Below, piece after piece: positions 1-64,000 of a stretch of 64,000 nucleotides of DNA (its first letter is position 1; the number at the start of each line of letters is the position of its first letter). Both the position numbers and the translations under genes were made by a program. The stretch is taken from the NCBI GenBank assembly GCA_037783545.1, contig JBBELK010000003.1, positions 3,658,001 to 3,722,000 of the forward strand, in the 5' to 3' direction. The stretch comes from Henricia sp. BOLD:AAB3569. Its lineage: Eukaryota > Echinodermata > Asteroidea > Spinulosida > Echinasteridae. Below the pieces are notes generated by a model. It saw only the letters and a program-made list of their open reading frames with translations, did no database searches and had not been told where the DNA came from.

Positions 1-30
1 TGTGTTTCAACACGATTGTTTAAGAATGTC

Positions 31-241
31 TCTTCCATCACAAGTCTATCACAAGTCCAGAGCCGATAAAATCACAAGTCCGTTACAAGTCCGTTACAAG
101 TCCAGTAACAAGAAGCAAAGGATGAACACCCACAAAAGAATGCCTTTGTTGGAGTTCATTTGAATAGCTTGTGACTTGAATTAAGACCCAGGGACTTGTA
201 ATGGACTTGTGAAGGCTTGTGATGGATTCCACTACAACCCT
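31..241. mobile_element. MITE with ACAAGTC subterminal repeats, 5'-truncated copy
   Basis: Contains many ACAAGTCC/GACTTGT words and ends in ACTACAACCCT at 241. The central part (CTTTGTTGGAGTTCATTTGA, CTTGTGACTTGAATTAAGAC) also occurs at 4560-4916 and 27194-27415. The left terminus (AGGGTTGTAGTCGA in the other copies) is absent. Dense short subterminal repeats without coding sequence are typical of hAT-like non-autonomous elements; the superfamily is a guess. Confidence 0.8.
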
Positions 242-926
242 GGTCTCTTCATGATTCTAATTATTTCACTCCACCATGATTGTAAAATCATTTTAACCAG
301 ATTTTAACCGGCTGAATACATTGTACCCACATACAAGCTAACGTTACCGAGAGTTACTCATAGTTGCAAGGAGTGGTATCCATGTGCACTCTAGACCCCA
401 ATACCCCAAGCGGTGACACAAATGATGTACATTGTTTTTAATTGATAATTAAGAATTCTATCCGAGGAACATTAAACCAATTTCCAGGAGAGAGTAACAT
501 GCGTGCGAGCCAGGTGCGTGGGAACAACTTGGCCCATACCATAACATCTTCACAAGTTTGCCAACGTGTACAGACATGTCCAGTACATGTACGTCAGATT
601 ATAAGTTGTCTGTGTGGATTTTAATTCCTTGTGAGAAGTGAAACACATCTTCTGCAGACTTTTCGTTGTTTTTAGTCTTGGTGTGAACGGGATGAGAATT
701 TTCAATGAAGTACTGAGATTGCATAAGAAAGCTTTTTCCCCCTCTTTTTTGGACACTTTTACGCCCACAGACAAGCAACTTTACTTTGTGTTGTTTCTCT
801 TCTCCCAGGTGTATAAGTTGACATAGGGGAACCTAACTAACTGGTGTGGAAGGGTGGGGTGTCCCTGTAATGGACTGGCATTCCATCTATGGGAATCACT
901 GACTACCCTCTAAACATCTTGATGTT

Positions 927-1273
927 GTGAATAGGGATGGGACATTTAACTGGTTAACTGGTTAACCGTTTAACTGGTTAACTGTTTAACCAAAAAAGAT
1001 CGAAAAACTTGTTTCGCCGAACGTTTAAACGAAACCCAATTTTAAAGAATATACAATAGTTTTCAGGGGGTTATTTTTAATGACTTCATGAAATTGAAAT
1101 AAATTTATATGGGGTCGTAGTAACATTTTGGAAGTCTAGGTGTATTGTATACATGCATCTATAAACACCAGCAACAACCTTTAGTGTCGGCCGAACGGTT
1201 AACCCGTTAACCGACACTTGAAAGAATTGCAAACCGGTTTCTGAATTAACCGTAAATTCCCATCCCTATTCAC
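927..1273. mobile_element. MITE with GTTAAC subterminal repeats
   Basis: A perfect 16-bp terminal inverted repeat, GTGAATAGGGATGGGA (927-942) and its reverse complement (1258-1273), encloses 347 bp. Just inside each end lie clustered GGTTAAC/GTTAACC words (950-990 and 1195-1225), as in hAT-type elements. No coding sequence is seen. Confidence 0.85.
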
Positions 1274-1370
1274 CAGTATTTGGATTTTGCTTCTGACCAT
1301 TGCAATTTTTACACTGTAAATTTAGTGGCCTCGCGTTCCGACCCTAGCATGATTTTACTACAGTACTTGA

Positions 1371-1641
1371 GGCCAATTTCATAGCGCTGCTTAACGGCCG
1401 ATTTTCTGTTAACCAAGCATCTGCTATTTCATAAGCATCGTGAACGGTAAGTAACTGAAAACGTGCCTTTACTGCTTGGCCAAACTTTGCTTAAGATAGT
1501 GATGCAACAATAGCCGTCTCCAGGCGCACGCATGCTTAAGCACGCCTTAACCATAAAATACACACATGTAGCAGTTAACTCGTCTGCTATAGTAAGCACG
1601 CCTTTTCAGCTAATGCTTAAGCAGCGCTATGAAATTTGTCC
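1371..1641. mobile_element. MITE with GGCCAATTTCATAGCG ends
   Basis: Begins GGCCAATTTCATAGCGCTGC and ends GCAGCGCTATGAAATTTGTC, a terminal inverted repeat of about 22 bp. Inner sequence also repeats GCTTAA/AAGCA words. Related ends occur at 10111-10513 (GGGGCCGATTTCATAAA), near 29810 (GGGCCAATTTCATAAAAC) and near 27088 (TTTATGAAATCGGCCCC). Confidence 0.8.
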
Positions 1642-1721
1642 CTGCTGGTTGTTAAGCAGTTTGCAAACGTTTTGTGTAGTAATTATTACAACTTTGAAAT
1701 AATTCCTGAACCACACTAATG

Positions 1722-1960
1722 CATAGTTCCGAGTTTGCCTAGTTAGCCCCACCCCCTTGGATATTGTTGCTATGGCTCACACGCTATCGTCAAAATGGCG
1801 ACACACAACGCACAAAGCAATGGGACTTTCAACGGAAAGCACAGATTCATTGGAGAAAACTCAAAGGTATTCATGTTTCAGGGTCGACAGTTATCTTAGA
1901 ACACACCGAGTAAAGGGTCAGTAATACAGGGATGTCATATCATGACATACGTGCTTTCGT
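1722..1960 (+). repeat. 239-bp duplicated block with short ORF, copy 1
   Basis: This block recurs at 60122-60360 with about 95% identity and no gaps. It has a GC-rich start (CCCACCCCCTTGG) and then ATG in CAAAATGGCG at 1795. A 34-codon reading frame (MATHNAQSNGTFNGKHRF at its start) follows, with a stop at 1897-1899. Inside the frame AAAG|GTATTC looks like a splice donor (after 1866). It could be the 5' end of a duplicated gene or of a transposon; no family was recognised. Confidence 0.85.
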
Positions 1961-2742
1961 TGGTTTACCAAATAATTTTGGGGAAGCTTGTGGAAACAGT
2001 TTTCAATCTCGCTGTCTCTATATTATACTCTACAACCCGTAGTTTGTTAACCCACACCACATATTCCAAATGGCAATCATGCTCCGCATTTATTGAAGAA
2101 CAACACGAAATCCCAACATAGAAATGGATCTATATATTTAGGTGAGATATTAGTGGGGATGATTTGTCGGCGATGCCTCACTGGAAATTTGAGCAGTTTG
2201 CTAAAAGTCATGACATTTCCCCCACGCGGCAGCGTGTGTGTCTTCGTGCAGCCCAGACCCCAGCTTGGCAAACTCACAAATCACGCTCTCCATAACTTGA
2301 CTAGATCTGTCCCAGGTAACATGTTTTATGAGGACATTAAGCTTCATTTTGGCCTCTATTTTAAGCATGGCTCGTTGTATGTATATATAAATTGCACCTC
2401 AACAATTCGTGAATGGAGCTTCAACCCTGAAGCCTGAAGGGTTTGGAAATGGGTAGATAAACTGTCCTACTTTCATCTTTGTTCTTGGGTCCCAATTTTA
2501 ATTTATTTTAATTTGATTTATTTACATCAGAGTAAATCGTAATTGTGAGGTTCAAATTTTGACGGAAAATCTACCATTTTAGTTATGTCACTAAAATGTG
2601 TAACAGATATCTGCCTTGAAAATGTGATTTAGCTTGCATCAGTGAGAATGAATGTTAATTAGGGTTTCTTTTTTGCTCTTACTGGACTTGCATTGATTAG
2701 CACTGTATACTTGGTGCTTCCCCAAGACACAACTTTATAGCG

Positions 2743-2798
2743 TGCTCAGGTGGGACTCGAACCCACGACCTCCTCCATACTAGGCAGATGTCTGCCTT
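2743..2798 (-). pseudogene. Truncated tRNA-like sequence (3' half)
   Basis: Read on the minus strand, GGTCGTGGGTTCGAGTCCC forms a perfect T arm (GTGGG/CCCAC) with a consensus Pol III B box, followed by CTGAGCA. The 5' half with the A box is missing. Probably a decayed tRNA gene or SINE head. Confidence 0.6.
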
Positions 2799-3832
2799 TG
2801 TCGTTTATTTTTTTATTTTCCGAAGATTTTTCAACCCATTTTTTAAAATAATTAATATATATTTTTAAAATTTCTCCTCTGCTTGTAAGCTTCCTGCCCT
2901 AACGAGGAAAGGGCCCCTTCATGACCTTTCCCTGTCTGGGTCGTGCCCCCACGCTCCCGTCCGGTCGCAACACTTGGTATTCACACAACTCTCATGCCAA
3001 GAACGCGATATCCTTTTTTGTTGCCAGTCGTCAGCGCTCGTTAGCCCGCGGGCCCACTGACACTTTGGTATGATACCATACCTGTGTGATGATACGGAAC
3101 AGGCATTGGTGAATTCCTGTCATAACAGATATTGCAGGCTCTGCAAATGAATTTAGTAAACAGGGATCTCGATCCCAGAGATGGTAAGCGAGGGGGAATC
3201 GCTGTTAAGGGGTCGTCCAAAGTTGTCAACATTTTCATGAAATGTCAACATTTTACAGTACATGTAAAGTCGTCATGTAAAGCCTTCGACCCACCTCCCC
3301 CTTCCTGCACTTTGTAGAACCATGAAAATGTTGACCACTTTTGACGGCCCCTAAGATGATTTGGGATTGCACTAGCTTGATTACACTGTGGCTTATTGCA
3401 GTTAGCGCTTTCATATTCCTGTAAGTCTGGTGACTGTTTGAGCTTAACCAGCAGCTAATTTTGTAATTCTTAAAAGACAGTATTTTTTTGTTCTAGCAGA
3501 ATATCACCCACGATCAGCTAAACTCGGTATGCAGCACAAAACATTTGTTATACCGTCTTAAACTGCCCTGCAAATAAATCCGTAATTTATACTCCCTGAA
3601 GTTTAAAAATCTCCCAGGACTCCATGCTTTTATTGATTTATCAGTGAATAGATGAAGTTTTTCTGCTTGTCCTCCACAGTCGATGACCTTAATTCCCAGT
3701 TTGCCAGCTTGAAACATAAATATTGCTGTAATTTTTTACGACTCTCATTCAATTAAGTAATCCAACAATTCATCAAACTTTCAACAGGCAGTATAACTTG
3801 TCAAAACTGGCATCTGCCATCGAAATTGCATG

Positions 3833-4053
3833 CAGGACCAAGCATTGACATTAACCAAGGCCACCTAGGCCAATGGCCTCATGCCCTGCTGAGTTGGTCC
3901 CAATTGAGGCCAACTTGACCAGTATGCCCTATCCCAGGCCTTGACATTAACCGAGGTCACCAAGGCCAATGGACTTATGCCATGCTAAATTGGCCCTGAT
4001 GGCCCCTTCAAGATACACTTTATGATGCCAACTTGGCCAACATGCCCTATCCT
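3833..4053. repeat. GGCC-rich repeat (CCTTGACATTAACC family), copy 1
   Basis: Contains two diverged tandem units starting CATTGACATTAACCAAGGCC (3843) and CCTTGACATTAACCGAGGTC (3939), each followed by GGCCAATGG and ending with GCCAACTTG...GCCCTATCC. The same unit occurs inverted at 63081-63244. Confidence 0.8.
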
Positions 4054-4559
4054 TTTCTAGCAAATTATCACTGTATCAAAACATTTTCTAGACTCCATGA
4101 TGTTTGTTATGATGTTTTCGTGAATATTTTGTGAGGACATTTCCAACATGCCATAAACATTGGAGCAAACACTCTTGCTCAGTAGGGGCACCTTTTGAGG
4201 CATCTTCAGCTTCAAAAATCGCGGATGGTGTCCCATGGTAGACCTGTCTGGACAAGAATAGTTCTTGGTTGGTTGTGAAAAGGTCATCCACGCAGCTAGC
4301 CCAGTGGTGGTGTCGTGTTTGCAGCAACAGCCATACCAATTGTGAGGTTAAACTTGGGCCAAGATGTTGGGAGGGAGTGTGCATGGGCGTGGCTAGACTT
4401 GAGCTGTGGGGGTGGGGCTTGTGTCACTCTATACTTGTTGAGAGTTGCATCATGTAGTAGACAAAATTTAAACACTATTGAGAATTGAAGGAATATAGCT
4501 GGTGCATTGTTACTGCATGAAATAGACACGATTCTGGAGCTGATTTAACACAACATAAA

Positions 4560-4916
4560 AGGGTTGTAGTCGAGGCCATCTCGAGTCCATCATGAGTCTA
4601 TCACGAGTCCATCTCGAGTCCATCTCAAGTCCATCACGAGTCCATCTCAAGCCTTCACCACAAGTCCCTGGGTCTTAATTCAAGTCACAAGCTATTCAAA
4701 TGAACTCCAACAAAGGCATTCTTTTGTGCGTGTTCTTCCTTTGCGCGTGTTCTTCCTTTGCGCGTGTTCTTCCTTTGCGCGTGTTCTTCCTTTGCGCGTG
4801 TTCTTCTTTTGCTTCTTGTTACTGGACTTGTGACCGACTTGTGCGGGACTTGTCACGGACTTGTGATTCTATCGGGTCTTGACTTGTGATAGACTTGTGG
4901 TGGAGTCGACTACGAC
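4560..4916. mobile_element. MITE with ACAAGTC repeats, expanded inverted copy
   Basis: Starts AGGGTTGTAGTCGAGG and ends GAGTCGACTACGACAT, giving imperfect terminal inverted repeats. It is the reverse complement of the copies at 31-241 and 27194-27415. It is longer because GAGTCCATC-type words are multiplied on the left (4578-4650) and a 17-bp unit is tandemly amplified inside (4725-4808). Confidence 0.85.
4725..4808. repeat. 17-bp tandem repeat, five units
   Basis: The unit GCGCGTGTTCTTCCTTT recurs with GTGTTCTTC starting at 4730, 4747, 4764, 4781 and 4798. The corresponding position in the other two MITE copies holds a single unit, so this array arose inside the element. Confidence 0.95.
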
Positions 4917-5204
4917 ATAAGTAACTATAAAGCTACATGTATTGAGAATTATTTAAATTTGATTGATTGTATATAAATTTGCAACATGAACAGCAAATCT
5001 GAGACTGATATCAAACTAAGATATCATGGAAGAATGCAGTTTAACATCAAAAACAAGAAATCATGAGACTTTCCAGATTACCCTGTTCTAACACAGGATT
5101 CTTGTATTATCAGGAACAAGAACAAGGAATTAGGACCTAAAATTGTGCTTGTTATAAGCAGAAATAGTTTTCTTATTAATAAAGTGTAATTGTACATATG
5201 TGGT

Positions 5205-5345
5205 GTTGCGGGTTCAACACCCGGCTGTGGTACTTGTGCCCTGCCACACAATTGCTTCACCCTTTGGAAGGGATGTAAAGCCGATGGTCCACAACACGCT
5301 TTTGTGAAGAGGATTACTCAGTGCCTCTGGCCGTTGGCTGCCAAT
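5205..5345 (+). mobile_element. SINE-like fragment
   Basis: GGGTTCAACACCCGGCTGTGG resembles a tRNA B box. GAAGGGATGTAAAGCCGATGG and TTTGTGAAGAGGATT then match the body of the SINE-like copy at 31531-31840. The tRNA A box is not present. Confidence 0.65.
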
Positions 5346-5487
5346 GGCGCCACCCACCTAGTATTTTTATGTTTACGGTAGGCGGAAGACGCTTGCAAGT
5401 TTCAGGCAACTCAGCCTACAGGCTGTGAAATGAAGCGCCATAAATTGATTATGATGTACAGCACATGTGAACTTATTCGTATAATAT

Positions 5488-6052
5488 ACAGTACCGGCCA
5501 AACGTTTGAGTACACTTGTTGAAAGCTATGTATTTGCAATTTGTCTGTAAGATTGACCCTCATTTCGTTGAGTAATCACAGCTTGCCCTTTTCTTTACTC
5601 AACTGGGGTCCTTTTGCCATTTTACAACAGTTGTGTATGTAAGAAAGGTTTGTAGACTAGATAGCTATCTGATAGTGGTCAAGAACTGACTGGTGCCAAT
5701 ACTGTGCATTCAGCTAGTACAAAGTGATTTTGGACACGCTCCAGGGACCTCAGAAAATCAGAGAACGGTCAGAACACATGCAAAAGAACCAATTACACAT
5801 AATCTGTTACATAATATAATATTGTATTCATTGAAGTTTCTTAAAATTTGTGTGACCTTCAGAGGCTACTTTTTTTAATATGAAGCCAGAGGTGGCTATT
5901 TTGAGGAATGAGACATTTTTAAAGTTTCAGGCACATTTCTATGACATGCATTGAATATATTGGTTGCATGATTTTTTGTACTTGGCATAAAATGCTGTAA
6001 AATTTTACTAAACAGTTTTCAACAGGTGTACTCAAACTTTTGGCTGGTACTT
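5488..6052. mobile_element. Tc1/mariner-like element, internally deleted
   Basis: The left end ACAGTACCGGCCAAACGTTT and the right end AAACTTTTGGCTGGTACT form terminal inverted repeats of about 27 bp with a few mismatches (shared core GTTTGAGTACAC). TA dinucleotides lie at both borders. The wording closely matches Tc1-type ends known from animals. Only 565 bp remain and no transposase reading frame is seen, so the copy is non-autonomous. Confidence 0.8.
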
Positions 6053-6090
6053 TATAAATGTGATAATTGACTGATTAATTAATTAAAAGG

Positions 6091-6271
6091 TTGGGCTTTT
6101 GCAGACTGCCATTTTAGGAGTCAAAATTAAGGTATCTCATTGGTGTTTTGCTGTGCGTCTGCATTTGAAAATGCGCACCATGCGCTAATGCATTGTGACG
6201 TGGTTTCATTTGACTCCCAAAACAATACAGACAACGCACATGTGTGGTGCTTCGCAAGAGCTCAATAGGAA
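6091..6271. repeat. Left arm of inverted repeat flanking the mib1 exon
   Basis: This segment (starting TTGGGCTTTTGCAGAC, containing GACGTGGTTTCATTTGACTC and CGCACATGTGTGGTGCTTCG) is repeated in reverse complement at 7127-7304 with high identity apart from small indels. It ends about 50 bases before the mib1 exon. The pair probably represents two copies of one element inserted in opposite orientation. Confidence 0.85.
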
Positions 6272-6322
6272 TAGCCCCCTACATGGAGTAATTCTGTCTT
6301 TTTACCCATGTACCAATCACAG

Positions 6323-6474
6323 GATTCGGAAGGTGACACGGCTCTTCACGATGCAATAAGCAAGAAACGTGATGATATTCTCTCGTTGTTACTGGAGAAC
6401 AATGCCGACATCTGCGTAACCAACAACAATGGCTTCAACGCTCTCCACCATGCCGCGCTTCGTGGGAATCCAAG
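6323..6474 (+). CDS. mib1: Internal exon of Mindbomb E3 ubiquitin ligase (MIB1 type), ankyrin repeats
   Basis: This exon encodes 50 residues plus two bases of a split codon. The translation starts [20 protein letters not shown], passes through [17 protein letters not shown], and is nearly the same as the ankyrin region of vertebrate MIB1. It covers one ankyrin repeat (TALHDA helix, LLLENNAD turn) and the first helix of the next. Mindbomb ubiquitinates Notch ligands such as Delta in signal-sending cells; its ankyrin block lies between the N-terminal MIB/ZZ domains and the C-terminal RING fingers. The exon opens in phase 0 after a pyrimidine-rich acceptor ending in CAG (6320-6322) and closes with AG before the donor GTATGT (6475-6480). 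The leftover AG fits the serine that follows NP in vertebrate MIB1 (AG|Y). No stop, frameshift or missing residue is seen. No other mib1 exon was found in the window, so the gene runs off at least the right side. Confidence 0.95.
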
Positions 6475-6742
6475 GTATGTGGCTTGTCTTGTCATGGTAA
6501 CACACTCATTCATAATTGTCTTGATTTAGGTTCAATCTTCCTTTCCAACCACAGTATTGCAACGCTGCAAAATTGGCACTGGATTCATCAGTAATATATA
6601 GTTCATGGCGCGTACTGCACAAGCTATGCCTCACGGATGTTCAAATTGTCAAATCAGTATTCGGGTAGTGTTTACCACAGCAAGTGACCTTAGGAATTGT
6701 CGGATTCAACCCGACAATTGGGGGGGTTCAACTCTACCCAAA

Positions 6743-6789
6743 AGGTAGATTGAAAAAGGCGGTCTGATCTGCCTTTTTCAATCTAACCT
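6743..6789. repeat. Short perfect-stem hairpin in intron
   Basis: AGGTAGATTGAAAAAGGC pairs with GCCTTTTTCAATCTAACCT around a 10-base loop, with one extra A. It is followed directly by a second small palindrome, CTAAGTGTTCACACTTAG. It lies between the two arms of the larger inverted repeat. No known RNA family was recognised. Confidence 0.7.
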
Positions 6790-7126
6790 AAGTGTTCACA
6801 CTTAGCGCCAACCCGGAATTAGATCTGGCAGAGCTAGGTTTAGTGTAATCAGGCCTAAAAATGATTTAACGAAAAAGTGCGTAGCTTGCGCAACTTTTGA
6901 AAATGGCATAGCTTGTGTGTAATTATCACAGGAGTGTTGCACAACTTACGCAATATAAAGTGTGCGCAAGTGAGCTTACGCAGTGCGTAAGGTTTTGTGA
7001 AATCGTCTCCAGTTTGTATCATGGCAGTACCACGGTGAATGTGAGCAGATCTTGGTCATCCTGTGTGCCTTTTACCACTTTGTTTTCACAATTTTCTTGG
7101 GGAAATGCTGGCTTTGTTGTATCCTG

Positions 7127-7304
7127 TATTGAGCTCTTGCGAAGCACCACACATGTGCGTTGTCTGTGTTGTTTTGGGAGTCAAATGAAACCACGTCACC
7201 ATGCATTTTCAAATGCGGACACACAGCGAAACACCAATGAGATACCTTAATTTCGACTCCCAAAATGACAGTCTACATGTGTGCGGTGGTCTGCACAAGC
7301 CCAA
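7127..7304. repeat. Right arm of inverted repeat flanking the mib1 exon
   Basis: Reverse complement of 6091-6271, beginning GAGCTCTTGCGAAGCACC and ending near CACAAGCCCAA. It carries about 18 extra bases (ACCGCACACATGTAGACT on the reverse strand) near the outer end and lacks a few bases of the left copy. It lies about 650 bases after the exon. Confidence 0.85.
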
Positions 7305-7455
7305 TATGCATATACATGTAGGGACCCATGGCGGTAGTTCCATTTTCCACAACAGAATAAATGATCTCTGGGAGGGGTGGTTATCTTATTGAAGGGTTTA
7401 TCCCTCTGTAGGGCTTGTAGAACAACTGCACTAGCGTGATTCAAGACTACCAATT

Positions 7456-7528
7456 GGCTTCATAGCTCAACTGGTAGGGTGTCTGCACGTTAAGCAGAAG
7501 GCCCGCGGTTCAAATCCCGGTGGAGCCA
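7456..7528 (+). tRNA. tRNA-like gene, GTT anticodon position, probable pseudogene
   Basis: A 73-base cloverleaf can be drawn: acceptor GGCTTCA/TGGAGCC, D arm GCTC/GGGT, anticodon stem TCTGC/GCAGA with loop ACGTTAA. It has A box TAGCTCAACTGG, B box GGTTCAAATCC, discriminator A, and TTTTT just after (7534-7538). Oddities: C instead of the invariant T before the anticodon, and two mismatches in the T stem (CGCGG/CCCGG). The anticodon would read Asn, but the body is not that of a normal eukaryotic tRNA-Asn. Either a decayed tRNA or a tRNA-derived SINE head. Confidence 0.6.
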
Positions 7529-7992
7529 AGTTGCTTTTTACTGCATCCAGATTTCCTAAACTTATGGACATTTGTCTGTAACAGAATCCTGTGTAACATT
7601 TCTGTGGCTTTAAAAAGTTTGTCTCCAGGCTATATGTGTATTAGTTGTGCAGTGTAGCCGTTTTTGAAACAGTATAGCGTCAGCGTGTTGCTATGATTGT
7701 TTTGGTGCCTTCTCGAGGTATGAACTTGAGCACATGATATGCATGTCGCTCGCCACTTGTATAGTGTCTTTGAGTTCTGGTCAGTTTAAAAGGTCGTTCG
7801 TGACTCGTGATCTCGTATATTGTTCACTTGAATGTTCACTTCCTCTCTGATTGGTCAGAGATAATCACATGACAATCCAGAAGAAATACCGTAAATAATA
7901 ATACATGTAGTCAAGACATTCTAAAGTACTTGAGCTCATCAGAGCAAAGGAAAATATGACGTTATGTACAACCGTAATATGCAAGAGTGGGA

Positions 7993-8034
7993 CTTTAAAG
8001 ATCACATGATCATGTGGACAAATCATGTGATCTT
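7993..8034. repeat. Short inverted repeat AGATCACATGAT
   Basis: AGATCACATGAT and ATCATGTGATCT are separated by 11 bases and form a compact hairpin; the arms contain CACATG/CATGTG E-box words. No function is evident. Confidence 0.6.
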
Positions 8035-8446
8035 GCCGCTGAATGCTAATTGGTCAGCCAGACATTCAGTACTGTGCATCCGCCAGCTTTATTGCACCAA
8101 TCATATGCACTAATTGTTTACAAAACAGCAGAGGTTTTGGACATTTTGTGTAAATTGTTCAAGGTAGGAGATGTATTTTTTATGGGAATATTAAAAAGGC
8201 CAATTGCTTCCGCAAATTTGAAATTGGATGACTTGTCAAAGTACGGTAAAATAACCCATTATCGTAATGAAACAACTCACTGTACTGAAATCCAGCCCCT
8301 TTTAACAGTTCATGTTGCTAATTTGCATGCCTCGACCTTTTGGAAAGCATCACGTACATGTAGATCCCAATGGGATCTCAATCAGATTTGTGCTATAGAT
8401 ATAAATCACCGTAATCAGGATTAACACTGTACGCAGTATTTTATGT

Positions 8447-8532
8447 TCAAACAACCTTTTTGTGAAGGATTATAGCTGGTTCAAACAACCTTTTTGTGAA
8501 GGATTATAGCCGGCTTAAACAACCTTTTTGTG
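8447..8532. repeat. 34-bp tandem repeat, about 2.5 units
   Basis: TCAAACAACCTTTTTGTGAA plus GGATTATAGC(T/C)GG recurs with starts at 8447, 8481 and 8515, nearly identical between units. Confidence 0.9.
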
Positions 8533-8803
8533 CCCGAAAATTGCCTGTGAGTGATGCTCTGGGTGCTTAATGCTGTGTCTCTGTGCAATTGTGTCCCTGT
8601 GACAGGAAATCAGATATGTTTAGAGTTATCACTGCTGGTTACAAAGAAACATTGGCCGGTACCTCCAACTTGGAGTTTCTCCCATTTATGTTGTTTTTAG
8701 TAGTTTTTCTGGAGCACCATACCACTCTTTCTCTTTGTGAAGTAGGCCTAAATGTACCAACAACAAGGATCAAACGTCTTGGGATGAGAGACAAATTGTA
8801 ATG

Positions 8804-8873
8804 GCCTTATCGGGATTCGAACCAGAGACCTCTGACTCACTAGGCAAGCGCTCTACCAGCTGAGCTATAAGGC
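8804..8873 (-). pseudogene. tRNA-like sequence, left arm of palindrome
   Basis: The minus strand reads GCCTTATAGCTCAGCTGGTA, then GGTTCGAATCCCGATAAGGC: complete acceptor pairing (GCCTTAT/ATAAGGC), consensus A and B boxes. The T stem has one mismatch (TCTGG/CCCGA). The anticodon region (CTTGCCTAGTGAGTCAGA) cannot form a normal five-pair stem. Only 70 bases long. Mirror copy at 8970-9039. Confidence 0.7.
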
Positions 8874-8969
8874 ACAGTTGGTATACTCCATGATTGCGCT
8901 ACATGTACCATGCAACACCGAGAGAAGAATTGGGTCCATAGAGAAAACCTGATGGAGTATACCAACTGT

Positions 8970-9039
8970 GCCTTATAGCTCAGCTGGTAGAGCTTCTGCT
9001 TAGTGAGTCGGAGGTCTCGGGTTCGAATCCCGATAAGGC
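8970..9039 (+). pseudogene. tRNA-like sequence, right arm of palindrome
   Basis: Same tRNA-like unit as 8804-8873 but on the plus strand: GCCTTAT/ATAAGGC acceptor, A box TAGCTCAGCTGG, B box GGTTCGAATCC, and a perfect T stem (TCGGG/CCCGA). The anticodon arm is degenerate. Related fragments lie at 26255-26301 (-), 46792-46820 (+) and 63356-63425 (+), so this is a dispersed tRNA-derived family. Confidence 0.7.
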
Positions 9040-9883
9040 TCCTATGATCTTTCTCTCATCTCAAGTTTGGTTGTTTTATTTCATTAGTGATCAGGCACCT
9101 TACTAGATGTTGTGTTCAACCACAAGGTTGTAAGGGCAAGGTCCCTCCGTTTGGCAAGCATTATGCAATTCGTCTTCCCAAATAGGATGTGAACCCACAG
9201 CATGCATATCGACCTTTTCAGGGTTTCTGCACACAATGGACCTTTCCCATTACCTTGAAAACCTTCCCTGTACATGTATGTGCGCGTCATGTATGCGCAC
9301 TGTTCGATTTAACAACAACACAAAACGCACAGTCCATATGCACTGGAAAAAGCTGCATCCCAGCAATGGCGGATGTATACGGGGAAATGGTCTTATAGAA
9401 TTGGCATAATTTGACATGAGAAAATTAGAAAATTTGAAAATTTTCTAATATAGATTGGTTCCCGCTAGAGATGGCATTCCTCAGTAAGCGATAGGATTGG
9501 GAACCGGTCTATGCATGTCAAAGGTCCGCTGTACCAATTATGCTAATTCCATTGTGTGCGGAAAACCCCGAAAAAGTCTACGTATTCTAGACATATCAAA
9601 GAATAGTGCAAGGCCATCACAAGGCCATTGCAAAGTCTGTTACAATTTTCAGGAAAACTTGCTTAAGAAAACTAACCTCAAAAAACTGTATCATATAAAA
9701 ACAAAACAATTAAAAACATAGATTCAGTCCCAGTAACGCATCCAAAGTGCATACTCACATGAACTGGTAAATATTGCTTTGGAGTATCTGCGCAATGTCC
9801 ATAGTTGCATTGCTTTAAGCAACATGTGGAGTGTTCGTTGCGACTGGTTCCTTGAGATGTTATACGTATCCCAGTTGTCAGAA

Positions 9884-9966
9884 TGCTGTGCTACGGCTGG
9901 TTGAAGGGGACCAAATCCACTCAAGGTCACGATTTGGTTCCCGTTTACCAGCTAAAGCGCAGTAAA
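9884..9966 (-). ncRNA. mir-133: Precursor hairpin of microRNA miR-133
   Basis: On the minus strand the 3' arm (9915 down to 9893) begins TTTGGTCCCCTTCAACCAGC, the deeply conserved mature miR-133-3p, ending CCGT where the vertebrate form has CTGT. The 5' arm (9953-9932) begins AGCTGGTAAACGGGAACC and resembles vertebrate miR-133a-5p. The arms pair over about 22 positions with five mismatches around a 15-base loop (9931-9917), and pairing continues into the flanks (TGCGCTTT against GTAGCACA). miR-133 acts in muscle development, usually with miR-1 from a shared precursor. It lies antisense within the mib1 intron, 3.4 kb downstream of the exon. Hairpin ends are estimates; the mature position is secure. 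Confidence 0.96.
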
Positions 9967-10110
9967 ATAATGAAGTATTGACCAGTTCCCGTTGGCAGTC
10001 ACATTGTTGTCGTTATTGATGATCAAATTCTCCTGCCGTTGTATCACTGAAGTCTACAGTTGCTTTCCCAGAAAGTCCAACCTGATCGACCTATCAAATT
10101 CTGATTTCCA

Positions 10111-10513
10111 GGGGCCGATTTCATAAAGGTGTTTAGCAGAAAAATTGGCTTAATCCAAAATTTGTTTGCTTTATAAAAATGGGTTGTCAAAATTGTATGT
10201 CAACTTGTGTTCTTAGCAAGAATAGCAGAACACCAGTCAATTTTATTAGTCAAATTTATCAGATTTTGACTGCTAACCCATTTTTATAAAACGGGCCTCC
10301 CACTGTGTAATTTTTGCCACGAATTTCCAACGATTAGGTACAATTTGGTGAGATTACCAGAGACTGTCTGTAGACTCTATACACAATCGTACCAAATTGT
10401 ACCAAATTGTTGGAAATTCGTGGCAAAAATTGCACAGTTGGAGGTCCGCTTCAGGCAAACAAATTTCGGATTAAGCAACTTTTTCTGCTAAACAGCTTTA
10501 TGAAATTGGCCCC
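10111..10513. mobile_element. MITE with GGGGCCGATTTCATAAA ends, nested
   Basis: Starts GGGGCCGATTTCATAAAGGT and ends CTTTATGAAATTGGCCCC. Just inside, GTTTAGCAGAAAAATTGGCTTAATCC pairs with the right side (GGATTAAGCAACTTTTTCTGCTAAACA). The left half has an additional inverted repeat (TATAAAAATGGGTT against AACCCATTTTTATA). A second element is inserted at 10297-10443. Confidence 0.8.
10297..10443. mobile_element. Small foldback element inside a larger MITE
   Basis: TGTAATTTTTGCCACGAATT pairs with AATTCGTGGCAAAAATTGCA, and CCAACGATTAGGTACAATTTGGT with the right side (ACCAAATTGTACCAAATTGTTGG). The two outer CTCC/GGAG flanks also pair. Inserted in the element at 10111-10513. Confidence 0.8.
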
Positions 10514-10730
10514 AGATGTAGGCCTACTCACTACTTGATTTTGCTGGACCAATACGGGTTTACACACAAATCTTAACCAAGGAATACAGTGTTCCATATT
10601 TGTCTAATTTGATGGAATAATTGTTAATTACATTCGGAAAAAGCTTGAATTTGGTCAAATAAGCCTCCTTACATGTACATCTAGTTCAAAATACAAAATC
10701 AAATCAATTAAAAACAACAAAACACTGACA

Positions 10731-11095
10731 CTGTGTTCACACTTGTTACATTGACTTGGGATCAAGATTGATCCCATAATAAGTATGTGGTGATCTTTAG
10801 CCATTTGATTCGGAGCCGCGTTTAGATCAGCGTATTGATCCTCAGTGGAAAGCCAAAAGTTGCAATTAAAAATCATCAATGTTCATGCATAGAAGCCTAA
10901 GGTCAGCGATTTTTGCACACTGCACATTGATAAAAAAAACACAAAATGGCGTAAGGTTTTCATGCGCTCTATCTACACACCAGATTAAGACAATTCTTAA
11001 GTTGACCACAGGATCTGATCCTTATCCAGCATGGGATCATGCATCAGGATCTGATCTGGAGCTGATCCTAAGCTGGGGAATAAGTGTAAACACAG
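10731..11095. mobile_element. MITE with CTGTGTTCACACTTGTT ends
   Basis: CTGTGTTCACACTTGTT at the left pairs with AATAAGTGTAAACACAG at the right (two mismatches). The inside is full of GATC words (GGATCAAGATTGATCC, GGATCTGATCTGGAGCTGATCC). 365 bp, no coding sequence. Confidence 0.75.
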
Positions 11096-11099
11096 AGTG

Positions 11100-13680
11100 A
11101 TCATACTCACAGTACTTTTAGACTATTTGTGTATACTGGATTTTTACTTTAGTGTCTCGTACCTAGCATAAATTGTACCACATAATACAAAATACTACTC
11201 TGTGCCAGGAGCTAGGATTTGTTTAAAACTCAGTAGAATAAGATTCTATGTTGACTGTTGCTTAAACGAAAGATTGATATTTTTATAATTTATTAGGCAT
11301 AATATGGTGCAACTGTTCTTAGATTTGTAACAAATTGATTGATCACTTTTCAATCAAATTACCGTATCTGCGCATTTTGTGATTTATAAGTTACATCATT
11401 TGCATCATTTGCTGTATTACCGACCAATCACAATTCAAAACAGTCAAACTAGTGAAAAACAATCAATTTAATTGGTCAAATCTTGGCTATATCTGACCAA
11501 CCATAACTAAGCTCTCTTAGTCTGATTTAGCAAACAATAGGATCAAACTGCTACAACACATGAATGCATAAACCAGGAACTCGCTACATGTACAAATGTT
11601 CATAAAATGCATGTATTTCTATAAAAAGAAAAATATGTAGTAGCCTATGTACATGTATATATTTAACTACTGTAGTTAGAGACATGACCCCTTTTACATG
11701 TATTCAATCGCAGATATTTCATGATCCGTCTTGTATCTGTACTCATCTCATCTGGAATGCATTTGTCCATCATGTGATTTCAATTAAGCTAGGTCTGGAG
11801 CACAGACTTGTCATTACAAGATGACACTATTAATTGGGAATTCTCTGAATGCTTTAGAAATGCCTCAGTCTCGGCCATTCAGTAATATGTATAAATGTGC
11901 TAAATGAATCACCAGTATTATTGTTATCACTTGCGAGGGTCATATTTACTCTAGTCTAGATGCATTTTTTTCTGGATTCAATATCATTAAGTGCCCAAAA
12001 TTTTTGTAGAAAATCAGTGACACGCATTGTTTGTCTTGTCTAAAGCTTAATTAGTTGATCTTTCATATATACTACACATGTAGGTTAGGAATCTTTTATG
12101 AAACTTTGAAGAGTCAAACTTAGAAAACTCATCAATTCCTTAATTGTAGTCCAAAAAATTGAGATAATGGTGCTAGTACATTCTTAATTGGTGCTCATAT
12201 ACTGGTACATTTGTCAAATATATTATTGACAAACTGTTATATCTCACAAAAAAACCATTTTACTTATTGGAATTTACGATTGACTGTTGTGCTTAGTTGT
12301 AATACAATGCCAAAAATGCTTAGTGTTTTGCGATAAAACTCTTCAAATGTAACAATGGAAATAACCACATTTAACTCGAGCATCTGCTTAACTTTCACTT
12401 TAAATTGATTTCCTTGTGTTTTGAGCTAACGACATTACACTTAAAGTGCTTGCAAGACAGATGGTTGTTTCTATTCTTACCAAATGATGTTTCTAATTAA
12501 TAAGCGTCTTACTGCTTCATGCGTTGATGTTGACAGTGCAAGTCATGCGTGGGTTTTGATTTTCACTCAACAAACGAGCCCAGGTGCATATGAATATCTT
12601 GTTCAAATTGGCAGCTGGCTTTGACGTCATCTGTTTGCAAATTAACTCAGAGATCAAGAGCAGAGTTAATCGCATAAGTAGCGACAGTGCAACAAAGATT
12701 TAATGGAGAGATATTAGCAACTCATCTTAATATGAAACTAATGGTTTTGTTTATTCCCCTCACCTGGTTCAATGAAATAGCAGTGACGTAATTCACTCCA
12801 CTTAAATCTCGATACTTGGTTTAGATGCACGACAACATCCGTGATCGGCATTAGTTGAAGAATGTCCGGAAGTGTATGTCTTTTTCGCTACTTACTGAAA
12901 TTGGCCGTTTTGTTGCAAAACATCTCTTTTTTTGTCATAAATGATTTATGACATGCGTCATTCCATTCATAATGGACATGGCACATTAAAGTGACTTTAA
13001 AACAACTGCAGTTCTGTACTCCATCTGTGAATTAAATACTCTGCATGCCCAAGTTCCACTCGGCTCTGTTCACATTCTTACATCCGAGAATTTTTTGTCA
13101 TTGCTTTCTCACAAAATTGAAGTCACCTCATCCGCAAAATAGTGTCTACAATTCATCCTCATTCAGAATTTAATCATGAAGGTTGAAAATTGCATTTCTG
13201 GCATCACTTGTTGCAAACAATCCTGCAGATTCCATCTCGAAGGAACATTACACCAGAAACACCTTTTCTATTGTGCTGATTTTTTTTCAAATCATGCCAC
13301 GAAGCGCTGACAATATTTTCATCTGCATGAAAGACAATGTTCCTTTGTCTCGTGACACAGATGAATACTTACAAGTAACAGATAAAACTCTTGAGCATGG
13401 AGCTATCTCATTTTGAATCTGGATGAAGACATTTCTGCTTTAGCAGACACATCTTTAAGACAAGCTAGCATCGGGTAGGTGGACCTTCTAAAGCCTAGCA
13501 TCTGTTATTGCAGCATCTCGTGATAACATTCATCTGGAGATAATCTGAGTTTGCATCATCATCATCAGCAGCATCTTAAATTGTTTATTTCAAGTATTGT
13601 GTCCCCCTAGTTTCCGTGTCCTTTCTCCCGTCTCCCACTTGGCTGTTCCTTGTCCCTCTGTCAATGCTTGAGACAGTCAT
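11100..13680. other. AT-rich intron sequence, no gene seen
   Basis: Contains scattered ATTGGT/ACCAAT and ACATGTACATGT words and a CATCATCATCAGCAGCATC run near 13557. No exon, RNA gene or bounded repeat could be supported. An open frame at 13183-13416 has no recognisable protein features. Confidence 0.5.
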
Positions 13681-13930
13681 ATTTGGAAGTCCGACCTTAA
13701 GCCTTGCCCCGTAGAGATCATCACCGAGCAGCCGGCCCGCCAGCCTCGACGGTCTCCCTCAGCCTCCCACGGCCGGCAAACAGATCACGCCGGAATGAAC
13801 CCACTTCCCAAACTGGCAGGTCTTAAATAGCTCCGGCAGTCGGTGAGTTCCTGTCCAGTACAACGATGAGACGATAGTCCGCAATGAACGGCCGCGGCAT
13901 TCAGCTCCGTAAATGTCTTCAATCGAGGTG
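13680..13930. promoter_or_regulatory. Isolated CpG-rich patch, possible minus-strand promoter
   Basis: About 20 CpG dinucleotides in 250 bases (hand count), against a CpG-poor AT-rich surround. Includes GCAGCCGGCCCGCCAGCC and GAACGGCCGCGGCATT. On the minus strand GGAGCTATTTAAGACC is a TATA-like word. It lies 3.8 kb upstream of miR-133 in that gene's direction, so it might be a proximal promoter. It could equally be a fragment of an unrecognised exon. No repeat copy was found in the window. Confidence 0.3.
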
Positions 13931-14744
13931 TATCCAATAGCTAACTAGCGTCTCCAGCCGTGCGTTGTCTGGCTATTGTGTGCTTGCACTGTGTAGGCAG
14001 AATGACATTTTCTGTAGTCATACAGACATGGCTTTATAGGTGTGAGAAGATAAAAAACCTGCCTTATTGTGCTGTAAACTGTACAATACCGGAACTGGGG
14101 AAAGGAGTATCGCGCCCAAAGCTTGGAAGGAGTCAATAGGGATATACTGGGGTCAATAGAGGACTTACATACTGACCTTATATAGCTGACCTTAAGATAT
14201 CAATACATGAACTGGGTGTCTTTCTCTAACATTAACCACCAACTTTTTTGTTGAAACGTGGACAATTAGAAGATCATGTCATGATCTTTCCAGATAACCC
14301 ACTTTTACTGTGACACTAAAATGGCCCAGTCCAAGAATAGTGTGTCTTGTTAAGGGTAGAATCTACTTCTTATGTTACAACTTGAACTTTACATCTTAGT
14401 ATTAGCCAAATGTTGGTAAGTAAATGTGAGAAATTTCTTTTAAATTACAATTGTGAACTACATGTAAATAGAAATTTATCATTTTTTATACATTTTGGTA
14501 CCAAGTGTAAAATGTCTCTATGTTAGCAGCATGTTTTTGCAAACAAATACCGAATTTTCCTTGTGATCTATCCAAATAATTGCACATTGATAACTAGACA
14601 AATTAAATAAAGTCCATAAAAGCATGAAGGTTATTTAAAAAAAGAAAAATGGTAGAACAAACAATCAACTATCAAAGAAACTTGGTCGTAATCATCATAC
14701 CAATAAGGTCAATTCCATGTTGAATGTCATTCCAACCAATAAGT

Positions 14745-15083
14745 TGAAGGAGCGTGTCCACAACACATTTTTTACCTTGTCGTTTTTCCCATGGGTGTTG
14801 AGATTTTAAAACCATATCAATACCATTTTTCTTAATCAACATTCTGAAATTTCGCATTCTCAATACGAATATCTTTAAGGATACACTGTCGAAAAGCCAC
14901 TGTAAACTAGTTTATCTTGTTCCATAAAGCAGTGTAGTAATTACACCAGCCTTTTTGCTTCCACATCCAAATAGGAGATTGCAAATTTCCCGTTGTTTTC
15001 CCATGGATAATATTTTGGGAAGGTATTTTATATCATTGTTAGGTTAAAACAAAATCCATTTTCTGGAGAAATCTGGACTTTAA
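14745..15083 (-). mobile_element. AAAGGAGC family MITE, copy 1 of 5
   Basis: Shares with four other copies CCCATGGGTGTTGAGATTTT, CATTCTGAAATTTCGC, TTATCTTGTTCCATAAAGCA and TGCTTCCACATCCAAATAGG. Complete copies are bounded by TTAAAGGAGC and GCTCCTTTATAA (see 47449-47803). The short reading frames on the minus strand (WMWKQKGWC, KFQNGNE type) are not kept across copies, so it is not a protein gene. Confidence 0.8.
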
Positions 15084-15698
15084 CTGCCTAAATTTGAAAT
15101 ACATGAATTTTTTTTGCAATTAAATTGTAATGGTCATTCATAGGGATCTTTGTTTTATCAAAGAATTACACCAATGAATCAGTTCTTCAGAAATCATTTA
15201 AAATCCATGCATGGGTTTGTCTAAAGTGATTGCTCGCAAATTAATTTGCTCTCTTTTTTAATTTTAAAAACCCACACTTTCAGTTAAGTTCAGTTAACCA
15301 CAGAAATCATGTATTTTTTTATAACCATTTTTATTTTTGACTCGAAGTAAAATTTGAGGTCATTGCAAGTGTACATAATATGGACGTGACTGATTCCGAC
15401 CAAAAGGTTTCATCACCTCTTCTTGGGTCAATACGGTTGTTGCAAATTAAACACATTGACGTCAGCGTAATAGTCACATGTCTCACGTCTGCACATCAAA
15501 ATAGCGGAACAAGTTGTTACATTTTGAATTTTGATGAAGAAATTTAAATGCAAAATATCCCTAAGGATGGTGTACGTGTCTACTGGCTAAGGGCCGTGGG
15601 ATTTGATGTAAAAAATTAATCATAATTTGAGTTGTTTCAAGGACAGTTTGACTTTCATGTTCTCATGTTGGCTTTGCAAGTTGTGTAAACGTAAGCCG

Positions 15699-16024
15699 TG
15701 TCCGCATTGGACTTGTTTTTCGGCAGGTTTTACCGAGATGATTATAAAATGAAAAATGGCTATATTTTACCGAGTCCGTGGGAGAACATGCGCAGTGTCC
15801 CTTCGCAGAGTACGCTTCCATATCGCTTTTACCGACTCGCTGTGTCCGCATTGGACTTATCGTCTCGGGAAAAGTTCCCTGGTCAATTTCCTGGGCAGAA
15901 GTTGGCCAGGAAAAGTAACAGCTGGACTCGGGAAAAGTTACTGAGAGGAAAACGTCATAGGCTGTCTGCATTAAAAGTACCCATCGTCTCGCTAAGTTTT
16001 CCCCAAAAAAGTCCAATGCGGACA
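15699..16024. mobile_element. MITE with TGTCCGCATTGGACTT ends
   Basis: A perfect 16-bp terminal inverted repeat (15699-15714 and 16009-16024) bounds 326 bp. The end sequence recurs internally at 15841 (TGTCCGCATTGGACTTATCG) and the words CTCGGGAAAAGTT and CAGGAAAAGTAAC repeat within. Overlapping open frames on both strands (up to 128 residues) are by-products. Confidence 0.88.
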
Positions 16025-17359
16025 GGCCTATCTAGACTAAAGTCACCATGTTGCCAAATTTCAACTCATTGGTTTTTCATTTGAATGTTTTTCTTCATAC
16101 TACATGATCATACAATACTTGATGTACTTGATACCCGGTACATATTTCAATTTCACACCATTTTGCTAGCAATACTGTAGCAATACTTAGTTTCTTTTAG
16201 ACTAATTTTAACACAAATTGTCTACACACTCTTGTTTCAATTTTTTATACAAAAAATGTGATAGAAATATCAAACCTAAAATCTGAAATATTTCATCAAT
16301 GAAGGTTCCTATATCGTACAGTCTTTTTATAGAAATAGATACACCAAGATGCATCCATACATCTGCTGAAGTCGTTACTATGGGAAGAAAAACACATTCC
16401 AAAAGGATTTAAAATAGTTTGAATAGACGTTGAAGACCAGGGTTACTGAGGCTTTCAAATACGTAACATTGTATTTTAAGGGTCATAATGTTTTATTATT
16501 TTCAAGAGTGAACAAAGCTGCAAACATTGGAAAAATTTCAGAAGTTTTTTTCTGTGGTGTTGGTCAAGAAATGAAAATCATTTTTAAAAAATGATAATAC
16601 CTGTACTTTAAGTTTGGAAACAGATTTCATGCGGTTTTGCATGCAAACATACAGTTTGTTTGATGACCAGAGTAGTGCACAATCTCCATGGGGAGACCCG
16701 AGGCTTGAGCCCCCACGAGCTCTGCGTCGTCAGCCCGCTCAGTAAGACCAGAGAACCTCGGTTGTCTTACTACATTACCTATGTATGCAAATTGCTCTAC
16801 TGACGCACACATTTGTAACATGGCCCATATTTTTTTCTTCTCTTTTTTAACTTTCTGTATACTAACCAACTGATTAGGTTTACCACAGTGCAATTGTGAT
16901 AGTTATACATGTAAATATTTAGACTGTAAATTTCATGTTTTTGTATAACCGTTTTAAAATTATTCTTGGTAAAAGTATTCCACATGAAATTGTCACTATC
17001 ATTCATTTCTTACTTAACCTGGGAATTTCAACTCCTTGACCTAAATTTTACTGAGTAATCAAAACTGCTATTCAGTATTTAATATTCACTTAATCAATAA
17101 TTAAAATTTCTGTTAAATACACTAATAACTAATTCACATTTTTGAGTAAAGTTGGCCATGGTGCCTCTCCAATTTGGACAAAATCAGGGCCGAAATGTCC
17201 TACCTTTTTGTAGAAGCCTGCACTATCTTGTGAATATATGAGCTTGAATAAAATTTGTATTGATTTAGAAATAGATTTTAGTGAAACAAAAGAATTGTAC
17301 AACACTTACCTGGGTGTTGCTCTCAACATAATGTCGCTGGATCACTGGGCAAAGCTCAT

Positions 17360-17710
17360 TGTATCATTTGCAATGATCCATCATTTACTTCCTGAGTTGA
17401 CAAGAAAAAAAGAAAGTGTTCATAGCAATTGTAACAAACACCACGTGATTTTTTGATATCCGAAAAAAGGGCAACTTTCCTTCAGAAGTGAACAACTAAA
17501 ACTGCATCTGAAAGTGCTTTAAAAAAATGACTGTACACGGTCATTTTTTAGCATTCACTTGACAAAACAAAATTCTAAAACACTACTGCATCTACGAGGC
17601 TGAATTTTTTGCAGTTGACTTTACCGACATTTCGTCTTTAGGAATGCAATGGAATTTTTGTTTAAAAGTTGAATCTGCAAATGATACTATAGGCTTTCAA
17701 GCATAAGTCA
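17360..17710 (-). mobile_element. CATGTGGTGTTTG family repeat, copy 1 of 5
   Basis: Minus orientation: GAGTTGACAAGAAAAAAAG, ACAAACACCACGTGATTTTT, CTACTGCATCTACGAGGCTG. The borders are poorly preserved. Confidence 0.65.
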
Positions 17711-17871
17711 GTTGTTTGTGGTAGTTCTGGTTTTATCAAGTCCATAGTTCTAACCTCGCTGTTCACTCGATCTCGCATCCTTCCATCTCGCATCTTCCAT
17801 CTCAGACTCATCTCGTCCCTGACTTAGCATGAGTACAATGTAAGTCTAAACACTGCAGTAACCTGCACACG

Positions 17872-18641
17872 ATGCCAAAAAAGCTGCGTGGGCGGCCGGG
17901 GCCCGCCGTCGTCGGCGGGAAAAGTCCACGTCTAAGAGCACTGAGCAATCGTGATGTGTGTAACCCATCCCAATTCTCATCCTTTCTATGTTATCTTTTT
18001 TTTCACCTGTTTTCCTCATCATCTTGCGGCATACTTCTCGGCTGTCTCTCGCCCGCGTCACAATTTTATTTGGCTTACAATTTTGTGCCGTCGTTAGCAT
18101 GAAGTTCATCATCTAGACACGTACTCAAACTGCCCTGCATAACTATAATATGTGCTAGATAGTTTTTCTCAGTAAACAGCAGACAATTAAAATGAAAAAG
18201 TGCAACATCCTCACCATTCAGTACAGTGAATTTATGAAGGTGTTACTGGAGTCTAGCAACTTAAGTCCTACATCAGTGCACTCCATACTCACTTTAAGTC
18301 AATTTCTGATTACATCTTAGGAAGAGAGACTAATTGATGAGATTTCCCCCGATTCAGACACTCTTCTTCAGTGTTTCTTAGAATATGAAGACGACAACGT
18401 ATTGCAACCATGTCATCAGCATTGTGAAGACGACCCAAGTCGATGTCGCTATAATATATTACTAGTCCCGGAACCGGACCTCTCTCGCTATGTCAGTGAT
18501 TATGATAGTCACTCCGTCCAGCTGGTCACTTCTCTGGCCTGTTGCAGCTTGGACTGTGTCTACGTATCAGACTGCCCCCGAGACCCCCAGCTCTGCCCAT
18601 CGGCCCTGCGTCGCTACTGCCCTGCAGTCTGTGTTTTCTAA
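17872..18641 (+). CDS. Candidate two-exon small gene, weak
   Basis: A first exon may run from ATG at 17872 to 17955 (28 codons, basic start MPKKLRGRPGPAVV, resembling an AT-hook). A GTGTGT donor follows, then a 365-base intron with a pyrimidine tract, and an acceptor TTACATCTTAG at 18320. The second exon, 18321-18641, opens in the matching phase (EERLIDEISPDSD) and continues for 106 codons to TAA. Its C-terminal part is rich in Cys (CCSLDCVYVSDC) with GC-ending codons. The joined product would be about 134 residues. I recognise no family, and a false positive is likely. Confidence 0.25.
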
Positions 18642-19025
18642 GCTATTTTAGCCCCATCCTGCTGGCACACCACACACCATCATAAGCTAGTTTGTTAGTG
18701 AGTTGGCTCGGAGGTGCGTAGTCCTCCTCCGCCCACACACATCTTGAAGCTTCGTGTCTCGATGCATGCATCGTCTCATCGTGGTGATGATACACACTGT
18801 GTCACTAGTAATAAGAATGAATTACTCATGCATTACATGACCCTCGGCCCAACCTCACTTTGTCACTTCACAACTTGGGACTCTTGGTCAAATCTTAAAA
18901 GTATAATGGCTTGATACATGTTTTGTGGTACATGGCCTTACTCAATCGTTGTTTTAAAACATGATATTACTGCTTAGTAGGACTGTTCTCAAAATATTTC
19001 ATTGTTTAATGACGTGTCAAAGCCA

Positions 19026-19355
19026 TTAAAAACGGAATACATGATTGGAAAACTTTTGAAAGCAGAAATAACAGCATTACATAACTAAAGGATAATATTG
19101 ATAAACTGCCTTGTAGAAATTTCAGCCACATAGATTCAGTAATACTTATTTTAAAAAAACTGAAAAATCCATGGATGTTTTTTTTGTGTATGAATGAATG
19201 GTAAAAAAGTTGTCTGCAGACAACTTTAAATTTCTCCCACAAAGGTACCATTTTACACGGACAAAATTCATGTGGTGTTTGTTACCATTGCTATCAACAT
19301 TTTTATTCATTTTTAAAATTTTTGGTAACTTCAAATGATGTATTGGGTTTTAAGC
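19026..19355 (+). mobile_element. CATGTGGTGTTTG family repeat, copy 2 of 5
   Basis: GGAATACATGATTGGAAAAC at the left, TTTCAGCCACATAGATTCAG, the inverted repeat AGTTGTCTGCAGACAACTTT, and CATGTGGTGTTTGTTACCAT in family order. Confidence 0.75.
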
Positions 19356-21749
19356 AGGATAGTTTAATTTTCTGACAATATGAGGGACTGCAAAGTAGAA
19401 AATAACCCGTCTTTTCAAATCTTTAAGGATCTTCGGTATTTTTAGGTGTTTTTTGACTAATTTTCATCCAAACGAGCAACCACATGAAGCTCTTTCAAGG
19501 CAATTCATCTGTTTCTAATTTTGGAGTTTCTTTTCGATCCTCTGATAACTTTACATTACAGCACAAGTTTTAAAATCAACTTTTTTTAACTTGATCACAC
19601 CCTTTGGTAATAATAGTCTACAAATCTTTTTAGATAATTTTCTTTTACAACTTAACACTTAAAACCAAAGTTTAGCAAGCAATGAAAAGTTCTTTTATTC
19701 CATCAATGTGTTTGTGTGGAAATTTAAGTTGAAACAACTGAAGAAATTCCTGACATTTATCAGATAATAAGGTGAAATCCTAAGTCCAATCTACGCAGCG
19801 AAATTGTATAAATTTCGGACTTACTAGAAACAATTCATAGGTTTTGGTATATAGCTACATGTATATAGGTCAACCATGCTCCCTGCAGTAGTTATAACTT
19901 TGACTCGGACTCAAAATATGCATTGTCTGAAAGTGACAAGTAATTAGTGATCCTGTCTGTGTTGGCCTAAAATTGGCTACCTTTAAGTAGCAAATTGCTC
20001 TAGATTTTTGCCTCGCTACCCCCAACCGTCATCAAAGGGCATTGAGAGGGCATCAGAATTAGAAGAGTTTATATCTTGATCTATCCTTCTACCACTTCAC
20101 ATCCGGTCCTCTTACAAAACACCCCCCTTCAAGATTGGATATCTATATAATTAGGTTTATTCCGCTCCTCTAAAGTCGGTTGAACAGTCCCAAGTATGCC
20201 CCAAATACCTCGCCAGAAGGCACAGTCGGCCTGATACCGAGACGGGGGCATCCAAAGGACACCAAATGTTCAATTTGTGTTTTTTCTCTTATTCCTCTGT
20301 CTCTCTGACATTACTTGGGATGGGTATAGAGCCCACAGCATAGCGGTGTGCCATGCCGATTTTAGCCTCCGCGATATCGTACACCGTCTTAACCGGTACT
20401 CTGAGCTCACTACCAATTTGTCTCCCACGAGGCAATCAGCGGCGCGGCCGATGTGTCGCGTGTCGCTTGGAGTGGTGCTGCCACGCGACTTTGATAACTT
20501 TGGACAGTGTGGTATGTTGGCTGAGCTTTCAATATTAGCCGTCTGCGGCTAAGCAGAGTTCCAACTAAGGGCCTTGGGGTTATTCCCAGCATGTTGCCAT
20601 GCTTTCTGTACTTTGTTCCGTTACAAATATAAAACAGCTGGCTATGTTTTCATTTGAGAGCCTGTTTTTGTAAGGTCATTTTTTTCACCAGTTCAAATCA
20701 GCACAGATTACATGTTTGAATTACCGCGCTGCTCTAAAGTAGTCCTGGAACTAGTTCTATGATTTGACTTTTCTTGTTGACCCTGAGTGTTACAATTTTG
20801 ACTTCAGTTCCCCCTCCCCCTGCCCTCTCCTCCTCCTCCTGCCCTCTCCCCTCCTCTCTTTTTGGAAAAAAATCTTATTTATTCCCAAACAGTTGAACAC
20901 TGGTTTCAAACACTCACGTAACAATAAAAGAAAAAAATGACATTAAATCGTGGATAACATTTTTCTGTATGGAAAAAAACTGCCAAATTATCAAAACTGA
21001 TTCTGATCATTTGCATTTTGCGAAAGAATGGTTTAGTTGCTCGTAGAACACAAAAAAAGTTTTCTCAGGGCAAAAACAACTTTTTGCCAATTTCTGGTAG
21101 CCTAGTGGTACATGTAACTGTCAAGCACCAAGTTCGCACTATTTTCAGCTGTACACTACGGTACACACAATAAGTTACGGATATTAGTGTGGCTCAGTTT
21201 TGAAATTGTTTTCAAAAGACTGTTTCCACCTATTCCTGTGACAAGTTGCGTCTGTCATGCAGATACAATTGTCTAATCATATACAAAATCATTCAAGCGA
21301 ATGCATACCCTCAATAAAATAATCTGCGTACTGTACACCCCATAATGTCCCTAACTTATTGTGAGTAGTGTATTTTCACACTACTTTTAATACAAGACAT
21401 CACCCGTTATCTAATCTTGTACAGGGCCCTTTACCAACTGTCGTTCTGCTGTCCTTGAATCCTGTTACGCAGTTGGCATGGGACAACTGTCCCACCATCA
21501 TCTCCCATCCCTAACAGTTTGAAACAGACACTGCGCTTAATCTGGAAATTAACAGACGGCAGTAACGTGACATGTTCTGAACTTTATATGACCTGTTTAA
21601 AATTGATCAGTTTTCATAAAAAGGTGAATACAGGCTAAAGAAAAGTGGCGGCATTGCGGCCCAGAGGACAGTGTTTCGCTCTAACCTAACCAGAGGACAG
21701 TGTATTAAACAGTGTTTCGCTCTAACCTAACTATCATATAAAATACAAG

Positions 21750-22009
21750 AAAACAAGAAATTTGCAATCTCCAATTTGGATGTGGAAGAAAGAAGGTTGG
21801 TGTAATCACTGCACTGCTTTATGTAACTGGACAAATTAGTTGACTAAACTTTGGTGGATTTTTGGCGATATCCCTGGAAATATACGGATTGAGAGCGTGA
21901 AATTTTAGATTGGTAATGAGAAAAATATGACACATGATATGGTATCAAAATGTCAATACCTATGGTAAAACTGGGGGAGTCAAATCAGATCTAATCACAC
22001 TCCTTTAAA
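21750..22009 (+). mobile_element. AAAGGAGC family MITE, inverted copy 2 of 5
   Basis: Reverse orientation to the other four: TTTGGATGTGGAAGAAAGAAGGTTGG, GGAAATATACGGATTGAGAG, CACATGATATGGTATCAAAA, ending CACACTCCTTTAA. Confidence 0.8.
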
Positions 22010-22090
22010 AATGCTTTTTTGTCATCTGTCACCGAATGCATCCTGTGAGTACAAAATTAATCTTTCTATTAACAACATCTAAGTTCTCTC

Positions 22091-22121
<31 letters not shown>

Positions 22122-25100
22122 GTTTTACAAGTGTGACTTTTGGAATGGGTGCTAATTGCAATAACGTACACTGGTTACCAACGACTGTTCAATTGATGAC
22201 AGTTTGAGTCTGTCATCGGGCACCAGTCAAAAATGGTTGTATGAATGAGCTGAAAGTTATGTTAGGATTGTTCAAACTTCATACCCTGTTATGTTTGCAT
22301 CATTTGAAAGTAAGGATTCAAGAATGAAATGTTGAAAACCATTTCTAATTTGTAACTTACATTTTTGTATAAAACAAAATTGTGGGCTTTTGATAAAATT
22401 CCATACCCATTGTGACTAGTGTAAATGCGGTATTCTTCACAAATATTTTACTTGAGACAATCTTTCAGATTCAAACGGCATTATATGTGAAACCCAGTTG
22501 TAAACGTTTGTCGTCACCTCAAGTTTGCGAAAACAAAATTTATCAAGATTGACAAATTTCACTTTGGGATCAACTGGAATCAATCACAAGGTTATATAAC
22601 AGCTTCTTAAGTCATATCTAAGAATAAACACCTCCTTAAATTGGGTCAATTTTCTCAATCGGCTACTTGCCCTGAATTCCGCAAGTTTTTTAGTCCAGAC
22701 CTCATATCACCAGAGATGAAGTAAGTTAATTCATCTGATGTCGGATTCTGAAAGCCTTAGAAATCTCGCATCGTGTTAGAGGATTGCAACTCACAATCAC
22801 GATGATGCCAGCTGTTTATGAGATGGTCAAGTCGTTTAGTGGGACGGTTTGGCTTACTTTGTCAAATTACATGTACATGTAGGACTTGGTCTAAAACTGG
22901 TTTACCCTAAATAGGTAGCATAGTTTAGGGTTAGCTAGGGGGCTTGTTGCATGTGTTTACTGGAATGTCACTGTGCCATTATTAATCACATGACCAATCC
23001 TTAGTTAAAACGTCACCCCATATGAAACTACTCATTCGATGTCCTATAAAGCATACCTAAGTTTGCTTCAGAGTTCATGAATGGGAGTTTTATTGACTGA
23101 GCAACTCCTAAACTATCGTCAGAACCCCTTTGATGTTTCTTTTGTTAAGTAAACCAACCTCCAAACATTGGAGGAATTCTGAGTTGTCGATATGTGGAAT
23201 GATGGACTTCAGTCTACATGGCCATCCGTGTCCTGGATACAGTGATGATGTGTCATATTTTCAAAGTTTTATCCAACTTAGGATCTCTGGCTGAGTTTTC
23301 TTCATTCTTCAGGGATTACTAGCTGCATGAGTAATGTGGTCTACATGCACACCTATAGGTACTATGTGTGGCATTTCAATAAATACAGTTGTGGATATTT
23401 CGTGACAGATAACAGCTTTGAACTTGTCAAACGTTGGGTCAGATTGTTCGAACAGTTTCTTGTTTAAACTATCTGCACAGGCTTTATCCAAAATTGTTTC
23501 AAAGGGACTATATTTAAGAATTTAAGATATTAGTCCAAATAGCATAACTGTGTGAAAACCTATAGTTTAGACAAAAGTTAATAAAATACATTGTACACAG
23601 AAACATTAGTAGTTATTAACTTCTTTTTAACTCAGAAACGTTAATAGGTAGGTACAGTCTTGACTGAAAATTCTCATTGAAACTCATGCTTATCTCCTCA
23701 CATTGGCTCCTCTAAAGACAAGTAACAAGCCTTCAACTCCTATGGGTAAACTCTGATGCTTTCTAATGATGTTGTCGCCTAGCAGTCATCCATATATGTC
23801 AATGTATGCTCACATTCATGTAGAAATGATGTAGTCAAATGTAGAAATTGTTCCATCAAAGGAGGCCTGTTTGCATTACTATTATGCATTTAACAAAATA
23901 ATACACTTTACAGGGAGGTTTTAAGAACATGTGTTTTCAGACTATTTGTTTTCTTTTCGGGCTTAAGTTACCTTCGTAAACAAGTTACGTAAATAATTTG
24001 TTTTTAAATTTTTTGAATTTGTTTGTATTTGTAGGAAAATATACTGAACCGCAAAAAAAATAAAATTGCTTTTTTAAATGTTGATAAAACCTCAACAGAA
24101 ATATGTCCTTTCTTTGTCATTTTGAGTGTGCTTAATTTGACAACATGTTGTACCATTACACTGAAAGTTCACCCAAATGCCCGGCTGAATTATGCTCTTT
24201 TCAAAATGAAACTTCCATTATCCAGATTCAAGCGACGTTTTGCGGTTTAGTATACAATTGCCATAATAGGTTGTGGTTTGTGGACCTGAGAAAAATCCAT
24301 AGGGATGAGTATGTGACTAACTGGGTTACTGTGAGTACACGCCGTGTGCCTCTAAACTGGGTATGACTGGGTGACTTGATCCCAGCTGGTTCCCTAAGAC
24401 GCCCACACAGAATTGGGTTTCCGTAAGGTGACCAAACATTACGCCCACTCGCTGCAAGTCCATGAACGTCCCCCAACCTAAATATCACTGGTGATGTATT
24501 AAACTAGCTGGCCTTTTAAGTCTCGCAGGATCCAAATACCTAAATGCCATCTGGGATACAACTTTCCCAAATACCCAGTATGCTGGGTGCTGGTAACCCC
24601 TGAGCCTAAATGTCAACTGGGTACAACCCCCACGTATTGCAGGGCATGTTGACAAATGGTCAATATTTTGGAGTCTGTGTTTTCTAAAGAATCCCAAATT
24701 TCAAATGTCACCTGGGTACAGTTTTTTAAACCTAACCCTGGCTCACTCTTAATCACACAATGTTAGAGGCAGCCATAATACAGTGACAAATGTCGCGATG
24801 TGCTACATATTTACAACTCCACATAACGGAATTGTAAGTTGAAATATCAGTTTACAGCTCAACAATATGTACATGTAGCTCAACTGTGACTTCCGTCACA
24901 CTTCCGTGTGGTGATAATTCTTATCTTGAATGTTACCCCTTTATAAGTATAAAAATAAGCTGTTCAAGAAATAGTACTCTATACTGATTTAATTTATAAG
25001 ATCAGATCAAATTTAAGTGTAAAGAGAATCTAAAATGCAGAAAAACACAAAATCCAAACACCATTTTATCAAACTAATTATCCTACCACAGTTTCACCAC

Positions 25101-25377
25101 ATGATGGGTATTTTTACATCATTTTAAAGAATTGATGTATTAATGTAACGGTATCCTTACATTTTCGACCCATAAAGGCGGCAAGTTTATTTCATGTTTA
25201 CTTTGATGATTTGAGCAACATGGATTTTACAGACAGTTTTTGTGTGGTTACTAAATAAGAAACTTGGGAAAAAAATTAACCAACATTTTTACAGTGATAA
25301 ATAAAAGGAAACCGATGAAATACATTTTGTTGTCACTGTTAATATAGAACAACATTCTTTTGTCCATCTCTTGCTTT
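22010..25377. other. Intron filler, no gene seen
   Basis: No exon or RNA gene supported. Between 24474 and 24720 a diverged motif, CCTAAATGTCAACTGGGTAC, recurs about four times at 60-90 base spacing. The rest is AT-rich unique-looking DNA. Confidence 0.5.
22098..22117. repeat. Poly-C tract
   Basis: An uninterrupted run of about 20 C. Similar homopolymers on the other strand lie at 34624-34643, 40907-40919, 54006-54022 and 57773-57792 (poly-G). Confidence 0.95.
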
Positions 25378-25516
25378 TAAGGCACAGGCTCGTCAGCAAT
25401 GCATGCGTGCCAAATTCGTGCCACAAAATACGCAGCTCCATAGCAAAAGCATGGAGCTGCGTATTTCGTGGCACGAATTTAGCGCGCGCGCATTGCTGAC
25501 GAGCCTGTGCCTTTTT
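25378..25516. mobile_element. Foldback MITE, near-perfect 139-bp palindrome, copy 1
   Basis: TTAAGGCACAGGCTCGTCAG to CTGACGAGCCTGTGCCTTTTT, with the arms meeting at CTCCATAGCAAAAGCATGGAG. Nearly every base pairs with the other arm. A second copy is at 61938-62076. The TTAA at the border hints at a TTAA target site. Confidence 0.9.
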
Positions 25517-25844
25517 AAAACATAATTTTTTGGTCATTATTAAAATCAAACTGATGATATTATTCCAATAATATGCTTGAGGATCCATGTTTTTAAATTA
25601 AGTATCTTTTGTCAATAACGCTTGATTGTTTCATTATGTTATTTTTAAAATTTGTTTTTGGGGGGTGGGGGGAGCTTTATTTTTTTGTCTGACATTGATT
25701 TTGGACAGCATGAACTTAACTGTAACTGTACGCTGGATAAAAGTGAAATATGATTTACATCTTGATCCTACAACCTCTAGGAAGAACCAAAACCACAGCC
25801 ATTCCCCATTTTACTCCTAATACCACCCCCTTCTCCCAGACCTC

Positions 25845-25905
25845 CCCCACCCCAGTCCCCCTCCCCCAGTCCCCCTCCCCCAGTCCCCCTCCCCACCACC
25901 TCTTC
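25845..25905. repeat. C-rich tandem repeat (CCCCCTCCCCCAGT)
   Basis: A CCCCCTCCCCCAGT unit, about three copies, in an asymmetric pyrimidine tract. The neighbouring ORFs on both strands come from this low-complexity sequence. Confidence 0.85.
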
Positions 25906-26254
25906 CGGAAGACCAACTGTACACCTGTAAGGATAGCCCTAGTACTCCCACACCTTGTCACTCAAGCCAGTGTGTTATTGCAGACTAGCTGGGGATTCTA
26001 CTGAACCGCGGGCCATGTGGGGGAATTTGTAAAAAACCTAGATGGGGCAAAAGACGTTTGGCCGCCCACTGGAAAATCTTTAAAATACCAGCGCAGTCAG
26101 CCCAACGGAGGCAGTTGGGGCAGAGTTTGAATCATGGGACTGGAGGTATTAAACCGACGAGGGCTTGAACTAATAGATTTTGGTACATGCAGTTTCATGT
26201 AATGGGACAAACGCATTGTTTGGTGTGATGCCTTATCACCATGGAAATGAAACA

Positions 26255-26301
26255 TGCCTCATTGGGATTCGAACCGCAGACCTCTGACTCATTGGGCTGG
26301 T
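26255..26301 (-). pseudogene. tRNA-like 3' fragment
   Basis: The reverse strand gives AGTCAGAGGTCTGCGGTTCG then AATCCCAATGAGGCA, matching the 3' half of the tRNA-like units at 8804-9039. Confidence 0.55.
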
Positions 26302-27104
26302 GTAATAGGATAGAACAAGCTAAATAGAAAATAATGCTAGCAAATTACTCAATTGTGTGACTCTATCACAAGCAGGAAATACCAAAATACTATAATTGAT
26401 TAACACCGTCCCGATAAGATTCATTTCTATATGTGACTGTTGCAGTTGAGATAGTATCATACATGTACCTCAAAACAGGAAGCCCTTAACTCGGTGATCA
26501 TTTTGACAAATTTCGTCATCACCATGTAAAAATCAAATCCCGAAGTGGTTAGCCATTTCTGATCTGTCCTTAAGGCGTACTTGTACTTCAAAGTTGTCTC
26601 ACGTGAACTTGTGAGTTTTTCCCCCTCCCCCGCCCCTCTACAGTTGTCTTGCCATAGAGCTTTCATATCTTTCCTGTCCACCCACATACGATGCCGGGGG
26701 AATGCTCATAGCGTCCACTAACACAGCAGCTGCATAGGGGGAGATCTTTGCTTTATTCCCTGGTGACTTAGCACAAGTAGGGTGGTTGTTATCAGTAAAA
26801 CTTGAAGTTTCTAACTCCCTGATCGTATCACTTTTGGAGGTTGACAAGAACTTACATAACATCGTCTTGGAGGCATACGTGTACATGTTTTTATTTTCTT
26901 GTTTTAACTTGTTATAAATGTTCCTATATCTGACCATTGACCAATTTCATCAAAAGTTAAGAACACAACATCTGGTATGGTGCCTGATCACCAATAAAAG
27001 TTAAGACGAGTTCAATGCATCCTAATTCTCTCACCAACTTGCCAAGATACAGTAAGAAGAGTGACCCTTCTTAAGATGCGTCCTAGTGCTTTATGAAATC
27101 GGCC

Positions 27105-27162
27105 CCTGGTCATGTATTTAAATCAAGTAACAGTTAGTACAAAATTATCAACTAGCCATATG
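27105..27162. repeat. Solitary diverged unit of the 69-bp satellite
   Basis: CCTGGTCATGTATTTAAATC, AAGTAACAGTTAGTACAAAA and TATCAACTAGCCA match the satellite unit of 28107-28548 with a gap. It sits about 1 kb before the array, right after a MITE end (TTTATGAAATCGGCCCC). Confidence 0.8.
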
Positions 27163-27193
27163 TAACCAAAAGGAACAAATAACGTTGCCTACC

Positions 27194-27415
27194 AGGGTTA
27201 TAGTCGAGTCATCACAAGTCAAGAGCCAATAAAATCACAAGTCCATGATAAGTCCTGCATAAGTCTTTCACAAGTCCAGTAACAAGAAGCAAAGGATGAA
27301 CACGCACAGAAGAATGCCTTTGTTGGAGTTCATTTGAATAGCTTGTGACTTGAATTAAGACCCAGGGACTTATGGTGGACTTGTGAAGGCTTGTGATGGA
27401 CTCGACTACAACCCT
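27194..27415. mobile_element. MITE with ACAAGTC repeats, full-length copy
   Basis: Complete 222-bp copy from AGGGTTATAGTCGAGTC to GACTCGACTACAACCCT, with terminal inverted repeats of about 17 bp and one mismatch. It defines the ends of the family seen at 31-241 and 4560-4916. Confidence 0.88.
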
Positions 27416-28106
27416 GCTGCCTACTGACGTAAATCTCGTAGTAAAGTTCTACTGTGTAACATTTCAATTTTGAAATGTCAACTCAACGTGCATTAACGTG
27501 TACAAAGCACTCTTGGGTACGAAATACATGTAGACTGAAAAAACAAACCGCAAAGTGCAGGTCTGGGATTTAAAATCACTAAAGAGAGATAAAACAGGGG
27601 GGAAAATCCTTGCCCTGAGGGGAAACGCCAGATAAGCATCTGCATGCCTCTGGTTGTACCTCATAACCCACCCACTCTAGTAGGAACCCAGGTGGAAATC
27701 TCAAATCATGAAGGTCGTGTTATCATCTGTCTTATACACACCTCCGATTCACACATGACTAACTAGCCTCCCACTCCAAACCAACCCATAGCTAATGTGT
27801 TTGGGTTAAGGCTATCTATTAACCCCATCAACAGACTGTACCCACTGGATAAGATTAATATGATTTCTTGATTTTCTCCTAGTCCTTTCGTGGGCGATCT
27901 TGCCTCCCCTCTCCCCAACTCCCACACCCGTTTCTACCTCATTAGGCAATATGTAATGCGCATTATGTGGGTACTACGTGTATGTGTGGCTCTTCACTTA
28001 ATCATGATAAAGGAAACCTGTGCTCTCATCATCTTTTAATTAATAAACAGATTTTAAAGAAAGACAAATTATTTAGTGTCAAATAACTAATTATTATGCA
28101 TCTTCT

Positions 28107-28548
28107 GAGACCTGGTCATGTAATTAAATCAAGTAACTGGTCTCGCCTGTTAGTACAAATTGTCAACTAACCACTAAGACCTGGTCATGTATTTAAATCA
28201 AGTAACAGGTCTCGCCGGTTAGTACAAATTGTCAACTAACCACTGAGACCTGGTCATGTATTTAAATGAAGTAACAGGTCTCGCAAGTTAGTACAAATTG
28301 TCAACTAACCACTGAGACCTGGTCATGTATTTAAATGAAGTAACAGGTCTCGCAAGTTAGTACAAATTGTCAACTAACCACTGAGACCTGGTCATGTATT
28401 TAAATCAAGTAACAGGTCTCGCCGGTTAGTAGAAATTGTCAACTAACCACTGAGACCTGGTCAAGTATTTAAATCAAGTAACAGGTCTCACCGGTTAGTA
28501 CAAATTGTCAACTAACCACCGAGACCTGGTCAAGTATTTAAATGAAGT
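28107..28548. repeat. 69-bp satellite array, about 6.4 units
   Basis: GAGACCTGGTCATGTATTTA begins units at 28107, 28176, 28245, 28314, 28383, 28452 and 28521, an exact 69-base period. Each unit has internal inverted words: GAGACCTG with CAGGTCTC, and GTTAGT with ACTAAC. Units differ by only a few bases (GCCGG or GCAAG before TTAGTA). Confidence 0.97.
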
Positions 28549-28987
28549 GCTAGCACTAACTTGAAAGAAAATAAATTTGAAGTTTTGAATTTCAAAGGGG
28601 AGAGAGCAGAGTTGCAACAAAATAATTAATTTGTAAAACTTACCGGTACCAGTAGTTTAAAAAGAACACAAGTTGCTGTCACAAACTTGATTTTGTAGAC
28701 AAATATATAAAGGTGAAACATTGATGTAAGATGGAGGTCGACATCATGAGAACATGGCGCAGTCTGTGTGTTGTCTTGTCAGTGCCTCGTTGTGCTGAGA
28801 CGTGTTGCATTCTCTTGAATTCCTGCGATGTTTTGGAGTTCACAGTTTAACCATCCCGCCACAAGGATGAAACTTGTCATTAATGTGAATTAAACCGGCT
28901 TGCCAGACCTTTATCTACAAGGCCATTGATGTCATCTTTATTCTCTCACTCTCATGAGGCTAAGGTGAGCAGTATTGTGTAAGAGGC

Positions 28988-29075
28988 CCTCTCATTGGTC
29001 AATGGTTGTCAAGAAGACTTTAAAAATGGCTTGTGATTGGTCAGTGATTGTCAAGATGGCTTGTGATTGGTCACA
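28988..29075. repeat. Short tandem repeat with inverted CCAAT words
   Basis: ATTGGTCA occurs three times (near 28994, 29036 and 29067) within repeats of ATGGCTTGTGATTGGTCA and TGGTTGTCAAGA. ATTGG is the reverse of the CCAAT box, so the minus strand carries clustered CCAAT words. Confidence 0.6.
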
Positions 29076-31530
29076 TGGTAAGGCTTACGATTGTTGTCAG
29101 GAAATGGAGGATGCTTCATCTTTGTAGGAATTAGACTCCTTAACTTGATTGCTTTAAAGTTCCAGCTGATTTATTTCAATATTGCAAACTGTAAATGTAC
29201 AATCATTTGATCATTCTGGTTTTAACTCCTGTTCTGTTAAACTGTTTAATATTTGTTTAAAACAGCTTTAGCCAATGTCATCTTTTTCATGATTTTGTAC
29301 TTCACAATAATTTTAAATGTTTAATGAACATGCCACACGTTTACAACACATAGTGTGTTCCTCTTTGGAGGTATGGTTGTCTCCCCAAATGCCATTTTTC
29401 AACAAGCCTAAGGGGCTGATGGAGCCCATGTAGGCATGTCAAACAGTCCAACTATGCCAGCTATGTCGTTGAGGTAGTGAACGCATGTTTGTAATTCTTG
29501 CACCCAGCATGTTTTTTTATATTTTTCATACTTTCTCTTTGCCGTGTCTTTCTTTTCTTGGGGATGAAATTGAGCATTCTGTCCCCGTGACGAAGCCTAA
29601 GGTATGCAGATTTAGATTCTTGGGGTTTGTGTTTGTGTAAACTTGTGATTCTTAAGAAGACTCTGCATAGAAGGGATTGTCTTTCAATTGGCAAAATGGA
29701 ACATAAGGTCAAGTTGGGGTCATACCCTGCATTCTTACAGTTTGTCTAAAGTAGTATGGTTTTTATTTGTGGTGCAGTCAAGAAAAATTGGTCTGAAATA
29801 GGCCCAGGGCCAATTTCATAAAACATGTTAGCACCCGATTTTTGATTAAGCAGCCCTCTCTCCATTTCATAAAACTGTTTAAGCACTAACAAACTAAACC
29901 GCATGCTAACCTACCGATTTTTTGCAAAGACGACGCCATATTTTTTCTTCGCTATTTTCGGCAAAATTCTAGACACATTTTCCAACAGACACAAATTTCA
30001 GCTGTTGTTGAAATATTTCAGTCAGGTTTTCTGTGGTTGTGATAATCATTCAAAAATGGAAACATTACCGATGATTGTACTTGAAAAGTAAAGCAGAAAG
30101 TGTTCTAAACCGTGTCAAATATGGGCTTCTTTTGGAAATAGTTTTTTGACAATCATGGAAGCTGGATAGGTTAAAACAAAATAATTTTGTTAACCACTTC
30201 CACTTCTCAATTTTGTTAAAAAAAAATTTTTATGTAAAAGGACAATGTTTGAAAATGGAAAACTAAATGAATAAGCCTTTCAGTTGAATCATGCATTTCC
30301 AAATGATGACAGCGTACAATATACTGCAACATTTTATGTTTTCAACACTACAGTTGGTGCTACTTTCATTACAACCAACATTTTGCAATTTGTAAAGCAA
30401 AAGTGAAAGAACGTCATAGCAATGAATCGATGGTTAGCTCAATCATGATCAACGTTTCAATGTCGTGATGTCTTAGTTGTACTGCACCTGCCTACAACCC
30501 AATTACATCACAGATATGTTATGACAGCTTATTGCGTCATAACGCCATTTTTCCCTATTTCAAGATGCGTACATGTATGTAGTGATTATCCAATCAGCTT
30601 CATCACGGGGAATCGTGAAAGTGAAAGACCATCGCCAATGTTTGTGATTTTTGTGGTCAGTGAAATATTTTTAGAATCTTTGGCTTTCATTCTGTTCTTT
30701 GATGTCTTTCTATGTTGCCGATGATTGGTCAGATTCCTTAAAAGGTATTGACGTATGCTTCCAAGTGTTGGCTCGGATATTTGGACATTTGTTTTAAACA
30801 AAAATTCAAATTGAATCTTATTATTTTTTCCCAACGCCTTGAGTGACTCGGATCTGTACCGGAAACACAACTAGACATATTTAAACCACTTACGCCTTGT
30901 AATTATACTGTAAAAATATTGAAATCTTCTTTCCTACCAGTCGCAGCATGAACATTACAAAGCACACAACTTAGAGCAAGCCAGTGTTGGGATGGCATTT
31001 TGTTCATGTACATGTACCAGGTGGTAAATCTCGCCGAGTGTTAATTGGCAGGCTCAAAAACAAGCGCCCTCTTGTGGCGGAGCGTGGTTGAGCATTTCCA
31101 AAAGATGGTACATGTAACTTGGAACATTGGATTTTATTCCATAATACAATAATTTCTTTGGTGTGTTTGGGAAATTGTTAATTTGTTTGTTAGTTCTGTT
31201 TTAGTTTTGTTTGTGTGTATGGGTATTTTAGGGAAATGCATTACAAAACATTGTTTTCAGCATTCTAGCATGTTGAAAACCCGTATACAGAATTTGCCAT
31301 GTTCCATAATTTTAATCGGCCATTTGACTGGAAAACCTTGCTCGTATCTTTTTCTAAGAAAACGATAATTGAAAATAAATCGCATGCATGTTTTTATAAG
31401 TGCATCCAAGTGTACACGAAACTAGACCCCTGACTGTCATGGTATTATTGCTTAATTAATTTTCCTTGTAGTTTAGCCAAGGAACCAGTCTAAATAGGAC
31501 AGCAGCTTTGTACAATTTCTTGAAAGCATG

Positions 31531-31840
31531 GGGGTACCGTGGCCGAGTGGTTTGAGTCACTGACACACAATATTGGGTGAAAACTTTGAGTTGCAGGTTT
31601 GATACCCGGCTGGGATACCTGTCCCCTTAAGCAAGGCACTTAAACACACTTGCTCTATCCTTCAGAAGGGATGTAAAGCCGTTGGTCCAGTGTGTTAGGT
31701 AACGCACTCTAAAGATCCCAGAGCATTCTTTCGTGAAGAGCAAGGGGATTCCCTGGTGTCTCAGGCCGTTTCTAATTCATCGTCTTCTCCTCATGGGTTT
31801 CCTCACGCTTGCGAGCGACAGTGCAATGGGCACTTTTTTT
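31531..31840 (+). mobile_element. tRNA-headed SINE, near full length
   Basis: The head GGTACCGTGGCCGAGTGGTT is an A box of the Leu/Ser tRNA type, with a degenerate B box (CAGGTTTGATACCCGG) about 50 bases later. The body AAGCAAGGCACTTAAACACA, AAGGGATGTAAAGCCGTTGG, GTAACGCACTCTAAAGATCC and the tail TCATCGTCTTCTCC...GGGCACTTTTTTT recur in other copies. A dispersed Pol III retroposon. Confidence 0.85.
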
Positions 31841-33697
31841 CCAATTATGTAATCAACCTTAAGGTATCAAGGGAAATCCTCCAAGATGCCAGTTTTAAAG
31901 AAGGAAAAATGATTGACTTTTTATTCCTAAGAGTGGAGCTATTGTAAAACTTCCTCTGCACAGTTCCTGTGAGCCACGAGGCCTGATATTTGCCTTGTTT
32001 CCTTAGTGATCACTTGAGTGGCTTTAGGGCTGTGTGTGCCTGCTATAACGGTCAGTCCACTGGGCCTCCCACCCCTCCCCCATCAGACAATGTCCATAGG
32101 GTAACGTCCTTGAACTTCCTGCATCCTGGTGGGATGTTACCAAGACAACGCTGATTCGTAGAATCGCAGACAGTTCGCATCAAGCAATGCCTGTGATTAC
32201 GTCATTACGGATCTTCCCTCGGTCTTGAGAGTGCCCATGGCACAATTCAAGGAAACTGACCCGTGTGACTTGAAACAACCCCCCTCCCCCTTCTCCTCTC
32301 TCCCCTGTGGCACCCGAAACTCACAAACGGAAGGTCAGCCAGCTAAGCACGTCTGTAGGGTTCAAATGTACACGAGGGCCGTTGGAGTAACGGCCAAGGA
32401 CCCTTGTGCGTAAACGTCATCTCGGGTTAATCGGACGATGACACACTTTGCTTGGCAATCCCGATTCACTTTGCCTGGAATTGAGGACGTTGATTTCTCC
32501 AATTTTACTGTTTATAGTGGTTGACAATTGAACGAGGATTTCTTGTGGACTGATTGCAGTTGTTTGGAAAATGACTTGTTTATCCCTAGCCTGTGTACAT
32601 GACCTGCTTTGTTAGATTAAATAATCATGTTTTAAAAAAAATGGTGTTTGACATGATTTAGTCTTTTTACCAAAGTCACATTCAGAAGTACTGTAGTCGC
32701 ATATAGGATACTATTGTGTGCAACACCAGGGGGAAGTAAAAGTCGCGGTATTTCATTTTGTTTTTATTCTTACACTTTAAAGAAATTAAAATAAGAGAAA
32801 TCTATGAATGTATACAGCCTTCTAAGAGAAACACTAAACATAGATTATTTTTTACTTGGCTTTCTAAACATGTATTTATACATTCTCAATTAATTTTAGC
32901 GTAATATTCCAGTGTCCAACAGTGTCCCCATGGAACGAATTGTAGAGGCATTAGCAAGATGACGTCATGCCGTGAATCTAAAAATCCGCACTGGAGGGAA
33001 AAATCAGATCGTCACTCGTCGCTTGAGTTGAACAGAGTAGCTCCTTCACGAGCCATACACAAAGAAAAACTATTCTGATTTGTAATGGTGCACTTATGTA
33101 CTGGTCGGGTCACGCTCTCAGGCTCGGCTTTTGACGTCAGAGTTGTATTAAATTTGATGGAATTTATTTTTTGTCGCAGTCTTCGGAGGATGATGTGGAT
33201 GTAAATTTAGGAATTTTTTTCTTCTTTTTCCTGCCGTTAAAATATCAGTGAAGAAGTGGATTCAAATGTGTAAGGGTGCTTGCTAAAACAGCACTCCCTC
33301 CTTGGAGAAATGAAAGAGTGATTGTCCGCTTGCGTACCGGAAAAGAAGACATCGTTGAACGTTAGCTGCTCAACTTGTCAGGAAGATTAAGAAATGTAGG
33401 AAAACTTGTAGGATGTACATGTAGTAAAGGGTTTTGCTTCAATGAGAAAACTCGTACGTCATCAACTGTAAAGTTGTTGACTATTCGTTTTTCAACGACC
33501 CTTCAATAAAGTCAAAATCATGGTTCGGTCAAGCTGTTACACCAACAACACGTGGCACACTTCAATAACTCGTTGGAAATAGGTTCACTTTACGGCAAAA
33601 TGTTGTTGTTGTTGTTAATTTCATGGCGTGTCCAGCAACTAAGACCCTTTATGTCATTGACAATATGGTATTAGATTTAAACGAGTGGACAAAACTA
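31841..33697. other. Intron filler with CRE words, no gene seen
   Basis: GATGACGTCATGCC near 32960 and TTTTGACGTCAGAG near 33133 are full CRE-type words within a moderately GC-richer stretch (32930-33160). No coding signal found. Confidence 0.4.
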
Positions 33698-34037
33698 GCA
33701 AAGGGTTGCCTAACTCTGTAAGCTTCATCTTTTGCAGTTCGGCGCTCGGACTTGAGAGGGCGTGAGTCAGATTTTTACATACTTCAGAGCGTATGGGAGT
33801 CGGGAAACAAGGCATCAATCTTGACGTCATCCATGCAATCGTTGCATGGTTGACGTCATCATTCTATTCAAAATTTCAAATATGGCACAGCACATTGTTG
33901 CATTAGTTGCAGAGTTTATCATCAAAATGAATTTAATTCTCTGATTCTCATGAAGGTTTATGCACCGGGCATATTTTTGTAATATTTTTGATTAAATTTG
34001 TTGATAACTTCAAACGAGTGTTGTCCCTTCCTTTAAC
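33698..34037 (+). repeat. 340-bp dispersed repeat with CRE palindrome, copy 1
   Basis: Shares GGCGCTCGGACTTGAGAGGG, GGCATCAATCTTGACGTCAT and TCTCATGAAGGTTTATGCAC with 48744-49079. At 33822-33858 TGACGTCATCCATGCAA faces TTGCATGGTTGACGTCA around a 3-base loop, so two full CRE sites bracket the hairpin. Confidence 0.85.
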
Positions 34038-35190
34038 TACATGTATACATTACTTTATTATCAACTTGAGATGGCGAAGAAGGAGATGCAGTTTTAGAAG
34101 TGGGAGGAAAACCCCCGGGGAAATCTCATGGGCCATCTTACACAACAGCTAAATCAAATGGTGCACATTTTATGTTAATTAATTAAACAAGGAAAATATA
34201 AGTGCGCAACATTAGGGCCAACATCATGTTAGTGGATTTTAACAACATAGCTAAGTTCTTGACTATAGCTAAGTTATTACAGCTAAGTTCTCCTAAGTTC
34301 CCCTTCGGGTACCACCATTGGCACGTTTTGCTCAGTATGCTATCTGCTACCCACGCTTGCACTCAATTAACAATTATTTCGTCTGTATGTATATGTCGCC
34401 CTCGGGGTAGTTTGTCACCAATTTGCACCTTGACTGCTCACGGCCAACCTGACACAGTCGGAATTGCAGGCCTGCGGTGCCCCCACCTCGAAGGCGTCAA
34501 ATGGCCTCTAAATGACCTCTGCAGTCTACGTCACCAAAATTACTGCTTGCCTAGCAGCTGCGATGTTCCTATAGTTGAAATTCCTCAGGACAACATCCGA
34601 AGAAGACTGTCAGTTTTTTTCTCGGGGGGGGGGGGGGGGGGGGTGTTGTGTAGGGGAGATGGGGGGACTTTTTGTTGTCTTCATGTCATTTATTCAAGTA
34701 GGGCCACTGCAGTGTTAATTATGAAAATGAGTGATTATAATTGTTGGGTCAGTTGAATGCCAAATTCTACTCTGTTTGAGACTGTCATACGGCAGGGAAG
34801 TGTACTCACACCAAAGACTTTTTAGATAGATGCAATTTACTGATGGTTCCTGCTTTTTCAAACTCACTATTAATTCTTTGTTTCTGACAGAATAATCACT
34901 CCGATGGTTCTTCAGAGAAAAAGAAGTATTTTACATTGTTACCTATGTAAATTTGATTATTAATCTTTCAATTTATTACATATCTTTCAGTGGCGTTGGT
35001 GTTTTTACATACCAACACTTCACTATTTAGACAAATGTTAGAAGTAAGATTTTTAGAGCTCTGTAAATAATGCAGCATCTATTATCTATATGGACTTGTA
35101 AAACATTGAATTGGAAATGATAGAGTTACTAGAAAGAGTTTTGTTAATTTAGAACATTAAAGTGGACTGCTTAAATTCCTGTGTGCGGTG

Positions 35191-35475
35191 TTAAATGTCC
35201 CATGAGCTCCCACAAGAAAAGCCTATCGTTATTGCACCCTGCAAAGTTCGGTCATACTGAGCCAAGCTCATTCCAAGTGCCAACAAGAGAAATCCAACTA
35301 CCAGTGTGCTCCAAGTGAGCCCTCTTTTGACCGTGATGGGGAGTTTTTGGGTTGTCCTGGGATTTTGTCTCTCAAGACTTGGACCAAATCTACAGATAGA
35401 GGTCGCCACTCTGGATTTGTGGCTCGGCCGTGGCAAAGTCTTACAAAGTATCTTGGTTAAATACACATCCTCCAT
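35191..35475 (-). CDS. Candidate exon with one membrane segment, unknown protein
   Basis: From ATG at 35475 a minus-strand frame gives 94 residues to TAA at 35191, and stays open about 25 codons further upstream. It has a polar N-terminal part (KILCKTLPRPSHKSR), a likely membrane helix (LTWSTLVVGFLLLALGMSLA), then QYDRTLQ. A GTGCAA after LQ could be a splice donor; an AG acceptor before SSDEST (AATAATAG) is possible upstream. Codon choice looks natural and no repeat family covers it. It lies between miR-1 and miR-133 on the same strand. Family not recognised. Confidence 0.35.
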   Translation of the reverse strand: MEDVYLTKILCKTLPRPSHKSRVATSICRFGPSLERQNPRTTQKLPITVKRGLTWSTLVVGFLLLALGMSLAQYDRTLQGAITIGFSCGSSWDI

Positions 35476-36738
35476 GCCAGAGGTGCTTTCATCGCTACTA
35501 TTATTTTCATTTAGGAAATTTTTATAAGTTAGAACTAAGGATTTAGTCAAGGCCTTTTCTAAAACTCAAATATTTTGCCTAACACTGACAAAAGACTGTC
35601 TATATTAACACCATTCCCTTATTAGCGATTCCATGGTTTAAGCACAGTTTAAAATCACACTCGGGTATAATTTTGAGATTTATATGTCAAAGATACCAGA
35701 AGGGTCTTGCATATGAAATACTCAATTACAAATCTAACTTATTTTTTTATCATTACCTAATCTGATATACTAGTATATCCCAGGTTAGAACTATGAAGTT
35801 TGTATAAGTTTTACGCCCACAGTATAAATTTACTGCCAAATTGTTAACGGACGATGATGCACCACAACTTAAAAACTCACTTCACAAAATCATTTGAGTT
35901 GAGTGCATGGACAATTAAGACTTGGTCAAATCAAGACAAATGGCTTTGTGTGGGTGGAAATACAAAATGTATCTTTCCTTGGGAAGACTGAAATGGAACC
36001 AGATGAAATTTGAATGCTACTCGCTAAGAGACTCTACTTTATGCCATCTTGCCCGTCATCATTTCTGTGGCATTTAAATCAAAGTATGTGTAAAACTCAT
36101 CTATTTTCCTTTATCCTTACCATTCACAAAATTATCATGCTCTTTATTTTAGTATCATTTAATGCTTCAAATTTCTCACAGTAATTCCTGTTTGCCCATT
36201 TCCTCCCGAAAAAGCCGTATTTTTGAAGCTTAATGTGACTCGTTGTGATTGCTGTGTGTTAGTTTCTGAAGTGCAAACTTGTTCCTGGCCATTAGAAACT
36301 TTGTGCATGAAATCTAAATGTGTTTGACCTGGCCATCTGTTGTGTGGTTGGTGGAATTATGGGATAGATGTTGGTCTGGCCAATCACGTATCAATGTGGA
36401 TTGAGCGACACAGCCTCAATTTAAGTAACGTGCTTGCAGCGAGCTCTGTTGTTTGTGTCCCACCTTTTCTGTACAAATTTTCTTGAGCAAAATAAAAAAC
36501 TGAAATGCTTAAATCAAACAACATGGCTATAAACTTATGTGACATAAATTCAGAGCTGCTAACCCTCCCTGATTTTGCAACAGATTCCCTGTAAAAAAAA
36601 ACCTCCTGGATTTCCAATTACATGTAACAACCTCAGAAACTTTAAGATGTGTCTAAAGTCGGAAAATCAACTTTTTCTGGATGTCTTCTCCAAAATCAGG
36701 GAGGGTTGGAAGCTCGGTAAATTGCATGGAGGTCCCCT

Positions 36739-37106
36739 TAAAGGTAGAATACATCATTTGCAGTGACCCCAATTTTTTGTTCATGAGTTGACAAGAAAAA
36801 CCTTACAAAAAGAGTTAATAACAATGGTACCAAACACCACATGAATTTATTTATGTTCAAAATGGTATTTTGTGTGAGAAATTAACAACTGAAGGTGGTT
36901 TTTTCTATAAAAAAAAGTCTTTTGCAAAATACTTTTTTTACCATTCAACTCAACACAAAAGCCATGAATGGATTTTTGAAGTTTTCTGAAGTATTACTGC
37001 CTCTATGTGGCTGAAATTTCTACACGGCAGTTTTATCAACATGGGGTTTTAATCACGATTGGGAATAACGCCCTTTGTAACAGTTTACCAATCATGTATT
37101 CTTTAA
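36739..37106 (-). mobile_element. CATGTGGTGTTTG family repeat, copy 3 of 5
   Basis: Bounded by TTAAAGGTAGAATACATCAT and AATCATGTATTCTTTAA, so terminal inverted repeats are visible. Inside: GGTACCAAACACCACATGAA and TATGTGGCTGAAATTTCTAC. Confidence 0.82.
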
Positions 37107-38492
37107 CGTTTTATTCTACAACAGCATAGATATCCCTGTTTTTTTTTTCTTCAATAAGTAATCAGAGCCGGGTACCAGCCGCAGGGCCACATCAACAACT
37201 CTACCCCTTTATCTCATGATTTCTCCAGAATAAAGTCTGTTGTTTTTATAAGACACAATCTTTGAAAATGAAGACATTTCATCTCCCTTCGGTCTATTGT
37301 GTGCAAGCTTGTTTCTTTGGCATTGTGTTTTTTGCTCCCAGCCTTGGTATTTCATGCAGTTCCCTTCAACAAGTGATTTTATCATGAGAAACCCTGGGAC
37401 TAGTATTTCACTGCGAGTTCTCCCTCTGGGCTGTTTGTCACCCATTGCATGTTTATCTACCCTATGGTAATTACTGGCTCTTTGGGTTTAGCTTCAGTTC
37501 AGACACTATTCGCCATTCATACAACGTGAATGGTACGTTTGTCCGCAAAGCGCTCAGCAATGGTTCTGAAAAGGAGACAGCGTTTTCAGTCCATGGGGGA
37601 AAGACTGATTTTTCTTCAGCCCCCATTTTGTTGTCGTTTAGTCAGCTATGGATCTTGTTTTTATTATTCTGTTTGATATGGACATGACATTTTACTGAGC
37701 ATGAGGCCGATCGAGGCACACACAGTCTGCACTGAAGGGGGAGGTTTATTGCATGGAGGTTATTGAAAAGACTAATATTTCATTTGATATGTCTACAGAC
37801 ATGTTTCTGATGCACTAAAAAGGTTGTGTAATGCAATGTACATGTACAGCATGCAGCGTGTAACAATTCTATATTTTGTCCTTGATTTAAATTTGAGCTT
37901 GGTAATTTTCATAAGCAAAGGCAGCAATTCTTGGGAGGCTTGATTCATATAGGGCCTTCATATGAATAGCGGGTCTCACTTGAGCGATTTCACTGCATCG
38001 CTGTGAGCATATGCAGGGCATAATGCAATGGTGTTGCTATGCTGGTTGACGTCATAGCAACCAAAAGTGCGTTGACCCCCCTGCAGATAGTGGCGACAAC
38101 AGCGATGTAACAGTCTGCTTGTGCATGTTGGAGGGGTGGGTGGGGTTGCAAAGTGGCGGGTGGGGGAGGGGGATGGTTACACAAGCTAACGGTTTGTGGT
38201 GAAGGGGGAATCATAGTGAATTTATTGTGCTGTTGGGGCCACTGATGGCAGAACGTGTACACAAAACAGGTACTCTTGTTGGAACCGTGTATAAATATCA
38301 ATGTATAATGGAGGTGGGGTGGGGAGAGGCGCTGTTTTTACATTTATAAATACAACTTAGAAGGGAAAAAAAGACTTCTTCAGATTGCCTGGAAATGCAT
38401 ACCGATATTGTGTGTAAGGCCATTTCATGGTAATCGCAACATGGGCTACATTTATATTAAATTCTGTGTAGACTGATGACAACCACCAAAAC

Positions 38493-38502
38493 CTATTTTT
38501 AG
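38493..38502. promoter_or_regulatory. MEF2 consensus word
   Basis: CTATTTTTAG matches YTAWWWWTAR exactly. Muscle miR-1/133 loci are known MEF2 and SRF targets, and a CArG consensus (CCTTAAAAGG) is at 30736-30745. Both lie between the two microRNAs. Such words occur by chance in AT-rich DNA, so this is only a lead. Confidence 0.2.
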
Positions 38503-38970
38503 ATTTAGTGATTTCATGACCAAGCAACCTCATTTGCATATATGCAAATGTTGTGAAGCACAAGAGAAATGTGACTGCAACAATATTTGTATCGTCCATA
38601 ACGTAGACAGAATGAGCTCATCAGCTAATGAGATAAAATATTGGGAAATCTTCTGCACAAACATGTACATGGACAGCAACTCTTTGGCTGTCATAACGAT
38701 GCTCCGTCATGTTTAATTAAACAGATTTTTCCATTTTTCAAAAGCCATCTTGTATCCTGCCCCGTTTGTAATGCTCCATCTCTCGTCTAATTGCCATTAA
38801 ATGAAGGGGCAGATGTGCGATCTCTGTAGCTCAAGTTTAGAAAGACAACTATGACGAACGGAATAAAATGTTTCTATTTGTACCAGTACGGGTATTATTG
38901 TAGATAGTTTGCAAAATTCTGTATAAATGTCCCGTCTGTAATGTTTCAAATTCCGTGAAATGACCCTGTA

Positions 38971-39137
38971 TAGACTACTAAAGTGTGACGTCAGTTGCCA
39001 TGGTAATTGGGTCTAAACATTCGCTGGTAATCTGAAACGTCCATTGGTATAGCGCAGGGAAACAGTTCACTGGTTTTAGTGTAGACCCAAAAACCATAGC
39101 AATACACAAAGGGTGACATTTTCACTTTAGTAGTCTA
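38971..39137. mobile_element. Small MITE with TAGACTACTAAAGTG ends
   Basis: The perfect 15-bp terminal inverted repeat TAGACTACTAAAGTG / CACTTTAGTAGTCTA encloses 167 bp. A second inner inverted pair (CCATGGTAATTGGGTCTAAAC against GTGTAGACCCAAAAACCATAG) and a TGACGTCA site lie inside. Confidence 0.88.
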
Positions 39138-39596
39138 TTGCAATACATTTTAAACAAAGAACTTTAAACTTGAATATCATGAGTTGATTCTTGGAAAATC
39201 TTTTTAATCATCTATCGGGTGATTTTTTATGTTCTCGATCAATATGCTAAAAACAGGCATTTTTGCAAGCCTGGCAGCTTCTGAGAAAATCTAACTTAAG
39301 AAAGTCGTGTATGCCGACCGGGTCCACGAGAACTGTATTGATTCAGGTAGCAATTCCCATTCTTGGAAAAGGTCGACATTTTAGGCAAACATCACCTTTT
39401 TTTTCATAAAAATAAGGTGCCTGGAATTTCTGTGAAATATTGCCACGAGAGTCGAAAATTTGCATAGTCTGCATTTTCCATTGTCTGTTCTGTATTTTGT
39501 CCATACAATATGCCAGTTTCTCTAAATCCCATCCCTCCTTAATCAAAGCTGAAGACAATATTGATGAAAACAAGGTTTTAAACAGTTTCAACATTG

Positions 39597-39955
39597 AAGG
39601 TAGTATACATGATTGGTAAACTGTTAAAACAGCATGATTTCCACTGGTATTTGAAAGCCTATGTCGAGAAAACTACCATGTAGAATTTTCAGCCACATAG
39701 ATGCAGTAATACTTAAGAAAACCTAAAAAATCCAAGCATGGTTTTTGTGCATGAATGAATGGCTCCAAAGATCGCCTACAGGCAATCTTTAGAGATTTAA
39801 ATAGTTTTGTAATTTTTCTCATGAATGGGGGCACTTTAAACAAAATAATTTCACAGGATGATTACTACCATTACCATCTTGATGACAAGTAAGCTTGAAG
39901 ATAATAATTCAGACATTTTTTGGGAGGGTAGTTAGCAAACATGTAGACTACCTTT
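39597..39955 (+). mobile_element. CATGTGGTGTTTG family repeat, copy 4 of 5
   Basis: AAGGTAGTATACATGATTGG to GTAGACTACCTTT, with an 8-bp terminal inverted repeat. Contains TTCAGCCACATAGATGCAGT and the inverted pair AAAGATCGCCTACAGGCAATCTTT. Confidence 0.82.
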
Positions 39956-39999
39956 AAGGAAATGCCACCTGTTATATTCATAACATTTAGTGAACATTA

Positions 40000-42900
40000 C
40001 TATGAAAACTAACATTATCACATTTTTCGATTTTGTAATTTTCATGATCCCAACAGTTCTCAACAAGTAGATTTGTACATGTATGTATTAGTGTTAATTG
40101 AAGTTTGTACACCTAGATTGGTGCAAGACCTTCCAGGTGCCCTGGACTGGACGCTATTCACTAGATCATGTCGTTCCTATCAAATAGTGTCATCACGGGG
40201 CATAATGCCAAGCTCGTCTAATGCACTACGAGCCATTCACAAGTGCACCGACACACGTGTCATGTTTTCTTGGCGTGAAATGTCGGAGGGCATGCGTCCA
40301 TTCAACGACTCTCTGGATTACAAGCCTGTTTGTGCATTGTTGCTGCGGCTGTGTGTCGTTTGGACAATACCTGCAAACGCGAGGCTGTAAATGCATCTCA
40401 CGTTGGCTGGTGGTACAATGATGAAAAGTTCAGTTTGGCACGGCCCGTTTGCCCCTCCACCCCCACCCCGTACCAAGCCAAATATGCCACGAAGAGCTGA
40501 CATTTTTTGACATTACAAACTCGGGAAAAATACAGGCTTAGGACTTGGGATTTTCTGGCAAGATGTGTTTTCCCGCGGTCTTGTAGGGCAAGGTATTGTT
40601 TGCAGAACAAAAGGTGATGTGGATCAGTGTGAGGGGAAAGAAAAACGGGCCAAGTATTTGCCGTTTGGGTTGCTGGCTTCGGCCGCCCACGCTTATAAAC
40701 TGCAGTGCAAATAAATGGAGCATTAGTGATGATGGGGCAGGATAGTCTTGAATGCATGCATTTCACAATCCAAGTCCTAACAGACACAATGTGGGCACTA
40801 ATTAGTAAAGAAATGTAATTACAAAACAGACCAGAGGAATGCAAATTATCTTATTATGCATGGTTTTATCCATGTGCGGTTTTTGCACAGATTTTATTTT
40901 TAGGGTGGGGGGGGGGGGGATTGTCACATTGTTGAATCGTGAATCTTTATCAGTGATAAAAACAGTTCAAAGTAAAAAAAACAGAGAATTTTTTTCAAGG
41001 TGAAATGGTATTACTAATTTTCTTAAAATGTACAAAGGCAGAACTATTTTTTTGAAAGGGAAAAATTGTGGTGGGGAGATGTTACTGTATATCACCAAAC
41101 TGTTCATTTAAATAATTCACCAACCTCCAATGATTATAAATCTATCTACGACATAAAGCACATTAGTCGCATTTGGAGAAGAGCTCAGTGTCATCTTTGC
41201 AAAAATATACTGTATAAAGCTGAACCTGACACTTAGAGGTGCTAATGAGAAAGCAGCATGCCCCATAATTGTCATATTTCAATTAGATTATACGCCTCTT
41301 CCTGGGTATTTTTTATTACATTTTATGCAGATATACTGTACATTTATGCTAAGAAGATTGTTATGTTTTTACAGAAAGATAAATTGTTATACTTACATTT
41401 CACTAAATACAAATTTGAAGCACATGATAAGGAAAGCGTATTAAAATTCCTGGAGCATGCCAACAATTCTGGCTTTTTATGCACAAAGCTGCATTAGTAT
41501 TCAACTGTGACATCACAACACACGTAGATGGAAATTCACTACAGCGTATTAGAAGGGAGATCTGAAAATTATATGTATAGTGGCAAGCTGACATATAAAC
41601 ATGAGTTAAATTGATGGTAATGCCATTGGATTGAGAAATGCCTCTTGGTGTCAATTTCAGCTATGCATTTCTTTACTGGGTTGTAAAATTGGAAATGCTG
41701 GTTTTGTCATAAATGTTGCTGATTTCTGTACACCAAACTGTTTTTATACCTTAATTCCCCCCCTTATTCCTGCAGTCTTTCCCCCTCCCCTTTTCGTGCC
41801 AATTTTTCATCTCTTTAACTGCCTAGTGCATCCGCATGACGACCGGCCAGCCGGCCCGGGCACTGATGACGCAATCTATGGTTGCTATGCCAACCCACCA
41901 TATGGAGAGATGACCTAGTGTGTACATACATACTCCAAACGGTTCAGTGACCCGCCGGTACCCAGCGCGGCTTGCAATATGCATGCATCATGCCGCGTGT
42001 TGCCGCGGTGTACGCACGTGCCACCGTGTGTATTAAAGTCTTGTCTCAGACCCATGTTTGAGAACACTGCTTGCCAGATTACGTTGCACATAATGCGGGG
42101 GTGGCTTTTTTTTCCCTTTTTTTTCTCTTTTTCTTTATACTGGTCCTTGCATCCTATTCCTTTTTGACATCTCTTTTTTTCTCCCTTGGGTCTTGGTCCT
42201 AGACATTTTGTGGAAAAACTTGAAAGTCAAGGAGCACTGACGTAATTTTCCCCTTTTTTTGGTGGTGGGGGGTGCACATCTGGGTGGTACTCACTTCTTT
42301 GGTAACAGTAAATGTCAAACTATACCTTTATCTTAGTTAACTACTCCAAAACATTTATGCTTTATCTTAGCGTTCAATAAAACAAACAAAAACAGCTTGA
42401 TGAGAAATTGTTATTCAGAGTCGTGATGGTTTGAAATTAAGAAAGATACTGGGAAGATTTGAAATTAAACAAGATTTTTAAGCAGTCTTTCTGATCATTT
42501 AAAAAAATTCTGCCCCAGAGTTGTGTAAGAAAGACAATGAAATACACATTTACAGCTCGATGCGTGAAATGAAGTTCATGCAGATTTCCTTGATAGAATT
42601 ATCCGCTGTTGTGTCCTTTGGAACAAATGGTCCACATATAGCTGGATATCTTGAGGCGTGAAGACGTTATAAATCATATTAAATCTGCTGTTTGGGATTC
42701 AGGTGGCTGGAGATGGGAAAAACGGAAGGAAAAAACATGAAGAAAGTGGGTGGGAAATCCCTAGTCATTTAGGATGCATGAGAGCTGCGGTAGTGACGTC
42801 ATACAGGCTTTAATTTAGTTTGAGATCGCCCGGCAAAGGAAAAAGAAAATTGGAAAGAAAAAATCAAGCTTTTTTTGAGTAAGGCAATCATGCCTCCTTT

Positions 42901-43440
42901 TAAATTCATGTTGGTTGGTCATGAATTCTCAAGAGAAATGTCAAAATTGTGTTCTTCTTAACTTAAAGGGTGAGAAAATGGGTGAAAATTGGATGTCACA
43001 AAGATTTTGATGAATTATACAAATGGGTAGGATTGCATCAGTACCTTTCTAAGTTTGCAAAGGTTTGCAAAATTTGCAAAGGTTTGCAAAATTTGCAAAG
43101 GTTTGTATACGGTACTTTCACGTACTACACAAACACGATACTGCAGTGTACACACCCCTGGAAAATTACCGGTAGTTGAAACATTGGCAATTTGTTTTTT
43201 ACACCCAACAGCACATGGAAAAACACATGCAATATTATGCAATTAATGTTAATTTTTGTTGATAGTCGGGTCTCAGTTGTTGTATATAGCAAGGCCTCTA
43301 AGAGTATTATGAAAGTCAAGTTGTTGTGAAAAACAAACTGCACAAGTTTGTACTAATGACTATCAAGAGTCACTGTTTTAGTTTCAAGATTGGCCAATTT
43401 GCCTTGCTTTTGTTGTTTAAACAATTGTTTTTTGGTTGAA
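40000..43440. other. Intron filler, no gene supported
   Basis: Open frames of up to 148 residues on the minus strand (40398-40844) lack motif, splice context and family resemblance. A poly-G run lies at 40907-40919. Confidence 0.4.
43051..43104. repeat. 18-bp tandem repeat AAATTTGCAAAGGTTTGC
   Basis: TTTGCAAAGG and TTTGCAAAAT alternate about five times, giving an 18-base period of roughly 2.8 units. Confidence 0.9.
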
Positions 43441-43464
43441 AATATAATGGCGAAGTATTGTGCA

Positions 43465-43763
43465 GATTGTTTTTTCCCATGGGTGTTGAGATTTTGATAC
43501 AATATCATTTGTCATATTTTTCTCTACCATTCTGAAATTTTGCGCTCTCAATCTGTATATTTTCAAGGATATCGTCAAAAAACCAAAAATGTTTTGTAAA
43601 CTAATTTATCTGGTTCCATAAAGCAGTACAGCTATCGCACCAACCCTTTTTGCTTCCACATCCAAATTGGAGATTGCAATTTTCCTGTTTTGGGGGATAT
43701 ATTTTGTATGATTAGCACAAAATCCATTTTCTAGGAAAAATCTTAACAAGCTCTTTTAATTGT
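43465..43763 (-). mobile_element. AAAGGAGC family MITE, copy 3 of 5
   Basis: CCCATGGGTGTTGAGATTTT, CTCTCAATCTGTATATTTTC and TGCTTCCACATCCAAATTGG in family order; the left terminus is degraded, the right end reads AAGCTCTTTTAATT. Confidence 0.8.
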
Positions 43764-45294
43764 AGTCATTGTTCTATTTTCCTGGATCAGATCTTTTCCT
43801 TGTTTGAAACTGAAGGAAGATGATATTTTTTTCAATCTGAAATGTGTTGATCAGAGTTTGAAAACGGATAACCTTTCAAGTTTTACGTATTGTAGCAAGT
43901 GAGCGATTTTATGCAAAATGGGTGTTTTATCTATACTTAGGCTTGATGCTTGAACCAAAAGAACACAGAATGTTGACCAAGGCTTGGTAAAGAATTAACC
44001 CTTTACCCACAGTGCTGTTAGAAAACAAACTACATGAAGATATAAAATGAAACTCAACTGGTGTTTTATCTAAACTGTGTAGGCCTACTGACGAGTTAAC
44101 TAGCATGCGAGTGTGTTTCACAGTCCCTTAGCTTGAACAGACTTGTTTGCCGTACCTCGTCCATATGCATGACAACTGGGGCCGTGTTTCATCCAAGCAG
44201 GCCTTGTATTAATACAGAACCATACCCTGGGACTGCTTGGATAATGCCAGACGATTCCGAGAAATCTACAATCAACCTGGGGAAAAATCGAACTGCTTTG
44301 AAGTTTGTCTGCAGTGATGAGGGAAGGGGGACGCTTGGAGGAAATTTTGTATTCTGTGGCAAATAGACACAGTTTCAGAGGGGAAAAAAGTCCTTGAGAA
44401 ATTCTACTAGGAAATTAACTTCAGTTTGCTAGATTCAAAAGAAGTTAAACATATAGTATCCCATAATTGTGACCTGACTCATTTTTCAGCTTGTCACTGA
44501 AATGTAAATCGTTGTATATTTAGTGCAAATATTTATTGTTCCGATATTCGAGCCAATTTGAAAATGTGCATTGACTTACCACTTCCATTGACCATATGGA
44601 GTCAACAAATTGAGAAGTTGAAACCCAAAAATAAGGTTTAAAACTGAGTATGTTTTTATGCCCTTCATAACTTTCATTATTTCTTTAAAATATATGGACT
44701 TTTGTAACTAAAAATCTGTCATGAATTTTGTTTTTTATATGACACCCTTACTGGCTATGGGCTACCTTGCGGCTATATTTCGAAAACCTAGCCTCCAACA
44801 AACAACTCACTTAGCTTGTGTACAAGGGATCAGGATTTTGGCTTGTTGCAGAGGCAACGTGATTGATTTTTCTTTTGGGGGTGTGGCAGGCAATTTGCTG
44901 ACTGACAATCAAGTGGCAAATTTGCAGATTATAACTGTATGTCTATTCTTCAAATGAGAAGATTTAAAATCCCAAAGGTTGTACCATTTGATCATCTACT
45001 TCATTTGCTGAATTTCATTTTGAAAGATAGAAAAAAGGAACAGTGGGGCAATGGACCTATCTGAAATGACATCACTTGCTATAGATTGCCACGTGCATCA
45101 GGATCTTGAGTGTAAATGTTTGTGACGCGCATCAGCTGTGCCGTATTTTGAACAAATATTGAGTAACATGCGTTCATGTTTTGAACATTTTCCCAAGATG
45201 TACGTATGCGTACCTGATGGCATTTAATACACAGTTGTATTTTTTCCTACGAAGATGACCAACTTTGAGAGTGGTCTGTAGGTAACCTTTCCAC

Positions 45295-45360
45295 CCTTCA
45301 CACCTCTCTGTCTCCCGCCCACCCCCTCCCACTCCCTCCCCCCACCCCCCTCCCCCCAGT
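45295..45360. repeat. Pyrimidine-rich low-complexity tract
   Basis: C-rich run of CTCCC and CCACC words (CCCCACCCCCCTCCCCCCAG). The ORFs on the minus strand rich in G and E come from it. Confidence 0.8.
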
Positions 45361-45936
45361 TCACTGTGACCCTTACTCTGCTGCCTTTTGCTGACCACTG
45401 GGAACAACTTGTAGCGGACATTTTGCATAATGTCACAGCTTATTTTCAGTTGAATTGATTTCGTTAGTGAAGCCCATCTTGTGTTTCATGACCCAGCAGT
45501 GAAAATATCAAAGTATCATGGATAAATCAGCTTTAAAATATGAAGACGAACAGCACTGAAAATTAGAAAACAGCACCAAAACAACAGGTCTTCTAGTGTA
45601 CAGTCGGAATTGGCTTTAAAAATGATGGGGTAAGATTCAATTACTGGGTTTCAGTAATGCTATTTTTTCAGAATAATTTTTAATATTAATAACCTATGTT
45701 CTGTGGTAATTTTGTCCTACTAGTACTAGTAGGGTTTTTCATTTCAGAGTGTAAATGAAGATGAGAAAAATGGGAAAAAGACAAAATTTGTAGGTGCAAG
45801 AGTCATCATATTTGTCAAAATGTCAAATTCACAGTGCACATTTAACTCATTTCAAATTTAACATTTTAACTTACTTATCTTTGAATAAACAGGTCTCTTT
45901 GTTGGCGTGCACAACCACCACAAGATAAGGCCATAG

Positions 45937-46083
45937 TAGACCGTATCGAATAGCCGCCATCTTGTAGGGCAGTTTCTTTGTTCCTTGAGGACATGCATGG
46001 TTGCGCATAATGTCCTTACATCGTTGAACCGGTTCAAGTAATGAAAGGTGGTCCAAAAGATGGCATCTATTCGATATGGTCTA
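45937..46083. mobile_element. 147-bp MITE with TAGACCGTATCGAATAG ends, copy 1
   Basis: TAGACCGTATCGAATAGCCG to TATTCGATATGGTCTA. The ends carry GCCGCCATCTTG, which resembles a YY1 site. The second copy (46405-46553) lies 322 bp away in inverse orientation, shown by CAGTTTCTTTGTTCC here and GGAACAAAGAAACTG there. Confidence 0.88.
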
Positions 46084-46404
46084 TATGACTGGACTTGCCT
46101 GATGAAGGATATTATTTAGCTTAACACCACCACATTATTTGTAGACTTATGTAACTAGACACCATCCATCCTAGCCATAATTTCTAGAAGATCATTAACC
46201 TTTAACGGACTGATTGCTGGATACACCACTAGGGAATAAACTACGAAAAACTGGAATAAAAGCCTGATTTTGATGTTGGTGCCTGGATTGGGTTCTGGAG
46301 GCGTTGAATTATGGATTGTTACCATGCTAATTGGAAAAGTCATGTCATCAGAAAGAAGCATTCACATATAGATCTGTTTAAAACACACAGCTATCCAACT
46401 CCCT

Positions 46405-46553
46405 ATAGACCGTATCGAATAGCTGCCATCTTGTAAGGCACCTTTTGACATTTAAATTGGTCAACAATGTAAGCACAAAATGTGCAACCTTGCATGTCGG
46501 CACGGAACAAAGAAACTGCCCTACAAGATGGCAGCTATTCGATATGGTCTATA
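46405..46553. mobile_element. 149-bp MITE with TAGACCGTATCGAATAG ends, copy 2
   Basis: TATAGACCGTATCGAATAGC to GCTATTCGATATGGTCTATA, about 28 bp of terminal inverted repeat (with GCTGCCATCTTGTA / TACAAGATGGCAGC) and TA at both borders. Confidence 0.9.
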
Positions 46554-46791
46554 AACAAAGACTTTCGATGGCCATTTGCTCATAACTGCATACATTCAAC
46601 AGCGCATGTGCGTGGACGCAGCATGCAATAGTATGAAACTAGTGGGTAATGATACAAATTTATGGAATGGCGGATTCGAATCATGCGATGTTGTTTCTCC
46701 TGATCTAATTCTAAAGGCTAATCTTGACTGTGAACCGGTCAATATAATGTTTGTTGGTTAGTTTTTGCTAGTATAGTATAGCACAGGTATG

Positions 46792-46820
46792 GTAAATCAG
46801 AGGTCTCGGGTTCAATTCCT
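46792..46820 (+). pseudogene. tRNA-like B-box fragment
   Basis: AAATCAGAGGTCTCGGGTTC followed by AATTCC matches the 3' part of the tRNA-like family at 8804-9039. Nothing else of the unit remains. Confidence 0.45.
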
Positions 46821-47448
46821 TGTTTTGTCCTTTTTGACTCCAAGGTGGTTACATCGCTGTTTCACCATATTTCCTGTCTCCCTGGTCTCATAAGATGAGC
46901 AGCAACATTACAAAAGTACAGATAATATAGGTTTTCTCGCTCGAATTCATCAGAAATGCATTCAAATTAGTTTGTGGAAGTTCGTATTCAAGTGATTTTG
47001 ATCAGGACACAATTTCTCTGGTTCTTATTCATTTGCACGTTATTCAATTTTGTTTAAAGACATTCACATTTGTTTGCTAAGACATGTATCTAAATTATAA
47101 TTTGCGTCATTGAAATACAAAGCATTAAATCTTCATTCAATTTAGCACAAGCTCGTGGCTTGGGCGAATTTGAAGGATTTTCACTGGTGTTTCAAAATTG
47201 AATGCGCATAGTTTTAAGTTTGAGTGCAATTTTCCTGATTGCGTGCTCGAAATTAAATGCTCTTTTTAAATAATTGAAGGATGATCACAAACTGCATTCA
47301 ATTTTGCGCTTAAACTATGTAGCTAAAATGAATGCATCTTAAACGAATTTTGGAGGTACTTTGTTAAAACTGAACGAGAAAACCTATACTATCAAGAATA
47401 TCTTAAAATTGTAAGGAGGTACATGTATGCAGACATGATGACGACACA

Positions 47449-47803
47449 TTAAAGGAGCCTGTTCCGATCACATTTTTGAGCCTCCATTTCTCCCATGGAT
47501 GTTGAGATTTTGATACCATATCATGTGTCATAATATTCTCATTACCATTCTGAAATTTCGCGCTCTCAATCCGTATATTTTCAAGGATATTGTAAAAAAA
47601 ACACCAATGTTTTGTAAAATCATTTATCCGGTTCCATAAAGCAGTGAAATGATTACACCAACCTTTTTGCTTCCACATCCAAATTGGAGACTGCAAACTT
47701 CCTGTTTTCTTCCCATCGATAGTATTTTGGAGAGGTATTTTATATGATTGTTAGGTTAGAATGAAATCCATCTTCTGGAAAAATTTGAAAAAGCTCCTTT
47801 ATA
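47449..47803 (-). mobile_element. AAAGGAGC family MITE, best-preserved copy 4 of 5
   Basis: 355 bp from TTAAAGGAGCCTGTTCCGAT to AAAAAGCTCCTTTATAA, giving short terminal inverted repeats (AAAGGAGC/GCTCCTTT). It carries the whole family core. A 97-residue minus-strand frame here is a by-product of the repeat. Confidence 0.85.
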
Positions 47804-48743
47804 AACCATGCAGGTTGACCAGCTGTACCATCTACATAAATACTGGGTGTGGTTTGTATGGAAACGTGTAGGAAGATGGGGGCGGGGCATAGACAGGTGT
47901 TGTGGTTACACCCAGTGGAAATGTTACCAGTATTTATGTGGGTTCTTATGAAGGAAATGTGGAGTGGGTGGAACTAGGCAGTAATGAACAGTTTTATAGC
48001 AGGAAATAGTCACGTTGAACTTGGGTTGTTAAAGGGAACCTTTTTCTTTTGGTGTATTGTAGAAAACTTGCTGATTTAGTTTGTAAAACAGACGTATTTA
48101 TTTTATCACAAAATTAGTTGACCCAAACCAATCGAACTTAATCATAAAATGCATACAACCCATTCATAAATGTATGACATTTTTATTTTAATAAAATACA
48201 TGATCAGCAGGACATTTCCACAAAATTTACAATTATATATTTGCTTATAAACTGACTTTAAATGATATCATACGACAACAGATTCTGCAAAAACATGTTT
48301 GGTGTTGAATAGTTGTGGAAAATATCATACATTTTGGAGGCATTGGACAGCTGTAACGTGACTAACTGTAACGTTACTAACCATGATTTGTCAATAGTTC
48401 TTGAAACTGGTGAGAGTAGGTGTGACTTGGCATTTACAAAAACACACGCCAGTAAACAAGCAATGAAATAAATATGATGGTTTGTTTCAGTTGTGTCCAA
48501 TTTGAGGAAACGTTTTGTTTCAAGACATGCATTTTTTTTTCGTTTTCTTTTTTTCTCCAGTAAAATGCTTAATATGTAACATTACTAACCATGGAATTGC
48601 CCACAGGTACCTAACAAAGTTTCAATAATTTCTGCTCACTATCAATGTAAATTTGGTTTATTGAGGCATAATTTGAAGAATAAACACGATAGATTAACAT
48701 TTCTAACACAACAGCTTGACAGACTTAGGGAAGGGACAACACT

Positions 48744-49079
48744 TGCAAAGGGTTGCCTAATGTACGCTTCATGTAAGTCGCCATCTTTTGCAGATTGGCG
48801 CTCGGACTTGAGAGGGCGTGAGTCAGGACACAACAGATTTTTACATACTTCACGGCGTATGGGAGTCGGAAAACAAGGCATCAATCTTGACGTCATCCAT
48901 GCAATCGTTGCATGGTTGACATCATCATCCCTTTCAAAATTTCAAATATGGCGCAGCACATAGTTGAAAACAAGATTCTCTGATTCTCATGAAGGTTTAT
49001 GCACCGGGCAATACATCGGTAATATTTTTGATTAAACTCGTCGATAACTTCAAACAAGTGTTGTCCCTTCCTTTTAACT
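48744..49079 (+). repeat. 340-bp dispersed repeat with CRE palindrome, copy 2
   Basis: Second copy, same orientation. The right CRE has changed to TGACATCA, as expected from CpG decay. The first half contains AAGTCGCCATCTTTTGCAGA and GAGTCAGGACACAACAGA, partly missing from copy 1. Confidence 0.85.
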
Positions 49080-49517
49080 GTACACATTTATTTTCAACAC
49101 AACAAATAATGAAATGCCTAATGCTGCAGTGTGCTTCAAAATAAAAGTTGTACTCAAAAACTACCATCTGTGAAGATGAAATTCCCATGATGGCTACCGG
49201 TATATTGCTGTCATTCTTACATTACATAAATTGTCATGCCCCAGAAATTTTTGAAGAGTTTACAGAATAGTCTGTCATTTGATAATATTTCCTCTGTGGA
49301 TTCAATAACTTGTTTTTGTGAGTGTTACATCATTTCAGTCAGGATACCACAGGATTGAATAATCTGAAAGCGGCCAAAATTGTCATTTGTCATTAAATAT
49401 GATGCGACCAAGTAAAACCACTTGTACCTCAGTAATGTTTGTTTTGAGATATGGGCCAATAATACCTTTGTTTGGTCTCGATATAAAAGAAATAAGTTTC
49501 AGTTGTTTTGAAAAAAT

Positions 49518-49717
49518 AACTTAGGCCCAAAAAGGGTTACAACATGCCTTTCTAAAAACCCTGTGTACAAATTTCCAATATATGCTCGTAACCGGAACGG
49601 CCTAAAATGTAACCCAAGTGTCCGTCCCGGTTACGAGCGTATATTGGAAATTTGTACACAGGGTTTTTAGAAAGGCATGTTGTCACACTATTTGTAACCC
49701 TTTTTGGGCCTAAGTTA
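49518..49717. mobile_element. 200-bp near-perfect palindrome
   Basis: AACTTAGGCCCAAAAAGGGT pairs with ACCCTTTTTGGGCCTAAGTT, then TGCCTTTCTAAAAACCCTGT and CAAATTTCCAATATATGCTC pair with the mirror side, meeting near 49600-49615. The right arm has an extra CACACTATTT at 49684-49693. Recent foldback element or local inverted duplication; no other copy in the window. Confidence 0.92.
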
Positions 49718-49824
49718 TCTCTTCAGAACAAGAAGACTTGTTTCACTTTCAGTGAAGACATTACTATTTTCCCAACCTTGTTGAAGATTTTTTTTATTTT
49801 GTTGATTTCAGTACAAGTTATGTA

Positions 49825-50038
49825 CTTAAAGACAGAATACAATATTGGAACAGGAATAAATGGTAAAAAATTGTCTGCAGACAATTAATAAAAACACCTT
49901 CAGTTGGAAATTTCTTCCACGGGAAAAAAATCATGTGGTGTTTGTTACCATTGCCGTAAACACATATAATTGGGTTTTTCTTGTCAACTCATAAAGTAAA
50001 ATGTTGGGTTACTGCAAATAATATATTGGGTTTTAAAG
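49825..50038 (+). mobile_element. CATGTGGTGTTTG family repeat, shortened copy 5 of 5
   Basis: GACAGAATACAATATTGGAA, AAATTGTCTGCAGACAATT, CATGTGGTGTTTGTTACCAT, then CTTGTCAACTCATAAAGTAA. About 130 bp of the left-central part is missing. Confidence 0.75.
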
Positions 50039-50919
50039 GCTAAACATTTCATATATTTATGCACGCATGGTTGATTACCAAAAATGAGAACAGAATTGGA
50101 ATTAGTAACGATACTAAACATCTGGCATGGATATCTCCATGTCATGACGTGTTCAATGTGCTTGGGCTGGTTTTAGTCATGTCAACAAGGGTATTTTGTC
50201 AATGCCAATAACACTATCAAAATGATGAATTTAAGAATATCCCATATTTTATCGACGACACTCGAATTTCAATTGTAATTTTTATGAAATTGAAAGATTC
50301 TTTTTGATGGTACGACATCCGTACGCTGTCATCCATTTACGTGAAATGTACAATTTTCATTGGTCTTTTTTTCTTCTTTGAGCTGCTGATACCTGATTAA
50401 TTTCTCAACCTACATGTACATTAAGTATTGAGAAATGACTTATTTTATAATGGGGTTTCAACTGTGGCTTAAAGTCAGTGGTTTTCACATCCCCAATGCA
50501 CCACCCATTGGTGTTCTGGTTCTCGAGCCCGTCAAACATGTAGCGACATGTACCAGCATAGCACACCCCATGGCTTAACAGCTGTGCATTCGGGCATACG
50601 TACGCTGCGCCGGCTCACTGTGTTATAATACACAGCTAGCTAGACATTGTGCTGAGTTAGCCATGGACGTTACACAGCCATACATCTTTGCCCAGTTGTT
50701 GTTGATCGTTGCGTTTTGGGTGACCCTATTAACTGGAAAGGTTAGCTGCATCTTCTTTAATGAGTGATCAACCATCTTTTTTTCAACATATGGCAAAGGA
50801 AAATGATGAAAATGAGAGAACTGAATGTTTGTGCCATACCTTGTTTGTTGAGTGAAGGTGAAGCGATGTGCAGTTTGGAGCGACGTTGAACTTGTTGTCC
50901 TATGTTCCATCTTACACCG

Positions 50920-51182
50920 GAGATGGTCTTTTCCCGCAGCAGGGAAATGATGTTTGCGACTTGGGAACACGACGCGAAGCTACAAAACAGACTTTCATCG
51001 TCTTGCCCCAACCGAAGTTTGGGAAGCACAGAAGTTTCCCAACGGGTTTTCAAGTGAAGAGCCGTCGTAGTGAGTGTGGGAAACGTCTTCAGCAGCCCCA
51101 GAGAGAAGGATGTGGGCGTAGCAGGAATCAGTGATGGGCAGAACGCGCAACAGACGACAGTGACCGACCGACGCATTGGCAT
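50920..51182 (-). CDS. Candidate first exon on minus strand, weak
   Basis: A minus-strand frame from ATG at 51182 (MPMRRSVTVVCCAFC at its start) continues for over 80 codons to KTISG, where GTAAGATGG gives a good donor word near 50917. The region is richer in CpG than its surroundings. The plus strand is also open here for 88 codons (50868-51134), so the frame alone proves little. No family recognised. Confidence 0.2.
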
Positions 51183-52135
51183 TTTTGACAACGAGATAAT
51201 ATATTAATCAGATTCATAAAGTGATATTGTACAACGCCAAACGATGGAAAAAATTTTGTGAGATAGAAAGTTAGGATACTTTTTTAAGGGAAGGTTTAAA
51301 ATCAACGATCTAAAATCGTTTACCGCGAGAAAAAAAGGTGAACGTGGAGAGAAATTGACACGTGCAATACTGTGTACGGTGTTGTCTGTCTCAGGTTTAG
51401 ATGTAATATGGGGAATGCCAGCCCTGGCTTGACTGTCTACTACATGTATAAGCTTCATCCGCCCACACACTCTCAGGCCAGTGGCTAGATGGAAAGAACA
51501 CGGCTTGGTTGGTACTGTGCACAAAAAATTATAGAGGTAGAAGGGAAAAAAATCCTACGTGTACTACGTCTGCTCCAATACGGCACATTCAAATCAATGT
51601 TTGTAGTCGGGGATTTTTCTCAGTAATTCCTACATAACGTTATTTTTATGCCATAATTTTTATGGTCATGAGGATTTTAGGAGAATATTTTCCTTGTAGT
51701 ATTTATCAGTTAAAATTGTTTTTATAATAATAACATCGTTAATGAGTGATGTTATATACACACTATGACAAGGAAGTTAAAGACTTATATTGATCACATG
51801 ATTACCACTAAACTCATGACAATGATGAAATCCATTTATTTTTTCCTCATCTTAAAATGGGAGTTTCCCCACAGTGTCTAATTTTGAAATTCCTCATGTT
51901 AGATACATGTATCGCCACCTGTTGCTTAAGAGACTAGATTTCGTGTCAAATCAAAAAGTTCACTCCAAATCGTCCAATAACAAAAGAGAAGTCAATTCTA
52001 TTTGTAACACCATTATTTTCACAGAATTTTAACAAAAATAACTCGGGCAAAACATGGAATTCTAATTTAAAAAACAGAACCAAGCAAAAACAATTAAACA
52101 GAAAATCCTGCAGTCTAGTATCTCATACAATTCTT

Positions 52136-52279
52136 CATGTTGACTTCTAAAGACATTCAAATCATGTTGCCTTCTAAAGACATTCAAATCATGTTGCCTT
52201 CTAAAGACATTCAAATCATGTTGCCTTCTAAAGACATTCAAATCATGTTGCCTTCTAAAGACATTCAAATCATGTTGCC
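52136..52279. repeat. 27-bp minisatellite, 5.3 units
   Basis: The unit CATGTTGCCTTCTAAAGACA plus TTCAAAT repeats five times with one base difference in the first. Because 27 is divisible by three, both strands remain open (SKDIQIMLP repeats on plus, RRQHDLNVF repeats on minus); this is not evidence of a protein. Confidence 0.97.
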
Positions 52280-52689
52280 TGATATATTTTTCATATTTCA
52301 ATTTTGTAATAACATGTTACGTGTATTGTAGCATTACGTTTGAGGCCGTATCTATGGCTGTACATAAATGATTACACCATATTGTGAAGTTGAGTTGATT
52401 AAAAATTACCACATGGTTCAAAGAATTATGATTTTGTTGTTGAACAGAGAGGAATAATTCATGATGATGATGTCATCATTAGCTGATCTTATTAATTTCA
52501 CAGAAGTTCTTGGTCATTCCTACAATGCGGGTAACCACAATTTTTTTAATTTCGGGTATTTTTCTATTAGAGTATTTCCTTTTTGAGGGAGGGGTATTTC
52601 CTTGTTTTTATTTAATGTACATTTTTTTCTTGGTTTCTGGTTGTCGGTTTAGATTTTGGTAAGCTCTCCAGGAATCATTTGTGGACTCG

Positions 52690-53220
52690 GGGGTCACACG
52701 AGAAAAATCTCGTAATTACTCGATTATGATACGATTGTAATAATTCCAACGACGACTCGGGTCAGACGACAAACTTATTATAATCGAATTGTAATTGTAT
52801 TACAATAAAGTGGGGTCACACGAGCAACACAATCTCGTAATCGTATTGTAATCCATCCATTCCCTATGCGTGTGTTGCGTGTTGCGTGTGCATGCCTGTG
52901 TCTGCAGTGTGCCACACGCGCGCTGCGCCTAGCGCCCTAGGAAAAGTAGGCCAGGTGCACGCAGTGAGGCAGAAAGCACGCGCGTGCGCAAGGCCAGGGG
53001 AAATAGGTTGTAATACGATTACGAGATTGGGTCACACACGTGTTTTGCCAATTTATTGTAATACGATTACAATAGTATCACAATCGAATGATGAGAATTC
53101 TCGTCATTGACCGATTGTGATACGATTACAATAGATTTGGGGTCACACGCACAAAGTCTCATAATCGTACTATAGTAATACTACAATAAATTGGGATGTC
53201 GTAATTCGTCTCACCCCGGC
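52690..53220. mobile_element. Element built of TTGTAATACGATTACAA-type words
   Basis: GGGTCACACGAG/GGGTCACACGC recurs at 52691, 52814, 53029 and 53141, each followed or preceded by forms of TCTCGTAATCGTATTGTAAT. The left and right halves are inverse around a GC-rich centre (52862-53005, CGCGCGCTGCGCC). A MITE or compound palindromic element. Confidence 0.75.
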
Positions 53221-53819
53221 CTTAGTTACATAATGAAGCTTGGTTCCTGATTGCTCATTCTACAGTTTCACAAAACATTTATCAGATACCATTCAATTAC
53301 TGTAGAATACACATTTTCTGTTCAATAATTTATTTCTTCCTTATTTTTCCCAATCTAGTGAACAGAATGGGTCATTTCACATATTTTTGGGAAACTGTTA
53401 CTTAATTTGTTTTTTTACAGTGGCATTTATGTTTCCCATTTTTTAGTATTTGATGTGGGCTGTACACAAGTAACATAAAATGTTGAACAACCCGCACAAC
53501 CGTGTGGACTTTGGTCCGACGTATGTAATTAACTCCTCCTACCACTTCCGTTATCGATCAATATGTATTATTTGCACCATGTGTCTACCCGCTTCATTCA
53601 TAAAGCAAAAAAACATCCAAAACAATTGCGTGGTTTCATTCATAAAAAAGGTAATATATTCAGCAGCGGACGTTCATTCATAAAAAAATACTGGAATAAA
53701 AACAGCTGGCATTTGATAGTAACAGCTTTAAAGGGGAGTTTGTACATGGCTAGGATTAAAGGAACCACAATAAAACAAGTCAGTTAGTGTTGAATGGTCG
53801 ACAATAACTGCATTATGAA

Positions 53820-53905
53820 TATTCATATCCTTAAATTATTTGAATAATTCATTACCATTTAAATAATTCACCAGTTAAATATTCAAATATTTGAATAATT
53901 AGTAC
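53820..53905. repeat. AT-rich palindromic cluster
   Basis: ATTTGAATAATTCATTACCA, TTTAAATAATTCACCAG and AAATATTCAAATATTTGAAT form several overlapping inverted repeats. Low-complexity hairpin-rich DNA. Confidence 0.6.
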
Positions 53906-54194
53906 TGCTGGATATCCCCTTCAAGAATGTCCGTCTATGTTTCTTGATAAGCCACAAGGCTTCTATTGTCCATGTGACATGCCTTTGGCTGGCTGTCGGT
54001 TGGGAGGGGGGGGGGGGGGGGGAAGGTGCAGTGAGTGGATTCAGTACCGTGTCTGTGTAGTCGACATGCCGTCTACGTCATGCCACACTGCAATCATTTG
54101 ATTAACCTCTGCGGCTATGACGACATGTCCCTTGAGTGCTTGCATTGCTCCGTCCATTTCTCCAGATCCAACACGTTGTCAGACCGCCTTACTA

Positions 54195-54224
54195 CCCCCT
54201 CCCCCTCCCCCTCCCCCTCCCCCC
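54195..54224. repeat. CCCCCT microsatellite
   Basis: Hexamer CCCCCT repeated about five times. Confidence 0.92.
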
Positions 54225-55557
54225 ACTCTTTCCAACAAATTCAGGAAACTGATTCACACAATTCATTGAACCCACCACACAGTGACGTACTGGTAGGCTG
54301 TTCCATTTGTTTACACATGATTTACTGAAACACATTGTGATATTTCAGGTGTTAAAACCTCAATGCAAACAACTAAAAAACAAACAAATTATCAGTTCGC
54401 TGAAACTGGATTTTTGGGGATCTAAACTAAGGCTTTCAGTAATCACTGTTTTTCACAAAAATGCATGTATTTCCTCCCACCTCCCAGAATGTTTCTTTTT
54501 CCCAACAAAAATTTAAAGAACTGTACAAACGTACTATTAGACTGAACAAATAAGGCAACAATTGCATAATCTCTGTATTGGTGACAGGGAGCTTAGAGGG
54601 GCTAATTTGATAAGTTCCAACACCTGTAGTATTCCCTGTGTTTTTTCCCCAAACATTTTCGTCCTAATCCTTGTTTTTCTGTCCAATTTTGACGTCACTG
54701 CATTTGTTTATTGCAAATTATAAGCTTTTGTTTTTCTCCCCGATAAGCCCCAGCATTGCTTGCCTACTTGTATACACTGTTTGTTTCCCTACGTTGTCTT
54801 CTTTGTTTGTGACCCTTTCCTTCACCGACATCCGATAACATCACAAACAAATTTTACTAGGAAAGCAACCTGGCTCTTCTCTTCATCCCAATAATCCATT
54901 CATTCAGGCTTGTTTTCCTCCCAAATCATTGTGAAATTATTTGACTTTCTTTTACACATTTTCCCCCAAAATGTCACCGTTTGTGGACACAGGAACACCC
55001 CCATATTATCATCTTGGCTTTGCCCATTTACCGAGTGCCTGTGCATATGGAATCAGCTACATGCAAACACGCAGCGTGAAAGAAAAGACATGAAGTGAAA
55101 AGGAATGCCATATATGTAATAGTTGTTTCCGAGTGACCATTCACGGGCATGCGTTTGACGTCGCATGATGTCATCGTCTATACGAGATGACATCATCGTA
55201 GTGGGACGGGATAAATTTACATAAAAGCTGCCTGGGTGCGTGGTCGGCTTGTGTGTACATTGAGATAGGAACTGTAGGTGGATATTTGGTTGTTGTTGAA
55301 ACCGGCATATGCTAGGTCGTAATAAGATGTGTGTGTGAAGTCATGCAATGTGTGGAGGGAGCCTTAAACCACCTGCATTCAAATCGATTTCCACTCAATT
55401 GTTTTTATTTCAGTGATGGGAAATTTAATGCCAAATTTAAAAAGAATAATTGAAATATTTTTGAATGATTTTAAAAATTCATCTATGATTATTTTGAAGC
55501 ATATTTTGTTTGCTGAAACCCGAGAATTACTTCTTTCTGGTACTGAAACCAAGGATT

Positions 55558-55742
55558 CCTCAAAAGTGCCATTTGTACTGTCGCTTGTAAGAGTGAGGAA
55601 ACCCATGAGGAGAAGACAATGGATTAGAAATGGCCAGAGACACCGGGAAATCTCCTTGCTTGACATAAAAGAATGCTCTGGGATCTTTAAAGTGCGTTAC
55701 CTAACACACTGGACCAACGGCCCTACGTCCCTTCCAATGCAG
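55558..55742 (-). mobile_element. SINE body, inverted copy
   Basis: Reverse complement of the 3' two-thirds of 31531-31840: AAAAGTGCC, AAACCCATGAGGAGAAGACA, GAATGCTCTGGGATCTTTAA, CCTAACACACTGGACCAACG. The tRNA head is missing. Confidence 0.85.
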
Positions 55743-56304
55743 ATTATCTTTTTTATAACAAAAACCTTGTATTTTCAGGAATAAAAAATAATAAAAAATA
55801 AGGAATTGGGACCTTAAACTTTCCTCTTTATAAAATATAAGCAGAATATTGTATTAACAATGTCCTGATGTCCTGAATGTATTTTATTCGCGCGTGTTTG
55901 CATTGACACATAATACACTGTAGTTCAACAAGAAGCCCTCTATGATAGCACTCGTCGTAAATAGATGTATTAATTTGTTGTGATATTTGTTTTTTATTAC
56001 TCCACGTCTCTATTTTTAATTTTATGCCATTTTACATGACAAAATAAACGCCTCTGCCTTTTTTTATCTTACATTAGTCATAGCGGAAACGGATGTACTG
56101 GTAGTACGTGTAGTGTGTGTTAATTGGACAGCTGTTGTTGTGTTTGGTACCAATCCCACGATTCGTTCTCCTGTTTGTCATTTCTGTTTCTGTCGCAAAA
56201 CGAGTCGGCCACGAGGCATGTACAACAATAGAATTAAATGGCCTATTTTTTATGAGGTTATGTTGTGGGGAGAAATTTGGTGTTATGTTTGACTCGTAAC
56301 TAAA

Positions 56305-56470
56305 GTGTTTTGTGCCCTCAGGCAAGACACTTTGCCCGACTTGCCTCTCTCCACACAGGTGTATAAATGGGTACCAGCATCATGCTGGGAAAGTAAACAG
56401 ACTCGCTGTGTGGGAGGAGTCGTAAACCCCCTTCCTAATGAAAGAAAGATGGGCACTTTATATTTAAAAC
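56305..56470 (+). mobile_element. SINE body of a second subfamily, plus copy
   Basis: GCAAGACACTTTGCCCGACT, GGTGTATAAATGGGTACCAG, AGACTCGCTGTGTGGGAGGA and AGATGGGCACTTTAT. The tRNA head is absent. It is inverted relative to the fuller copy at 56640-56920 only 170 bp away. Confidence 0.82.
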
Positions 56471-56639
56471 TTGGGGGAACCTTTTAAGGTTGTTTGTTAC
56501 AGAAAGATGAAGAATTACGAAGAAATGCAGTTGTTTTGGGGTTTAATCTCGAGATGGTTCGTGATGCAGGATTTTCACGAGGACTAGAACGTTGTTTGTG
56601 GAACTAAATTCATCAAGGTTGTCCTTGTAATTACAAGCC

Positions 56640-56920
56640 AGAGTGCCCATCTCTCTTTCATTAGCGAGGGGGCCAGACTCCTCTTTCGAGTTTGCTGTGG
56701 GTGGTTCGCTACTCCTCCCACACAGCGAGTCTGTTTACCTTCCCAGCATGATGCTGGTACCCATTTATACACCTGGGTTGAGAGAGGCAATTCATGGCAA
56801 AGTGCCTTGCCCAAGACCACATGCACCGTGGACGGGATTCGAACCCACGACCTATGGAGTTACCAAAGTCTTGGATTCGGCACATTCAGTACACTACACG
56901 ACTCGGCCATGGTGCCCCGG
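56640..56920 (-). mobile_element. tRNA-headed SINE, second subfamily
   Basis: On the minus strand: GGGCACCATGGCCGAGTCGT (A box, type II tRNA head), GTCGTGGGTTCGAATCCCGT (B box), then GGCAAGGCACTTTGCC, GTGTATAAATGGGTACCAGC and a tail with GAGATGGGCAC. Open frames across it are by-products. Confidence 0.85.
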
Positions 56921-57069
56921 GAACCAAATTCAGTTTACCTTTTTTTTTAAATTTATTATAAAAGATCAAGTAAAAGTGACTGTTTCTGACAGTTTCAGCT
57001 TTAATCTGCCCAACACTTTAGTGTTTATTTCTCTTCTCATTTTAATAATTAAACCAAGATTTTAAAGTG

Positions 57070-59071
57070 AAAAATCAATTTTGATGTGGGTGAAAATTGG
57101 AGCAACTCCCACCATGTTGAATTAGTAGCCTCATGCAGCAAGGGCTAAATTTTCGGAAGTAATTTCGTAAACTTAAAAATCAAGGACATTTTTGTAGACC
57201 AAAGGTCTAAACTTCATCCCACATGGTAGGGGTTAAATTGTACGTGGGTGGGACGAAAACTAATCAGCGACCAAACTAGGTTTGGCTTGGATCCCAGTTT
57301 GTGGGTGCTGGGGCACACAGCGCGACAGACGGTCGAAGCACGTAGCGCTGTATTTATCTTGTGGGGGTAGTAAATTACCGACGACTCGCTATCTTCTTGT
57401 TTAGGGGGAATTAAATATCTTGCGTTACGTTACTTCATTTTGGGTTGAGGTAGTGTGTGTGCCATGTTCATGTGACATTAACATATGTACAGCAGCCACG
57501 CAAGCATATGGCAAATTTAAACAGCTTGGGAAAATGATAATTTTGTTTTAGGGGGCGATTGTAGGGGAAGGGGAGAGGGGACCGCAGTTGGTAAACTGGG
57601 GTCAAATACAATGGCAGTTCGCTTTGGTTTTTGAAAAGAAATCAACTTTGAATTTTTTTTATTATTATTTGGTTGTTCACATCCTATCTCCAAAATTTAC
57701 ATTTTTCCCCTAATTGTAAATAAAATGTAATCATTTTTAACCTGGTAAGCATCTTAAAAACCAAGGGAAGTTGGGGGGGGGGGGGGGGGGGGTGGGTGGT
57801 CAACATGAATTAGCTCTTCTTTGTCTTATTCTACATGTATTAATTTCTGTTGTTTCAGATTCATGCAAGTGTGACATTTTAAACTGAATTTTAAACTAAA
57901 AAGTGGGTCTGCAGCTAGAATTTTATTATTGGAAAAAGGGTTTAGCCACGGTTTAATTAACAATGTACATCATTTGTTTTTATCCAAAATATTCACAAAC
58001 TACGTCAAAACAAAATTTCTCATTCCAAGCTAAGTCTTTTGTGTACATAAGTTCACTAAGACATTTAAGCTAGCATGTAGGTAATCGGTGTTTTGAATGG
58101 AGCATTGTCGTCAATGGGCAAACAACCCACACAGATAAATAGCATCATGCCTTGGCTCAAATAACCCAATGTTGACAAACATGTGTTTGGCTTAGTGTGC
58201 TTTACAAACAAATAAAAGGCAACATTTGCGTACTAGTTGGCCACAAACCAACGTACGTCATCCGTACTGCATATATCTTGTGTTCATGTACATGTAAACA
58301 CTGTAGTGACACCTCTCCCATTCACCCCAATGCATATTACGTCTCCCTCAACCATTGTGGTAACATGCAAAAGACACCGTACTGCGCATTGTGCCGGCGT
58401 TAAGTGGATATCCTCGCGATGGGATGACGACAACGCGATCTTATTCACGCTACGTACCGTATGCCCATTCATCAACCACAATGGCTTATGTGTGTGCACC
58501 AGCACGGACAGTTTGTGTGTTTGTGGGTTTATCCTGTAAGTTGGCAGCATGTTGCCAAAAGAGGGCGCTCTTCACAAATCCTTACTTCCCAGTTATATTT
58601 CTACTTCTGCTTCCGATGGATCATTCTTTTCTCAAATTGAGCTTCTTTTTTTTTCATTTCGATATCCTGCCCTTTTAAGACTAATATAAGCTGTTTTGGA
58701 TTATGTAAATAAGAAATTCTAAAAAAAATTATTATTGATTTTTTTCTGTTGTGATTAATGAATTATAAAAAGATACAATACCGGTAGTTTAAAGTAAACC
58801 TTGAAGATATTCAGCTCTGTCTTGCAGACAGTCAATAGAGGGCTCACTTCATATGTATTGACTAAGAAATGACAATTGTCGGCCAGGTCCTACATGATCT
58901 AAATGCAATATACATGTAAGCAAAACAGAATATTTAATCATTTGATGGATTAAATACTTGTTTAAATATTTCTTCTGTAGATTTATTCTGTAAATCAGAC
59001 TGTGGCAAAATGGTTCTCGAGGCAGATAACGTTAGAGAAATTTAAGATCTCTTAACTCTTTCAGATTTTTC
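57070..59071. other. Intron filler, no gene supported
   Basis: Apart from the poly-G tract, nothing recognisable. Overlapping frames at 58237-58678 on both strands have no protein-like features. Confidence 0.4.
57773..57792. repeat. Poly-G tract
   Basis: Uninterrupted run of about 20 G followed by TGGGTGG; potential G-quadruplex former. Confidence 0.9.
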
Positions 59072-59370
59072 TTAAAGGAGCATGACCAGATCACATTATT
59101 GACCCCCACATTATGGGTCATATTTCTATGATCACCATTTTGAAATTGTGCGCCCTCAATCCGTATATTGCCAGAGATATCATCAAAAATACACCAAAGT
59201 TTAGTAAGCTAATTTATCCGGTTACATAAAGCAGTGCAGCGATTACACCAACATTTTTCCTTCCACATCAAAATTGGGGAATTCAAATTTCCTGTTTTCC
59301 TCCCATGGATATAGTATTTTAGACTAGAACGAAATCCATTTTGTGGAAAAATCTGGACACTCTTGCATAA
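59072..59370 (-). mobile_element. AAAGGAGC family MITE, copy 5 of 5
   Basis: Starts TTAAAGGAGCATGACCAGAT, then CCTCAATCCGTATATTGCCA and TTATCCGGTTACATAAAGCA. The right terminus has decayed. Confidence 0.8.
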
Positions 59371-60121
59371 AAATGGTGTCATAATTTGAATCCTAAGTGA
59401 CATAAATTGTAAAGCACCTTTGTGTCATAACTTTTGACATTAAAAGATAGTTTTATCTTTCTTTTTTAATTCTTTGGAAAAAATGCCCTGGAGTTCCTTG
59501 AAAAAGGTGCCATTTTGAGTTATTTTCAGAAAGCTTGCAATTAACTTTAAACATTCATTTTTGGTAAATAGTCTTTCTTGTGCTCAATTAAACTGAAGAT
59601 TTACTAAAATTGAAACTAGGCCTAGGCTAAAAAAAAAGAGTTTTCTGACATTTATCTCATAAGCTCAAAGTTGTTTACACCATCTATGTGGTAGCTAGGT
59701 TACTGGAGGTTTCACAAGCCGATGGATACACGTACGCATACGTTTAGCTATCCGTAACTGTTAGTCTGCATTTCTGTGGTTTTGCAATTCCAAAACTAGC
59801 TAAAAGGCGTCTATTTCCAACAGCGTAAAAAAGTTGTCTAACTTTGGTTCAACCAAAAACAGTATATCTCAGTTGTGTCTGAACAGCCTACATAATTAGC
59901 ACCAAAACCATCTAATTCCGCTCTTCATAAAGAGAAACCTTCATAGACTACTGAGGCTAGCGGTGTACATGTACATGTATGTATAGACCGTTTTCAGTTA
60001 AACTGCAGACCCTCCAGTATGGTGTTTAGACAGTTTCATATGCAGTCTAAGTTGGCACTGTGACCTGTGTACAATTGTTATTGTTGTTGACATACAAAAA
60101 CAAAAAACATGTCAATGCATA

Positions 60122-60360
60122 CATAGTTCCGATTTTGCCCAGTTAACCCCGCCCCCTTGGATATTGTTGCTATGGCTCACACGCTATCGTCAAAATGGCG
60201 ACACAAAACGCACAAAGCAATGGGACTTTCAATGGAAAGCACAGATTCATTGGAGAAAACTCAAAGGTATTCATGTTTCAGGGTCGACAGTTATCTTAGA
60301 ACACACCGAGTAAAGGACCAGTAATACAGGGATGTCATATCTTGAATTACGTGCTTTCGT
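60122..60360 (+). repeat. 239-bp duplicated block with short ORF, copy 2
   Basis: Second copy of 1722-1960. The ORF (60195-60299) stays open over the same 34 codons with one amino-acid change (H to Q at codon 4) and one silent change. The upstream GC box reads CCCCGCCCCCTTGG. It lies 760 bp left of the miR-1 hairpin. Confidence 0.85.
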
Positions 60361-60756
60361 ACCTTTGAACAACGAAACGACCGGCCTTGAAACCAAAAAT
60401 TCACCCGGAACATCGCATACAACACTGTACAAATTGTATGGTGCAGAACATCGCGTGATGTTGTTGCAAACATTGCACTTTGACCTATGTGGGTGATCTC
60501 TGCTAGCTCTGTTGTGATTGGTCGGCGGGTTCGGTTGATTGACAGGTCGGAACTATGCATTATGTACACTAGCAAAAGTCTGCAAGCAGCTCAGTCATGT
60601 CTGAACAATCAGTTTTGCATTGAGTAAAAGGTCCACAGACTGTTAAACCTTTTTTTGGTGTTACTTAGTGTCAGAAAATGGCCGCCTTCTTTACCAAACT
60701 TAACTTGTTGTTGTACAGAGTTGGTAAGTAAGCACAGTGGGGAATCAGGTTGATGT

Positions 60757-60990
60757 AGCGGTTCTTTCCTCGCCTTCCACCTCTGTGGCCCTGGTTCGAA
60801 TCCCGTCCGGGTCAGTATGTGGATTGGGTTCTCAGTCTCTGCTTGATTCCGTGGGTTCTTCGTAATACAGAATTGTATTGTAAAAGGGTTTTCCTCCCAC
60901 CTCTAAAACTTAGCATTTCTTCATCGTCTTCTCTTCACAGGCTTACAAGCTGCAGTGCCTTGGGCACTTTTGAGGATTCCTTGGTTTCAA
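60757..60990 (+). mobile_element. SINE-like copy with tRNA B box, near miR-1
   Basis: CTGGTTCGAATCCCGTCCGG is a B box; the tail TCATCGTCTTCTCTTCACAG, TGCAGTGCCTTGGGCACTTT matches the tails of the other SINE copies. It ends about 130 bp from the miR-1 hairpin. Confidence 0.7.
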
Positions 60991-61121
60991 AACCAGAGAG
61001 AATTATTAATAATAAGAATCACCACCAGCTGGAATGCTGAAGTGCTATTTTCATCTTTGTGATCACTTGTGTTTTCTGAAGAAAGCTTGCCTCATAAAGC
61101 ATCTTCACAGTTGGATGTCAT

Positions 61122-61210
61122 TGCCCCAGCAACAATACATACTTCTTTACATTCCATATGACGATTTATCATGACTATGGAATAGTAAGGAAGCATGTCT
61201 TGTCCAAGAG
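61122..61210 (-). ncRNA. mir-1: Precursor hairpin of microRNA miR-1
   Basis: On the minus strand the 3' arm (61156 down to 61135) is an exact match to mature miR-1-3p, containing GGAATGTAAAGAAGTATGTA. The 5' arm (61198-61177) begins ACATGCTTCCTTACTATTCC and pairs with it over about 18 positions with two mismatches and one bulge, around a loop at roughly 61175-61158. The base of the stem extends: ACAAGACATGC faces GTATGTATTGT with one mismatch and one G-T pair. miR-1 is the ancient muscle microRNA. It has the same orientation as miR-133 and lies 51 kb upstream of it in the direction of transcription, antisense to mib1. Hairpin ends are estimates; the mature position is secure. Confidence 0.97.
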
Positions 61211-61937
61211 ACTTCGTATGTTGTCCTTCGATCAGGGTATGGCTAATCCAGTCCAGTGATGTGCCTGAAATAGAAAGCATTACCTCCTTTGATGTTTTAT
61301 GCAATGTTGCCCCTTGAACGGAGCATACAGAGTTGCCCTGTCATCCCCAGATTTAGACAGTTTTATTCCCTGAATAGGGTGCATGCTACAGTGGTTTTAT
61401 CCCTAAAACGGAACTCCTAGTTTTGATGGTGTTTTGTCAAAGATCTTGCTGCAGTCCTTGGTAAATATGGATTCTGCCTTATCTTAGCATAGAAAAGAAA
61501 ACAAGTTTTATTAGCCATTTGAGTTTTATATCTGATCCAGGATATCAAACAGACCAATCCATAAATGCTTACAATTATCATAATGTACTCATTAGCAAGT
61601 CCCATAATCATTAGCATAAATTTAGCACCAGATTTTAGAATATATGAAATTGTATTTCAGCTTATTAACTGCAGCTAAGTCAAGTTGTCTCATGCATCAA
61701 GTTGTCTCTTGCACAGAGATGCGATTTAGGCGTAGTTTGTACAATTGTTTCAGCCAATGATGATCGGTATTGTGACATAATTATACAATGCATAGCTTCA
61801 AATGTGAGGTTTAAATAGGGCTTGGGAAATGTCTTGTCTAAAGGGGGTGCCCCGTGGCAAATTACTCTTGTTCAAATTGCAATGTTGGCATCTCTGCTTG
61901 CGTCCATTGCTGGAATTGAGAATGCAGCGATTATGAT

Positions 61938-62076
61938 TTAAAGGCACAGGCTCGTCAGCAATGCACTCGTGCAAAATTTGTGCCACAAAATACGCAGCTC
62001 CATACCAAAGGCATAGAGCTGCGTATTTCGTGGCACGAATTTGGCGCGCGCATTGCTGACGAGCCTCTGCCTTTAA
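61938..62076. mobile_element. Foldback MITE, near-perfect palindrome, copy 2
   Basis: TTTAAAGGCACAGGCTCGTC to GACGAGCCTCTGCCTTTAA, same length and core (GCCACAAAATACGCAGCTCC / GAGCTGCGTATTTCGTGGC) as 25378-25516. It lies about 730 bp upstream of miR-1 in the microRNA's reading direction. Confidence 0.9.
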
Positions 62077-63080
62077 GCATTCTCTCTAAAACCTGCACAT
62101 GTCGTCATCACATCTCAGTCCCCTAAAAGTCTCCAATGAGGTTGTGTTCATATTTACCCGATTACAACAATGTCAGTCCAGTTATTGTATCAATCACTTA
62201 CCCTCGTGAACAACTTAACATGTTATAGTCCCTGGAGTATAACAGTATCCACTCAGTACCTCAGCAATCCCCCAAAGAGTCTGACTAACAGCCCAGGGTG
62301 AAGTCTGTTATATATTAACAGGACAACCTGTTGGCGCCCCTCAAACCCCCGTTTTGAGTTCTGTCTTTCCCACTCCACCCATCCTGCCCCCTACCACAGG
62401 CCGGTTTTTCTCCCCTCATCTTGCCCCTCACGTGCCCTCTCTCCCCCATACTACAAACCCGTGTCTCAGGCACACCGTCGTGGTTATTCATTCATTCATT
62501 CCCTCTTCACAGTCTGCTAAACTGAAACGTAAGAGAAAAGGAAGGGAGAACGTTAATTAGCTGGGAAGTAACAGCAATTAGCTAGCTTGTGATTGCACCA
62601 TCCTATTCGGTTGAGCTAAGTAGAAGGCCAAATAACTCGACACAGCCTTAGGACTACCCCAGGGAAGGGATAGTCCGATCAAAACTCATCCAGGGAAGTT
62701 ATAAGCAAAATGATGAAAAAAAATCTCAAGATAGCAAATTTTGTGGCTCCTTGGAATTCATAATTCCACAAGAGTAGAATACTCTGGTGTGCATCAGACT
62801 TTGTTTTCTCATTTTTGGTATTTATTTGAAAATATATTTTATAGTTTTATTGGGTTTGAAACTGGTTTATCCCCTCCAAACAAATTCCTTAGCAGATAAC
62901 CTTTGACTTTGGTATTTTAAAGTGAATTATAATTCATCTTTTAGCTCAAACTTTTAGGTCCTTTAAAACAATGCATTTCTGGTTAAACTTAGTTATAATA
63001 TGCCTCATTGTTTCTGGGAAAAAGGTCCCCCACCACATTGTCGTTCCCATCCCCAATTAGTGACCCAAGACGATAACAAA

Positions 63081-63244
63081 GGCCAGGACTGGCCTCAGTG
63101 GCCTTGGTCAATGTCAAGGCCTGGGATAGGGTATGCTGGCCAAGTTGGCCTCAGAAAGAGTCTATCTTGAAGGGACATCGGGGCCAACTAAACAGAGCAT
63201 GAGGCCATTGGCCTCAGTGGCCTTAGTTAATGTCAAGGCCTGCA
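63081..63244. repeat. GGCC-rich repeat, inverted copy 2
   Basis: Reverse complement of the family at 3833-4053: GGCCTTGGTCAATGTCAAGG, GGATAGGGTATGCTGGCC and again GGCCTTAGTTAATGTCAAGG near the end. Two partial units are present. Confidence 0.8.
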
Positions 63245-63355
63245 TTATATTGGTTGAGGATAAATATTTTGATTTATAGACGTTAAACCTTTTATCTCCT
63301 AATGAGATGAGTTTCAAAACTACAGCAATAAAATCTTGTGGTGAGTATACCACTC

Positions 63356-63425
63356 TACCTCGTAGCTCAGCTGATAGAGCAATCTGCCCAGAGAATCAGG
63401 GGTCTCGGGTTCGAATCTTGAAGAT
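63356..63425 (+). pseudogene. tRNA-like sequence
   Basis: TACCTCGTAGCTCAGCTGAT has an A box, and GGTCTCGGGTTCGAATCTTG has a B box. The acceptor does not pair and the anticodon arm (CAATCTGCCCAGAGAATCAG) is irregular. Same family as 8970-9039. Confidence 0.6.
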
Positions 63426-63429
63426 TGCC

Positions 63430-64000
63430 ATATGATTTGTTTTAAATCTCATATTTGTGAAGATAAAACTAACCAAAATGCACACTCCAACTTAATTTGG
63501 AGGAATATGGCTTAAAACATTTGCAATATTGACATCCTAAGGGTCGTTTCAAGATTTATGCAAGTAAATTTGTATGGCTAAAGGTACAGGTGTATGCAAT
63601 TAGAATTAGCATGCAGTAGAGGGACTCGTTGAAATATTATCTCTCATTTTCCTAGTCTTAGTTTCAATTTTAGTCGAGGACAACCATTTTCCATGTTACT
63701 GGCATAAAGGTTACCCCTAATTACACCTAATTGGCAAACGAAACTAAGGGATTAACAAGTTTCCTTAGAGCTTCCCCAGGATTAACGTCATGTCTGTAAG
63801 TGGTGGGGCTGTCTAAACTATGCTATCAGGTCCAATACTTCCTCATTGCGGAACGGTGCGCTGAAACGTGAGCATGTGACGGTTACAGCTCATTAGTTGC
63901 ACATATCCTAAGCAGACTCTAGAACCGGATAATAAAGTCGATGCTAGTTCTAATTGTGAGGGTTGAAATGAGAAAATATGTGGGCTCCCTAAGTCTGTCT
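63430..64000. other. Intron end of window, no gene seen
   Basis: AT-rich sequence with no exon or repeat match inside the window. Any promoter for a leftward miR-1 precursor would lie here, at 61.2-63.4 kb, or beyond the window; no convincing core promoter was seen. Confidence 0.4.

Follow-up and report, generated by a model that had tools for sequence, protein, structure and literature searches.

The miR-1/miR-133 pair is reported to lie antisense in intron 12 of MIB1 in vertebrates, the honey bee, and the flour beetle (PMC2500172), which gives its data for the two insects as unpublished; in silkworm, the same source places the pair outside MIB1, between it and another gene. The human host transcript is described as lying antisense within MIB1 intron 12 (PMC13276959), and in ray-finned fishes the pair is reported as intronic in the same host (PMC4177693). 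A 2024 study found that in the purple and the green sea urchin, just as in human and mouse, both microRNAs are nested in the Mib1 region (PMC11076791). According to that study, the annotations of L. variegatus and of A. planci (crown-of-thorns sea star) place the miR-1 region in a Mib1 intron, whereas those of P. miniata and S. purpuratus make it intergenic; in S. purpuratus the nearest flanking Mib1 exons are approximately 142 kb apart, and a single Mib1 transcript was supported by PCR on cDNA across the gap. In flatworms, the spacers between miR-1 and miR-133 range from 11,705 to 34,008 bp and the pair is located beside Mind bomb genes (PMC4405270); the same source, citing another study, states that the Drosophila pair falls outside the definition of a conserved cluster. 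For amphioxus, PMC3145563 mentions muscle expression. Since both the nesting and large spacings have been published (PMC2500172, PMC11076791, PMC4405270), the central claim of the present analysis, wide spacing included, is known in kind: nesting in mib1 is already documented for vertebrates, insects, and sea urchins, and the locus described here adds a good, if unremarkable, example to these.

The DNA analyzed is a stretch of 64,000 nt from Henricia sp., hereafter the window. Potential microRNA precursors were identified by searching the whole window with the Rfam covariance models, and the two best-scoring matches define the following features.

9888..9960, minus strand: mir-133 precursor hairpin, with the conserved 19-nt core of its 3p arm at 9896–9914
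61128..61207, minus strand: mir-1 precursor hairpin, with its 3p arm at 61135–61156
9961..61127, minus strand: spacer between the hairpins (51,167 nt), with no mib1 exon detected and no other Rfam family at its gathering score

Both precursors score above the gathering scores of their families, mir-133 (RF00446) with 65.2 bits versus 55.5 (E 8.7e-13) and mir-1 (RF00103) with 61.3 bits versus 45.6 (E 1.9e-10). The z-scores of the folds are −3.55 for the mir-133 hairpin and −6.31 for the mir-1 hairpin, each better than 200 of 200 dinucleotide shuffles, and on either strand both hairpins outperform all 200 shuffles. The 3p arm of mir-1 (61135–61156) is identical over all 22 nt to the human-type miR-1-3p, and the 19-nt core of miR-133-3p occurs a single time on the minus strand of the window. 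Neither hairpin is overlapped by within-window repeats (E ≤ 1e-8). The assignment of the two hairpins to the ancient miR-1/miR-133 pair is therefore supported by the family scores. As had been proposed in a preliminary description of this DNA, with coordinates that proved correct to within a few bases, both microRNAs are encoded on the minus strand, on which miR-1 is read first and miR-133 second, and the gap of 51 kb that it gave was measured as 51,167 nt. A chance origin of the hairpins was considered and is ruled out by the Rfam E-values together with the shuffles. For other microRNA families, the Rfam search gave only weak matches between the hairpins, all under the gathering scores, which were taken as chance.

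The hairpins were also scored on the plus strand, which is the sense strand of mib1. In this orientation mir-1 (61128–61207) reaches 51.9 bits and is likewise above the Rfam threshold, and mir-133 (9888–9960) reaches 50.3 bits, under the threshold of 55.5; the mir-133 hairpin is more stable on the plus strand than on the minus strand (−38.1 versus −28.9 kcal/mol). By these scores, microRNAs made from the plus strand at the two hairpins would be a minor possibility.

The host gene is represented in the window by one exon, located to the left of the mir-133 hairpin.

6323..6474, plus strand: mib1 ankyrin-repeat exon (start phase 0, end phase 2), identified by its match to 8v0e, tblastn, and splice sites

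This exon of 152 nt is preceded by CACAG, which supplies the AG acceptor, and followed by a GTATGT donor; it is entered in phase 0 and left in phase 2 after Gly-Asn-Pro. The open reading frame that contains the ankyrin stretch (6275–6529, plus strand) matches PDB entry 8v0e (MIB1) in one alignment of 51 residues with 84.1 bits, compared with at most 16.2 bits per single stretch for the two other ankyrin chains reported. Per single stretch the exon is thus a better match to MIB1 than to other ankyrin proteins; if scores are summed over many repeats, the ankyrin chain 4rlv (126.9) outranks 8v0e (116.6) for this reading frame. When human MIB1 was used as a tblastn query, residues 559–616 aligned to bases 6320–6493 with 76% of 58 residues identical (E 9e-22). 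Nowhere else in the window is there a significant match: the remaining alignments with E < 1 pair other ankyrin repeats of MIB1 with the same exon, which corresponds to human residues 560–609. Thirteen of the best 120 of 228 homologous proteins have a named source, and 8 of these 13 are called mind bomb or MIB1, the remaining 5 being hypothetical or carrying an automatic gene identifier. The mib1 ankyrin exon that the preliminary description had placed on the plus strand is, as judged from these alignments and the splice sites, real.

Two copies of a MITE-like element flank this exon in inverted orientation.

6100..6267, strand not assigned: MITE-like element, left copy beside the mib1 exon, forming an inverted pair with 7127–7277
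7127..7277, strand not assigned: right inverted copy of the same MITE-like element, paired with 6100–6267

The copies are 168 and 151 nt long, share a core of 81 nt that is 98% complementary, and have ends that resemble TTGGGCTTTTGC...GCAAGAGCTCAAT. They are not part of the microRNA locus. Pairing between them could loop the exon out and thereby favor a circular or skipped exon.

Across the window, tblastn with the whole protein found no further mib1 exon upstream or downstream (best outside match E 1.9), and a short-query search for the neighboring exons gave a best outside match of E 0.29 over 10 residues. Likewise, no other mib1 exon was found in the window with the preceding and following human MIB1 segments or with the following part of a homologous protein (P0002, source 'ncbi'), it being understood that tblastn may overlook a very short or diverged exon. 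Because no other mib1 exon was detected, the 57.5 kb from 6475 to 64000 behaves as an intron.

6475..64000, plus strand: apparent start of the mib1 intron containing both microRNAs, with no further mib1 exon by tblastn and its 3′ end beyond the window

Both hairpins therefore look like residents of one mib1 intron of at least 57.5 kb, the far end of which would lie beyond the window. The hairpins are on the minus strand and the exon is on the plus strand, and miR-1 precedes miR-133, which is the arrangement of a mib1-nested miR-1/miR-133 locus. The preliminary description had the pair antisense inside mib1: the opposite strands, the position of the donor, and the lack of any exon detected by tblastn between the hairpins support this, and location inside mib1 is a strong inference from the one exon in the window, since the next mib1 exon would be beyond base 64000.

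The position of the intron was assessed with the best 120 of the 228 homologous proteins found, which were classed by pattern. In 104 of these best 120, the residue next to the shared part is Arg, in Gly-Asn-Pro-Arg or a near variant of it, which is the residue to be expected when a phase-2 AG|GT donor is read through; 52 of the 104 stop there and 52, which were inspected by eye, continue into other residues. The other 14 of the best 120 do not have this Arg, with 9 continuing as Ser-Ala-Met or Cys-Ala-Met, 3 as Gly-Ala-Ile or Gly-Ala-Met, and 2 otherwise; for these 14, either the intron is absent at that place or the sequence is a spliced one. Two proteins of the best 120 fall into neither donor class. 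Upstream of the first residue of the exon, the pattern classes comprise 111 proteins with unrelated sequence and 9 with the preceding MIB1 sequence among the best 120, and in 14 of the 120 the exon peptide is exactly the human one, with the Arg after it. The recurrence of Gly-Asn-Pro-Arg across the homologous proteins therefore suggests a donor at the same codon and in the same phase as in vertebrate-type genes. Judged by these protein frames, the donor would occupy the position common in metazoans, after Gly-Asn-Pro and in phase 2, and the exon at 6323–6474 is regarded as homologous to the one that immediately precedes vertebrate MIB1 intron 12. P0002 has nearly the same exon peptide, followed directly by Ser-Ala-Met-Lys; some relative may lack this intron, or the sequence may come from a spliced or partly spliced transcript.

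The spacer had been described as full of MITEs, which is more than the repeat content demonstrates: within-window repeats (E ≤ 1e-8) cover 5,863 of its 51,167 bases (11.5%), and only part of these are palindromic. Several palindromes in the spacer are of the MITE-like kind, with short loops and arms that are 88–93% complementary. The palindromic MITE-like elements at 25372–25514 and 61934–62074 are 91% identical to each other, and one of this pair is approximately 0.7 kb upstream of mir-1. A tandem array at 28105–28548 consists of 6.4 copies of a 69-bp unit with 95% matches. To the left of the hairpins, two tRNA-Thr(AGT)-like genes, oriented head to head, form a palindrome whose arms are 114 nt long (8778–9065), and a third related stretch is found 54 kb away at 63343–63417; these copies are possibly a tRNA-derived repeat. 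Another tRNA-like match is located at 7456–7528.

Counts of muscle-related motifs over the window were compared with 30 first-order Markov samples. The MEF2 consensus is not enriched (28 on both strands versus 21.9 ± 8.0), nor is the CArG consensus (5 versus 6.1 ± 2.6), and because these matches are at chance level, muscle enhancers are not demonstrated here. E-boxes are slightly more numerous than in the samples (CAGCTG, 21 versus 11.9 ± 4.0; CASCTG, 66 versus 51.0 ± 7.4), counts from which tissue-specific function is not readable. Two overlapping MEF2-type matches at 61003–61015, approximately 115 nt from the mir-1 hairpin, would be a weak lead only as a hint of an enhancer. The enhancers of the paralogous mouse pair are reported to use MEF2 and SRF (PMC3772891).

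Taken as a whole, the evidence supports with high confidence the reading that this is the orthologous miR-1/miR-133 muscle locus, antisense in a mib1 intron equivalent to vertebrate intron 12, in an animal in which this intron is large. As known for the two families, each hairpin would be transcribed from the minus strand, cutting by Drosha and Dicer would yield miR-1-3p and miR-133-3p, and expression would be expected in muscle. The spacer would have grown by neutral intron expansion. Linkage has most likely been kept by the embedding of the microRNAs, together with their muscle enhancers, in the intron of an essential gene; separation would be costly, because most rearrangements that split the pair would break mib1 or strand enhancers. 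Shared or embedded enhancers at the locus are plausible. The cases of silkworm and Drosophila indicate that the linkage can change, and they count against this account of entrapment.

Whether the pair still forms one transcription unit is evenly balanced: miR-1 and miR-133 could be separate units that are merely still linked, as has been argued for flatworms. A gap of 51,167 nt between the hairpins fits separate units, but animal primary transcripts can be longer than 50 kb, which counts against them. For the flatworm spacers of 11.7–34 kb, which hold predicted genes, a single transcript was judged unlikely (PMC4405270), whereas the paralogous mouse pair miR-1-1/133a-2, with 9.2 kb between its members, is reported to be bicistronic (PMC3772891).

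Selection might instead act on the nesting itself, as the preliminary description suggested: the two genes might share enhancers, or transcription of the microRNA unit in antisense might lower mib1 in muscle and with it the activation of Notch ligands; we consider this unlikely. It would account for the deeply conserved antisense position that vertebrates share with bee and beetle (PMC2500172) and for the nesting seen in sea urchins (PMC11076791). It would also suit the reports that the Notch pathway, in which miR-1 acts, requires Mib1 (PMC2500172), and that the human antisense transcript of this locus acts with MIB1 protein (PMC13276959), as well as the suggestion in PMC3777988 that the deletion of miR-1-2 only, made by another group, may have disturbed neighboring genes. 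However, in mouse embryos without both clusters, mib1 expression and splicing were unchanged by qRT-PCR (PMC3777988), which speaks against regulation of the host by the microRNA unit, an experiment that is no test of antisense transcription as such; moreover, the silkworm pair lies outside the gene (PMC2500172).

An elaboration in which the nesting is kept since transcription of a 50-kb antisense unit tunes mib1 in muscle, and in which this lineage in addition gained the inverted MITE-like copies that could fold the exon out, is highly improbable; if it were true, the exon would be circular or skipped, and mib1 output would be sensitive to processing of the exon region. Equally improbable is that the mib1 exon is isolated, duplicated, or misassembled and that the microRNAs lie outside a working mib1 gene, a reading that fits the presence of only one mib1 exon in 64 kb and the annotation of the S. 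purpuratus locus between two genes both named Mib1 (PMC11076791), but not the open frame and standard splice sites of the exon at 6323–6474 or the cDNA PCR that supported one transcript across the S. purpuratus gap (PMC11076791).

With the embedded, orthologous locus as the preferred reading, the window provides one clean data point for a very deep nesting of microRNAs in a host gene that was already known, and shows again that strand and host intron are retained while the spacing is free to grow. Genomes in which the spacer is 51 kb long could help to separate one transcript from more than one, and nesting that is selected from nesting that is hard to undo.

Among described systems, the vertebrate miR-1-2/miR-133a-1 cluster (MIR133A1HG) shares both microRNAs with this locus and is likewise antisense to MIB1, and its donor position, as seen in the proteins with the human exon peptide, is the same as here. 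In the vertebrate cluster miR-1 likewise comes before miR-133, and the spacing of the human MIB1-nested cluster is a few kb, versus 51 kb in Henricia sp. As the preliminary description had held, spacing is clearly not what is conserved; it is 51,167 nt here, and large spacings had already been published (PMC11076791, PMC4405270). The sea urchins S. purpuratus and L. variegatus have both microRNAs nested in the Mib1 region, as here, and in S. purpuratus ~142 kb separates the nearest exons (PMC11076791). Flatworms resemble this locus in having a linked pair with long spacers (11,705–34,008 bp) near Mind bomb genes, but differ in that the spacers contain predicted genes and the Mind bomb genes are neighbors rather than one host (PMC4405270). 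In silkworm, a linked antisense pair adjoins MIB1, a likeness to the present locus, but is located between MIB1 and another gene, whereas here the pair appears to be intronic (PMC2500172).
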